Assembly: GCA_029582155.1 (NCBI GenBank)
Contig: CM055894.1
Coordinates: 30,050,707 to 30,114,706 of the forward strand
DNA length: 64,000 nucleotides
Direction: 5' to 3'
Source of the DNA: Panopea generosa
Lineage: Eukaryota; Mollusca; Bivalvia; Adapedonta; Hiatellidae
A program made the translations under genes and the position numbers. The notes beneath the pieces are model-generated. The model had not been told where the DNA came from, searched no databases, and saw only the letters and a program-made list of their open reading frames with translations. Of this stretch, positions 1-64,000 are shown in pieces. Position 1 is the first letter of the stretch; every line of letters begins with the position of its first letter.

Positions 1-330
1 CCTTTCCATATTTATCCGTATAATAATATCGCGAGCATGTGCTTTAAATCTGATAGTTTAGCTAGCATTCAGTGACCTGACATAATAAGTTTGACGTCAC
101 CAATGTTCCACATTATGTCATTCGGTTATTAGATATATCGAACATTCAAAACAACTAACTGTTCTTACAGTATAAATGGAATAAATAGCTTTCACTGAAT
201 AATAAACTGACGATTGAGGCATTACGATATGTGTTATTAGTAACACGTATCAAAAGTAAAGAGCTATATTTATCTTCGCCTATACATATCATCTCTAAAG
301 CAGGAAGACATTTGACCCCATTAACCGGTT

Positions 331-341
<11 letters not shown>

Positions 342-376
<35 letters not shown>
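342..376. repeat. (AT)n microsatellite
   Basis: A pure AT dinucleotide run lies inside copy 1 of the large tandem unit. At the matching place in copy 2 only a short ATATAC stretch is present, so the expansion is specific to this copy. Confidence 0.9.
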
Positions 377-378
<2 letters not shown>

Positions 379-760
379 CCGAAGAAGGAAGTTACTGCGA
401 GTAAAGTATAACGCCGAACTTTAGTGTGAATTATTACGGCGTTATGTTTTAGGGATCGACTCAAGATTTGCAATTTAATGTCAACAAATCGTGAATATTT
501 GATTTTATGCTTTTAATTAAATTTGTATATTACAAATACTTGTAAAGTGAACCTAATTAAATAGCTACCTGAAACCCATGCAAACGAAATGCTTTTTAAT
601 TGAAATATGCTTTATTTCACATTACCTGTTAAAACGTGTTGGTGATGGTCCCTGTGACATAATTTGCGACAGTATGACATGTCTGTACCTAATATTTAAT
701 GAAAGTACTACAAATACTGAAAGGCGGGTAAAAATTGTAATCGATTCTCGATTTAAACAG

Positions 761-1039
761 CCGGGCCTGATTAATTAAGTCGCTAGCGCGTTCGATAATA
801 AATCCAGGGATACCGTTTGTCCGAATCCCTGCCAGTGGTAATTGATATACGGCATTGTGTATCATTATTATTAATCTTTAACCGTTGATTCAAGTGGAAA
901 TTAACCAGTTACATGCGGAGATGAGATGTTTTCCAATACTGGTTAACCTTCCTGGATCCCAAGAAAGAGGTGTTAGGTGAACTGATCGACTGTTAGCCCT
1001 CAATGGTATAAAATGACGCTAAATATTCAATCAATCTAT
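761..1039 (+). mobile_element. tRNA-derived SINE, family A, copy 1
   Basis: This copy has a tRNA-like head (CCGGGCCTGATTAA..., with B-box-like TTGTCCGAATCC at 817-828), a ~180-bp body (ACTGATCGACTGTTAGCC) and a tail of AATCAATC repeats. The same order is seen on the minus strand at 10994-11270, 18639-18944 and 53852-54134. It interrupts copy 1 of the large tandem unit: the flanks match uninterrupted sequence near 4190-4220. Confidence 0.75.
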
Positions 1040-1067
1040 CTTAACACTAATCCACAACAATTTACAA

Positions 1068-1172
1068 TGTTCATTCATCTCTCCCGGTGATTCAAGTGTG
1101 AAAATTATCAGTTACTTGCCCAGATGGGATGTGCTCGAGTACTGATTAACCTTCCAGGATCCCAGGAAATTT
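1068..1172 (+). mobile_element. SINE family A, internal fragment
   Basis: Only the body of SINE family A is present here (from TCATCTCTC...GTGATTCAAGTG to CCAGGATCCCAGGAA), without a tRNA head or a tail. It lies 30 bp after copy 1 and is also absent from the matching place in copy 2 of the large unit. It could be a separate truncated insertion or a remnant of a duplication of the neighbouring SINE. Confidence 0.6.
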
Positions 1173-1307
1173 GATTGCAGCATTGTTTCATGTGATTCAT
1201 TTGAAAAGAAGTATTTATTCAGCAAATGAACAAGTTTGTATTTAATATATTCATTCATACGTTCCTTAATAATAAGTATATGATAGTACAGTGGATCGTT
1301 ATCTGGG

Positions 1308-2164
1308 CTGTAACGAGGGTTAGGAAGGGATGCTATGCCTAGTCTTTGATGTCATGGACACATATACACTTGTGCATTGTCCTGGTGTAAAATATACCCA
1401 GACCTGTATAGGTCGGGGCGCTTCTCTTTCATTGCCCGTGCGAACTGATTTGAAAGTAGACTGGAATAATATTCACCATTGACTGCAGGCACGTGGTGAT
1501 TTTTCCTCTCACATTACAGGCATTACATAGCCCAGTCACTTAGAAATATTTGTTTTTGCAGGGGAAGGAGACCACATTGGTTCTTCCAGATATATCTTTA
1601 CTGCTTACTAACTCGCTCGAAAAAGTGCACCCACGTTTCGTCACAAATAATTACCTTATTCATTAATTGATCTCTTTCCGATTATATCTGTCGAGAAGTT
1701 CTAGGCATCTTTGTACCCATACCCTCTTCTGGTCTGGCAACAGCAACCGAGTTACCCTCCTCGCACATACATGTTGCATTGAAATTCCTCAGTCACTATT
1801 TCTTTAGCTGTTTCGTAATGTATCAGAAATGAATTGGCAATGTGACGGACTGTAACACATCTGTCTTTCATCACCATGCTTTCTTCATAAGCAATGACTT
1901 TTGGCGTCTTAACCGTAACATATCTAACTTTTCTAGTGTCATCTTTGAGCGTCACTCTATCATCTGAAAATCTGTCGAGCCACTTTCTAATGCAATGATA
2001 TTATGTCCCAATGAACTATCTTCAAATCGGCTACCGTCTCTGACAAAGTTTTACCTTATTTTGCATAAATGTTTATAGCAGTGCGTTGTTATATTACTTA
2101 ACTCTCCGACATTTCTCAGCGACGTGCCCCTATTTGCAAAAAGAAACTTACTGAACGTCCCTCG
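1308..2164 (-). pseudogene. Mariner-family transposase remnant (decayed)
   Basis: On the minus strand, conceptual translation shows fragments of a mariner (DD34D) transposase in the right order. A helix-turn-helix-like part (CVTVRHIANSF, 1752-1955) is followed by CDETWVHFFE around the first catalytic Asp, then LHQDNA around the second, then LPNPRYSPD, where the homology stops at 1308. Many stops and frameshifts lie between them, so it is dead. The right edge GAACGTCCCTCGTA (about 2150-2164) looks like a mariner terminal repeat next to a TA. The opposite terminal repeat and the C-terminus are missing. The matching place in copies 2 and 3 of the surrounding unit lacks it, which brackets the insertion. 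Confidence 0.7.
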
Positions 2165-3569
2165 TATTTACTCGTGTTTTAATTTCAAGTGAAATATGTT
2201 CGACATAGATATAAAATATAAATAGAAGCACAAACGTACGGATGTATATCTCCAGGTGCACTTATAAATATTTAAGTTGAATGTAAACATACTTTGTGTT
2301 CAATAGACCTTGCACAACTGTATATTTGTAGTTAACATTACAGGGCGATATTTAACCGATATATACCTTACGATTGGAAATGGGTTAATACCATTCCCTA
2401 AATATTTGTTTTGGAATAATAATATTTTGAAATAAGTAATAAACGCTTATTAAAGAACGTTTCTATTTATAACAGGGTCACGCAACTTGGCATATTGATG
2501 ATAAATATGCAATCAAGCGTGCTAAATAAAACAATGTGTTAGGAAGTATATGAAGCAAGTATCTGTTTGAGTATATGTTACTAACGTACGTCATTAATTT
2601 GTAAAACTAATTATAAGATTGATTCGAGTCTCTTTAAGGTAAGAACACTGCACTGCGTGATAGTATTTTAAGGCTATGACTAGCAGTGCTTACTGATATG
2701 TAAAGGATAAGCTTTGTTGCTTGATACAACTATTTCATGGAAATCCCAGTTCGTTGTGTGTATATATATATATATATATATAAATTACGCATATTTCACA
2801 TGATTTACTGGAGAGGGAACACTAACATACGTAACAAAAAAAAGATTGCACTGATAAGATATAAATTATTAATCTACTTTCATGATCATGTAAGTAACGT
2901 TTTGTCCATTTAATTTTTACATACTTTACTGCATTTTTTTAAAAAAAAATATTGATAAAATGTCAGATGGCGTCCGGGGACAAGCAAAGGTCCGTTACCC
3001 TGCCTGTGGGGATGTGGTGTCCACCTAATGCATGGGAGAATGTTGGTTGGATCTCAGGTTTGTTGATATGAAATAAAACATTCTCGATATTCGTTGAGTT
3101 TTGAAAATAGTTTGAGGATGTTCTGGGCTTGTATCTGAGTAATTTATATTAGAAGGGTAAAGAAACGCCGGAGGATTTTCCGAGCCATATTATCAAACAA
3201 TTGTCAGCGATATTTAACACTCTTAGATATGCATGTAGAGATATTTCATTAATGAATTTTTCCAATATGCTCATTATTATTGACAAAATCATGGATGAAA
3301 TACCTTCACATACATATTCGAAAACTATAAATATCTCTTACAATAGTTTGTTAATGTGGCTCCGAAATTCACCCGATGTTTCTTTATCCTTCAGTATATC
3401 ATACTATGTGTATTTGGCATATTTTTTGTGACAACGCTTGGAATACTGTTCATAGCAGACACCGTCCGTCTGCTGTTATTGTGTTACTGTTACTGCTGTT
3501 TATGTTGATAGTTCAACGTTACTGCTATTTCTGTTAATGTGCTCCTGTTATAACTGTTTACATTAGTTC

Positions 3570-3662
3570 TTCCCTGAAAGCGGGCACAATAATAGATAAA
3601 AAAAGCTATGAGTTTCCTTCGCCATCGAGCTACAATAAATAAGTATAAAGTTTAAATTAAAC
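3570..3662 (+). mobile_element. SINE family B, 3' fragment
   Basis: TTCGCCATCGAGCTACAATA followed by AATAAGTATAAAG is a diverged copy of the 3' domain of SINE family B, whose fuller copies are at 21069-21290 and 52258-52445. Confidence 0.45.
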
Positions 3663-6600
3663 TGAAGAATGACGCATTAATATATATATATATGACATTA
3701 AGTATACGAATCTAAAGTAGGTGTATTTTTTAAAGGAATATGTTTGTGTCATTGGCTATACAGCGCATCTCTAAATCAGGCAGACATTTGACCCCATTTA
3801 CCGGTTATATACATATTTCATCAAACAAGGAAGTTAATGCGAGTAAAGTATAATGCCGAACTCTAGTGAGTATTATATGACGTTATGTTTTAGGGATCGA
3901 CTCAAGATTTGAAATGTAATGTCATTGAGCGGGAATATCTGATTTTATGCTTTAGATTAACTATGTATATTACAAATACCTGTAGATTTTACATTATTGA
4001 ACAGCTAACTGAGACCCATGCAAACAAAATGCCTTTAAATCGAAAATATGCTGAATTTAACATTACCTGTTAAAACTAGTTGGTGATGGTCCCGATGTCA
4101 TGATTTACGACAGTATACAATCCATGTAGCTAGTATTTAATGAAATCACTTAAAGTACAGGAATGCGGGTGAAATCTGTAACCGATCTTCGATCTAGACA
4201 TCAGTTTACAACAGTTTACAATGTTAAAGATTTGTTTACTTTAAACTAGTTTTGAAATGATACACAATTAAAATACCTCATTTTCTATTCAGACCAATAC
4301 TTTTGTTCCTGATATGGAATGGGCATAACTCTCATTTTCAAAACTAACAGTTGTCAGTCATACAATTGTCTTAAACGAATTAAACTAAGTTATTCATGTA
4401 GTATCAGTTAAAGTCACTAGCCGCATATGTATATACATATATATGTAGGCGGATATATCCATATGTATATACATATAGACGGAAATATTAATTTTGTCCG
4501 TAAACATCAGAAAAATTGATTGCAGTATTGTTCGATGTAATTAATATAAACATGATTAGTTTTAACCCAAGAAAACATGTTACAATATTTATTCAAAACA
4601 TGAACCCAAACTATATTGCACAGTTAATATGAGTATTCATTCATACATTGTTTTGATAATTGGTACAATACAGTTCAGTGAGATCATTATTTAAAGTACA
4701 CCTATCAAAATACACAGTCTTGAACGCCCATATTTTTTAGAAAGTAGTTATGTACTATTGTTTGTGTTTTTACAGAAATATGATCAGGATTGATATATAA
4801 ATCGATGATGCTAGTGTTACTGTTGTTTTGGCTGATGGCGCTACATTATAACTTTTTCTAATTTTGTTGAAAATGTATTTAAATTATGCAACATTCGTTG
4901 CTGTTGTTGCTGATAGGTTGTTTTCACTACTGTTGAGCGTTATTGCTGTATCTGATTATATGCTACTGTTGCCATATTAGCAATGACCCTGAGATGAGTG
5001 CTACTGACACCAAATCGTGTTGAGGTTTTAAAGCTGCAAATAAACGAATACACATATATCAACAAATTGATTTCAACAAACACACTCGCCGACCCGCAGC
5101 CAGGCCAATGACTAAAAACCTTCAGTTCACTCAACCCTACTTTACAAGAAATCTTCGGTCGGTAAACTATAATAACGAAAACTATACTGCATTCAGCTTC
5201 TCATCTGTAAATTTCTACTTGTCTTATCTTTACTCTTTCTCCACTCCGTTTTTGATATTTTCATTTTATATTCACCATTAAAATATTACTTGTAAAACAT
5301 TGTATGCATGTTATGTTATGTAATGTGTTAAGTTATTGTATAGCTTGTATTGATACTTGAACTGTTTTTGTATAACATTGTATTATGTCTTACATTGAAT
5401 AAAAGATATGCATTACAAAATGAATCCTCGGTCGCACTATAAAAAATCAGAACCTGAATTTGTTCACCGATTACATGATATACTCTCAGAAAAATACAGA
5501 CTTCACCTCTTTCACCAACAGGATACCGACTTAATCTTCAAAATCATACTGACAAGCACCCACAAAACCGTCTAGATAAGACAACTGGCTGCTCAGAAAT
5601 TAATACGTAGTTGTCCAGAACTTCATGCACGTCTCCAAACGATATATTGCTCAAAAAGTGATGCACGTGCCTCAGTAATCTGGCACATCTCCACTCCTGA
5701 GTGATGATAGATCTGCCTTGATCCAAGAGCGTGCCAATATATTTGATATATGGGCCGAACATTTCAACTCAATTCTCAACCGCTCATTTTCCAACGATTT
5801 GAACCATAGCTTGCATCCCTAACGTATGGACAAATGATGCTCTTGATGACACACTCCCATCCTAGAATAGAAAGAATCACAAGACAGCTCTTCTTTGGCA
5901 AACTATAAAACCATTTATACAATTTGAGTAGCGTTCTGACAGGTAAAACATGAGTGTGATTTTAATATGCAGACCAGATATGTGATACCTACCTTGCAGT
6001 TACTCGTCTCATTTACAAACGGCGGATCAGTATTTTATGGACACTTCCTGTTCATATGTCGCCCGTGTGCACACTTTCTAGACCATTTGTGTTCCTGTTG
6101 CTGTTATACGATGGCAAGATTTAGGATAATCATGTACCCTGTATCTGTTCCATGTTTATTTTTACCCTCCAAAACATGCATACTTTTATACGAGACTACA
6201 TTCTCTCCATAAGCGAGGCACAATTCATTTTAAATTTCATTTGCACACACGTCAAGGAGACAATGGATTTGTGTATAGGTCCTTATTGCATCCGCGTTCA
6301 TAATTACCTGTCGTTCTTGTGTCAGTGTACAGGTTTTCATTCGATATATTAGAATTTATTTAACACGTAAACATATGTATTTGTTCATCAATGTGCCGGT
6401 GGAAAGCAACTGTGTATTGCATCATACACGTTTCGTAGATAACGTGCATGTAATGCAATTTTAATGCGATTAACATTACATATTAAACACCCCTCGTAAT
6501 ACGGCTTTGTCAGTGAGTACACGAATACCATGTTTAAGTTGTTTGTAAAATGAATAAGTACTTGTCCTTGCCTGGAACACATCATCGCTTAATAAAGGAA

Positions 6601-8007
6601 GACATTTGACACAGATAACCGGATATATATATATTCGTAATCAAATGTCATAAAGGGTGAACATTTAATTTCTGTTATTATTCAATTTATACAAGATACA
6701 TTATAACTATAAAATAAATATAATTCAATAGATAACTAGCATCGATACAAAACATGCTTCTAAAATGAAGATATGTTGTTTTAATCCTAACCTATTACAA
6801 ACGTGTTTGCGATCACCCCTACGGCATGATATGCATTCTAATGACATGTTGAAGTATGCATTTTGCGATATTATTTCTTGTAGTTTGTTTCAACCAAAGC
6901 AATGGAAGTACTAAAAAAACAAGCAAATACATATCATTGATCCTCGACACGCAGTCAAACGTGGTGAAGTAATTTGAGATAATTGCATTTGAATGCATTA
7001 TTCTTCGTTTGAATAGATTGCAAGCTGCATATTTACCAAGAACAATATCATTATACTATCGATAAAACTATGTAAGAACAATAGAGCTAAGGTGACCCCT
7101 AATTACTATACTTTATTTTAGCAATACCTATATTACGACGATAACTAAATTAGTATTTTCAATCGATAATACTAAAACTAATTTTAAACAATGAAACAAT
7201 AGGACTCATGGTTATTTTAAAGGTTTGTTTATTTAATACCAATTTTGTAAATGATGTCTATATGATAGAAATGTAAAATAAAAATCCCCAAGTATATATT
7301 CAGACCATCATTTTTTCTACTTCTGAAAGGCACAGAACCCTGGTAAATGATTAAAAAAACTATCCACATTTGAGATCATCTATAGCAATATGAAATGCCC
7401 GTTTTTTGTTCAAGAGTTTGTATTTATATTTTCAAAACCGATCTATGTCACATATCTGTTTTAGGCTAAAGAAATCCAATTAATTATAGTTTCTTTATAT
7501 GGTTAAATGTCCATAGGCGGAAATTATTATATAGTGCATAAATATAAGAAAAAATGATGATACATCTAATCATTGCAATATTGTAATATACAATTCCTCT
7601 CCATGACGCAAAAACATAATTACTACAATTTTATTTAGTACATGAACCACTTTATATCACACATTCAAAATAACCATTCATACATTGTAATTAATTAGCA
7701 TATGATAATTAAGGATAGTAATTAACTCTGAATATGCGTTTTAATATTATATAAGAACACGATATCCTTAACGGCCCAATATTAACAAAGTAAGTATGCA
7801 CCATTGTGTGTGATTCAAATGAAATATGATCAACGAATGTAAATAAAGAGAGTAGCCCAAATCTGCGTCTTTTAATTTTCAAGTGCACTGATATGTCTTT
7901 AAACTTAATGTAAACATACTTTATTGTCAATAGACCTTGATTATGTCATGCACAATGTATTGTTGTACTTTAAAGGTAAATGTTTAACCGACATATTTAA
8001 CCACATA

Positions 8008-8040
8008 CGAGGGACGTTCATTAATAATTCGTCCAGTAAA
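8008..8040 (+). mobile_element. Mariner-like terminal repeat fragment
   Basis: ACGAGGGACGTTCATTAATA matches the outer end of the mariner remnant at about 2164, in inverted orientation. It lies in copy 3 of the large unit beside the block that borders the mariner in copy 1. The next 300 bp show no transposase, so it is a solo end or a short non-autonomous relic. Confidence 0.4.
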
Positions 8041-8524
8041 TTATGAACCGTTAAAATGTGTATCGTAGAATTCCACAGTCAGATAGATGTATTTTTGTGT
8101 GCACCCAGTGATACCAACATACAAATCGAACGAGTTCCAGAACCCTTTTTATCATAGTTTTAACAACATACACTCGTATACATGGTGAATGCAAGAAAAT
8201 CAAACATCAGTTCACTGTTTCGAGCCCCATATAAAGAATGACAGCAAAACATGGCTAAAGACAGACAATGGTCTTGCATCGATAAAGACGTGTGGTGTTT
8301 CAGTGTCTGATGGGTATACAATTTAGTAAATTAATTTTTAAATTTTGAGATAAATATACAGGCGGCTTAGTGTCCCATATAGTTTTACTTTTGTGCGTTA
8401 ATAAATGGTAGATGCATGACGATAGAATGTCGTTTAACGCCATATTGCATCATATTTCAGTCTATATATGGCATATCCAGTTGTATTGTTGGAGGAAGAC
8501 CTCAGAACGAATCCGAGTAGAACA

Positions 8525-8660
8525 AAAATGCTTCCGCCAACTTTGGCAAACTGTCTATCGTAAGGTTGTGGAAATGAGTGGAACTCGAACCAACGACCTT
8601 AGCGGTGAAAGGTATTTGATCTTATAACGGCGTTTTAGACCATTCGACCACTAGGTCCCA
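8525..8660 (-). mobile_element. tRNA-derived SINE, family C, 5' part
   Basis: Read on the minus strand, the tRNA-like head (TGGGACCTAGTGGTCGAATG with an A-box, and GTTGGTTCGAGTTCC with a B-box) is followed by the start of the family C body (GTTTGCCAAAGTTGGCGG). The arrangement matches 50991-51225 and 57225-57604. It is not a functional tRNA gene because no acceptor stem can form. Confidence 0.65.
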
Positions 8661-9499
8661 CGTTTATATATCGATTATGTCATGCTGTGAACGTAACTTT
8701 GAGATCATCGCGTGTCCTTTTAAGTTTTAGATATTGAAGTGTTGCGGCAATATCAAAATGCCTATAACTGTGTACTGCATATACCTACTGATACGTTAAG
8801 GTTAATCTGTGTTAATTGTAACCTGTTATTGTTAAATATTGTAATGATCATTTTTATAATTAAGATACAACATGAGACAGGGAAATCCTCATATTTTGTA
8901 TGTTTATCATATATGACGCAGGTCTCACATGTATCACTGTTTTAAACATTGGCTCGTTTTACGTATGCTCGTGTGACACGAACTATTATGTTATGTGTTA
9001 CTGTTATTGTTGCTTCTATTGAGGATGTCTGTAAACGATGCAGTGTATGTTGCAGATATATGTAACTGGTACTGCTGTTTCTGCTGATGGTGTTACCGAT
9101 ACATGTTTGTATGATGAAGTGTAACAGTGTCACCTTACTGCTGTTAGTAATTGCTGCTACTTTTACTGTTGGTTCTGATGGTAGGTTACTGTAGTTTATG
9201 TTGATGTTATACCCTTTATGTTTCCTTTGATGGTTTTTATTATTACCGTTGTTTATGCTGATTTGCTACTGCTGTTTTCGTTTGTGTTAAAGATGCTGAG
9301 GCATAATGTAACAGTTGTGAGTGGTTCTGTGAAATGTTCTAACAAAAATTTAATTTTGAGACTCGTTAGTTTAAACATATTTTATTCACAAATAGTATAC
9401 AATTACATTGAAAATATCACATATAAGTTAACTCATGTGTATACAATTATTAAAGGGATTCAGAAAAGACTCGTTGTATTTCTGATTATGTTATAGCTG

Positions 9500-10990
9500 T
9501 TCTATAATCTCTATTGTGTATTTCTAAGTCACCAGTAACTTCCTTATTGTCTTAGTAAAGCAGTCAACAAAGTTAACAGATTACACCACAGTGGTGTGAG
9601 TTAATTTCATGGTTTGGCATTAGTTCATAAAACGGAGCATTTATCATATGTATCTCGTATTATGCATTTATTTTATGAGAAAGTTCCTGGTGTGGCTATA
9701 TATATATATTTCGGCATTGCATTTTTATTGGGACTTTGAGTTGAAGTGGAGTTAAGTAAACGGACGAAACTTAATTAGGTCTTCATTTTATTACCCTCAC
9801 ACTGGTGACGAGTTGGTTTTATACACAATATAAGTTAATGATAAAAAACAAATACTTATAAATAGACGAACATTTGTGAAATTATTGATATATGAAGAGT
9901 ATATAAAGAGTAAAATTGAGTGTAGTACACGTTTTCACTATTTTGATAAAATTGTGTATTATATATTATTTATCGTATTTAGTTTCACAAGTTGTCGGTG
10001 AAAGATCTTAAAAACCTCACAGTATTTAATATTTCTCCTCAGCTACAAACACTTTATATCGTTTATAGACTAGTGCCACATCGCTTCAATATTTCATGCA
10101 AAGTACATTATAAGAACACGCCTGCGCTATTAACTGTTATACTATGATTATTAGTTATTTATCAAAACGTTCAATACATGACTTTAAATAAAATATATAC
10201 AATTGGAATTTAGAATATTTCATCTCAGAATTATGCAGGATTTCCTAGCATACACATATTAGCATTCTTATAGTTCTTGAAATGCCAGTTTGTATGTGAT
10301 ATGTTCTGTGCATTGTTTTCGTTGTCTAATGCATATGTTTGAATTATACTGCACTAACTACCACCACTTCTTCAAAGTGCTTACTTTTATAATCTATGCA
10401 ATTAGATGGACTCTAATATCTACAGCACATATGCGTACAAAGTAAATATGTGGAAACCGTAAAAGAATAATATTACATGAAATGTTTTATTTCAACTATT
10501 GATAAAACACGATCTCATCTATCTGTACTGTTAACGACTCGTCTTAGTTTTCAGATTTTCATACACTTCCATTCCTTTTTGAGAGTTGGTCACTCCTGGA
10601 ATAAACAACATATATAACAATAGCAATAGTCCAGATGGTTTGTGTGTGCGGTGTTTGAAAATATGACAGTAGTACACGTAGAAATAAATGTATAATGAGA
10701 TATCGACATTGATATAGAAGTAGAAACACACATAGTAAGCGAACTTAAATTTATTGGTATCTAAATAGTGCATCAAGTAGTAGAAATAGTAATAGAGAAA
10801 TGCAAATGGCATATGCATAGTAAAACGTAGCAGCAAGTTATTACATGTAGTTGCTGAAAAGGCAATACAACCTATCTTATGGGAGTTAATTTAATTCAAC
10901 AACACTTGTACATATTTTATTATAGTCGGAACTGAAAAAATTACAACATACTGTGCTCATCTTAAGATCAGACTTTTTGTTTGTATGGAT
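9500..10990. other. AT-rich intergenic stretch, nothing recognised
   Basis: I found no protein domain, RNA gene or repeat structure here. The longest open frame (minus, 10531-10836) is a Tyr/Phe-rich translation of AT-rich DNA and is not credible. Confidence 0.5.
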
Positions 10991-10993
10991 ATT

Positions 10994-11270
10994 TTGCGTC
11001 AGGATTTGTCATTGAGGGCTAACAGACGATCACTTTTCCTAACCACACATTCCTTGGGTTCCAAGGAATTGACTCGTATAGAAGCATCCAATCCCCAAAA
11101 GCAACTGATAACGTTTCTACTTGAATCAGAGGTGAGAGACGAATGACAATGAGACGCACTGTCGTATATCAATATATCTATCATCATGGAGACAGTGGCC
11201 GAACGGTAGGTCGATCTCTTGACCCTTGGATTGATAGTCAGACGCTACCCATTAAGCTAACTAGGCCCGG
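10994..11270 (-). mobile_element. tRNA-derived SINE, family A, copy 2
   Basis: The minus strand has the tRNA-like head starting at CCGGGCCTAGTTAGC (11270) and the family body with CGTCTGTTAGCCCTCAATGA. The GATT-type tail seen in other copies is missing. The B-box region is partly deleted. Confidence 0.7.
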
Positions 11271-11450
11271 TTTTAACATCAGTGCAATATCGGAAATACT
11301 GCAGAATGGTTGTACATGACGATTAATAGGATTAATATAGCTGTAATGTATTTTTATTATAATATTTTAAAAAACAAACTGTTACTTGTATCATACGTTT
11401 TTATCATTTTCCTTGTGAATTAAAAACAATTTAAATGTTTAAATAAATAC

Positions 11451-11536
11451 CTTGTAGATGGGCTTCAACATCTGTATATACATGTTCTTTGAGATTACTA
11501 GAAATTGTAGATTCATAAGTTGTTGTACCGGTTTCA
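11451..11536 (-). pseudogene. Putative cytoplasmic-tail exon of the Ig receptor
   Basis: This 86-nt minus-strand segment is bounded by an acceptor (TATATTTCAG) and a donor (CAAG|GTATTT). One frame is open throughout and gives ETGTTTYESTISSNL...EHVYTDVEAHLQ, a hydrophilic sequence with two tyrosines typical of a receptor tail. Its start phase does not join directly to the 12437-12532 exon, so either an intermediate exon is missing from my reading or the copy is damaged. Confidence 0.4.
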
Positions 11537-12436
11537 CTGAAATATATCACATTATAGTAACACACTTAATGCTATCATCAATACGCCATTATACATGCGT
11601 GAAATAATAGAAATATAACCTATTATATTTAATTTTTAGTTTGATGTCTTTTACGAACAGCTTTGGGGATAGTAACATAATTAACATGAAACATAACTAT
11701 TAAATGTTCAATAACGAGATATATAGTGTGTACATTTGTGCCAGAAAGTGAGCTATATTTATTCAGACCAAACTACTGAGATGAACAAACGATGATGCAA
11801 TTACATCAATTAAAAAAAACAACAAAGCTTACATTGTACACTAAACAGTCTGTTTTATACTTTACTAAGGTAAATTATAGTCAGACAAAATAAACGTTAA
11901 GTCCCTTTTGCAACAGTATAAACATTAAAAGGTATAACATATACATAACACGCCTGACAAATAAACATAATAAAGTGTATAAGATATAGCTAAAAATGAC
12001 GTCTGTCTCATTTAAGATAATGTCGTCTGTAGCCACAACTAAAATATACGATAAGTAGAATGCAACTGAGATACAAAGTTACGCACTATCGAAGTTTATA
12101 ATGTATGTCCTTTACATTTAATTGATCATGCCATGTGTAAATACTAATAACCATTGCCAATACCTCATTTATATCGCATGATATATATGATAATATTGCA
12201 AAAGTCTATGTTAAGATTTCTAACACTGATGTAATAATTTAAAGTAATTTATACCGAACAGAGGCAGGCAAGCTAGACAACATGACAACTGCAATGCGTT
12301 ATTACGAAACAACACTTTAGAGCACGCAGTTATTGAATATTAATTTTTATTCAACATACTGGATTGTATTACTATAACTAACACTGTATATGTCACGCAC
12401 GATTGAATGCGTCAGGTGTAACAGGAAACATCTTAC

Positions 12437-12532
12437 CTGTTGAAGACACGTTGTAGTACACATGCTGATGTTTAGGTACGTCTTCAACATGCTGACCATT
12501 TTTGTTTGATGTGTTTAAACATGTACACTTCC
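12437..12532 (-). pseudogene. Putative juxtamembrane cytoplasmic exon of the Ig receptor
   Basis: A 96-nt minus-strand exon with a good acceptor (ATATTGCAG) and donor (ACAG|GTAAGA). It reads GKCTCLNTSNKNGQH... and ends in HVYYNVSST. The YYNV motif could be a tyrosine phosphorylation or SH2-docking site, but that is inference. Its phase joins exactly to the upstream transmembrane exon, which supports both. Confidence 0.5.
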
Positions 12533-12604
12533 CTGCAATATAAACATACAAACTGGGTGTAGTCTAAGAATACGAAATGAAACTAATACAAAAGTATATG
12601 ATAC

Positions 12605-12926
12605 CAGTCGGGACCCACGAGAACAAAAAAACGTGGATTCACCGAATTACCTGCTCATTTTTGTACAGTAGTTTAACACAAAAAAGTCCCATTAAAGGAG
12701 CGCGCGCTTTTTAATTGAAATCTCAGTACCTTATTAAATTCAATATATAGAGATAATGACATAACTAAAGTCTTTGAAATTTTAATTCATGTTTCAAAAT
12801 ATATTGAATATAAAAAATGGCGACCAAAATAGCTTGCGATGCTGAAACTGGACTATTTTCACCGTTGCTACGCTGTCGTTAAGTGAGCAGGGTTGCGTAC
12901 TAAAATGACCGTGTGGGTCCTGACTG
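12605..12926. mobile_element. MITE, 322 bp, with TIRs and TAC target duplication
   Basis: The left end CAGTCGGGACCCAC is the reverse complement of the right end GTGGGTCCTGACTG apart from one base, and TAC lies directly outside both ends (12602-12604 and 12927-12929). There is no coding capacity. A 3-bp duplication fits CACTA/EnSpm-type or PIF-Harbinger-type transposition, but the end sequence does not settle which. It lies in an intron of the Ig receptor pseudogene. Confidence 0.7.
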
Positions 12927-13089
12927 TACATGATGATGCCAGTTACATTTTAGTTGTATTTGTTACACACCTCATATTTATAACTATATAATAATTTTCC
13001 ACAATGCATTTCATTGATATATATTTTTTTCAATATTTTCCTCATATTTTTAAAAAAAAGTCATAGTGTTTATTCTATTCAATACAAAC

Positions 13090-13224
13090 CGAGTTTTCGT
13101 TGTCGTTGAAAGATCATAATTGCAGCAATAACAATAACAGGTACTGCAATACCGCCCACGAATGTTCCCACGAGTAATGCTGTAATGTTTGCTTGAATGT
13201 GTGGCTGTACATGAACCTGCATTT
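13090..13224 (-). pseudogene. Transmembrane exon of the Ig receptor
   Basis: This minus-strand exon has an acceptor (CTATTTTCAG) and a donor (CTCG|GTTTGT). It reads EMQVHVQPHIQAN, then the hydrophobic span ITALLVGTFVGGIAVPVIVI followed by AAIMIF, then the basic stop-transfer FQRQRK. The topology is that of a type I single-pass protein. The exon is undamaged and its end phase matches the 12437-12532 exon. This is the clearest sign that the Ig and FN3 segments upstream belonged to a membrane receptor rather than a secreted protein. Confidence 0.6.
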
Positions 13225-14214
13225 CTGAAAATAGAATTTCTCATTATAGAAATGTAATCATGTCGATGTCATTAATACTATTGCATTTTTCGTACACTGA
13301 TTAAATTTTGGAATTCTATATTTTGTTTAAAAGCGAAGCTGCAACAATAGTAGCTGCTTCCGGATCGCTTATTTAGGGAATGTGGTTTAGTCTCACATGC
13401 GGAGAGGAGAAAGCAGCACAATCGCTATTTATGAAAAAACAATTCTCATGATATGAACCACTATCCATTCCTCTGGTGAAGAAAACGTACAACGTAAGAC
13501 ATAATAATGATATAAATATTCCAATTACTAGTATTAAACTAAGCCGCTAGTTTTATGTACCCTCATCAGTTCAGCTTTGAAGTTGTTGTCTAGCGAGGTC
13601 AGAGAAACTGTTACAGTAACAACTTTTAAAACTAAAATCTAGATTAAAAACAATCATTAGTAAATCCCCAGTCTGTCAATATCGTTGGTCACATATACCA
13701 ATTTGCAATATTGTAAAACAAATTTTAAATATTTAGATTTTGCATGAATTTGTCACGATTCATTTTTGTGTAGTGGAGGCAGACTCACGTGCAATGAAAC
13801 AGGTGTCACCTAGACATCCGTAAGACAATCATAAGGATGAACGGACACATCAACGGTATTTAGTGAATAAGGAATTAAAAACTAAGTCTAAAGCTAAAGC
13901 AAAGCTCATTCCTTGTCTCAGCTCATTTTCAAAGATATTCCAAATAAAAATCAGCAAATATTACCGGGATGATGATAGTTTATTCACAAGAAATGTCGCA
14001 ATCAAAGAGGACACGCTAGACATATATGTTAGCTAGAACTTGGCACAAATTCCAATAGTTATGTTTATTATTGCATTTTGTTTCATATTGCATATCTTAA
14101 TGTAATTATAGTATTCACCATATTTAAACATGTGTCTGAATTAAATTAACTAAGTCAATATTGAGTATTAAAATGTACATACAAGCTTTTTGAAAGCTTC
14201 TACTTCTGTAGTAC

Positions 14215-14470
14215 TGCTTGTTCGAATAGCATTATATGCAGATATTCGTACTTAAAAAATCGTTCCAGCGGACAAGCCGTCGAGTGTTATAACAGTAGTC
14301 GGTTCTTGCACTATCTTAACTGTCCAATATTCGTCTATTTTTTTCTTATATACAATTTTAAAGCTTTGAACCAAGCCGCCATTAAAGCCTGACTTCCACA
14401 TAATAGTTAATGCTCAGTCTGTTGTTAGCTCTGGATTATGTCGAATACTAGTTGGAGCTTCCGGTTTATC
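14215..14470 (-). pseudogene. Fibronectin type III domain exon, two in-frame stops
   Basis: Minus-strand translation gives PEAPTSIRHNPELTTD(stop)ALTIMWKSGFNGG, then SFKIVYKKKIDEYWTV, then VITLDGLSAGTIF(stop)VRISAYNAIRTSS. The prolines at the start, the Trp of strand B, the Tyr of strand C, the leucine of the TLDGL turn and the final YxxRIxAxNxxG-like strand are all in FN3 order. The frame is continuous through both stops (TGA and TAA), so this is a decayed but recognisable FN3 exon. Confidence 0.6.
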
Positions 14471-14546
14471 TGATAAAAGAAGTATTATAGTATCAAACAC
14501 TGTCGCCGCCATGCTCATTTTAAATACATAACCAAATGGACACGCT

Positions 14547-14552
<6 letters not shown>

Positions 14553-14602
<50 letters not shown>
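14553..14602. repeat. (TA)n microsatellite
   Basis: About 24 uninterrupted TA repeats lie in an intron of the Ig receptor pseudogene. Confidence 0.9.
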
Positions 14603-14604
<2 letters not shown>

Positions 14605-14824
14605 TTGTGTCTAGAAATTATGCATAATAAATAGAAACAGCACCGAAAATCGATATGTTTTTCATATTGCATGCCAAAATCGGTAAACGGCCATATTACA
14701 TGTGGTGAAAAAATTTGCTATCCAAACTCGTATGTTAATGCTTTTAATCACAATAAACATATTATTGTATACTAAGCACAACTGTGACTTAAGTGGGACA
14801 ATTTTATAATTCAACGTGATTCTT

Positions 14825-15168
14825 ACCTTCCGATAGATGCCCTCTCCTATATTATTCTTGATAACTATAACATAAAAGCCCTAGCTGAGATGTTTGCGTA
14901 ATTGCAATGGTGACATTGTCATGGTCCGTTCGGTGTTTACCAACTGTGTAAAAACAGGTAATGATACTACTACGGATTTACTACTTATTGTATATATATA
15001 AGTTATTTGTCTTGTGTTATTGTCTAATTTGTAACAGTTCACATTGGGTGTATCACCATTGTTGTAATAGTGCACTGATATGATTGTTGGTGAATATACA
15101 TCAAGTCGTGTTGACACTTTATGGTACTGGCCATTGGGTACCACAGGTTCTGTGATTATCGCAAATGC
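14825..15168 (-). pseudogene. Degenerate Ig-like domain exon
   Basis: The minus strand is open from 15168 through ITEPVVPNGQYHKVSTRLDV to RKHLS and then a TAG. The same frame continues as GFYVIVIKNNIGEG, which looks like the last Ig strand (usually Y-x-C-x-x-x-N-x-x-G) with its Cys replaced. The canonical Ig cysteines and tryptophan are not evident, so this is an eroded or unusual Ig domain. Around the stop a second frame reads VTIAITQTSQLG, which suggests paired frameshifts. Confidence 0.45.
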
Positions 15169-15457
15169 TGCAATATAATATGAAAACCAACATATTTTAT
15201 TATACCATGTATTTACAGGACGTGTGAATTGATAATGTGAGAAGTATTAATATTAACCGAAAATGTACGTCAATATAAAATGTGTTAGTAAACGTATTTT
15301 CTATGATCAAGACCGGAATAATTCGTTAGGTTAAAACAAATACACGGTGTTATATTTGTTCTTCATTATTTTGTTATTAGGAAATTGATTTTTTCGGTTT
15401 AGTGTGTTCCTATACATCTGCGTGCTTTTCAATGACAGAAAATAAAATTGCTTACAT

Positions 15458-15745
15458 TCAACATTAAGGTACACATCACCCTGACCGGCATTGGCATGAA
15501 TACTTTCAGCGACACCGTTATTAGCTCTACATGTGTATACGCCAGAATGTTGGTATGATAATTCTGTTAATCTGTTGGTGAGCTACCAAGTTGTGTCAGG
15601 AGAGGAACTGTACGACTAGAAGAGATCCAAGCTTGTGTCCAGGGCTGGTATGTATAGGATGTTGGTACACCAGACGGAGAACACAGTATATCCACGTGAC
15701 TATCGTTAATGGTTACATTCTGTGTTGTTACGATTACATCTGGAG
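15458..15745 (-). pseudogene. Ig domain exon with a frameshift
   Basis: The first half reads TTQNVTINDSHVDILCSPSG, the strand B cysteine region, with a Trp following at about the expected distance. After a frame change near 15575 the second half reads LSYQHSGVYTCRANNGVAES, the strand F motif D/HSGxYxCxAxN. Both conserved cysteines are therefore present but in different frames. In family terms this is an I-set/C2-type Ig domain. The frameshift makes this copy non-functional unless it is a base-calling error. Confidence 0.6.
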
Positions 15746-16437
15746 CATCTGTTGACAATGACAATGTCTGATTAAATGATTAATTACAAATACTTCTTCA
15801 CATACACAAATTACAAATTGAATTTTTTATATAATTAAAAGTTTACTACTGTTCAAACAGATCAGTTGTAATCTAATGTACGTACCAGTCCTCATGAAGT
15901 TATTGACCCTTAGATAGATGAATATTTCAATAATACTATTACAATTATATATAAATTATATAATAAAGAACCAAGTTATTTGGAAACAAATAAAATATGC
16001 CATTAGAATTCTAGAATAAAAAGAAATGTCATGTATCTTATGTGATACATGTATCCATCTAAGCACGACTGTACTCGATTATAATTTGTTGTAATATAAC
16101 TGAATTTATGAATAGAAAACAATATCTCGATTGGTAAGTTGTTGTATTCGTTATGGTGTACATATCACGGTATAAAGATACAAACATGTTATTTGATGTT
16201 ATGAAAGTGTTGTTCATTCAATTTAGTGTAGCAATGATGTAAATATGTACTAGAAATACATTATACATTCAAGTTAAACGGAATATTGTTAGAATTGCAT
16301 TTTTCTGTGTATAAGTTATTTTATATATTTCGAATTCCTCAAGATTCATGTTCAGCTTTAAGTAAATGGCGACAGTGAGACAAACGTAAATTTATTGATT
16401 AAAAAGGTTAATTACAATGTATTGAACTGTACTCACA

Positions 16438-16690
16438 TTGTACTACGACTTGTACTTTGCTGGTCACATCTCCTCCAATGTTGTTGTTTGCTGAACACGT
16501 GTAACCCACTGCATGTGACCTCTGTACATGTTGTATTGTTTGTAGCAATACGTTGTTGCTAGAATCACTGGAGACAGTTTTTAGTGGGTTAGTGTTACCA
16601 TCTCTATACCACTTGATGGTTGACTCAGGTTTACTGGAGACTGTACAAGTCAACGTCACACTGCTAACGCCCTCCTTCAAGTCTGATGGT
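16438..16690 (-). pseudogene. Ig domain exon (undamaged)
   Basis: Minus-strand translation contains a complete Ig domain: strand B VTLTCTVSSKPES, strand C IKWYRDG, and strand F VGYTCSANNNIGG, ending in VTSKVQVVV before a splice-like border. The two cysteines, the core tryptophan and the YxCxAxN motif are all in place without stops. It is the best-preserved extracellular exon of the receptor and the most useful one for finding the orthologue. Confidence 0.65.
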
Positions 16691-17008
16691 TGACTTCGCG
16701 TCTTTTATTGAGGATTGTCTTCATGGTATCAAATAATATAACTAACTCATAAATACCATTTAAGAAATGTGAAAAAATTTCACTGCAATTTATCTTGAGG
16801 TGATATATATGTATGTATCCCGTGTCATAATTTTCATAATTTCACAACTGATATATTCACATAACCAAATATGTATAAAATTCGTATTTTAATGCCATAA
16901 TCTGAACACAAGTTATATACGTGACAATATATAGTGGAGTACTACAGGGTTGACTTAGAAGTTGAAACATACTGAATCAAGACTCTTAGATATAGTCACA
17001 GGCCCTGT

Positions 17009-17095
17009 CTTACTATAGCTTTTGAATAGCTATATATATATATATATATACATTATTTACTATATATATAGCTATTCATAGGGTTATAGTAGGAT
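17009..17095. repeat. Imperfect palindrome around (TA)n
   Basis: TAGCTTTTGAATAGCTATAT on the left and ATATAGCTATTCATAGGGTT on the right form long inverted arms, extended by CTTACTATAG against TTATAGTAGG, with a TA-rich loop. It could be a small foldback element or a cruciform-prone microsatellite. Confidence 0.6.
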
Positions 17096-17384
17096 GGTTA
17101 AACGTGTTGATTGCATAAACTGTTAATTGATTAAGTCGGTTGATATGCATTATGAATAAAAACTCCTAATCTGAAATTAAAACCATCCCCAGTAAGACCG
17201 CTTACTGGTAAAGCAGTTGTTATATTAAGAATAAATGCATGTGTTTTTGCTTATCTTATTAATACTAATGTCCCTTTCATGCGTATTCGATGCGTTACAA
17301 GCTGTAGTAATGCGTCATCTATACTATTAATTGAATGATATATAATAGTTAAAAAGTTTAAGACGTATACATATACTAACATCT

Positions 17385-17690
17385 GATCTCTATCTTGATA
17401 TAATCAAGGGCAGCGCTCTGCCCGTTGATTCCGTTTTCTGCTTCACACGTTACAATGTGACCATACATATCCTGTGTTGGCGTCAGTTCTAGTATTTGTG
17501 TTGTTATTTGTCCACCGTAGTTTCCAGGGCTTTATTGGGGTTGTCCATTTCTTGTGATGTTTATATTCTGACGTTTCCACACAATGACGTAGGCAGGATT
17601 AGATGTACCGGAAGTACAAGTCAGATACATCTTTTTTGATACCGTCAGTAACAATGCTTGTGCTACCCGTCACAGATGCTGATACAGGAG
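17385..17690 (-). pseudogene. Ig domain exon with frameshift and stop
   Basis: The minus strand reads VAPVSASVTGSTSIVTDG, then in a shifted frame MYLTCTSGTSNPAYVIVWKR, a stop (TAA), then LELTPTQDMYGHIVTCEAEN. The strand B Cys, core Trp and strand F DxYxHxVTCxAxN motif fit an Ig domain of the nephrin/SYG kind. There are two lesions, a frameshift and a stop. It is the most upstream receptor exon I can recognise. Confidence 0.55.
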
Positions 17691-18059
17691 CAACTTTTAC
17701 GGATGAAAATAATTGTTAATCACATAACTACAACAAAAGGATACACTATATCAAATTAATGTAAAGCCGATTACTTAAATAGATGCAGTACCAATTCTAC
17801 CCACACCTTGAAGCTTTCCAGGGGAACAACCAGGTAGCAGGTTTATTCCCTGCTTGATAAATCATCGATGAATACCTAATGATTTTGTATGAGGCATGAA
17901 CGGAGGTAATTGCTACCTAATGACAGTATGATAAAAATAGCTTCGTAGCTAATTAATATATTTTACTAGTAATAAATTAAAACGAATAGGGAGAGAAGAC
18001 AACTTAAAATACATGTATAAATAATTAAGAATCAGAAACAGTCTGAGATAATGTTACGA

Positions 18060-18170
18060 TTGTTTGTACTGTAGTCAGCTTGGTCTACCCAGGAGGTGGA
18101 CTCGAGGGTGGTTCACATAAGCTCTGAGCTGTCATCGCAATCGAGCTAAAATAAATTAGTATAAACTAAA
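18060..18170 (+). mobile_element. SINE family B, 3' fragment
   Basis: GTCTACCCAGGAGGTGGACT followed by GAGCTGTCATCGCAATCGAG and CTAAAATAAATTAGTATAAAC matches the 3' domain of the fuller copies at 21069 and 52258. The tRNA-like head is absent. Confidence 0.5.
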
Positions 18171-18638
18171 CTAACCGATTTCGCCACAAAGACATGAGAT
18201 ATCGATTGGTAACATTGATGTTAATTTTAGTTGAATAACTATATCGATATAATATTGCTTAGTCATATGTATATGGCATTCTTGTAGAAGCACATTCTTA
18301 TTTATGTCTAAAGTAATTAACACAGATATTTGACCATTTATACACTCTAAATAGATAATATTCTACAACGTTATTTATGTTAATAACAAAAAAGTACTGT
18401 CTCTGAGTGTTGTTATAATTCATGATTCTTGATTCCTTGGGAGCACGGATCTCTCATATCGCTTCGCCATTTCCTTATTTTTGGTTGTCTTGTTCGCTTT
18501 CAAGGGGTTTTCTTAGCATATATTGCTTGTTGATATTTTGGTTTGAAACAGATACATGCAATGTCACGGATCTCAGACAGGTACTCATTCACAAAGTGAC
18601 CTTTTCATCTTTTACCTATATAATATTTTTCAATTAAG

Positions 18639-18944
18639 ATTGATTGATTGATTGATTGATTGAATATTTAACGTCTTCTCAATATGCCATCGAGAGCTAA
18701 CAGACGATCAGTTAACCTAACCACTGTTTCCTGGGATCCTGAAAGGTTAACCAGTACTCGAGCACACCTCATCTCTGCAAGTAACTGATAACTTTCCCAC
18801 TTAAATCAGCGGTGAGAGACGAATGATAATGACACACAATGTTGTATATCAGTCATCACGGAGACTGTTGCCGGGCGGGGATTCGAACTTACGACCCCTG
18901 GATTGACAGTCAGACGAGTAAACGAATGAGCTTATCGGGCCCGG
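18639..18944 (-). mobile_element. tRNA-derived SINE, family A, copy 3
   Basis: This is the most complete copy. The minus strand reads from the head CCGGGCCCGATAAGCTCATT, with B-box AAGTTCGAATCCCCGC, through the body to a tail of five or six AATC units. The head resembles a tRNA but lacks a pairable acceptor stem. Confidence 0.8.
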
Positions 18945-19495
18945 TATGCACATTTGAAGAACATGCATTGTTCAGTAGTCGTTCAAGTGACATTCAAGAA
19001 GCCATTCAAGTTGACATTATTCAAGTTGGCATGACATTAACATGATAATCTTCCACTACAGTTTTAGATAGGCTTATAACCTGGACTGAATCAGCAGTGG
19101 AGGTCTATATATGTTATGGAATTTACTAACAAAAGCAATGTATTTTATGTATGTGTAAACGTTTCACTTTATCTCTTTTATAGTTCATTGAATTTAATTT
19201 ATCCTGCACTTACACTTCGGAATATTTTTTTTTGTAAATTCTGAATAAGAAAAATGTGTTTCAGTGCTTGGCGTATGCCGATGGAGACTGTATGAACAAA
19301 TCGAACGAATTGGATGCAATACATACATATGCCTATACAGTTAGTTTAAACATAGTAAAAATCCAGTGCATTGCAAATAACATTTCGAAAGAAGAAGAAA
19401 CATTGAATTGCTACGTGTGATACAAATAAAAATTGACATTGACATTGGTGATGGCAAACAACTTGGAATATATCTTAATTAAAGAGGCCCTCCCA

Positions 19496-19515
19496 GGGGG
19501 GGGGGGGGGGGGGGG
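19496..19515. repeat. Poly(G) run of 20
   Basis: An uninterrupted run of 20 G sits immediately inside the left edge of the possible inverted-repeat element. Its length is likely to be unreliable in any assembly. Confidence 0.9.
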
Positions 19516-20220
19516 AGGGGGTCCTTGTTCTCTGGATCTCTTAAAGTAATGCCTATTGTTCCCCAGATCTCCAAAAGTATTTGCCAAAGTTCCCCAAAAG
19601 TATTTTGTCCATGTTCCCCAGATCTCTAAAAGTATTTCCACTGTTCCTTAGATCTCCAAAAGTTTTAAACATAGTTCCTTGAAAGTACCCAATAGTGTTT
19701 CCTTAAGTAAACGTCTACTATAATCTTCTCTATTATTATTTACACATCATCATAATAAGCAAAATCCATGTACTGTCTTCTTTTCCTTGTTTAAAATATC
19801 TATGGTGTATGGCTTGAACTTTAAGAGAAAAGGTGTTTTCTAAGTTTCCTTAAAATGTGCTTGTAAGCCCTGTGGCAGTAAGCATTTGTGGTTCAATCAC
19901 GCTGGTTCAAGAACTTCAAGAGTTTGTGGTTATATAAATGCTGTGCGAGTGGATAAGATTCTTTGACAAATGTGGGGGATGCTATAGCTTCTACAAGAAA
20001 AAGGTTAACGGAAGGACGATGGACAATTTACCACGACATAAATCCTGCTGGCTTTTTGCAAGTAGAGCCAAATAAGATATCGATGGAAGGACAGAAGAGA
20101 CAAAAAAAATGAACAGCTGAACGGTTAATTTACAAAAGGCAATAAATACACATAAGTAATTATGAATACACATAAATAATTGACTTTATTGTGTAAACAC
20201 GATCTAATAAAAAAAGTAGA

Positions 20221-20300
20221 AGCCGGGTGGGATTGAACACCAGTCCTTACGATCCGAAATCGACGATATTAACCACTGCACTATTCTGCCTTCACTCAGT
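20221..20300 (-). mobile_element. tRNA-like SINE head
   Basis: The minus strand shows an A-box-like AGTGCAGTGGTTAATATCG and a B-box-like GGTGTTCAATCCC at tRNA spacing. The two ends do not pair into an acceptor stem, so this is a SINE head rather than a tRNA gene. Confidence 0.45.
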
Positions 20301-21068
20301 ATCTTTGGTCGGAAGTACCATCCAAAATTCATTTCGGGTACATACGATTATGGGATGAAGTTGTGCCTGAGGGGCCCAGACTAACACGTAAGAAACCTCC
20401 AAAGCTGTAAAAGTTGTTTCTAGCAGTCGACACCTCATTTTAAAAGTAAATTATGATCAAGTATAAAAATTATACATAAAATCAGTGACTTAATTACAGA
20501 AACTGACAGGCTAACAGCAATATAATGTCCACGGCACTTTTAGTATTTCTATAATAACTCTTCGAATCTTGGTCTGAATCTAACAATTTTGGTGCCAAAG
20601 TAAAGCTGATAAAAATGATGACCATTTCCAATTATCAATTATTTATTATTTTTCTTCTGAATTTAAATGATTACGGATTGAAATCGAAATATGTTGAAAT
20701 TTCACGGAAAAAAAAAATTTTTAAACAAAAGACTGTAGTCTTGATTTAACAAATGCCATGTACGTTTAAACAAAACACAATAAAATTGAAATATTAGGTA
20801 GAAAGATGAAGCAGTAAGTTTTCCATCGGTAGCGAAAGTTTCATATTGATATTTATTGAAGTCGTTTTTCTTATTTCGTATTTAAAAAATGGGATAAAAA
20901 AAAAAGAGAAAACGATCACACAAAAAAGCTTTAAGCGTAATATTCTTCATTTCTTTAAATTTAAAAAAGAAAAAAAATAATCTCCCAAATCAAGCACTTT
21001 CTTTTGATCCCATAATCACAAAATTATGTTGTTTGATTCTGGATGAGATGTGTTTCTATGATTTAGAA

Positions 21069-21290
21069 AACGCCACGTGATCTAGTGGTAAAGCTACAAA
21101 CCCGTGATCGGAGGATCGTGGGTATTTCAATCCTGCGCCACGACTATGTGTGGTGTCCTTGAGCAAGACACTTTTTCCACATATGCTTAGTACTGGTTAT
21201 ACCCAGGAAGACTTCGAGAGTGATTTGTCTAGGTCGTAAGAACTTGTTTCAAAATAGAAGTAAAATAAATAAGTTCAAACTAAACTAGAA
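21069..21290 (+). mobile_element. tRNA-derived SINE, family B, near full length
   Basis: The tRNA-like head (ACGTGATCTAGTGGTAAAGC, then GGGTATTTCAATCCTGC) is followed by GTGTCCTTGAGCAAGACACT and a 3' domain with GGTTATACCCAGGAAG and AAATAAATAAGTTCAAACTA. The same order is seen at 52258-52445. Confidence 0.6.
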
Positions 21291-21634
21291 AAAGTCAAAA
21301 TGTGCCACTTGAAATTTAGACAAGTGCCTCCAGTTGCCTATCTCTGTTTATATGTCTCTGATAAAATTAATCAAATATAGTACGTTTTTTCATTAAGGAC
21401 AATATCCTTACATCTCTATAATTAGGCCTTTGATCCCTTGATCTCTGAAAGTAATGGCCAATGTTCCTCAGATCTCTGAAAATAAATGGCCATGTTTTCC
21501 AGATCTCCAAAAACCCCAGGAGGGCCTCACTTAACCTGTATCGGAGCGTAACCAGAAACAAACATTGTAACCTTAGTATAATAGAATATATAGTGCTGCC
21601 AGTATATCTTATTATATTATTATTTTATTTGTAT

Positions 21635-21637
21635 AAC

Positions 21638-21683
<46 letters not shown>

Positions 21684-21839
21684 AGTAGTAGTAGTATCAT
21701 CATCCTCATCATCATCACCACCACCACCACCATCATCATCATTATTATCATATAGCTATTATTATTATTATTACCACAATGCCTACTTTTATTATTGGTA
21801 TTATTATTATCACTATTATCATTATCATCATTATTATTA

Positions 21840-21882
<43 letters not shown>

Positions 21883-21952
21883 AGTAGTAGCAGTATCATC
21901 ATCCGCACCATCATCACCACCACCACCATCATCATCATTATTATCATATAGC

Positions 21953-22004
<52 letters not shown>

Positions 22005-22062
22005 AGTAGTAGTAGTAGCATCATCACCACCACCACCATCATCATCATTATTATGATATAGC

Positions 22063-22118
<56 letters not shown>

Positions 22119-22295
22119 CAATGCCTACTTTTATTATTATTATTATCACTATTATTATTATCATCATTATTATTAATTTATTATTATTATTATTATTATT
22201 ATTATCACAACCACCACCATCATTATTATAGTTATTTATTATTAATATTAATATTATTATTATTATCATCATCATCATTACCATTACTATTATAA

Positions 22296-22339
<44 letters not shown>

Positions 22340-22440
22340 TCATTGTTATCATCATTATTATTAGTAGTAGTAGTATATAAATTATTATTATTATTAGCAA
22401 GGACTTGTATATTTAAGTCTTTGTTAATAGTAGTAGTACA
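21635..22440. repeat. Compound ATT/AGT/ATC microsatellite block
   Basis: About 0.8 kb of ATT, AGT, ATC and ACC trinucleotide runs. A composite motif (TAAGTAGTAGTAG, ATCATC, ACCACC, then ATATAGCTATTATT) recurs about three times, so trinucleotide runs are arranged in a larger repeat. It directly precedes the left end of the proposed giant MULE. Open frames here are only poly-Asn/poly-Ile translations of the repeat. Confidence 0.9.
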
Positions 22441-22629
22441 GTAGTGGTAATAGCAGTAGTATAATCTATTAACAATATTTAGTTAAAAGCAAAATATGAA
22501 AGCTTCATTAATTATTTCACACACTTGTGAAAAGTATGCAAACAGTCAAATCATTAGCACCAGCAGAGTCTTTATATGTGCGTTTGATTTTTTTTTTATT
22601 ATTATTTTTTTTTTAGTTTGATTATGTCC

Positions 22630-22639
22630 CTTTGTTGAC
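22630..22639. repeat. Left 10-bp target-site duplication
   Basis: CTTTGTTGAC directly abuts the left terminal inverted repeat starting at 22640. The identical 10 bp abut the right end at 47060-47069. Confidence 0.8.
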
Positions 22640-22765
22640 GGCACGGTGTAAACGCTGACGCTTAAGCTGACAATTTAGGTAAAGAAGGAAACCGCTGACA
22701 ATATGTACAAAGAAGGAAACGCTGACAACATGTACAAAGAAGGAAACGCTGACGATATAAAAATT
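22640..22765 (+). repeat. Left terminal inverted repeat of the giant MULE
   Basis: After the end sequence there are three ~28-bp modules of the form AAAGAAGGAAACGCTGACAA followed by TATGTAC, spaced regularly. They match the right end (46955-47059) module by module in inverted orientation, except for an 11-bp insertion (CGCTTAAGCTG-like) near 22660 in the left copy. Modular terminal repeats of this kind often serve as multiple transposase binding sites; that role is inferred. Confidence 0.75.
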
Positions 22766-23084
22766 GAATGAAATGCTGACATTATGAATTAGACTACTAA
22801 TATATTTTATTCCAGAAGGAAATATATAGACATATATTTATGGCAGATTTTCATATTACAGTAAAATATTAGGATGTTAAAGATCAAGGTTTTAAGCAAT
22901 TAAATTATTAGAGATTTGTTTGCAACCATCATAATGCAATAAGAAATAAAAAAAAAACCTGTTATATTGTGTGGAAGTTGTTGGTTTAAATTCATTTTTA
23001 TCAATGTATTTGTGCATTAATTTTGTTTGTTTTTGTGTGTTTAAGGATATATAGGCTTATTATATCCATTGAAACACGATTGAA

Positions 23085-23495
23085 TGAAATGAATTCAAAC
23101 ATGATTGTTTGATCACACAATGGTTTATTGTTTTTAAACTGTTTGTGACTTATTATAAATGTAATCAATGATCATTTAAATAAAAAGCGGTTGTATAGTT
23201 GGTTCAAAGATAAAATTGATGTTAATTATATTAATCCGTGACAATTTTGAAACGTTTGTCTAATAGAATGATTTCAGACACGATTGTTTGATCACACAAT
23301 GGTATATCGGTTTGAAACTATTTGTGGTTTAGTGAAAATGTTATAATTAATAAGTTTAAATCAAAAGCGGCTGTATAGTTAGAACAAAGATATAATTGAT
23401 GCTAATAACATTAATCCATGAAAATTTTGCGGTCCTTTAATCGTTTGTCTAATAATTTGATTTCAAACACGATTGTTTGATCACACAATGCGGTT
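23085..23495 (+). promoter_or_regulatory. Tandem ~185-bp 5' UTR monomers of the L1-like LINE
   Basis: The motif CACGATTGTTTGATCACACA recurs, nearly unchanged, at about 23100, 23280 and 23469. The sequence between (AAAAGCGGTTGTATAGTTGG, AATTGATGTTAATTATATTA, GTTTGTCTAATA) repeats with it, giving two and a half units of about 185 bp ending at ORF1. Tandem 5' UTR monomers that act as promoters are known from rodent L1 elements. By position this array is likely the LINE's internal promoter. Confidence 0.55.
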
Positions 23496-23530
23496 GTATT
23501 AACATTAAATACCAGGCAAGTCAACCATAT

Positions 23531-24301
23531 ATGACAACACCAATGTATCCGTGCAATTCGCCATTTATGAGCATTAATTCTGGGTCACCCATATTACAAT
23601 CAGCGCCGCAAAACAATGATATTTTATCGGCAATAATGCAAAGGCTCTGTTCAATGGACCAGAAACTGGCCCAATTAGATACAATTCAGTCGACCATGAG
23701 CAATTTAACGGAGAGCATTAGCAAAATGGATCAACGTGTAGAGAAATTAGAAAATAAAATCAACGATCTGGAACATAGTGCTTCATTCGACAACTCAATA
23801 GTGAGCGAAATTAATAAAAAACAAAAAGAAATTGAAGCTATGGTAACAAAAATGCAATCTTTTGAAAGAGATCAAAAAGTCAAGGAAACTGAGTTAAAAA
23901 CAGAAATCATGGACATGAAATGCAGGAGCATGAGGGATAATTTACTTTTTTTTAACTTGAAAGAAGAAAGGGAAGAAAACTGTGTCACCAAGGTGCTTGA
24001 CTTTATAGAAAAGGAGGTAAAAATCAGTAATGCTGCTACAGAAATAAAATTACAGCGTGCTCACAGGATCGGAGCATTCAGTCAAGCTAAGACCCGTCCA
24101 ATTGTAGCCAAATTCGCTTGGTCAGCAGATAAAGAAAACGTAAAAAGGTCGGCTAGAAACCTAAAGGGAACCACATATGGCATCAGCGAGCAGTACCCAA
24201 AAGAGATTATGGACGTTCGCCGCAAACTCACGCCGATCATGAAACAGGCCAGACAGGAAGGAAAAGACGCGTATATCAGGATCGACAAACTATATATATA
24301 G
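23531..24301 (+). CDS. LINE ORF1: L1-type RNA-binding chaperone
   Basis: The 256-residue product starts at the first ATG (23531); the frame is open some way upstream but only with a TTG. Residues ~30-145 have heptad-like leucines, isoleucines and methionines (LTESISKMDQRVEKLENKIN) that predict a trimerising coiled coil. Then follows an RRM-like region (MRDNLLFFNLKEE) and a C-terminal domain with KLQRAHRIGA, RPIVAKFAW and YGISEQYPKEI, the hallmarks of L1 ORF1 proteins (transposase_22 family). These proteins bind LINE RNA and help reverse transcription at the target site. The frame is intact, unlike ORF2, which follows after about 30 bp. No zinc knuckles are present. Confidence 0.75.
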   Translation: MTTPMYPCNSPFMSINSGSPILQSAPQNNDILSAIMQRLCSMDQKLAQLDTIQSTMSNLTESISKMDQRVEKLENKINDLEHSASFDNSIVSEINKKQKEIEAMVTKMQSFERDQKVKETELKTEIMDMKCRSMRDNLLFFNLKEEREENCVTKVLDFIEKEVKISNAATEIKLQRAHRIGAFSQAKTRPIVAKFAWSADKENVKRSARNLKGTTYGISEQYPKEIMDVRRKLTPIMKQARQEGKDAYIRIDKLYI

Positions 24302-24333
24302 ACAAGCAGTTGTACAGGGGAGATAACTAGGAC

Positions 24334-27300
24334 AAATGTGAGAGTGAACTAAAGTGTTTAGCGTGGAATATTGAAGGGTTGACTATTGATAAAAGATCAA
24401 GCAAGGATTTTGTAAATTTAATTAATGATTATGATGTTATATGTTTTAGCGAAACATGGACCAACAAAACTTCAGATATCGACTTCAAAGGGTATAGTAA
24501 TCCTATTCATTCGTTTAGACGATTTCAGCACCGGAGGGCAAAACGCTCTAGTGGTGGTATCATTATTTATATAAAGGACTCGATGAGAAAAGGTATTAGC
24601 CTTATAAAGAATGATTATGATTGTTTAGTTTGGTTGAACTTTGATAGATTATTTTTTAATATTGATGAAGATATTTATTTGGCAGTAACATATATAGCGC
24701 CAGAAAATTCTCCTGCTCATAACATGTATGATATAGATATTTTTAGAACAATTGAACAAGATGTAAATTATTTCCAAGATAAGGGGAAAATATTTAATGT
24801 AGGAGATATGAATAGTAGAGTAGCTTTAAAAACCGACTACATAGATAATGACAGAGACATTGAGCAATTTGATTTTCTCGAGGTAGACAATCCAATACCT
24901 TGTGCGACCTCAGACTTGGTATCAAACCGTTACGGTGAATATTTAATTGATCTATGCAAATCAACGAATTTACGTATTGTTAATGGCAGGTTACATCGGG
25001 ATAAAGGTTTAGGTAAAATTTCTTGCGTAACACATAATGGACAGAGCCTAGTTGACTACCTGTTAACGGCCCACAATAACTTTGACATACTTTCAGATTT
25101 TTGTGTTCACAATTTTAACGAATTCTCCAATCATGCCCCGATCACATTTTCATTCGATATAACGCCTCAATATGAGTCACGTGATACAAGAGAATACATT
25201 TATTACAAGTGGAAACCCGAATTTAAAAACGATTTTATTAATGGCATTTCTCAAGGTATAAATGATTTAGAACAATCGCTATTAGATGGAATAGATAAGA
25301 ACTGTAGTACTGATGAACTAGTATCGAGTCTCACTGACTTCATGGACAAAAATGCAAATAAATATTTCAGGCATACTGTTAAACCTTCGGGTAATTATTT
25401 TTTGTCAAATCAAAACAAAAATAAGTGGTTTAATGATGAATGTAAAAGTCGTCAATCACTATACAAGGAATATATTTTATTGTATAATATAAATAAATCG
25501 GATGCGAACAGGCAATTGGTGCTACAATCGAAAAAGAATTATAAATATTATTGCAGAAAATGTAAATATGCGTACAATCGGAACTTAGGATATAAGATGA
25601 ACGAAATGAGACGTAAGCGGTCAAAAGAATTCTGGAACATGTTTAAAACACGTAAAAAACAGAGTATCAGTGATATACCATTGGGTAAATTCTATGACCA
25701 CTTTAAAAACTTATCATCGGATGTCACTATAAATCCTGATAACGAATGCGAGGATTTCTTAGATAACTTCGATGGCTTTATAAATCCAAGTACTTTTTCT
25801 GAATTAGACAACCCCATTAATCGTGAAGAAATAATTTCTGCGGCTAAGAGACTTGGCACGAATAAATCAAGCTCACTGGATAATATGCTCTATGAGTACT
25901 TTAAAGAGACAATCGACCTAACAGCGAAGTCGCTGGAGATTTTATTTAATTATATTTTAAATACAAATAACTTTCCAAAAAATTGGTCAAAAGGAATCAT
26001 TTATCATCATAAAAAAGGGAGCATGAGCGATCCGAATAATTATCGTGGGATCACTTTGATAAGCTGTTTAGCCAAACTGTTTACCGTTATAATCAATGAA
26101 CGGCTTAAAAAATGGGCAACACAGAACGACATTTTAACAGATGTGCAGTTTGGATTTAAAGCAAATTATAGTACAATAGATGCAATTTTTATACTTAACT
26201 CTTTTATCGAAAAGAATATCAATTCAAAGAAAAAATTGTATTGTTGCTTCGTAGATTTTAAAAAAGCCTTTGACTCGGTGTACCGAAACGGGCTTTGGTT
26301 TAAATTAATCAAACTTGGTATAGATGGTAAATTGTTAAATCTACTCAGGTCTATGTATAATGACATCAAATTATGTGTTAAACACTTTGTCAGACTTTTT
26401 TGATTGCAAAGTAGGGCTATTGCAAGGGGAGATAACCTCGCCGATATTTTTCTCGTTATTTTTAAATGACATTGAACTGTCTCTTCAAGGTAACACCGAT
26501 ATAGGAATAACACTTGATCAGCTATCTATTTATCTTTTGATGTTTGCTGATGATGCAGTGTTATGTTCAGAAACAAAAAAGGGATTACAAGCGTCACTTA
26601 ATAATCTAGAAATATATTGCCACAAATGGAATTTAACAGTTAATACAGAAAAAACTAAGATCGTTGTATTTCGAAAGGGCAGGATGTTAAGTAAAAATGA
26701 TAAATGGACATATTCCGGGTCAGAAATTGAAATAGTCAATAGTTTCAATTATCTAGGTATAGTATTGTCAAGCGGAGGGTCATTTATTAAAAACGCGAGC
26801 ACTCTATCTGGTAAAGCCTTGCGGGCAATGAGTACCTTGCTGAGCGTAACAAAAGCATATGAAATACCTATCAATATAATGTTTAACCTATTTGACTCAT
26901 ACGTTCTATCTGTCTTGAATTATGGTTGCGAAATATGGGGTTTTGATAAATCAGAGCAGCTGGAAAGGGTGCATAGAAAATTCTGTAAATGGACACTAAA
27001 TGTAAAAATGTCTACAAATAGTTTATCCTTATACTCAGAAACGGGTAGATTCCCACTGTATATTGAAAGGTATATACGAATAATAAAATACTGGCTCAAT
27101 TTACATAAAGAAAAAAGCCGAAATTGTGTTTTAAACACAATTAAAAATGTACAGAGACAAGAAATTGAAACAAACCACAATGCAAAAACTGGTCTTCGAA
27201 AGTGCGAAATTTATTGTGCCAAAGCGGCTTTGCAGAAATATGGATGTATCCGGAATCAGTTATTGTAAACTTGTTCATACCTTTGTTAAGGAATAGATTA

Positions 27301-27750
27301 AGAGATATTCATATAAATCATTGGCAAGAAACTATTTTAATCCACACTTCGTTGTCTTTGTACAGAAATATCAAACATACTTACCAAATATCAGACTACT
27401 TGATAAAACTGAACAACAAAAAACATAGACACATTATTGCCAAAATAAGATTGTCATCTCATTGTTTGTACATAGAAACCGGACGTCACAGGAACATAGT
27501 TAGAAATGAAAGGAAATGTGTGCTTTGTAACAAAAACGATATAGAAGATGAATATCACTTTATTTTATTCTGTCCTTATTATAATGATATGCGAAAGCAA
27601 TATATTCCAAACTATTATATCAATAAACCTAGTATGTTCAAATTCATTAATCTTCTGCAGTCAAACAAAAAGTCTGTCTTAAACAAACTTGCATCATATT
27701 GTATCAACGCATTTAAAATGCGAGAACAGGTGCTTAATGCAAACACCTAA
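24334..27750 (+). pseudogene. LINE ORF2: endonuclease-reverse transcriptase, two frameshifts
   Basis: The first segment (to 26403) starts with the apurinic-type endonuclease: LAWNIEGL, CFSETW, NVGDMNSR and a final SNHAPI block. It then enters reverse transcriptase, with YRGITLISCLAKLFT, QFGFKANYSTIDA and FVDFKKAFDSV. A frameshift near 26370-26400 moves the reading to the frame ending at 27268, which carries GLLQGEITSP and the catalytic FADDA box. A second frameshift near 27205 moves to the last frame, ending at 27750 with a CCHC-like finger CVLCNKNDIEDEYHFILFCP. No in-frame ATG exists at the start; reinitiation after ORF1 or loss of the start are both possible. Together with the L1-type ORF1 this is an L1/Tx1-like LINE, no longer active here. 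Confidence 0.8.
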
Positions 27751-27985
27751 TTAGCTAATATTTTTGATTATATTATAATAAGTCATATGTTAATAACAAG
27801 TCAACTAGCCATGTTATTCACTCTCACTATAATTACTATTACCACCATAATTATTATTATTACTACCATATTTTCTAAAATGTTTGTATTTAATATTGAT
27901 ATGCATTTTGCATGTGCCTTATGTATTTGATTATGTATTTATATATGCTATTTATGGTGAAAAGCTTTTGTAATGCTTAAGCCAA

Positions 27986-28020
27986 AATAAAAGAATGTTC
28001 TGTTCTGTTCTGTTCTGTTC
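27986..28020 (+). repeat. LINE 3' end: AATAAA signal and (TGTTC)n tail
   Basis: AATAAA at 27986 is followed by five TGTTC units (27996-28020). A short microsatellite at the 3' end rather than poly(A) is common in several LINE clades and marks the element's 3' terminus. Confidence 0.6.
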
Positions 28021-28213
28021 ATTAAAAATACAACAAGTTAGACAAACTGAGAAATATTCATGTATAAAATGGTAAAGGTGTATGTTGATTTCATTCTAAA
28101 TTTTTTTTTACGTTTGAGTTAATATATTCTTCAATTCTAATAACAAGTTTGGGTGTATGCTTTAGACAATATATAATCAATTGATTTAGTTTATATCAGC
28201 TGTGTTTTATAAG

Positions 28214-28398
28214 GACTTTATTGTGAACATTCGCTACTGTGTAAATCAAAAGTGGCTTTTGTGATCGGACATAGTCAGGCAAAGTACTTGTCTGAGTATC
28301 TTAGCCACGACAGTTACAGTGTGTTTTCGTACCCAGAATTTAGGACTTTCCAGTTTCGCCAGGAGCAAGATATCTTTGACGTTGTGCCATACTTCTCG
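28214..28398 (+). CDS. Putative exon, SGNH-hydrolase-like fragment
   Basis: An open frame of 61 codons ends at a good donor (TTCTCG|GTAAGA). It reads KVAFVIGHSQAKYLSEYL, then a stretch with FSYPEFRTFQFRQEQDIFDV, ending VVPYFS. Hydrophobic strand plus GHSQ at the start, with PxF and VVPxF further on, resembles block I of SGNH/GDSL-type domains (usually GDSxxxx) with the Asp replaced by His. That resemblance is weak. The exon lies 190 bp after the L1-like LINE tail and before the 270-bp array, within the proposed MULE. No partner exon could be found. It might be captured host sequence, an exon of the MULE's own gene set, or chance. Confidence 0.3.
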
Positions 28399-28680
28399 GT
28401 AAGATGATTCAAACTATTTGATAATAAAAAATATATGCTCTACATTGTAATTTTTGCAAGTTCATCTGTTATTTCAACCTGTACATGCTATTATTCATAG
28501 ATAGATGCAATTTATCTTAAGAATTATGTAAATTACACATGCGCCAATCATTGATTGACTTACATGACAATATTTAATTTACATATTAATTCTTTAATAT
28601 GCCATGATATTAAGCATTAACCCCGGTTGTCTCAGCTCCGTCTTTAATTGATAGTTAATACAATTTTATGACACGGATAT

Positions 28681-28700
28681 TCCCCCACCCCCACCCCAGC
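28681..28700. repeat. C-rich run
   Basis: A short CCCCCACCCC-type run with no wider structure. Confidence 0.6.
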
Positions 28701-28832
28701 AGGCAATTCTGTACTTGTTGATTGCATATTAATTTACGATATTTGTGACAGTAGCCTACATGTCACATTTGTCGTCTGCATTTTCACTGTAACTAAGAGT
28801 AAGCATGTAATATGCATTATTTTATTTAATGT

Positions 28833-29861
28833 AGTTATTTATGTCATAATTGATTTATGTTTATATGAAATTTAACAAAATAATAAATATGAATATATTT
28901 TGGCTATATTATTTAAGAATTGATCATAGACGAGATATAGACTGTTTGTGTCGTCTGCATTTTCATTAAAGCTCTATAGCGTCAGCGTTTCCCTTCTTTC
29001 TACATATCGTCAGCGGTTTTCTTCTTTGTACATATTGTCAGCGTTTTCATTCTTAGTCTAGATGCTGGTCAGCGCCAGCGTGGGACTGCACTATTATTAT
29101 AAGAGGTGTTGTTATTTATGTCACAATGGATTTATTTTAATATGAAATTTAGCAAAAAAATAAGTGAATATATTCCGGCTATACTATTTAAGAATTGATC
29201 ATATTAGCGATATAGACAGTTTGTGTCGTCTGCATTTTCATTATAGCTATATAGCGTCAGCGTTTCCCTTCTTTCTACATATCGTCAGCGGTTCCTCTTT
29301 GTGTATATTGTCAGCGTTTTCATTCTTAGTCTATATGCTGGTAAGCGCCAGCGTGGGACTGCATTATTAATATAAGAGGTCTTAATTATGTCACAATGGA
29401 TTTTTTTTAACATGAAATTTAGCAAAATAATAAATGAATATATTCTGGCTATATTATTTAAGAATTGATCATATTAGCGATATAGACTGTTTGTGTCGTC
29501 TGCATTTTTATTATAGCTATATAGTTATATAGCGTCAGCGTTTCCCTTCTTTCTACATATCGTCAGCGGTTCCTTCTTTGTACATATTATCAGCGTATAT
29601 ATTCTTAGTCTATATGCTGGTCAGCACCAGCGTCGGATTGCACTATAATTACAAGAGGTGTTGTTATTTATATCACAATGGATTTATTTAAACATGAAAT
29701 TTAGCAAAATAATAAGTGAATATATTCTGCTATATTATTTAAGAATTGATCATATTAGCGATATAGACAGTTTGTGTCGTCTGCATTTTCATTATAGCTC
29801 TATATCGTCAGCGTTTCCCTCCTTTTTACATATCGTCAGCGGTTCCTTCTTTGTACATATT
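28833..29861 (+). repeat. 270-bp tandem array carrying MULE end modules (~4 copies)
   Basis: Units start at about 28833, 29107, 29380 and 29662, each with TATGTCACAATGGATTTATT, ATGAAATTTAGCAAAATAAT and AGAATTGATCATATTAGCGA, followed by GTCAGCGTTTCCCTTCTTTC, ATCGTCAGCGGTT and CTTTGTACATATTGTCAGCG. The second half of each unit matches the right end of the giant MULE in the same orientation, but lacks the outermost TTTACACCG. Most units end with GCCAGCGTGGGACTGCA. The last unit stops in the middle of a module and is fused directly to the MULE transposase frame at 29861. Confidence 0.8.
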
Positions 29862-30808
29862 GGGAGGGAGCTAGTGACATTGGACTTACTCTCCTCAGTG
29901 AGTCAGATGTGTGGTTCATGGACGGGACCCATTCCACCGCACCAAAACAGTTTGCTCAACTATTTGTTATACGTGTGCCTCTTGGACATGCCCATGTGTC
30001 CGCTGTGTATGCCTTCCTACCATCTAAAGTACAGTCTGTTTATGAGGAGTGCCTCACTAGTATCCTTGATGCCTGCCTTCACAGAAACCTGCGACCAGAC
30101 CCATCAACAGTTGTTTCCGACTATGAAGTTGCCATTCACAACGCTGTTCGATCTTCAATCAGCCAGAAAATCCGAATCCAGGGCTGTTTTTATCACCTGA
30201 CTCAGAGTACATGGAGAAAAATCCAGACTGAAGGGCTGCAGGCAGCTTACAGAGAAAATGATTCTATCAGGGTGTTCTGTGGAAAGTTGGACGGGCTGGC
30301 CTTCTTCCCACTTGAAAAAGTCAACGAAGGTATAGCCATTTTGAAGGAAGAAGTTCCAGAAAACCTATTAGCCATCTTACAGTACTTCGACTCAACGTAC
30401 GTGACAGGGTCATATAGAAGCGTCATGGGACTAGGGGGTGTCCTTCGTTTTCGCAGAGTACCACCAAGATTCGCACCAGACACCTGGAATGTCCATCAAG
30501 CAACAGTGACAGATGGCCATCGTACTAACAATGTTTGCGAGTCTTGGAACAACGGGTTCAAGCACCTGGTTGGGCACAAACATCCATCCATATGGACTGC
30601 GATCAACTGTCTGAAGAAAGACAGCACACTCGTTCAAACAGAAAATCTCCAACATCAACATGGTATACAGCCAGCAAAGAGACAGAGGAAGAAAACTGTA
30701 CACCATCAAAAACAAATGAAGGAACTATGTAATCAACTTGTAGAAGGACAAAAAACAGTGAGTGAATTCCTTTGTGTTGTTGGACAGTGTATTAGACTAA
30801 GTAGGTAG
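29861..30808 (+). pseudogene. MULE transposase, 5'-truncated
   Basis: The frame begins at the junction with the 270-bp array (WEGASDIGLTLLSESDVW) and runs ~315 codons to a TAG. It shows the MULE transposase core: FMDGTHSTAP with the first catalytic Asp; VVSDYEVAIHNAVRS with the second Asp; GCFYHLTQSTWRKIQ, the conserved C...H pair; NNVCESWNNGF, which probably supplies the catalytic Glu; and a basic tail KRQRKKTVHH. No stop interrupts the core. The missing N-terminal part (usually a FLYWCH or WRKY-GCM1-like DNA-binding zinc finger) is replaced by array sequence and there is no proper start codon, so the gene is broken. It is probably the transposase lineage that mobilised the surrounding element. 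Confidence 0.75.
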
Positions 30809-31207
30809 CTGTGTGATTGACAATGACAATGACCGGCCTCTGATTGACTATGTCTGCAAAAACTGCTGTGTTTGTAAATATATGTTTTTCAACTTTTCAT
30901 CCATATGGACTGCGATCAACTGTCTGAAGAAAGACAGCACACTCGTTCAAACAGAAAATCTCCAACATCAACATGGTATACAGCCAGCAAAGAGACAGAG
31001 GAAGAAAACTGTACACCATCAAAAACAAATGAAGGAACTATGTAATCAACTTGTAGAAGGACAAAAAACAGTGAGTGAATTCCTTTGTGTTGTTGGACAG
31101 TGTATTAGACTAAGTAGGTAGCTGTGCGATTGACAATGACCGGCCTCTGATTGACTATGTCTGCAAAAACTGCTTTGTTTGTAAATATATGTTTTTCAAC
31201 TTTTCCT
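30584..31207 (+). repeat. 313-bp tandem duplication of the MULE 3' end
   Basis: Sequence from about 30584 (CCATATGGACTGCGATCAAC to TATATGTTTTTCAACTTTTC) is repeated from about 30897 with few differences. It includes the last ~70 codons of the transposase, the TAG and 3' flank. The second copy encodes only the C-terminal tail. Confidence 0.9.
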
Positions 31208-31339
31208 TGTTTTATTATCATGATGTGCTATATTTTCTACACTAGTAGTTACAAAATGTTGCTATGTTTTGTGTGCTATATATTTACTCATAACTTAAAT
31301 TAAATGGAAATAAATTTGACTTTATTAATCTTTGTTTTT

Positions 31340-31507
31340 TTTTTAATACTTTATTGTTTTACAAAACCATTTAATAAGAAGTAAATCAACATTTACTCAA
31401 CACCTTTACTGTCTGTCACCTATTTTTTTTTATACAATATTGTTCTACAAAACCATTTAATAAGAAGTAAATCAACATTTACTCAACACCTTTACTATCT
31501 GTCACCT
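31340..31507 (+). repeat. ~90-bp tandem duplication
   Basis: AAAACCATTTAATAAGAAGT through CACCTTTACT and CTGTCACCT occurs twice, at about 31363 and 31451, separated by a T-rich linker. Confidence 0.85.
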
Positions 31508-31524
31508 TATGACAAAAATCCAGG

Positions 31525-31692
31525 ATCAATATGGGATCTTTTGTCCACCCTTTCAAAAAGGTGTGGGATATTTTGTCCACCCTGCCAAAATGATATGGGA
31601 TCTTTTGTCCACCCTGTCAAAATGATGTGGGATCTTTTGTCCACCCTGTCAAAAAAGGCATGGGATATTTTGTCCGTGGGATCTTTTGTCCT
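31525..31692 (+). repeat. 32-bp minisatellite (~5.5 units)
   Basis: TGGGATCTTTTGTCCACCCT followed by GTCAAAATGATG repeats at 31533, 31565, 31597, 31629 and 31662, with a half unit at 31678. The open frames on both strands here are only translations of the repeat. Confidence 0.9.
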
Positions 31693-32000
31693 GTATTCAT
31701 ATTGGGACCATAATTTTTGTGTTAATGCACCATCAGACATATCTAGCGTTGGCAAGGACTTTGATTGCAAGTTTTGCTAGCTCTACAACTTAGCATACCA
31801 TTTTGGTCCGGATCTACATCTACGGCGATGTTAAGATAGTTCATGTTTAGTTAGACGGTGTATAACTATAAAAACATGTTATAATTACATTTTAATGTAA
31901 CCGTAACAATTTATTATATTTGGTTGATATTGTTATTGTATACTTATATACTTATACATGTAGTCTTATTATTCTCCATTATTATAAATATCCACTATTA

Positions 32001-32141
32001 TAACATTAATTGTATATCTCTCCAATATGCTACTGATAAGCTGATATCTCTCTCATATAACATTAATTGTATATCTCTCCAATATGCTACTGATAAGCTG
32101 ATATCTCTCTCTCCCCAACCCCCCCCCCCCCCCCCCCCCCC
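32001..32141 (+). repeat. 57-bp duplication followed by poly(C)
   Basis: AACATTAATTGTATATCTCT through GCTACTGATAAGCTGATATC occurs twice (from 32002 and 32059). It is followed by a run of about 24 C at 32118-32141. Confidence 0.85.
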
Positions 32142-32503
32142 CTCCCCACAAACACCACCTTCAATAGTTTAATAGTAATAAATATCATTATTACATTACA
32201 TCATACTTAAATATCTCTATCTAGTCCTCAATTACATAGAATATAAATCATTTTTGATTGCAATTCTTTTTTTTATATTTATTTTTTATAGATATTATAA
32301 TATTTATTAATATTAACTGTTTTGAAAATACACATGCTACTGATTCATATACTTGTCTGCCTACCACCTGTATCAACAGCAGCACTTGTTACTGACACAA
32401 GTGCCAACTTGCAATAAACAACCATAAACCCAATCATCCGTCACGCGTTACCTGACGCACAGCAGGATTCTGGTATCTAAATAAACACGTTATTTGAAAT
32501 AAA

Positions 32504-32590
32504 GGGACACGCAGTGGCCGAGTGGTCTAAGGCGCTGTCTGAAATACGTTACACACAGGTTAAGGAGCGGGTTCTAGCCCAGCTGGAAGC
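32504..32590 (+). mobile_element. tRNA-Leu/Ser-like SINE head
   Basis: GCAGTGGCCGAGTGGTCTAA is a near-perfect A-box region of a class II tRNA, and GCGGGTTCTAGCCC is B-box-like at long-variable-arm spacing. The 5' and 3' ends do not pair, so it is a retroposed head rather than a tRNA gene. How far the SINE body extends towards the LINE at 33 kb is unclear. Confidence 0.5.
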
Positions 32591-32599
32591 AAACTCTTT

Positions 32600-33166
32600 A
32601 TGTGCGAATTCTATCAGATTATATTAGTAACCTGTTTCCGGTCAGCCAGGAGGCGGCCATTTTTGTGTATGTGGGCCAAATAAAATCTAAAATTTAATTT
32701 GTACCTGCCGACGGTGGATCTACAAGGACTAAAACACTATTTGTGAATTATATACACTGTTTCGCTCCACCGGGTAACCTCCGACGCCTCCATTTTCTGC
32801 TTTATTTACCTTTTTTAGACTTTAGACTACTTTATACTTTTGTTTACATTTATTAAAATCACCCCCACCCTCTTTAGGCGCACTGTATATTCAAAATTGA
32901 CCCCATCCAAAATTACTAGGATAGTATATACAGTGCAATAGAATTTATCACATTTACCTCTGTTTTGTTTGCCCTTTATCTTTGAACTGTCATTTTGGCG
33001 ACCGGATATTCACAGATGTAGTATCAATCATCAATCATCAATCATGTAATCATATAACCATCGGACCATATATAACCATCATCATGTTCATTACAGAATA
33101 AATTATTCTCATGTTCATTTCATTACATCAATCATCTGTCAATAATTATTGGATTCTTCATTTCAA
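32600..33166 (+). other. Upstream region, probable 5' UTR of the I-clade LINE
   Basis: No coding sequence is seen. GCACTGTATAT (32880) and ATATACAGTGC (32925) form 11-bp hairpin arms around a ~35-nt loop, and ATCAATCATCAATCATC is a short repeat near 33030. The start of the LINE could not be placed exactly. Confidence 0.35.
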
Positions 33167-35389
33167 ATGGATGCAGCCAGGCATAATAAATGGGCCACTT
33201 TTGGCAACAATGAGGCTCGATTCAATCGAGCCTCATTTTTAAATGATCAGCCCAGGGTGTCCACGGACAGTCACTACCTTACCAAAAGTACGTGGGCACA
33301 CAGGCTGATTATAAAGTCAGCCGGGCCAGCTCCCATACTGGAACATATTTCCATCATCCAGTTCACAAAAGCCATTCATCGGGAGCTGGCCAATAAAATA
33401 AATAAAATTATACCGCTGAAGTCGGGGTCCTTTATGCTAGAGCTCGCGTCGGCCGAATGTCTGGCGGGTGTTTTAAAAATAAAACCCTTCACCCTGGCTA
33501 ATATCCCACTGGTGGCCTTTCTTCCCAGTGGTGGACCTTCAATAGCCGGGGTGATCCACAATATACCCTTGCGGGTCGACCTTGGGGACCTCCGATCCCA
33601 CCTTCAACCTAAACCAAGGAAAGACGGTGGGGTCTGTGAGGTCCTAAAGGCCGACAGGCTTAAGGACAAATTTGGCCGCCAGTCTGGGGCGGTGAAACTT
33701 ACATTCACGGGCAGATCTCTGCTGCTGTCATTCACAGTGGCTGGCACTCCCACTTATTGGGACGTGGAGGAGTATTCGCCGCCCCCGATTCGGTGCTACA
33801 CCTGCCAGGCATTTGGGCACGGGAGCTCTGGTTGTAAAAACGAGGTCAGGTGCGCTAGGTGCTCAGGACACCATAATATTCGTGAGTGCCGGTATTCCGG
33901 AATACCGCGGTGTGCTAACTGTGGGGATGGCCACACTACCCGGTTCAGGGGCTGCCCGTCCTACATTATAGCGGCTAAAATCTCTAGTTTGGCTTATAGG
34001 GACGGGATCCCCTGGGATGTGGCGGTGAAGAGAAATAATCGGGTCACCGCCACTACACCCCCACAGAGTCACACCGGGGGGGCCCATGCCGGCGCTCAAC
34101 AAAAACTATATAAAAACTTAACTACATCTCCAAAGCTAAAGGGGGAAGTGGCCGCGGACTCCAAAATTCTAAGAAATAATGGGGACAAAACCAGCTATGG
34201 GGCTATCTCACGGCCAAAAAGAGAGGAACAGGGCCATAAAAACCCAGATGTTAACAAAAGTAACCAGGGGAAGGATAAATTACCATCCCCCGGGGCTCAG
34301 AGAACCCAAGGACCTCTGACTCCCGTTATCCAGGTAAAGAATTCCTCTCATATACCCTCTGAGACAAAAAACATAAAAGAAATAAACTCCAAATTTAACC
34401 GGACTCCAACAGGTCATCTCGTTAGAACCTTTATAAAAACCAATGGAGAACGGGATTTCTTTAGATTTAATAAAGGGGGGGATTCAATTACTAGTTCACA
34501 GTCAGACACTTCAGACTGTGTTATAATCAGTCCCACTACTGATAGTTTAAAAATAGTGGGTACAGCAGGACTAATAAATACAGAGCCAGCGGCAAACTCC
34601 CTGTCAACAAAAATAAAAACAGAAAGGGGTTTCATAACCCCTATAAATTCACCGAAACTAGTTACATCGACCCCCAGTACACCTCCTGACTCCTCTCTAG
34701 GAGACTGCGACAACTTGTCCCGAACTCATGTTTCGGAGTCATCCTTTAGTGACTGCAGCGACTTTAATGTCACTGGAGAGGAGTCCTTGGTATCTATTCA
34801 CTCCAGTTTCTATCACTCCGACAGGGACAGCAATACGGAAGGTGTATCATCACACTCGTTGCTGGAATCTGTGTCCATTGCTGACCTTGTGGGAGGTATA
34901 GATCCAGGAGTGATAAGTCAACCGATTAAAGTAACCACACTGGCAGATAGAAGCCAACAAACTTCCCCATTCCAAAAACAACATTCAGAATCGACTTCAA
35001 AAATAAACTCCACAATACAAGTCATAAATAATTCGGACAATTTTACAATAGATTTGGATAGTATTGTGGAAATAACAAAAGAATTAATCCTAAATAAATC
35101 AAAAATAACAGGAAACAAACTATCAAATTATCTCAAACGAGAATTTATTTATAAACTAAAAAAATTAACAATAGAAAAAGCCAGTGTGGTCCAAAGTACA
35201 GTGGGGGTCGATAAAAATTCTCAAGAAAATTTAAAATGCGCACCTGCCTCAAATATGGCAACTAAATTACCCGTGCTGGCAGGGATTCTGAGGCAGGCCA
35301 AAACACCAAAAAAAATCCTGTCTCAGTCTCCAAGACACAAGATACTGATTGGTCATAATCGTCGCAACACCAAACTACATTTTCAATAG
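33167..35389 (+). CDS. I-clade LINE ORF1: gag-like zinc-knuckle protein (intact)
   Basis: The ~740-residue product starts at ATG 33167 (the frame is open six codons upstream only with a TTG). Residues ~210-265 hold three tandem cysteine knuckles: CYTCQAFGHGSSGC, CARCSGHHNIREC and CANCGDGHTTRFRGCPSY. This CCHC/CCHC/CCHC layout is the gag-like ORF1 of I-, Jockey- and R1-type LINEs, which packages element RNA. The preceding ~200 residues probably form the RRM-like gag domain. The long Ser/Thr/Lys-rich tail (~270-740) is low in obvious domains and probably disordered. It is uninterrupted, and ORF2 begins 10 bp after its stop in a different frame. Confidence 0.85.
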   Translation: MDAARHNKWATFGNNEARFNRASFLNDQPRVSTDSHYLTKSTWAHRLIIKSAGPAPILEHISIIQFTKAIHRELANKINKIIPLKSGSFMLELASAECLAGVLKIKPFTLANIPLVAFLPSGGPSIAGVIHNIPLRVDLGDLRSHLQPKPRKDGGVCEVLKADRLKDKFGRQSGAVKLTFTGRSLLLSFTVAGTPTYWDVEEYSPPPIRCYTCQAFGHGSSGCKNEVRCARCSGHHNIRECRYSGIPRCANCGDGHTTRFRGCPSYIIAAKISSLAYRDGIPWDVAVKRNNRVTATTPPQSHTGGAHAGAQQKLYKNLTTSPKLKGEVAADSKILRNNGDKTSYGAISRPKREEQGHKNPDVNKSNQGKDKLPSPGAQRTQGPLTPVIQVKNSSHIPSETKNIKEINSKFNRTPTGHLVRTFIKTNGERDFFRFNKGGDSITSSQSDTSDCVIISPTTDSLKIVGTAGLINTEPAANSLSTKIKTERGFITPINSPKLVTSTPSTPPDSSLGDCDNLSRTHVSESSFSDCSDFNVTGEESLVSIHSSFYHSDRDSNTEGVSSHSLLESVSIADLVGGIDPGVISQPIKVTTLADRSQQTSPFQKQHSESTSKINSTIQVINNSDNFTIDLDSIVEITKELILNKSKITGNKLSNYLKREFIYKLKKLTIEKASVVQSTVGVDKNSQENLKCAPASNMATKLPVLAGILRQAKTPKKILSQSPRHKILIGHNRRNTKLHFQ

Positions 35390-35399
35390 GGACCTGACT

Positions 35400-38300
35400 A
35401 TGATCTCTTTTAATGTTCAGGGACTGACCCCTCTTAAGCACACAGAGATTAAAGTTTTCTTGGATTTAAATCCACATATTGATATACTCTGTGTGCAAGA
35501 ATCAAAATTACCACCAAATAAGGAGAGGAATGTCCCTGGATATAATGCACAATATAGTTTTTATAAAAATGCCCAAAACAATGTTTGTGGAGGGCTTATT
35601 ACATATTTTAAAGATTCCATTAATTTTGAGGAGATTAATGTAGACGACCCCAAAGATAATATGGGGAACTCCAAGATTGAAATTCAGTTATTTAGAGTTT
35701 ATCTAGGGGGGTCCCCCTTCATACTTATCAATTTATACTCTAGGGGGTGCGACCTAGATTCTTTGGAATACATAAGTTCATCTATAAATGCTGAAGATGG
35801 ACTTAGGGACTGTATTATAACTGGAGATTTCAATGCTCACCACCCTTTATGGGGATCTCCATTTGAGTACCGTCAGGGGAGGGATATTTTGGAATGGGCG
35901 GGGAGAAATGACAAAGTTCTACTCAATGACGGTTCCTTCACAAGAGTAGACCAGGGCTCAGGAAAGGGCTCCTGCATTGATCTAACATTCACCAGTCCCA
36001 AATTTTCAGCTGGTTCTAATTGGCAGGTACATGGGGATAATATGGGATCAGACCACTACCCAATCTGCATAACAATAAATTCTCAACACCACAAAATTAC
36101 AGAAAATTCTAAAGAAGAAAGATTCAAATTTGAAAAGGCAGACTGGGATTTATTCAAAAAACTTTGCAGGGAGATAACCCTAGATGACGTCTACTCTAAT
36201 GATATCAATATTTTTAATAACAATCTCACAGAAAGGTTCCTGTTGGTAGCAAAAAAATGTATACCTGTCTCTGACTCTGGCAAAAAGACAAGAAAAAATG
36301 TCCCGTGGTGGGGTTCTTCCTGTGTCGAAGCTGTTAAAGGGCGAAAACGAGCATTAAATAAACTAAAACAGCACCCTTGTCTCGGAAACTTATATGACTA
36401 CAAGGAGGCTGAAAGGGAAGCAAAATTTGTCATCTTAGATGCTAAAAAGCAAAACTGGGAAGAATTCTGCGAATCATGTATACATAAAAACACAAACTCA
36501 AAGGAATTTTGGACCAAAATTCGCAGAATTAAAGGAAATTCACAATGCCCTATTCCACTACTAAGAAATAAGACAGCTTTAGCAGTCAAATCAGTAGAAA
36601 AAGCCAACTTCTTAGTTGAACACTACTCTAAAGCTGCCAGTGATTCAAACGTCAACGATGAAACACTAAATTATCAAAATAAATTTGAATCACTGTATAA
36701 AAACTACCTAAAAAACCCAGAAATAAACAGGTCACCACTTAATAATGGCTTCTCAATTTTTGAACTAAGATCAGTAATTGATAACAGGAAGAACTCAGCT
36801 TCGGGACTTGACAAAATATCTTACCACATGTTTAAACACATGCCAAATTCAGCCTTGTATCTGTGGTTAAGATTATATAACAAAGTGTGGAATGGTGGTG
36901 TCTACCCAGTAGCTTGGAAGCAGGCTTGTGTTATTCCCCTACTAAAACAAGGGAAAAACCCAAATGAAGCACAGTCTTACAGACCAATTAGCCTGACCTC
37001 CCATCCAGGTAAATTAATGGAGGGGATGGTCAAGGCGCGTTTAGAACATCTGCTTGAATCAAAAAATATAATTAATCCCTTTCAATCTGGATTTAGAAAG
37101 GGCAGGAGCACTTTGGATCAGCTCATTAGACTACAACATGATGTAAATACAGCAAAAAATAGGGGACACTCAGTCCTAGCAATTTTTCTAGACCTTCAAG
37201 CAGCTTTTGATCTAAACTGGCATGCAGGCGTACTCTATAAATTGAAAGAACATGGAATAACAGGAAACTGCTACCAATATCTGAGGAACTTTCTTGAGGG
37301 ACGCAAAATTCAAGGTAAGGTGGGGGATACCCTGTCAGACACGGAAACGTTACACAGGGGAACCCCCCAAGGGGCCATTTTATCCCCTCTTCTATTCTCT
37401 CTTTTGATCAATGATCTCCCTGACACACTAGAGGGGACAGGGATGGTTACCAGCCAGTTTGCTGATGATTCAGGCACATGGCTAGGGGGGGGGGGGGTCA
37501 ACTTAAACCTGTTACAAACAAGAGCTCAAACAGGACTTGACCTTATCTGGGGATGGGCAAAAGAATGGGGCTTTAAAATTAGTCAAACTAAAACAGTGGG
37601 AATTATTTTTGGCAACTCAAAACAGCACAGCTTGGACGTAAATTTAGGCGGCACACCAATCATATTTAAAAAAATAGTAAAATTTTTAGGCATGCTTTTA
37701 GATAGGAAACTAAATTTTCACAGTCATATAAAAGACATCATGACCAGGTGTGAGAAAGACTTAAATTTGATGAGAATGTTAAGAGGAACAGACTTTGGCA
37801 CTGATAAAAATAGCCTCTTACTTCTTTATAAGTCTCTCATACGTCCAAAAATAGATTATGGGGCTCAAATCTATTCATGTGCACCACCTTCAACATTAAA
37901 AAAATTAGATATCATCCAGAATAAGGCCCTTAAGATAGCCCTCAGAGCACTACGTTCCACAGAAAGTTATTTGCTAGAGGCAGAGGCAGGTGTTACCCCA
38001 TTATGGTTGCGGCGACAAGACCAGTCAGTTAAATACTGGGCCAGGGCTCAAACCCGAAAAGAAGGAAACCCTGTGAACAAACTCTTCGGGACCGGATACC
38101 ATATCAAGTCTAAATATCAAAAAAATCATATAGCCATGCCATTTGGGGCTTATACCCAGGACTTGATAGAGGAGTACGGTCTCGGGGAGATCAGTGTAGC
38201 AGACTTCAGACCCAAACCAGATCCGCCCTGGGTTCTTAAAAATCCTGATATTAGGTTAACCCTCTCAGCCGAGTTCAATAAAAGTGACTTGCCAGCACTT

Positions 38301-39215
38301 ATAAGATCCATTACGGCAAACCACATTGACCGGCACTATGCTGACCACACTCAAATTTATACAGATGGTAGTAAAAATCCCGATGACGGGAAAGTTGCAG
38401 CTGCTTATGTCATTCCATCTGTTCAGATACAGTATTCTGAGAGACTCAGCAACAATTTGTCAATTTACACAGCTGAACTAGTCGCAATACAAAAAGCAAT
38501 GTGCTGGATCATAGAAAATAAATCAACTAAATCTGCTATATTTTCGGATTCACTTTCAGCTTTAACTTCACTCAAAAATAATAATAGCAGATCAAGGCCT
38601 GATCTTTTGGCAGACATATATAAACAATATAACCAGTGCCTTGAATTAGGGTTACAAGTTACTATAGAATGGTGTCCAGCACATGTAGATATATCAGGAA
38701 ATGAAGAAGCAGATAGGGCGGCTAAGGAGGGCCTTGAATACAACAATATTTCAAATTCAGTCCCCCTTGCACCAACCGAGGTCTATTCCTTAACAAGGAA
38801 AATAATTATTAAGAAATGGTCCACTTTTATCTCTAAAAAACCATTTAAACATACATTTCGCAGGACCTCGGTTAATTTCAGACGACCAACAAATTACTCT
38901 AATAATAAGAGAATTGATAAATGCATTACTCGTCTGAGATTGGGTGTAAATCTCCTCCCAGGAAATAGGGGACAATATATAATTAATAAAGGGAGAGATT
39001 GCATCCGGTGCAAGGAAAAATTTACCACTGAACATTTTCTGCTACACTGCCCGATTCACAGGGTCCCCCGGGCAAATTTAAGGACTGCACTTGTTGGAAA
39101 TAAGTTAGATTTCGACATTAATAATATTTTGAACCCCAGCAAGGCAGTCCGGGCCTCAGTCTATAAAGCCTTGGAATGTTATATTCTAGACTGTCAGATG
39201 TCTGACAAAATATAG
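35400..39215 (+). CDS. I-clade LINE ORF2: endonuclease, RT and RNase H (intact)
   Basis: The ~1271-residue product starts at ATG 35400 (MISFNVQGL), which begins the endonuclease directly; the frame is open upstream into ORF1. Residues ~1-220 form the apurinic-like endonuclease (CVQESK, GDFNAHHPLWGS, SDHYPI). The reverse transcriptase follows at ~500-760: SYRPISLTSHPGKLME, FQSGFRKGRSTLDQL, FLDLQAAFD, TPQGAILSPLLF and the catalytic FADD. RNase H is at ~985-1115 with all acidic residues: YTDGSK, AELVAI, SDSLSA, and HVDISGNEEAD. A C-terminal finger CIRCKEKFTTEHFLLHCP ends the protein. RNase H after RT places it in the I superfamily, close to Nimb-like elements of molluscs by layout. No lesion is visible, so it may be active. 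Confidence 0.9.
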   Translation: MISFNVQGLTPLKHTEIKVFLDLNPHIDILCVQESKLPPNKERNVPGYNAQYSFYKNAQNNVCGGLITYFKDSINFEEINVDDPKDNMGNSKIEIQLFRVYLGGSPFILINLYSRGCDLDSLEYISSSINAEDGLRDCIITGDFNAHHPLWGSPFEYRQGRDILEWAGRNDKVLLNDGSFTRVDQGSGKGSCIDLTFTSPKFSAGSNWQVHGDNMGSDHYPICITINSQHHKITENSKEERFKFEKADWDLFKKLCREITLDDVYSNDINIFNNNLTERFLLVAKKCIPVSDSGKKTRKNVPWWGSSCVEAVKGRKRALNKLKQHPCLGNLYDYKEAEREAKFVILDAKKQNWEEFCESCIHKNTNSKEFWTKIRRIKGNSQCPIPLLRNKTALAVKSVEKANFLVEHYSKAASDSNVNDETLNYQNKFESLYKNYLKNPEINRSPLNNGFSIFELRSVIDNRKNSASGLDKISYHMFKHMPNSALYLWLRLYNKVWNGGVYPVAWKQACVIPLLKQGKNPNEAQSYRPISLTSHPGKLMEGMVKARLEHLLESKNIINPFQSGFRKGRSTLDQLIRLQHDVNTAKNRGHSVLAIFLDLQAAFDLNWHAGVLYKLKEHGITGNCYQYLRNFLEGRKIQGKVGDTLSDTETLHRGTPQGAILSPLLFSLLINDLPDTLEGTGMVTSQFADDSGTWLGGGGVNLNLLQTRAQTGLDLIWGWAKEWGFKISQTKTVGIIFGNSKQHSLDVNLGGTPIIFKKIVKFLGMLLDRKLNFHSHIKDIMTRCEKDLNLMRMLRGTDFGTDKNSLLLLYKSLIRPKIDYGAQIYSCAPPSTLKKLDIIQNKALKIALRALRSTESYLLEAEAGVTPLWLRRQDQSVKYWARAQTRKEGNPVNKLFGTGYHIKSKYQKNHIAMPFGAYTQDLIEEYGLGEISVADFRPKPDPPWVLKNPDIRLTLSAEFNKSDLPALIRSITANHIDRHYADHTQIYTDGSKNPDDGKVAAAYVIPSVQIQYSERLSNNLSIYTAELVAIQKAMCWIIENKSTKSAIFSDSLSALTSLKNNNSRSRPDLLADIYKQYNQCLELGLQVTIEWCPAHVDISGNEEADRAAKEGLEYNNISNSVPLAPTEVYSLTRKIIIKKWSTFISKKPFKHTFRRTSVNFRRPTNYSNNKRIDKCITRLRLGVNLLPGNRGQYIINKGRDCIRCKEKFTTEHFLLHCPIHRVPRANLRTALVGNKLDFDINNILNPSKAVRASVYKALECYILDCQMSDKI

Positions 39216-40100
39216 ACTTAAAAATCCAGGCCCTAATTTCATCAGTTATCCCTCTAAATACCACCCAGGGTCAGCAAAAATGTTTTATAGTACTTTGATT
39301 GGAATCTCCAGTATGGTTTGATTTACTTGTTATAGTGCTTGGTCCTTCTAAGTACAAAAAGTATCAGTTTCTAGTGGGAGGTGGGGTGGGACCACAATGC
39401 AGCCCACAAAAATGTTGTGTGGCCTGGGGTGTGGACTCGTGCCACCTCCCACAGCTGAGCCATGCTTACACAGAGAGAATTGTTATATTAAAATATCAAA
39501 TATGTATTTAAATTATTTTGTCAGGCTTACTTTCAGTCTGATTGAATTATAAATTGATTGGCATGAGTGATTTTATATTTATGCCACATTAAATTAACTT
39601 TCTCTAAAAAGGAAATTGTACATGGGATTTATAACATTCACAACAAATATATGCTGACCCTGGGGAATGATAATATTCATTATATTATCAAGGGACCTGG
39701 CCCGGCACCCCAGCACGGGTGATGAAATAAAATTACAGGGCCCCCAGATTCAGGGGAACACTATTATTAGCAATATTAACTAGGCTTGGGCCTGTTAGTC
39801 CCAAGCGGCTAATTAGCTCTATCCTAAGTGCAACAATATATTATTTTACTATAAATGTTGTATATAATGTACAAAACTTTTAATAATCTGTTGTTTATTT
39901 TATAACCCTAATCTGGGCCGTTTAGTACTTAGGATACAGGATTATAATCATTATTTTTAGTAACTTATCTTAAATATGTTCCATTATTTTAATAGAGTAT
40001 TGTTGCACTTGGAAGACAGCTATTTATCCTACACCACATGAACATCATATAGTCTGTGTAATTCCAACCAAGATTCACTGGTCATCAAGTGCAATCTTTT
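39216..40100 (+). other. 3' flank, probably the LINE 3' UTR; no gene
   Basis: No coding frame is credible. The LINE's 3' UTR probably occupies part of it (GGGCCCCCAGATTCAGGGGA, then AAGCGGCTAATTAGCTC), but no poly(A) or tandem tail marks the end. Confidence 0.35.
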
Positions 40101-40104
40101 GTTT

Positions 40105-40345
40105 ACATCTCCTCCGGGTCAACATTCCATTGAAGGTTAAACGCCGCCGATTGGCTGGATTTCAATCACGGACCTAATAGTGAACAGTTCTATATTTAGT
40201 TCACAGTTTTATGTCCTGAGCTTAAAGCCGAAAACGGATTGAAATCTGGCCAATCGGAATGAGCGTTACAATCCCGATCGTACCATTCAGCGACCGGCTT
40301 TTATCGGGGCTCTTGGCCCTATGTGTTGAACTAGGGAGGAGATGT
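40105..40345. mobile_element. Foldback/MITE-like element, 241 bp
   Basis: The outer arms ACATCTCCTCC...GTCAACA and TGTTGAAC...GGAGGAGATGT are inverted repeats. An inner pair, GATTGGCTGGATTTCAATC and GATTGAAATCTGGCCAATC, is also inverted. The whole can fold into a long hairpin around a central region with GTGAAC/GTTCAC arms. There is no coding capacity and no clear target duplication. Confidence 0.65.
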
Positions 40346-41085
40346 ATTATTAAATATGAACATGAACGCTTTATATCTAGTAATGGATATGTATTATACA
40401 TATTTTAGCGTTTTTTGCATGTTTATGTTAATTTACAGTGATTATAATTTTAATAATCATTAAAATAGTAACGTATATCATGTTGATTACGGGACTATAT
40501 AGCAACTCCGTATTCACTACACAGCATTGAGTACGGTTCTAGGGAATATCATGGTTAGGAAATGCCATGATACTCATTATTGAATTACACAAGACTACCT
40601 TATAAATATATAGTGACCAACTTCTACTAATCAGTTCTCAGCAGATCTGATCTGAGGGGATATCGGATTTTTTAAGATATTTTTTAATTATGGCGCTTTT
40701 TAGGTACGAGCAATCTGCCGGGTGCTTCTTTACAAACATCACAATTTAATTTAATAACAATTTTTAACATACTTTTAGTCCATTGTGTACCAATATCTGA
40801 TACATCATGGGAGATTAGCGGTGGTTGGTCACATTTTAATAGTGTGGTGTACTAGCAAAATATTGCATGGCTGACGAACATTTTTCAATAAATTAATTAT
40901 TCATAAACTTGCGTAGCTCAAACTATGATATAGCGGTACCTGCCGCTATATTATTAAAAAAAAAATGGTTGAACACTTTTAGAAGTTATTACAACTTTCT
41001 AATGTACCATACAAATACAAATATACAATTTAAAGTATATAAATAACAATGTACGTGTGTACAGGGTTATATGGTTCACCATTAA

Positions 41086-41098
41086 CCCCTTCACTGCC
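41086..41098 (+). repeat. piggyBac left TIR
   Basis: CCCCTTCACTGCC, immediately after TTAA; perfect inverted match to 44138-44150. Confidence 0.93.
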
Positions 41099-41350
41099 TT
41101 GCCCCGAGAACCGCTTGGGTTTCAAATTGCTACCTATACGCCTATACCCCGAGCGGTGCTCGGGATTATTTCATCACAACTTAAATTGTCGATATGGTCT
41201 AAGGGAGGTAACTACGTGAAACCTTATTATAAAGTAGTATTACAAGTTAACATTCGTGTTCTTTTTGGTCACGTGACATTCAAAATGGCGTCAAAATATT
41301 AACTGTTTACGACGAAAAAGGATTTCTAAAAGGAATTTAGTTATTTCAAG

Positions 41351-43744
41351 ATGGCGACTGATCGTAGGGATGTTAGGTCGCGTTTTTCATTGGCAGATGT
41401 TGTTGCAGAAATCCAGAACGACCCTGATAGTGGTGATGAGGACTTATATTCTGCTTCAAATTCAGAAACAGAAAATGACGAATTTGACAACAACAACAAC
41501 AACATTTTAACACCACTTTTGCCCGTTGTGTTAGATGCATTATCACAAAATGACGAAAAAAGACATTCTTTTTCGTCGGGAAGTGATACTAGTGATGAAA
41601 CAGAAAGTGACAGTGATTACATTCCCCAACAACCAAAACGCCAAAGAGTAAATGTTTCAAGGACAAGGGGCAGAGGCCAACCTACAGCGGGTATGTAAAC
41701 GGAATAGGAAAAACAACACCGGTTCTGTGTTCATGATTTATTTTCGAAGTAGTCTATAATCATATAGCAAATATAACATATTACTATATTATATAATAAC
41801 ATATTTATCTACAATTATAGAAATATTGTATATGAAAGTTTTCCTAGTAGCCTGTCTCATATTTAGTACATTTATATTGGCTAAATGGACCCTGAGCCGT
41901 AAATTTGCTCAGTTTTATAGTAGTATTTTAGGCGGAAACTTGTTAGGATTTCATGAATTCTATACTTGAGCACTCATAATTTGTACAACGATCCAAAGAT
42001 AGCTGAAAAGTTATAAAAACATTTATGAACAATACAAAACATGAATAGATAGCAGTTTATATTTCCTGTTACAGGTACATCTGGTACGACTGGGAGGGGG
42101 CGTGGCACTGGTACACCTGCAAGGGGGCGTGGCGTAAGGAGGCGAGGTGGTGGACGCGGCCGAGGTGCCATACAGCAGCATACACTGATTTCTGCGTGGA
42201 CTAAGGCAGGAATACAGCCACCAAATGACATCCCTTTCACTGGGAACCCTGGAATTACACAAGATACTGCAAATTTTCAGCCTAACGATTATTTGGAAAT
42301 GTTTTTCAATGAAGATCTTGTGAATCATTTATGCATTCAAACAAATCTGTATGCCGAACAATATAAATCGACAACAAATCTTAAGCAATATTCAAGAGTT
42401 CATGATTGGACTGATGTCGACAGTAATGAAATGAAACTGTTCCTTTCTATTGTTTTGTTGATGGGTATTATAAACTTACCTACTATCGAAATGTATTGGA
42501 CAAAAAAGATTTTGTTCAGTGTGCCAGTGTTCAAATTGCTTATGACTCGGAATAGGTTTCAACTGATTTTGAAGTTTCTACATTTTCATGATAATTCTAC
42601 TTTACCAGACAGAACTGATCCTGATTATGATAGGCTGTATAAAATAAGGCCTGTAATTGATCATTTGTTTGAAAAATTTCAGTCAGTGTATGAACCAAGA
42701 AAGGATGTATGTGTCGACGAAAGCCTAATGTTGTGGAAAGGCAGACTGCTATTTCGGCAGTTTATTCCTCTAAAGCGAGCTAGGTTTGGGATAAAAATAT
42801 ATTTATGCTGCGAATCCGACGGTGGCATCAAAGGAAGTGGTGGATATTGTTACAGATTCAAAGTGTACGCAGGAAAAGATGACCCCGTGAATGAAATAAG
42901 ACCTGTCATTCCAGGCGATTCACTTCATCTGTCGACAAGTGAACAAATGGTAGTTTTCCTAATTGCTCCACTACTCAACAAAGGTTACCATGTTTACACA
43001 GACAACTGGTACACTAGCTTGCGACTTCACTTGTACCTACTAGAAAAGGAGACACTTGCGTGTGGTACAATCAGATCAAATCGTGGCATACCAACACAGC
43101 TTACTGAGCAAGCTGTTGAAAGAACTGGTGACTCCGTTGCTCTGTTAGGCGATGACAAAATTGTAGGAACTAAATACCATAGTACAAAAGTTGTATACTT
43201 ACTGTCAACAATCCATGGACACGATGAAGTGACTGTAAATAACAGGCGGCGAAATGGCACAATCAAACGTCCGAAGGTATCTTCAGAATACAATCGAAAT
43301 ATGGGGGGAGTCGACAAGCAGGACCAGCTTATCCAACCCTATGATTGCACTCGGAAATCTATGAAATGGACTAAGAAGCTCTTCTTCCACTTTCTTCAGG
43401 TTAGTGCCTGTAATGCCTTCATACTAGCTTGCAAGGGTGGATTTGAGAAACCATTCCTTCAGTTTCTCGAGTCGATTATCATGTCATGGGCCCACCAGGA
43501 CTCTCCGGCCCCTATAGCTAGTGAACCAGAAGACATTGTACGTTTGAGGGATAGACATTTCCTTGAAGTCATCCCTTCCAATGAGGGTAAAGAAAAACCT
43601 ACTAGACTTTGCAGAGTCTGCTCTAAGATGGGAAAACCAAGGAGGGAAGTACGGTATTACTGCCCAGACTGCCCATCTAAACCAGCATTGTGTATGTCGC
43701 CATGTTTCCGTGTGTATCATACACAGTTTGTGTATTGGAAGTGA
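41351..43744 (+). CDS. piggyBac transposase (two exons, intact)
   Basis: Exon 1 is 41351-41690 and exon 2 is 42075-43744, with a 384-bp intron (GCGG|GTATGT to TTACAG|GTACAT). The phases join into one frame of ~669 residues. The N-terminus is acidic, then an Arg/Gly-rich stretch at the junction (GRGRGTGTPARGRG). The DDE_Tnp_1_7 core has three catalytic aspartates in their usual motifs: VCVDESLMLWKGR (about residue 327), VYTDNWYTSL (about 423) and GGVDKQDQL (about 527). The C-terminal cysteine-rich domain is complete (RLCRVCSK, YYCPDCPSKPALC). The protein cuts the element out of TTAA sites and reinserts it precisely. It belongs to the PGBD4-like branch by general appearance. Without the intron, exon 1 would end at a TAA shortly after the donor. 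Confidence 0.9.
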
Positions 43745-43845
43745 CCTTATTCATGTTATTGTGAACTGTAACATTTGTCATGTTTATTATTGGAAGTGAC
43801 CTTATTCATGTTATTGTGAACTGTAACATTTGTCATGTTTATTAA
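43736..43845 (+). repeat. 55-bp tandem duplication at the transposase stop
   Basis: TGGAAGTGACCTTATTCATG through TTTGTCATGTTTATTA is present twice, from 43736 and 43791. The first copy contains the natural stop codon, so the coding sequence is unchanged. Confidence 0.9.
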
Positions 43846-44137
43846 TGAAAGTTGCTTAGGTTTCTGACAATATTTGGTATGTTTACCAAATTATGTATAA
43901 AAAAACTGGTAAAAAATATTAAAAAAAGTGATTTCAAGATGTTGTAAATGAAAAAAATATGTGTTATATGTACAAAAAAACTTGTTTTATATGTAACCAA
44001 ATATATATCAAACAAGCATGTAAAATTTCTTGTGATTATCTCTTGTAGTTTTTATTATATGGGCAATTATGTGTCTTTAGTATGAAACGGCCTGAAAATA
44101 GGTTATGTTTCCCGGCAAATAGAGAGCAAATATACAT

Positions 44138-44150
44138 GGCAGTGAAGGGG
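44138..44150 (-). repeat. piggyBac right TIR
   Basis: GGCAGTGAAGGGG directly before TTAA; mirror of the left TIR. Confidence 0.93.
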
Positions 44151-44154
44151 TTAA

Positions 44155-45310
44155 CAGTAAATACTACTGTATAATGGTTTTAGAGAATGTCAATTGATGT
44201 TATTAGTATCATAGGCATTCAATATAGAGCTATGCAAGACGATCGACTGAAAATAGACTAATATATGAAACCTCATTTACTTAAACATTAATACCTGTGT
44301 AGCCATATTCTTTTAAGTCAAGTACCATACCAGCAACAAAATAATATTGTTGCTGGTTTTACGGCATACTTTAGTTTGTTGATATTTATATATTGACAAT
44401 TACTCTCTGTATGTGGTATATACGGTTGCTAACGGTACTGTCATACAAATAAAATATTACCATAGCAACTGAGCACAATTAGTGTGCACAGATAAACAAT
44501 CAGCGGGAATCATTCCTGTTGAGGGTTCAAGTTGGGTCGGACGCTTATGATATCTCAAGCAAATTTATTTGCGCTATAAGCAAAAGCGTCTGGCCTAATA
44601 TATAGGTTTTACACATATTAAAGAACCATAGTAATGCTAGTACAATCAATACTAATATTTTTAAATCATATTTTGGCTGCACAAGGTAGAGTAGAATGCC
44701 TGGAGTCTCAATAATTAAACGTTAGTATTTGAATGTTGAAGTCAATCGTATAAAGTCTGCATCAATATAAGCAATTAAAAATAACTAATTAAAACAACTG
44801 ATTAAGTAAAAATAGGAATGTCCATATTTATAAAACAATAAGTGTTACTCCATAGTGGGTAATCACCGATTATCGCCGTCATCTTCATCATCATCATTAT
44901 CATTAGTTTTAAATGATCATCTTATCTTTTAATATAATCACCTTGCTTTTTAAGCAATCATCCTGTTTTTTAAATAATCATCTTATTCGGCTCGCCAAAA
45001 TGACTTAGTTCAAAGTGCGAGGGTAAAGAAACACTTATACATACATACAAGGGACACGCATTATATATTTACAACTATGGCCATTAATTTTGTTTGACAT
45101 TTCTGACACCATCAGTTATATAATGTTTTTTTAGGCATTATGATTGTTTTATCATGAGATCAACGTTTGCTGTTGTCTCTTGTCTCTTCTTCTTTTTCTC
45201 CTCTATTTAATGTTTATTATTCTTATCATGAAACATACGTTGTTTACTTCATATTTTAGTTTTTATTATTTATTCAAATGAACATGTGTGTCAGTGTGCG
45301 TGATAAGGTA
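44155..45310. other. MULE interior, no gene found
   Basis: AT-rich and without a credible reading frame. A hairpin (ACCAGCAACA...TGTTGCTGGT, 44329-44358) and short ATC and AATCATCTT repeats (44885-44990) are the only structures seen. Confidence 0.5.
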
Positions 45311-45313
45311 TAA

Positions 45314-46396
45314 GGTCAGCCACCTGAAGTGACTAGTTATTCGTTATAGAACACGTTACCTGAAGTGACTAGTGATTCGGTATACGGTCAGTCACCTGAA
45401 GTTACCCCTGAATAGGTATAGGGTCAGTCACCTTAAGTGACTTGTGATTAGGTATAGGGTCAGCCACCTGGAGTGACTAATGATTAGGTATAGGTTCAGT
45501 CACCTGAAGTGACTTGTGGTTAGGTATAGAGTCAGTCACCTGAAGTGACAAGTGAATAGGTATAGGGTCAGTCACCTGAAGTGACTAGTGATTTGGTATA
45601 GAATCAGTCACCTGAAGTGACTAGTGATTAGGTATAGGTTCAGTCACCTGAAGTGACTTGTGATTAGGTATAGGGTCAGTCACCTGAAGTGACTAGTGAT
45701 AAGTTATCGGTTCAGTCACCTGAAGTGACTAGTGATTAGGTATAGGGTCCGTCACCTGAAGTGACAAGTGATTATGTATAGGGTCAGCCACCTGAAATGA
45801 CTAGTGATTAGGTATAGGATCAGTCACCTGAAATGACTAGTGATTAGGTATAGGGTCAGCCACCTGAAGTGACTAGTGATTAGGTATAGGGTCCGTCACC
45901 TGAAGTGACAAGTGATTATGTATAGGGCCAGCCACCTGAAATGACTAGTGATTAGGTAAAGGGTCAGTCAGCTGAAGTGACTAGTGATTATGCACAGGGT
46001 CAGCCACCTGAAGTGACTAGTGATTTGGTATAGGATCAGTCACCTGAAGTGACTAGTGATTAGGTATAGGTTCAGTAACCTGAAATGACTAGTGATTAGG
46101 TATAGGGTCAGCCACCTGAAGTGACTAGTGATTCGTTATAGGGTCAGCCACCTGAAGTGACTAATGATTAAGTATAGTGTCAGTCACCTGAAATGACTAG
46201 TGATTCGTTATATGGTCAGTCACCTGAAGTGACTTGTGATTCAGTATAGGGTCAGTCACCTGACGTGACCAATGCTTAGGTATAGGGTCAGTCACCTGAA
46301 GTGACTTATAATTAGGTAAAGGGTCAGCCACCTGAAGTGACTAGTGATTTGTTATAGTGTCAGTCACCTGAAGTGACTAGTGATTAAGTATAGTGA
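45314..46396 (+). repeat. 36-bp minisatellite, ~30 units, each with a hairpin
   Basis: The unit AGTCACCTGAAGTGACTAGT followed by GATTAGGTATAGGGTC is repeated about 30 times with scattered substitutions. Each unit contains perfect 6-bp arms AGTCAC and GTGACT around a CTGAA loop. Spacing is strictly 36 bp. It lies about 0.6 kb inside the right end of the proposed MULE. Confidence 0.95.
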
Positions 46397-46954
46397 CACA
46401 TTTTATAATAATAATGAAAAATTAAAAAAAAAGCTGGTTTAAAGTCGTTCTGTCAGACCTCCACGTTGGTACCAGCTGGAAACAACAGTTACTTTTGTAA
46501 CTTTGGCTAACAGGACAGAACGCATGCACTTTTTTATATTGTAAAACTGTATGTTTTCATTTTGGTGATAAACACAATAATTTACAATTAAAACTTTCTT
46601 ATTGATAAAAAGTCCTTTTCGTAAAACCAATTCCCCATTTCCGTATACGGTATTGATAATTTCATTTTGGAAATAAAACATTAATTTAATAATTTGACAA
46701 TGGAATTTTCTGAAAATACGCAAGTAAGTTTTATTTAATATTCTTTTCAATAATATCATTATAGAAAACATCATCATAATAATGTCACTGATTTAGTATA
46801 ATCCGCGTTTATTAACACTAATAATAGAGCTGCAATTAGATCTATTATTATTAATATCATATTTTTTATTATTTTATCTATTATTATTAATATGATTATC
46901 CGTGTTATTAATGTGTATACTAGAGCTCCAGTTTTAATTAACAGTTTCAAAACG

Positions 46955-47059
46955 TGTCGTCAGCGTTTCCTTCTTTGTACATATTGTCAGCGTTCCTTCT
47001 TTGTGCATATCGTCAGAGGTTTCCTTCTTTACCTATATTGGCAGCGTTTTACACCGACC
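46955..47059 (-). repeat. Right terminal inverted repeat of the giant MULE
   Basis: Read inward from 47059 on the minus strand: GGGTCGGTGTAAAACGCTGC, then CAATATAGGTAAAGAAGGAA and two further GCTGAC modules. It is aligned with 22640-22765 across its whole length. Confidence 0.75.
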
Positions 47060-47069
47060 CTTTGTTGAC
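47060..47069. repeat. Right 10-bp target-site duplication
   Basis: CTTTGTTGAC, identical to 22630-22639, directly outside the right terminal repeat. Confidence 0.8.
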
Positions 47070-47439
47070 TCTTTGAAACAGAGGTCAAATAAGTCTACTT
47101 CCTGTACTGGCGGATTCTTTACATTTTTCAAAATGAATAATTTTGATTTTGTTGCAGATATTGATTCATAAAATAATAATTTCCCCTAAATGTTAGTGAA
47201 TTCAAGTGCAAAAAGATATATTGCATGATAAAGAGGCTTTGCCAATTTGCGACATTATCAAATCGGACTGGATGAGTTCAGAACTTGTCATTGGCCACAA
47301 GAGCATAAACGGTAAACAGTAAAGTCCAATGTTATACATAGTATCTATAGTCTTTAGCTATATGCAGTTTGTGCCATTAGATCTCATGTGCTTCTTTAAA
47401 ATTGATAGGCCTATAGAGAAACCAATGGCAAGGTGCCAC

Positions 47440-47826
47440 CCCGCATATAATGTTATTATCCACTCCCCAAGCTCCTGTGGCTGTGAAGGCATGCTGCAAG
47501 AGCTTGACCTACCAACTCTCCAACAGTGCTGACCTACCTGTTCAAGATTGTGGGGGGTATGGTGCCGGCAGTGGACACCTGTGATTTTCTAGTCAAGCAG
47601 AAACCTAAGCGTAAGATCAGACTGGTTACATTTGTTAAAAATACATTCTAGAAAACCAAATTAACAATCATTCAAACTGTTTTATTATACAAAGTGCTAA
47701 TACAGAACAATTTAAAAACTCTTTCTTTGTGAGAATTGTGGTTAAGTGGAACCAATTAGAGGAGAGCACTACCAGCACCAAGACAGTTGAGGCCTTTAAG
47801 ACCAGCCTCCTGAACTGTTACTAAGC
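47440..47826 (+). pseudogene. LINE ORF2 C-terminal fragment
   Basis: Conceptual translation gives, in shifting frames, ELDLPTLQQC, then TYLFKIVGGMVPAVDTCDFL followed by VKQKPKRKIR, and finally FFVRIVVKWNQLEESTTSTK followed by VEAFKTSLLN and a stop at the end. This is the connecting region and C-terminus typical of CR1/Jockey-type reverse transcriptase proteins (LPTLxxRR..., VxxWNxLP..V..A.s...FK). The RT core is missing; the fragment is broken by at least two frame changes. Confidence 0.6.
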
Positions 47827-48414
47827 GTGCACTCTACCCGTAGTTATATACCAGTATTGGGATCTTCTACGTATTATACAGATACAGATACCTTTGGAGC
47901 GGGGTGCAGCCTGTCGTGCCCATTGCATGTTAAAAGATCTTGCTGAACTTCTATATTAATCAGTGATGCAAATGCCTGTAAACGTCCCTCTGAAACGAGT
48001 CTTCCTATAATAATCAGAAATTGCTTGCTGGAAGTAATGGAAGAAAACTAAAATGGTTTAAGAAAAAGTGTGCATCATACATGTGTCAATTTTAACACAA
48101 CTGTGCGAGTATGGTACTATGGATAGATAGAAATTGACTCCAAAACAATTCATATTAAAGTGACAATGGTCAACCTCTAAGTACTAAACTACTTTGTTGA
48201 TCAACTTCCAACACTGTCGGTTAACTGCAATAAAGTTTCTATAAAAGCTAGCTCAACAGCAAGTCTGTTAAATGACCTTTTTGTATTCATTAATTACACT
48301 ATTGCTTTCTTCTTCTTCCAGTAAAGTGCATCACCATATAAGTGTTATCCTCTCACTGTAGATTAAAACTTATGAAAAGGTTAAAAACAGGAAAAAATCA
48401 TCGCTACTGACAGT

Positions 48415-49565
48415 CTATGCACAGAAAGCTGCTGCTGTCTCAGGCTTGAATGCATCAAGGGAGGGGACATTGACAGTGCTCTCTGGAAGCTGGTACCACA
48501 AGGGAATACCAGACAGGATGAAGGACTTTCGGTGTGTGTCTGTCCTGCTGTATGGGACCTTGAATTTGGACTGGTGTCCTCTTGTTGCTACAACTATAGG
48601 ATGGAGGTGAGTAGATGAAGGAATGGCTACCAGTGAGTTGACTATCCAATACAGCACGACAGCTTTGGCCTGATGGCGGCGCTGCTGGAGACTTTTACAC
48701 TCAGAGCTCTCATCATCGCTGTGACGCTGCTTGTTTGATTAAAGTAGTTCTTGACAACTCTTGCAGCGTGATGTTGGATGGTTTCCAGCTTTGCTAAGTT
48801 GATATCAGTGTGTGGGTCCCATACTGTTGCCGCATATTCAAATTGGGGGTCTGACGTAGGTTTTGTAGCACATGTCCTTAATGTGTTAGGGACAGGAAGA
48901 CAGGTTTCTGCGAAGAAAAGCAGTAGTATTGTTGGCCATCTGAGTCACCGTGTCTACGTGCGCATTCCAAGACAGGGCCAATCAGTACTCCCAGGTATTT
49001 TGCATTCTTGGTATGTCCAAATTCTCTGGCATGTATGGTGTATGTAGCGTTGATGGGTTTCGCTTTTTGGTGATCGTAATGACCTCACATTTGTCTGGGT
49101 TGAAGGACATGAGCCAATCTTCCCACTGTTGAAGGATGTCTAGGCCTTCTTGTAATGATTGCATCCAGCTGTGAGTTGATGATGCGGTAGAGAAAACAGT
49201 CATCCGAAAACATTCGGGGTGTGGCTTTGAATCTCGATGGCAGGCCGTTAATGTTTGCTCAGAATAGCAATGGTTCAAGGACTGTGCGTTAAGGCATGCC
49301 GAAGGAGACTGGGGATGAGGCCTGGCCTTCAAGTGTGACCTGTTAAGTTCTGCTGGCAAGGAAACTCTGGATCCAAGCAAAGGTCTTGGGAGTTGTCGGG
49401 TCCACTGGCAAGATCATTGTGAGTATCAGCTGAGACTGACAGGATCAGTTCTTCCTAAAGCCATGCTGGAAGTCTGAGAGAATGTTATGCTCTTCAAAGA
49501 ATTTCATGATGTGGCTATAGAGGATGTGCTCAATGCCTTTGCAGCATATACCTCACTCCATTCCA
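48415..49565 (-). pseudogene. CR1/Jockey-like LINE ORF2 remnant
   Basis: On the minus strand, from right to left, pieces of reverse transcriptase appear in order: LSDFQHGFRKN, IQSFLASRT, FSDDCFLYR (the catalytic box with its first residue changed, Asp-Asp retained), LQQWEDWLMSFNPDKCEVIT of the thumb, KLETIQHHAARVV, and the C-terminus with FILSGIPLWYQLPESTVNVP. Frames shift several times and the region between fingers and palm is deleted. It is clearly dead. It is in opposite orientation to the fragment at 47.4 kb, so the two are separate insertions. Confidence 0.65.
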
Positions 49566-49619
49566 AGGAAAAAGGGATTTGTGCTGACGCAGGTTTGAAA
49601 ATATCTTCCCCCACCATAA

Positions 49620-50990
49620 GTGATAATGGTCACCCAGCCCAATGTTAACCGATACTTCGTTGCTTAACCATGTCACTATGAACGCTTGCTCAACAGTAGT
49701 GGTGTGAGGTATTACTGGTATACCGCATTACAGAACCAACATCACAGGCTTCTCCACAGGTCTGCCGCCATTTAAGCACAGGGACACCCCAGCGCTTGAC
49801 TGTCAGAAATGGTATTCCCCTAGCGTTTGAATTCTTTAACAAAATTTTGCAAAGACATAAATCATTATTTTTCTTTTCATATTTTTTCTCATTTTAATGC
49901 CTAAAATAAAACACAATTAATATGATGATGACTTTAACTGATTAATACAAGTTTTACTAATGAAATATATTTTATTGAGTGCCTTTCTCAAGGACTTGTA
50001 TAGAAGGATAGGAAACTTGCATCTCCTGACTAAACTTTGATGAAACAGCACACCAAGGATTCATAATTTGCAAATTAATCATACATAATTCACAGGCAAC
50101 TGCTTTCTTGTACATAAACTGTAAGTTGTATGTAATCTTAGATGTTTAAACATGTTTCAATCACGCAGAATGAACTTGAATTAAAGATATTGAGGATTGA
50201 AGGAAAATTTATCGTAATATGTCATTATTTTAGCTGCAGTATACACAAATTTTGTAATCAAGTTCTTCAACAACTTTAAACACAAATTTCCCGGAATGGT
50301 ATTGTTTTAATGATAATTTCATTCTGCAGTGTAAGAATTTTGATCTGTGTTCCTGAGATGAATGGCAATTAAGATAATTGAAAACAAGATATTGCGAGAT
50401 TTTCCGTGAATCTCAATCCTTTCTTTCTCTATATAATTCTTTGTCTTACTCAGCGCTTGAAAATGTGTTGAAGGTATTTACGCACTATTACCCCAGCGCT
50501 TGCATTCCTTCCTGTGGAGAACCCTGTATCATGATACGTTCCTGAAATACCTATACGCTCTGTGCATTCCGTAAACTGTTTAAAATAATTCATCAATGTT
50601 AATCAATAAGTACTTCAAAACTGCAGTGCAGGTTGGTTTATTTTTTCAGTTGCACACAGCAGACAAATAATTTTACAAGTTGCAAAGGAATGGAAAACAC
50701 TGATAAGTTGTTGAAATTGGGAGTGTCAGTGTCTTGAAATTAATGGAACTCAGATTCTTCTCATTTGGCCAAGTGTTGGATAAAATAATGTTACTTAATT
50801 CAGGGTTTTCATTTTAAAATCAAACAACAGGTTGAAAGAGAAAAACAACAGATCAGACCGGGGGTCAAGGGGGCAAATGTTCGATGTTTCTGGAAAAACG
50901 ACCGATCCAAACCTGAATTTAACCGATTATTTCAATCGGCGATCTGTTAAAAATGAAAACCCTGTTAATTATGATGTTACTTTAGTTATA
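49620..50990. other. Intergenic stretch, nothing firm
   Basis: No domain, RNA or repeat array is recognised. CCCCAGCGCTTG recurs at about 49790 and 50492 and may mark a diverged repeat. Confidence 0.4.
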
Positions 50991-51225
50991 GGGGTCCTCC
51001 GTGGCCAAGTAGTCTAGCGAGTAGTAAGATCATTTTTCTCTCACTGCTAAGGTTTGAATCCCACTTGCTTTAAAAACTTTATACATGTGAGAAAGTTTGC
51101 CAGTTACTTGCGGAAGGGCAGTGTTTCTACTCAGATTTATTATTGAGTCTTCCTCCACCAATAAAACTAAATATGCCATATATAAATTGATAAGTGTTGG
51201 AAAAAATGTTATATTATAATTACAC
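50991..51225 (+). mobile_element. tRNA-derived SINE, family C, full copy
   Basis: The head GGGGTCCTCCGTGGCCAAGT (A-box) and AAGGTTTGAATCCCAC (B-box) is followed by GTGAGAAAGTTTGCCAGTTA, CTTGCGGAAGGGCAG and CCTCCACCAATAAAACTAAA. It is the reference copy for the family C pieces at 8525, 52451 and 57225. Confidence 0.7.
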
Positions 51226-51271
51226 ATGTTGAACTACGTTCTATTATTAGATATTTATATTTTTATTCCAG

Positions 51272-52178
51272 ACATAGGATACCAAAATAAGGAATGACTA
51301 GCGAGAGTGACCTGGCCTCCCAGCTACACATATATTCCCAGGACACTGCAGGGCAAAAACTTCCTACTGTGGACGATTTTCAAGATGTAAGATTTTATGC
51401 TGTTGTTCCATTAATACGTGCCTCTAAGGTGCGAGATACCCGCATGCGTGTTACTTGTTGTATATCTATTCAACCAGGTTTTAAATTCAAATACAAAAAT
51501 CTAATTATCAAAATGTTATTTTTTCTTTTGTGTTTTTCCTCTCAATAAATATAACATTTTTTCAAATAATGTATATTGCATAAACAGTTTGACACTCATG
51601 GGTGTCGGAAACCAAGGTCTCGAAAATGTAGGTTTAGTAGACTCCTTAATTTTCATTGACAAAATTCATCAATAGTATTTCTACCTGCATAGTAAAAATA
51701 ATTACAAATGAAATTCTATAAACTCTCAAAAACAATTTTAGAGATACCCAAGCGTTGTTACAAAAGTTCTCACTTTCACCACAGAAACATGGTTAGATTG
51801 TGGTTGGGCCATCTTGTATGTAAACTCGTCATGGTTTTGTTGATAAAACATTTATTGTACTTTATTCCAGACTGTGCCGTGGCCCCAATGCTGCCATATG
51901 GAAGTGGGTGGTGGCACACGTACGCTCAGCTGAGTATGTTGAAATATTTATAATTCTTTTAAATTAATTCATGAGTGGAATTTAAATTTACACTAGTGTA
52001 CATAATAAATCGATTTATCACGTAACGCCCGGTGCAGCAGTGTAATACATGTGAGTTATGTTATGTATAGCCTCTAATATAAGTACTTACTTGCAATTTA
52101 ACATCTTTGATTGTGTGTAACTCAATCCAGGTAAAATGATACGTCTTGGCAAACGCCTTGAATCATTTCATTTTCAGG
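51272..52178 (+). CDS. Possible small exons, protein unrecognised
   Basis: Two segments have good splice borders and matching phases: 51871-51927 (after TTTATTCCAG; reads CAVAPMLPYGSGWWHTYAQL) and 52132-52178 (after ATCCAG, ends at CAG|GTAAGT; reads SKMIRLGKRLESFHFQ). An upstream segment with an ATG at 51294 (MTSESDLASQLHIYSQDTAG...) ends at GAT|GTAAGA, but its phase does not fit the next. These could be 5' exons of the HAUS5-like gene downstream or of another gene. I see no similarity to the known HAUS5 N-terminus, so the assignment stays open. Confidence 0.25.
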
Positions 52179-52257
52179 TAAGTGTACTCGCATGTTATTA
52201 AGAGTCATTATTTATTTCTAGTAAGTATACCCCCTAATAAATGATCTCCCAAGCAGG

Positions 52258-52445
52258 GCGGTAGTGAAATGGATAGAGTGTTAGCCGCCCACTCCAGATG
52301 TTACAGGTTTGATCTCCAGCTCCGCCTGATGCCTCTCATATAACAACACTCAATACTGGTTCTACCCAGGAACCTGACTGTAGGACGGATAATATATAAG
52401 CTTTGAGCTTTCATCACAATCGAGCTTAAATAAATAAGTTAATCC
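52258..52445 (+). mobile_element. tRNA-derived SINE, family B, near full length
   Basis: The head GGGCGGTAGTGAAATGGATA with ACAGGTTTGATCTCCAGC is followed by GGTTCTACCCAGGAACCTGA and the 3' domain TTTCATCACAATCGAGCTTA. It is directly followed (52451-52580) by a headless SINE family C fragment ending CCCCCACCAATAAAACTAG. Confidence 0.6.
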
Positions 52446-52680
52446 CTAATAAAGCCCAGTTGCTTGTGGAAGGGCAGTATTTCAACTCTGATTCATACTG
52501 ACAACCTTCCCCCACCAATAAAACTAGTTACCATATAATTATACAACCTGAAATGTGTTGAAAAAGGTGCGAAATCCTATTCATATCAAAAATTGATGCT
52601 AAATTAAGTATTCAAACAATTATTCATTACTGATTGTAAATAAATGTTTTTCAGTTTTAATGTTGTTTTTTTTCTCCATT

Positions 52681-53335
52681 TTTAGCTCTACTGGCCAAAG
52701 GCTGTTGTCTGTCGTCCGTCGTCTGTCGTCTGTTAGCAGCACTTTCTCTGAAACCACTAGGCCAATTAAACTGAAACTTCACATGCACGTTTCTGTTGCA
52801 TATGAGACTATACAGAAGATTTTTTTTTTATTTGAAATGCAAGATAGCCGCCGTTACTAAAAATAGTCCAAAACTTAAAAAATCTTCTTCTCATGAACAG
52901 CCCAATAGATTTTCAAAATGTTTATGTAGTAATGATGACCAACTATAGTATTGTTAGATTTGTTCAAATGGTGTCCCTAGGGTTAAATATGACCCCGCTC
53001 CGAGGGTTCAATTTGGGGACACATGTCATTATAATATATATTTTTTTTTTTAAAATTGAAATGATTTTGCCGATATCTTCACAGAAGCATTGTTTGGTGA
53101 AGGAGGTTCAGATTTGTAAAAATTAATGGGTTCCACTGTCTAAAGGGGTCAGGAGGGGCCTCAAAAGGGTAAAAATTCAGAATTACTAAAATCGTTTTCT
53201 TGACAACCGGTATGTCAGATTTGTTCATATTTGGCATAAATTATCCCTATGTGTAGGGTTAAAAATGAACCCGCCCCTGAGGGCGTGAGTCAGTAGAGCG
53301 TCCTCAGGCCCTCTTGGGCCTCTTGTTCTCTTAAC
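52681..53335 (+). mobile_element. Abundant interspersed element with GGGCCTCTTGTT end
   Basis: It starts TTTAGCTCTACTGGCCAAAG, runs through a GTCGTCCGTCGTCTGTCGTC repeat, then GGCCAATTAAACTGAAACTT. It ends AGTAGAGCGTCCTCAGGCCC followed by TCTTGGGCCTCTTGTT. The start (CTCTACTGGCC) and end (AGTAGAG) are loosely inverted. I recognise this as a layout very common in bivalve and some other animal genomes; its transposition class is not known to me. There is no coding capacity. Confidence 0.6.
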
Positions 53336-53851
53336 GCAGGACAGTAAGAACAGTCAAAGGGAATTTAACCTTGTATCCTTCCTCAACTAGGAACATATTA
53401 TACACATTTTAGTTTAAATTTACTTATTTTTCTTTGATTGTGAAACAAGTTAATACAACTTATACAAATCACAGAGAACATAATTATCTTGCCATAATAC
53501 TTGCATCCTGACATAGTCTGCTTTCAGTAATGGAGGCTTTAAACCAAGACCGGTGTGACTTTTTAACTCACCTGAGCCAAAGGTTCATTTAAAATGCGGA
53601 GTACTGTGATGATCACCCATTTGCTTCAAACAACTTCATATCTGAAACAGCTTCATTTCTTGTGTTACTGGTGCATAAGCTGAGGCTGAAAGTTATAAAA
53701 AGGAAAGTTAGTATTATTGAAACTAACATGGGACTTCAAGAATGATATATGAAAAGTATAATAAGAAAAGTTTCTTAATTCATGTTTTGTCATTTGTCAG
53801 ACAAATTGATAGCCAATGACAGCTTCCCTACCTTCTGCTTTTTCTGACAAT

Positions 53852-54134
53852 GATTGATTGATTGAATATTTAGCGTCATTTTTTGACATCGAGGGCTAAC
53901 AGACGATCAGTTTACCTGACCACTGTTTCCTGGGATTAACCAGTACTCGAGCACACCCCATCTCCGCAAGTAACTGATGACTTTCCCACTTGAATCAGTG
54001 GTGAGAGACGAATGATAATGAAACACAATGTCATATATCAATCATCACGGAGACTGTTGCCGGGCGGGGGATTCGAACTCACGACCCCTGGATTGATAGT
54101 CAGATGCTTAGCCGACTGAGCTAATCAGACCCGG
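53852..54134 (-). mobile_element. tRNA-derived SINE, family A, copy 4
   Basis: Minus-strand head CCGGGTCTGATTAGCTCAGT with B-box GTGAGTTCGAATCCCCC, then the family body and a (AATC)n tail. It is very similar to the copy at 18639-18944. Confidence 0.8.
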
Positions 54135-54260
54135 CTTCTCTGACAAGTACTGGTATGTAACTTTTATATTGGTAAATATTGAAACCTAAGTATGAGGAAC
54201 AACTACAGGAAGGCTGTCCTGTTTTATCCTCTGTTGAATGTTTATTTTGATATATTTCAG

Positions 54261-54420
54261 AGCATGAGTACAAAAAACAGTTATACTCCATCAACAACAT
54301 GAGAAATGGGCTGTCCTGCTCCATGCCTTCTTTGTGAAGTCTGCGGACACCACAGCCCAGTACAGAAAAAAACACAAAATGTATAGACAGCAGAGTGGAG
54401 GATATACAACAGAGAGCACA
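54261..54420 (+). pseudogene. HAUS5-like exon with two compensating frame changes
   Basis: Acceptor ATATATTTCAG, donor GCACA|GTAATT. The start reads EYKKQLYSINNMR in one frame, the middle VLLHAFFVKSADTTAQYRKK in a second, and the end VEDIQQRA back in the first. The end phase joins exactly with the next exon. The lesion pair suggests one deletion and one insertion. Confidence 0.45.
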
Positions 54421-55982
54421 GTAATTTAAATTATCACTACCAGGTGTAGCTGGGTGTCTGATCATCTTAAATATGTAGTCAAACTTCTAGAACCATAATG
54501 AATATACTTTTGTTAATACATAGTTCATTAGTTTGTTTTGTTCGTTGTTGCTTGTGTTATGAGATAAAAAAACAAAACAAATTACTTTTTTTTCAACATC
54601 TGCTGAAACTTGTCCGAAGTCAGATTTGATGGGTAGATGTTTATTAACATTCTTATCAGATATATGTTACAAAGCCATGTAGGCGACATTAGAGATCCCA
54701 TTATTCTTGTCATTCCTTTTAAATTAAAACCTTTTACAGACTTGAGACTATAACATGTAGTTTGAAAATACTATTTAATCACCATATTCATTTCATATAA
54801 TATCATCATCATATTCATTACATTTTTCATGCACAAAACGACCTATCCATGTGTTGATATGCCATAAAACATCATTCATCCATTTTTTTATTAACTATAT
54901 TTATACTTTCCTCACATGCAAGAGATTGCATGAGAACAGGCCATACCAAAGACCAATACTCTGCAGCATATACTTGTGTGGTAGGAATGTAATACTTCGT
55001 CATAAGAAGGTGTTATGGAATATGTGTTAGCCACTCAAACCAGGGAGTCGGATTGAGGGCATCTCGTAAACCACACTTAGTTCTTGTTCTATCCAGGAAA
55101 TCGAGTCGCCTGCGATTCACACATTTTTATGACTGAGCTTACTTTGCAACAGAGCGGAAAAATTTACCTGCCAGAAGCTGTCAATCAAACATGTAAATAA
55201 TCTAGTCAGCGACTGATATTGGTTCCAGCACCATTGTCTTTAGACAAGCTGACGATGCTTTATGTAAACACTTATCTGTATTTACTTGGGCAAACAATCA
55301 CATGACCATTGGATGAAGTGAATGTCATATCTGCACCAGATCAATTAGTACAAATCAAGAAGCCATAATGGTGATTACTGATATGATTGGGAGATTGGTG
55401 AGAGCGAAGGCTCTTCACTAATGTACATGCCTTACAAACCGTGTGGATGTTCCCTGCTCCTGCTTACCTATACGGTTATAAAGTGATAGACAATAACTTT
55501 CTGTTTCCTCTCATGTTCTCCTCAGATTTGAACCACCTGCTTAACATGCCTCAAATAGAATGGTTATACAATTTTATAAAACACGAAACATAGTTGTACA
55601 TGAACATGTATTAAACTTACTAGAAACTTAAACTTCTACATATTTTATATTTTTCATTGATTTTAACAGATCATAAAGAATAAAGCATGTAACATAACAA
55701 ACATTCTTGATCAAATGAGTGTTGAAATTGTTTTGAGGAAAACAATATCTTTTATTAAAAAATGTATTTCAGCGAAATGGATTTTTTATAAATACACATA
55801 CACTTTATATACAGAACTAATTTTAAGGGTGCAAATATGAATAAATCTGCTAATGGCCGAAATATTTACGTAAATGTGGTACTAATATTTCTGCTAATAA
55901 AACATTAATATAGTATTGTACAGGGATTTAAGAACAACCACACACATTAGTTCATACATGTATATGTTACTACTGATTTCAG

Positions 55983-56060
55983 GAAAAGTTTGGAGACAGA
56001 AGAATACTACAGTAAGGAGAGTGTGGGAGGTCATCATGACACTAGTGATTACTGCCAGCA
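55983..56060 (+). pseudogene. HAUS5-like exon
   Basis: Acceptor TGATTTCAG, donor CAGCA|GTGTAAG. In the frame that joins both neighbours it reads KSLETEEYYSKESVGGHHDT followed by SDYCQ. A second donor 2 bp later gives another open frame (KVWRQKNTTVRRVWE...), which I consider less likely. Confidence 0.4.
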
Positions 56061-56324
56061 GTGTAAGAAACCTCCTCTACTTGTTTACGTTATCATACTA
56101 CCACAACAGACATACATGTTTGTGTCTTACTGAAATGTCAGTCATGCAAGATCCCCATACTGAAAATGAATAATAATGTTACAAAGGGACTTTATTAATC
56201 TGAAAAAATTATCTAAATCAATTCTTTGTAAGGTTTTAAAATGTAAATTACCAGCTTGTTCTTAGTTCATACTATTTGTTTATTTTAACTCATTCGCGAA
56301 TAAAGTTCAGAGTTTATATGAACA

Positions 56325-56455
56325 GCTCTCGAGTCCGCTTCCTTGGTAGAACCAGAACTGATTGTTGTTTTTTGAAAGACCAGAGGGTTGTGCATTGGGT
56401 TGAACTTCTAGCGTGAGTGGTAACCACTATCCACTGCACCACCACCGTTCTTATT
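56325..56455 (-). mobile_element. tRNA-derived SINE head, diverged
   Basis: The minus strand shows GGTGCAGTGGATAGTGGTTA (A-box-like) and CTAGAAGTTCAACCC (B-box-like) at tRNA spacing, followed by a family B-like AACCAGT motif. It lies in a HAUS5-like intron. Confidence 0.4.
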
Positions 56456-56488
56456 GTTATTGTTTATTGAACATCTTATTCTACAGAG

Positions 56489-56539
56489 AAATGTGAGAGA
56501 CTGCTGTGAAGCTATTGGAGGTTTTCTACATGAGACATT
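56489..56539 (+). pseudogene. HAUS5-like exon
   Basis: A 51-nt exon after TTATTCTACAGAG, donor ACATT|GTAAGG. It reads NVRDCCEAIGGFLHETL, matching the RDVRxxC...FLxxL stretch of vertebrate HAUS5. The start could be two bases earlier (56487). Confidence 0.45.
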
Positions 56540-57224
56540 GTAAGGTACATTTGGCGGTGACAAGACAGAGTTATAAGTAGAGATAGGATTTGTTGAATTT
56601 GTTTATTTCTAAAAATAACTTTGGACAGGGCTAGGATCAATGTTTTATCCAACTCCATAAAACATATTGGTGTGTTTTTAGACATAAAGGGTATTGTACA
56701 TGTCCAACTTTACTGTTTTAACCTGGATGTATTTTGTAAATATGCATCAATATCATGAGCTGCAAAGTCACTTTTTTGTTTCTTTGAAATTAGTGGCTGT
56801 GCTGATTTGAACATGAATTAATATTGTTTTATACTATGCATTAAATATATAAAGTAGAACTTCAATGGCTTGAAACAGACTGAGCTGGACAAAATAGTTC
56901 AAGCTAAGGGTTGTTTGAGCCAAGTATTGTTCAATATCGAAATAAAAATTCGGCCGGGACCAGGTAAGTGGTTTGAACTGTATGTGGTATTCCAGCTATC
57001 CGTGTTTCAGCCAACAAAGTTCTACTGTATATATATTCATACAAAGTGTTTATGATCCTTAATGTAAATGGACTTTTTGGAGAATATTTTACCTACATGT
57101 ACTTTCTGTTGTGCTCTAATTGAGGTAGAATGGGTTTAATGCCATTTTCAATACATGACAGGTTACATTATATGGTATATTCTGACAGTTTTATTGATAG
57201 AGGAAACCCTCATAATGAATTTTG

Positions 57225-57604
57225 AGTTGAACCTCCATCATTCCGCAAGTAGATATAACTGGCAAACTTTCTCACATGAAATTTTTGGACAAGAGCTAGA
57301 CTGGAACCATCGACCTCAGCGGTGAAAGGTAATTGGTCAATAGAGACGACACTGGCTGGGATCACTCAACCTCGGCGATGAAAGGTAATTGGTCAATAGA
57401 GACGACACTGGCTGGGATCACTCGACCTCGGGGGTGAAAGGTAATTGGTCAATAGAGACGACAATGGCTGGAACCCTCGACCTCGGCGGTGAAAAGTAAT
57501 TGGTGAATAGAGACTACACTGGCTGGAACCCTCGACCTCAGCAGTGAAAGGTAATTGGTGAATAGAGACGACACTGGCTCGGATCACTCGGCCGTGGAGG
57601 ACCC
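57225..57604 (-). mobile_element. SINE family C with internal 56-bp amplification
   Basis: On the minus strand the head starts at 57604 (GGGTCCTCCACGGCCGAGTG, A-box). The B-box region and its flank are then tandemly repeated five times at 55-56-bp spacing (57305-57585; unit contains ACCTTTCACCGCCGAGGTCG and TCTATTGACCAATT). The family body with GTGAGAAAGTTTGCCAGTTA follows. The open frame across it is only repeat translation. Confidence 0.75.
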
Positions 57605-57851
57605 TCTTATCAGATTGAACTTTCTTCCTTAAACGAACTAATCATATATTATGATAATGAGATATATTGAAGGAGCTGGCATTATCGATTATATGTAAAC
57701 TTTTGTATTTAGTTTTGTGGGACAAATGACGTTACTAATGAGTTTGAACATAGATTCAACTAGTACAACACCTAAACATGGGCCATTAAGCTGTTGAAAT
57801 TGAGTTTAATTTTGTGAACAATCTGAAAATTGATTCGTTTCTTAATGCAAG

Positions 57852-58012
57852 AAAAAAGGATACACTGTGGCAGAAAGTAGAGCATGTAATAGGAACATTT
57901 TCTCCAGATCAAATCCTGAATGGTCTACTGGCCAACACACGGGATACAGACACTGATTTGAAGGACATGATCAGCAGGGTGAATATCAGGAGAGATGCAC
58001 AGTCTCCTAGGT
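57852..58012 (+). pseudogene. HAUS5-like exon
   Basis: Acceptor TTTCTTAATGCAAG, donor CCTAG|GTAAAT; uninterrupted. It reads KKDTLWQKVEHVIGTFSPDQ, then ILNGLLANTRDTD and RRDAQSPR. The W..VE.....PP.qiL..L pattern matches the central part of HAUS5. Confidence 0.5.
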
Positions 58013-58079
58013 AAATAGAGAAAGGGAAAGGAACATGGCCTGGAGTTTCATGTCCTGAATGGTCTAATGGTCAATAGCA

Positions 58080-59110
58080 TTAATACAAGGGGCATTCAAA
58101 AAATTCTGTCACTACTTGGCTTCCATAGAATATACATGATGTATTAATATTGCCACAAAGAAATCCTGCAGTTTAAAACCATTTGAATACCGTTGTATAT
58201 GCAATGTCTTGATTTGGTCTGATAACAGCTGACCAAATTGTTCATTGTTGAATTATATGCACTAATGTATCGTGGTTAATTTTACAGTCGAGAATAAAAC
58301 TGAAATAAGATCTTGCATCAAACACCTTGTGCTTTAACCCTTTACTCCAAAGATATGCGTTTCCCGCACCGATCACAGAAGGCCTTTGAAAACAGTGCAG
58401 GAAGAGTTCAAAAGCCTTCTATATTTGGTGTCCAAAGGCGTCTATATGAAGTAAAGGGTTAAAAATGCCCCCAAAGCAGATACATGTTGAGGTTTTCAGC
58501 ATACACGGCACTTCTGTAAATTTACTTTGAGAACAGTTTTTAGTGTAAAGACCCTAAAAAATTGTAAAATGACATAAAGGAAGACAACCATTTGAAGATA
58601 GGCCATTTTGTATAGGACCTAAATAGAACATTGCTGTTATGAACGAAATGGTGAAAGAGGATGGATCTTGTACTGACTCAGATAAATCACAGGGCGGACA
58701 TTTCAGAAGACTGGCATACACCTTTTGATGAACTGTTTTAAATGAAAATTTGCATTCAGTGGATCCCCCATTTGCTAAGATCTGAAAAAAAAAAGGCAAA
58801 ATGCTTGAAGTGGGCAAAATCTCCTGAAGAAACATCATAATTGTAAACTAATAACAATGTCTTGAGTTACTATAATATGGAAATGAGGCATGTGTATGGT
58901 AACTTGATCCTCACTAACACATGAATAATGAGCAATGGTTAAAACAAAATCAAACAGTACTGTGATTGCTAAGCAGATAAAAAGGTCCTTTATGAAATTT
59001 GCTTCAATTCTAGTGGGCAAAGAACCTGAGTAGGGTAATTGATCATGTTATTTCATTCTAAAACATTTTTTCTGTTTTTCTAAATTGTGTTTAAATATTT
59101 AACTTTGTTG
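58080..59110. other. Intron of the HAUS5-like gene; possible mariner-type end
   Basis: AAGGGGCATTCAAAAAATTC (58088) resembles a mariner/Tc1 terminal repeat, but no partner end or transposase is visible in the next kilobase. The segment around 58360-58460 (GAAGGCCTTTGAA...AAAAGCCTTCTATA) forms a loose inverted repeat. Nothing else recognised. Confidence 0.35.
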
Positions 59111-59116
59111 TTTCAG

Positions 59117-59198
59117 GTTTAAATACGGTCCTTATGGGGAAATGAATGACATTTCAACACCACCATCATTGTTACGTAATGTCCAACAACTTCTGCAG
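59117..59198 (+). pseudogene. HAUS5-like exon
   Basis: Acceptor TTGTTTCAG, donor CTGCAG|GTACTA; uninterrupted: FKYGPYGEMNDISTPPSLLR followed by NVQQLLQ. It joins in phase with the previous exon. Confidence 0.5.
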
Positions 59199-59813
59199 GT
59201 ACTATATAAACATATAAAAAAATACTTCTATTTGAGGATGGAGAGAGGGTTATTCAAGGGGAAAATCTCAGAAGCGGGGTCAGAATTGGTATTATTTTTA
59301 GGGGCATCAGAATTTTAATTAGTTTCGGGGTACCACCACCAGAATTTTAATTGTCTTTGCACCCCCTACCATCATTACCTCATCGTCTGTTTTGTGCTCA
59401 ATAACATGTCATGTTTGTTTCACTTCAAATAGTGTCAAAAGGTAATAGTAAATCACAGAATAAAGTAGTGTTCCTAAACGCAGTGTATTTTCTTCTTTTG
59501 GTTCAGGTATAGGGGGATATTTTTGTAGACAGACATTGTTGCTTGTGTTCATATGGGCCCTAAGAAATTAAAATTTAGATTTTGTTTTAAGTGTTATCTT
59601 TAAGCTGATTTGGGTTTAATACTGGTTTATATTTTATAGATCAATCTACATACATGTAAGATTTATTTCTGATTAGCTACATGTGTATGGAAATTTGGTG
59701 AATAAATTGCCAGACCTAATTTGACTTTTAAGTGTTTTGAAGGAATTTACTGAAATTTGATTAATACAAAACATTATTTTAATATGTAGCTTTAATACCT
59801 ATTTTACTGTCAG

Positions 59814-59969
59814 GATTGAGCCAATGAACACCTGCAGCGATTTATTGAATCTCAAAAATACTTCAGTCAGACCAGAAACCTTGAACAGTCTGTAACTGCC
59901 ATTAAAGGACATAGATAAACGACTCAACAAATTGTTTGCACAGAAAAATGTGGACTTACAGTTAGCAAG
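59814..59969 (+). pseudogene. HAUS5-like exon with stop and frameshift
   Basis: Acceptor TTTTACTGTCAG, donor GCAAG|GTATTG. The expected frame reads D(stop)ANEHLQRFIESQKYFS, then TRNLEQSVTAI. It then continues only in another frame as LKDIDKRLNKLFAQKNVDLQ. The exon length (156 nt) is one base off what the flanking phases require, which independently supports an indel. Confidence 0.5.
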
Positions 59970-60675
59970 GTATTGCCATTTGTTTGGATTTTAAGTTGGA
60001 CTGTATCCATCAGTACATTTTGAGTAGTGACATGTCTACTTTCCTTTTCATCTGTTAGCCCGCCATTGCATAAAAATTACGCTAAAAAAAATTAAATAAA
60101 TCAAAACTGTTTCCCTTTATTTTTAACCACTGCGAGTGGCAGCTACATGTAATTATAAACAGCAGAGTTTCCAATTTAACTTAAAACAAATAAAAGTACA
60201 ACGATGGAGGTTGTTCTCTTGTTCTGGATTTGACATCTTGGATGTATATTTTCAATTACTCAGAACAAAAGTTTTGAATCACAGTAAATTTCAACTGTAT
60301 CACAGTTTTCATCAGCTTTGTGCTGGGTCAGTGATGTATAGTGTCCCATTGCATACATGTAGGATGATCACATGACATAATAAGATCACTGTATGGGCGT
60401 CGCTCAACCAGAATGAGGGACTAGAGTTACCTCTGGTATACAGTGCTCCCGACAATGTCAGACTATGATTGTAAGCTAATCGATCAATGTCGAAGTATTG
60501 ACTTTCTTTATTATTTTATGTTTGAATTGATTTAACTCGACTTCTCAATGTAATATATAATATAACTGACTTCGACTGTAAGCTTGTCATACAATGCAAA
60601 GTATTAACTGATTTCATTTGCAAACTATAATCTGTGTAAACAATGTATGAATTATCTTTTCTTCTTTACCATCAG

Positions 60676-60838
60676 ATCCCTGGTGGAGACAGAGTTACAG
60701 CTGGAGGGATACAGAACCTCCCTACACTGTCTCAGTTCTGAGGCTGACAGACTGTGGGAAATTGTAGAAAAGATCTTATATGAGAGGCAGGAACTGTTCG
60801 CCAAGTACCACAAAATTCAACAGTTCCAGGATTTAACA
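60676..60838 (+). pseudogene. HAUS5-like exon
   Basis: Acceptor CTTTACCATCAG, donor TTTAACA|GTTAGT; uninterrupted. It reads SLVETELQLEGYRTSLHCLS, then DRLWEIVEKILYERQELFAK and FQDLT, a predicted long helix. TEL...L and the following polar helix match HAUS5. Confidence 0.55.
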
Positions 60839-61889
60839 GTTAGTACATAATTATAGTTTTAATTTGAATAGAACAGTATAAATCAGACTGGTTTCATTGC
60901 AACTTTTTTAATTGGTGTTAATTTATTTCTTTAATAGGAAAAAGGAATTCATTATTTCATTGTCTTCAAAACCATGCTGGTATAATATAGTAGTGTCTAT
61001 AATCTGTACTAATATAGTTGTATTCGTGTTACACATTTACCTGGGCTGCGTTCAGCTCGCCTAAACATTTAATTTGTTTGCAAACATTTGATAACAGAAG
61101 AGAACTGAATGACATGTTTTCTTTTAAAATTTGCTAACAGTAAACACCTCCCGAGAGCTTTTTGCTTGTGCATGTGACTTTATGAGAAATGGAGGGACAG
61201 TGCCGATGTAGTCCGATTTTCGTTTACTCTTCGTTCGTTTGGTCACCATTAGGAGTTATAAACAGTGTAAACATGTTTAACCATGCTAAATGCTACCCTG
61301 ATATTATTTTATCATTGCTAAAGGAGTACCTGATATGATCAAACCCGAAACTGAGAGATAAAGTAGATGAAAAATTATGTCGCACAGAAGAGTCGGTTCT
61401 TCATGCATTAAAATAAAAGTTTATGGTTCACTGGACTATAATGACATGGTTCTTAGCAATATTTTTCACAAAAATCTAATTATGTTCAAACAAGGATCAC
61501 TCTTGAATACTGTTTTCTGGTAGATACGGGTAGTGAAGTTATAAATGTAATTTTTTATACTCTATTTAAAACTTGACAACACAATTTTCATCTATGCACT
61601 TGATCAAATGAGTGGCAGCCGTATTTGTGATTTTTATCCATCTTGATTGATGGAAGGGGCTGATTATTTGAGCCTTTCACATTGATTTCAGATGCAAGTC
61701 TTGAAAGCATTGGGAGAAATCAGTGAGACTTCATCCTCATTTAAAACTCACATTTATTGTAGAGAACAACATTCAGTTGCAGGAATAAAAAGAAGCAATT
61801 TTATTAAATTTATATCAGATTAAATGTTAGTATAAACTTATTTTTTTTGCTTTGATTGTGAAACACAAGTTATTACAACTTATACAAAT

Positions 61890-61986
61890 CTTTCTGGGTA
61901 GAACTAGTACGAATCCATGACCAATTCGAATCCATGACCCCTTGATCCTTGGTTGGTGCTCTACCACTGGATCATGCGCTCTACAC
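61890..61986 (-). mobile_element. tRNA-derived SINE head
   Basis: The minus strand reads GTAGAGCGCATGATCCAGTG followed by GTAGAGC (A-box) and GTCATGGATTCGAATTGG (B-box). It lies just upstream of the last recognised HAUS5-like exon. The ends do not pair as in a tRNA. Confidence 0.5.
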
Positions 61987-62046
61987 AGATTTAAAGTTAT
62001 TAAAACAAAAAAGTGGAGTATATCATATTGTTGTGTTTCCCTGCAG

Positions 62047-62127
62047 GATAAGAAACAGAATGTGATACAAGTGTTGGTCAAACAGAACATCAGCTGTCAG
62101 TCACGGATGGACGCCCAGATACACTAG
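62047..62127 (+). pseudogene. HAUS5-like exon ending in TAG at the donor
   Basis: Acceptor TTTCCCTGCAG, probable donor CACTAG|GTTTGT. It reads DKKQNVIQVLVKQNISCQSR followed by MDAQIH and TAG. The vertebrate protein continues well beyond this point, so the stop either truncates the copy or reflects a small indel. The exon's last ~45 bp are duplicated, more diverged, at 62190-62234, just before the minisatellite. Confidence 0.5.
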
Positions 62128-62130
62128 GTT

Positions 62131-64000
62131 TGTTATCAGTGTTGTAGAATACAGTGTTATATTATTGTGTCTGAAGTATCTGTCTGATTTATGTTACAAA
62201 ATATCAACTCTCAGTCATGGATGACGCCCACATATATGAGTTTTGTTATCAGTGTAGTAACACAGTGTTATATTATTGTGTCTGATGTATCTGTTTGTTC
62301 TCAGTGTGGTAAAACAGTGTTATATTATTGTGTCTGATGTATCTGTTTGTTCTCAGTGTAGTAAAACAGTGTTATATTATTATGTCTGATGTATCTGTTT
62401 GTTCCCAGTGTGGCAATACAGTGTTATATTATTGTGTCTGATGTATCTGTTTGTTCTCAGTGTGGTATAACAGTGTTATATTATTGTGTCTGATGTATCT
62501 GTTTGTTCTCAGTGTAGTAATACAGTGTTATATTATTATGTCTGATGTATCTGTTTGTTCTCAGTGTGGTAACACAGTGTTATATTATTGTGTCTGATGT
62601 ATCTGTTTGTTCTCAGTGTAGTAATACAGTGTTATATTATTATGTCTGATGTATCTGTTTGTTCTCAGTGTGGTAAAACAGTGTTATATTATTGTGTCTG
62701 ATGTATCTGTTTGTTCCCAGTGTAGTAATACAGTGTTATATTATTATGTCTGAAGTATCTGTTTGTTCTCAGTGTGGCAATACAGTGTTATATTATTGTG
62801 TCAGAAGTATGTGTTTGTTCCCAGTGTGGCAATACAGTGTTTTATTATTGTGTCAGAAGTATCTGTTTGTTCTCAGTGTGGTAAAACAGTGTTATATTAT
62901 TGTGTCAGAAGTATGTGTTTGTTCCCAGTGTGGTAATACAGTGTTATATTATTGTGTCTGATGTATCTGTTTGTTCTCAGTGTAGTAATACAGTGTTATA
63001 TTATTGTGTCAGAAGTATATGTTTGTTCTCAGTGTAGTAATAAAGTGTTATATTATTATGTCTGATGTATCTGTTTGTTCCCAGTGTGGCAATACAGTGT
63101 TATATTATTGTGTCAGAAGTATGTGTTTGTTCCCAGTGTAGTAATACAGTGTTATATTATTGTGTCTGATGTATCTGTTTGTTCTCAGTGTAGTAATACA
63201 GTGTTATAGTATTATGTCTGATGTATCTGTTTGTTCTCAGTGTAGTAATACAGTGTTATATTATTGTGTCAGAAGTATATGTTTGTTCTCAGTGTAGTAA
63301 TAAAGTGTTATATTATTATGTCTGATGTATCTGTTTGTTCCCAGTGTGGCAATACAGTGTTATATTATTGTGTCAGAAGTATGTGTTTGTTCCCAGTGTA
63401 GTAATACAGTGTTATATTATTGTGTCTGATGTAGCTGTTTGTTCTCAGTGTAGTAATACAGTGTTATATTATTATGTCTGATGTATCTGTTTGTTCTCAG
63501 TGTAGTAATACAGTGTTATATTATTATGTCTGATGTATCTGTTTGTTCTCAGTGTAGTAATACAGTGTTATATTATTATGTCTGATGTATCTGTTTGTTC
63601 CCAGTGTAGTAATACAGTGTTATATTATTGTGTCAGAAGTCTATGTTTGTTCTCAGTGTAGTAATACAGTGTTATATTATTATGTCTGATGTATCTGTTT
63701 GTTCCCAGTGTGGCAATACAGTGTTATATTATTGTGTCAGAAATATATGTTTGTTCTCAGTGTAGTAATAAAGTGTTATATTATTATGTCTGATGTATCT
63801 GTTTGTTCTCAGTGTGGTAAAACAGTGTTATATTATTGTGTCAGAAGTATATGTTTGTTCTCAGTGTAGTAATAAAGTGTTATATTATTATGTCTGATGT
63901 ATCTGTTTGTTCTCAGTGTGGTAAAACAGTGTTATATTATTGTGTCAGAAGTATGTGTTTGTTCCCAGTGTGGTAATACAGTGTTATATTATTGTGTCTG
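62131..64000 (+). repeat. 52-bp minisatellite, ~36 units, runs off the window
   Basis: The unit TGTAGTAATACAGTGTTATA, TTATTATGTCTGATGTATCT, GTTTGTTCTCAG (52 bp) is repeated to the end of the window. There are two main unit variants (GTCTGATGTATCTG and GTCAGAAGTATGTG/ATATG), with GTAGTAA/GTGGTAA/GTGGCAA variation, mixed in a partly ordered pattern that suggests higher-order repeats. 52 is not a multiple of 3 and the open frame at 62692-62961 is a repeat artefact. Confidence 0.95.

Follow-up and report, generated by a model that had tools for sequence, protein, structure and literature searches.

The window, meaning the whole 64,000-nucleotide stretch of the Panopea generosa contig CM055894.1 analysed here, contains a single insertion of 24,421 bp at 22640-47060, flanked on both sides by a perfect 9-bp target duplication, TTTGTTGAC. 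This host element carries several later insertions, and its features, with positions in the window, are as follows.

22631-22639, no strand: left target-site duplication TTTGTTGAC, 9 bp, present as a single copy in three paralogous empty sites
22640-22780, plus strand: left terminal inverted repeat of 27-bp GCTGAC modules, terminus GGCACGGTGTAAA
23083-23502, plus strand: tandem repeats of about 179 bp, part of the element body
23503-28026, plus strand: nested LINE A (23510-28019), frameshifted, EN/RT, with the 7-bp duplication CATTAAA on both sides
28252-28398, plus strand: remnant of the first coding exon of the host gene (SGNH block I), lacking its start codon and followed by a GT donor
28830-29862, no strand: internal 273-bp tandem array of GCTGAC end modules in right-end orientation
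29857-31707, plus strand: nested second MULE (29866-31698) with perfect 9-bp duplications ATATTGGGA on both sides
29858-30808, plus strand: transposase ORF (Pfam MULE, 1e-9) that belongs to the second MULE rather than to the host element
31708-31780, plus strand: last 73 bp of the host gene (PHD-finger tail and stop)
31781-32513, plus strand: 3′ part of the host element
32514-45048, plus strand: nested LINE B (EN, RT, RNase H), 3′ end TACATACATAC
41086-44150, plus strand: piggyBac inside LINE B, TIR CCCCTTCACTGCC, TTAA at 41082-41085 and 44151-44154
45300-46393, plus strand: 36-bp minisatellite just inside the 3′ end
46957-47060, minus strand: right terminal inverted repeat, terminus GGGTCGGTGTAAAACG (outside to in)
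47061-47069, no strand: right target-site duplication TTTGTTGAC

The terminal inverted repeats are approximately 104-141 bp long, and the 90 bp that match in the window (22666-22755 against 47045-46957) are 92 % identical. The original prediction had placed the boundaries at 22640 and 47059, with a 10-bp duplication. For each end, 39 other rows were considered, these being the 43 rows of the list minus the window's own row and three sub-rows of an already counted place. Matches to the left end begin at 22639-22641 in 28 of these, supporting the left boundary, and matches to the right end begin exactly at 47060 in 21 of 39. Most of the remaining rows begin within a few bases, and some are without the outermost bases. 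On this basis, the right terminus moves by one base and the duplication, although real and perfect, is 9 bp long. The 10-bp sequence CTTTGTTGAC is present at 22630-22639 and 47060-47069, the tenth matching base being a coincidence of the element's terminal C and a flanking C. There are three matches to CTTTGTTGAC in the window, against 0.18 expected; the third, at 9563-9572 on the minus strand, is away from the edges of the host element.

It had been suggested that an empty site be sought, and three paralogous C1 loci do run uninterrupted over the joined flanks, each with one CTTTGTTGAC. Together with the paired ends and the target duplication, these three sites confirm that the 24.4 kb between the ends is one insertion. 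A further locus, C1:43.81 Mb, was considered as the same insertion in a paralogue and rejected when its edges were read, as it is a different element.

The genome search with the two ends, also proposed originally, identified 22 paired copies, 17 of which have a perfect 9-bp duplication (18 when up to one mismatch is allowed), compared with 3 out of 462 swapped pairs used as a control. The remaining four pairs have no clean duplication: none was present in C21a or C21b, that of C13 is offset by 2 bp, and that of C6b has two mismatches. Apart from the window copy, the 21 paired copies range from 2.7 to 15.5 kb in span; the 24.4 kb of the window copy is due to nesting, with 18.9 kb inserted later, rather than the predicted 15 kb or so, and 5.5 kb original. 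Perfect duplications flank C6c (15.5 kb) and C2c (13.9 kb), the interiors of which are largely unread and may include guests. C21a, whose ends have no common duplication, spans 14.55 kb, and the 13.5 kb read contains no obvious foreign insert. The relevant part of an arthropod MULE survey gives a maximum of 10.0 kb (PMC13359780).

Broken coding sequences in the fuller copies (C21 and C4) specify SGNH esterase, CG-1, MULE DDE, SWIM-like, Ulp1, and PHD domains. No copy read is shown complete, so the gene order was pieced together; it would run from an SGNH/GDSL esterase through a basic Pro/Arg repeat region, CG-1, the MULE DDE core, a SWIM-like region, and Ulp1/C48 to PHD. Above the Pfam cut-offs, the best copies match Lipase_GDSL_2 (3.2e-12, on predicted exons 1 and 2, the splice between which is a prediction not seen in RNA), CG-1 (6e-6), and Peptidase_C48 (8.9e-6). 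The MULE domain is matched above the cut-off in C4 (3.1e-7) and at 3.3e-6 in C21. PHD follows Ulp1 at the C-terminus in C17 (2.5e-5; 24.7 bits against a cut-off of 24) and falls below the cut-off in C21 (23.4 bits), in a frame that also contains the DDE portion. Matches to SWIM (13.8 against 19.6 bits), Transposase_mut (2.9e-4; 20.3 against 21 bits), and IS256 (2.8e-6; 26.6 against 150 bits) are below their cut-offs. C21 is without the stretch carrying the first catalytic Asp and has no target duplication common to its ends, and C4 has one stop and one frame break, with its left end outside the 10 kb read. Before these longer open frames were found, the element had been considered a non-autonomous carrier of Ulp1 only; this was then dropped.

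The SGNH exon belongs to the host family, based on the location of its best genomic matches, seven out of eight of which are inside or within about 6 kb of host-family copies. When considered as a Pack-MULE, in which a host gene fragment replaces the transposase, the exon was found to recur in several family copies and is therefore not a capture by a single copy. The best solved-structure match of the esterase part (query 5-98) is PDB 4c1b (2.1e-6), presumably the ZfL2-1 protein. There the esterase is within a retrotransposon ORF1 protein, whereas in the host family it is in the gene of a DNA transposon.

GCTGAC modules are present at both ends, as originally noted, and also in the internal array at 28830-29862. 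The first predicted intron of the fuller copies is taken up by a 274-bp array whose modules resemble those of the ends. Deletions fuse this array to a point just before Ulp1 in C17, within the DDE region in C21b, past the gene in C7, and at the PHD tail in the window. Two losses begin outside the array, namely the C21a gap and a break in C2c (L045). The window copy is a non-autonomous internal-deletion derivative, missing the host's own transposase.

Classification as Mutator-like holds. MULEs have target duplications of 8-11 bp, typically 9 bp, and terminal inverted repeats that are long in many members, both of which are present in the host family; the MULE-type DDE is encoded by C4 and C21 and is absent from the window copy. 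Foldback-type elements have ends built of tandem modules, and both host element ends consist of 27-bp modules; since the family has a MULE transposase, foldback describes its form and not its placement. Within the MULEs, the family may be Rehavkus rather than an Ulp1-PHD group of MuDR, a serious candidacy at somewhat under even chances. Rehavkus elements make a 9-bp duplication, have inverted ends of 26-400 bp, encode a PHD finger, and contain a minisatellite ahead of the 3′ inverted repeat (PMC6446971), and all four features are found here. However, the description in the sections concerned restricts Rehavkus to insects and annelids and does not mention Ulp1, CG-1, or an esterase (PMC6446971). 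Hydra and lancelet Mutator transposons are also reported to have Ulp1, and a legend in the same source refers to an alignment of Ulp1 and PHD of Ginger1 and Mutator transposases (PMC2836005). Unlike these MuDR-type transposons, as far as that source describes them (PMC2836005), the host family has SGNH and CG-1 ahead of the DDE and carries arrayed end modules within a predicted intron. Likewise, Kaonashi/KIU and other Ulp1-carrying plant MULEs share the protease, but Kaonashi/KIU, in the account available, is a plant element of the non-TIR Vandal type in which Ulp1 is one of three element genes (PMC13317346).

Ulp1 in animal MULEs is already published. The fuller relatives unite transposase, protease, chromatin-finger, and esterase domains, an unusual set; no esterase-bearing MULE was among the literature search results listed. 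This esterase type is known from LINE, LTR, and Penelope-like retroelements, according to the relevant parts of three reports (PMC3905857, PMC5408684, PMC6431247). If the SGNH esterase really is in the transposase gene, a retroelement esterase type would also be present in a cut-and-paste transposon, and the membrane or RNA-particle role suggested for it would deserve re-examination. A tentative and rather doubtful proposal is that an animal MULE lineage fused a LINE-ORF1-like SGNH esterase and CG-1 to a MULE-Ulp1-PHD transposase, and kept in its first intron an expandable array of end modules, which would act as a transposase sink and as a frequent breakpoint for internally deleted non-autonomous copies.

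A MULE transposase does lie between the ends, as originally noted, but it belongs to the nested second MULE, which has its own ends and duplication. Elsewhere in the genome, this ORF is part of a unit that reaches 3.3 kb and has the termini GGGAGCCGGACAAAAG and TTTTGTCCTGTATTC, and 9-bp duplications lie directly at both termini in 8 of the 17 loci retrieved; the window member is an internally deleted one. The two families share a MULE DDE core, modular inverted ends, and a 9-bp duplication. They differ in their termini, and BLASTP between the window ORF and the host family's own transposase showed no significant similarity (best E 1.5). A search of viral contigs gave no confirmed relatives of either transposase. 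Loss of the second MULE's left end through a deletion also taking the Ulp1 exon was considered and rejected, as the left terminal GGGAGC and left duplication are present. It follows that an internally deleted MULE landed on an existing array-PHD fusion.

As 9-bp duplications are produced by the second family as well as by the host family, the GCTGAC element might have been mobilized in trans by the second family's transposase; this is highly unlikely, given that the host family encodes a MULE transposase of its own and that the two have different termini. The reading of the insertion as a 24.4-kb MULE that encodes its transposase in the ORF at about 29.8-30.8 kb is refuted: the ORF is between the ends and matches Pfam MULE, but it is flanked by ATATTGGGA, its family has other termini with their own 9-bp duplications, and the host family has another transposase. 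There is practically no chance that the ends are separate shorter elements facing each other by chance, despite the abundance of the family and the internal array of modules, since the empty sites with a single target rule this out, the duplication at the outer edges is perfect, and the window pieces between the nested insertions are ordered as in C17 and C21.

The element's boundaries and 9-bp duplication, the empty sites, the family, and nested insertions that each have a duplication of their own were all observed. The single insertion at 22640-47060 is very probably a non-autonomous derivative, formed by internal deletion, of a large Mutator-like family with its own multidomain gene. Transposase from fuller copies would bind the GCTGAC modules in the ends, cut at the GG...CC termini, and join the element to a target staggered by 9 bp. 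The window copy may have been moved by transposase provided in trans, or may have moved while it still had its gene. Loss of exons 2-3, which may have preceded or followed landing, would have joined the array to the PHD tail, and the short second MULE would then have landed on the fusion point. LINE A and LINE B also landed in the host element, and piggyBac in LINE B.

A nested locus of this kind can mislead, as a transposase between two ends need not be theirs, and an element may owe its apparent size to guests that arrived later. The view of the element as a landing pad is upheld by the LINEs and piggyBac that it later received. LINE A is absent from all six other copies that extend to that point (L002, L004-L008). 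LINE B, with ORFs at 33146-35389 and 35349-39215, has a 12-bp duplication, AAGGGACACGCA, at 32502-32513 and 45049-45060, and is absent from the C17 and C21 copies of the host family; neither ARAGORN nor Rfam found a tRNA gene at its start. The 36-bp minisatellite is also present in the C17, C10, and C21 copies.

The 10 bases CTTTGTTGAC are present at 22630-22639 and 47060-47069 of the window, outside inverted ends that are 92 % identical (22666-22755 against 47045-46957). Both ends were used to search the 1.47-Gb assembly (39 contigs), in which the window is C1:30050707-30114706, each search giving 43 rows, and since 40 of 378 candidates were scored for the left end and 40 of 513 for the right, the counts are lower bounds. 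With the window row and three sub-rows set aside in each list, left-end matches begin at 22639-22641 in at least 28 places (28 of the 39 other rows among the matches listed) and right-end matches begin exactly at 47060 in at least 21 (21 of 39 other rows, likewise among those listed). The GCTGAC element, a Mutator-like (MULE) insertion with ends built of 27-bp modules, is therefore 22640-47060. Its target duplication is TTTGTTGAC. The original prediction of a perfect 10-bp duplication was correct in placing a duplication at both outer edges, but the length is 9 bp and the tenth matching base is a coincidence.

The search with the element ends that had been proposed also recovered paired copies elsewhere. 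Twenty-two left-right pairs, each on one contig, were chosen by eye (19 from short fetched slices, the copies on contigs C17 and C7, and the window), with the C10 right terminus and the C21a left terminus placed by fuzzy match. A perfect 9-bp duplication flanks 17 of the 22. In C12b there is a single mismatch, in C6b there are two, in C13 TTGTATACC is offset by 2 bp, and C21a and C21b have no target duplication. When flanks were swapped between copies as a control, one mismatch or fewer was seen in 3 of 462 left-right combinations. Outside the window, the 21 paired copies measure between 2,714 and 15,489 bp. C6b and C6c are related by segment duplication, because their left flanks are equal. 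At C6:58.2-58.8 Mb, two GCTGAC copies, at 58.24 and at 58.40 Mb, have the same left flank, suggesting that the segment around them was duplicated; six rows of the right-end search, among the matches listed, fall within this 0.6 Mb.

Joining the two flanks of the window gave an empty-site query with 12 matching places in the genome, three of which (C1:44.82, 45.35, and 46.99 Mb) align along nearly the full query length with 89-90 % identity. All three read GATTATGTCCCTTTGTTGACTCTTT, with a single target copy, so that the predicted empty site is found in paralogs in the same genome rather than in another species. A further paralog of the target site (C1:43806190-43806330 and C1:43809440-43809580) holds a different inverted-end element, known from its edges alone: its ends resemble GGGTACTACTAAAACCCGG and are separated by about 3.3 kb, and it is flanked on each side by CCCTTTGTT; two different elements have hit almost the same target.

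The window GCTGAC element is thus a real, single, nested insertion. Its own pieces were identified against the C17 and C21 copies.

Composition of the window copy
22640-23509, own DNA
23510-28019, LINE A, duplication CATTAAA
28020-29865, own DNA, with exon 1 surviving at 28252-28398 (start codon missing)
29866-31698, second MULE, duplication ATATTGGGA
31708-32513, own DNA, with 73 bp of the PHD end at 31708-31780
32514-45048, LINE B, duplication AAGGGACACGCA
within LINE B, piggyBac, duplication TTAA
45061-47060, own DNA

Own DNA amounts to approximately 5.5 kb; the proposed 24.4-kb Mutator-like element holds as an insertion, but its size and its transposase are borrowed. LINE A is absent from all six other copies reaching its insertion point (L002, L004-L008), a seventh (L003) having a deletion there, and LINE B is absent from the C17 and C21 copies. 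At the start of LINE B (32514-32600), a stretch looks tRNA-like by eye (GTGGCCGAGTGGTCTAAGGCGCTG); no tRNA was reported there by ARAGORN or Rfam.

The transposase noted between the ends is the ORF at 29858-30808 (Pfam MULE, 1e-9). The seven genomic sequences closest to it share 94-98 % identity with it, and in such copies it belongs to a unit in which the 32-bp repeat block of 31529-31691 recurs upstream in inverted orientation. The termini of this unit are GGGAGCCGGACAAAAG and TTTTGTCCTGTATTC, and its length is 3.3 kb in L010, L012, L029, and L030 and shorter in others. Flanks were examined at 17 fetched loci, representing 15 places (L026/L031 and L027/L030 are one place each); L023 and L025 have flanks in common. 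Repeats of 9 bp lie directly at both termini in L010, L014, L016, L018, L025, L030, L033, and L038, and 8 of 9 bases match in L023. L026/L031 has a 7-bp match only, located elsewhere than at the termini, no duplication was found in L012, L013, L015, and L029 within the flank covered or by the search used, and no score was possible for L011 and L027. In the window, those terminal bases are at 29866 and 31698, with ATATTGGGA on both sides; the ORF therefore sits in a guest MULE of 1,833 bp that derives from the longer form by internal deletion. A tandem duplication of about 310 bp (30585-31205, 97 % identical) covers the end of the ORF and is also present in several other copies of this second MULE. 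At L027/L030 (C3:85.61 Mb), a full-length member of this second family lies inside the left end of another GCTGAC element, with duplication GTACAAAGA.

The interest of the locus lies in the host family's gene. In the C17 copy (6,751 bp), a 312-aa open frame has Peptidase_C48 (8.9e-6) and PHD (2.5e-5) matches, and a genome search with it found longer frames, including those of the C21 copy, which spans 14.55 kb from end to end (13.5 kb read).

Layout of the C21 copy, in order
left end
189-bp repeats
49-codon first exon
2297-7803, array of 274-bp units (19.8 copies) with GCTGAC modules
ORF with Lipase_GDSL_2 (2.9e-8) and CG-1 (6.4e-6)
823-aa ORF with MULE (3.3e-6), C48 (8.6e-5), and PHD (6.3e-5, just below cut-off)
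36-bp minisatellite

The C4 copy (MULE 3.1e-7; GDSL 7.9e-6, below cut-off without exon 1) supplies the region around the first catalytic Asp (YYDTTFNLGDF). By eye, the candidate DDE core D, D, E is YDTTF, VVTDREK, and NNVSES, a SWIM-like motif is CSCPATTRCYH (SWIM below Pfam cut-off, E 0.044), and candidate Ulp1 residues lie around HW, LLD, and QNNSIDCG, with PHD cysteines also seen. When predicted exons 1 and 2 are joined at GT/AG sites, the Lipase_GDSL_2 score goes from 34.8 bits (C21 exon-2 frame) up to 47.7 bits (3.2e-12), the match extending over positions 22-175 of the 178 in the profile, and PDB 4c1b ('ORF1-encoded protein'), probably the ORF1 esterase of a zebrafish LINE, becomes the best solved relative at 2.1e-6, against 0.0018 without exon 1. 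Both changes support the predicted splice. A search with the esterase exon gave 23 rows, and of the best eight, seven lie inside GCTGAC copies or no more than about 6 kb away (one each on C21, C2, and C4, two each on C5 and C9); no listed GCTGAC copy matches the eighth, on C7. Among the host-family copies read, none is demonstrably intact. At L066 (C17:36388384-36389172) there is a relative, 39 % identical, whose open frame of 883 aa has Ulp1 above the Pfam cut-off, MULE below it (0.0021), and PHD-like cysteines by eye; it may represent an older sister family within this genome.

By analogy with the MULE superfamily, transposase from fuller copies would bind the modules in the ends, then cut and paste with a 9-bp stagger. 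These modules recur in the internal array, which could bind transposase too. The array borders the internal loss on one side in four shortened copies: in the window, where exons 2-3 are otherwise absent, it is fused to the PHD tail, and elsewhere the fusion is just before Ulp1 (C17), in the DDE region (C21b, L044), or past the gene (C7). Counter to a general rule, the array is not involved in the missing stretch of C21a or the break in C2c (L045); the link is an association in few copies and its mechanism putative. The window fusion preceded the guest MULE, because the guest's duplication spans it; LINE B preceded the piggyBac.

In the available text of the sources cited here, Rehavkus has a 9-bp duplication, ends of 26-400 bp, PHD, and a minisatellite (PMC6446971); all four are found in the host family, as compared by described features. 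For hydra, lancelet, and plants, Mutator elements with Ulp1 are described, and one figure is captioned as an alignment of the Ulp1 and PHD domains from Ginger1 and Mutator transposases (PMC2836005). Arthropod MULEs reach 10.0 kb (PMC13359780). PMC8277862, as far as its available text goes, identified no Pack-MULE in its animal reference genomes and calls Drosophila Ssk-FB4 copies Pack-MULEs. Esterases are reported in several retroelement types (PMC3905857, PMC5408684, PMC6431247) and in a Helitron-captured gene (PMC4021074). In CC-licensed PMC literature (titles and abstract starts among the matches listed), no esterase- or CG-1-bearing MULE was announced, and 'CG-1 domain' was in none of the best 20 of 160 matches, again in titles and abstract starts. 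Curated MULE consensus sequences from bivalves number 39 (PMC10294476), so the host family may already have an entry in such a library.

Elsewhere in the window, a dispersed repeat of about 290 bp is present at 841-1169, 10977-11270, 18649-18944, and 53851-54134, and also in L006, L010, and L024. A 52-bp satellite of approximately 34 copies occupies 62242-64000 and continues past the window end.
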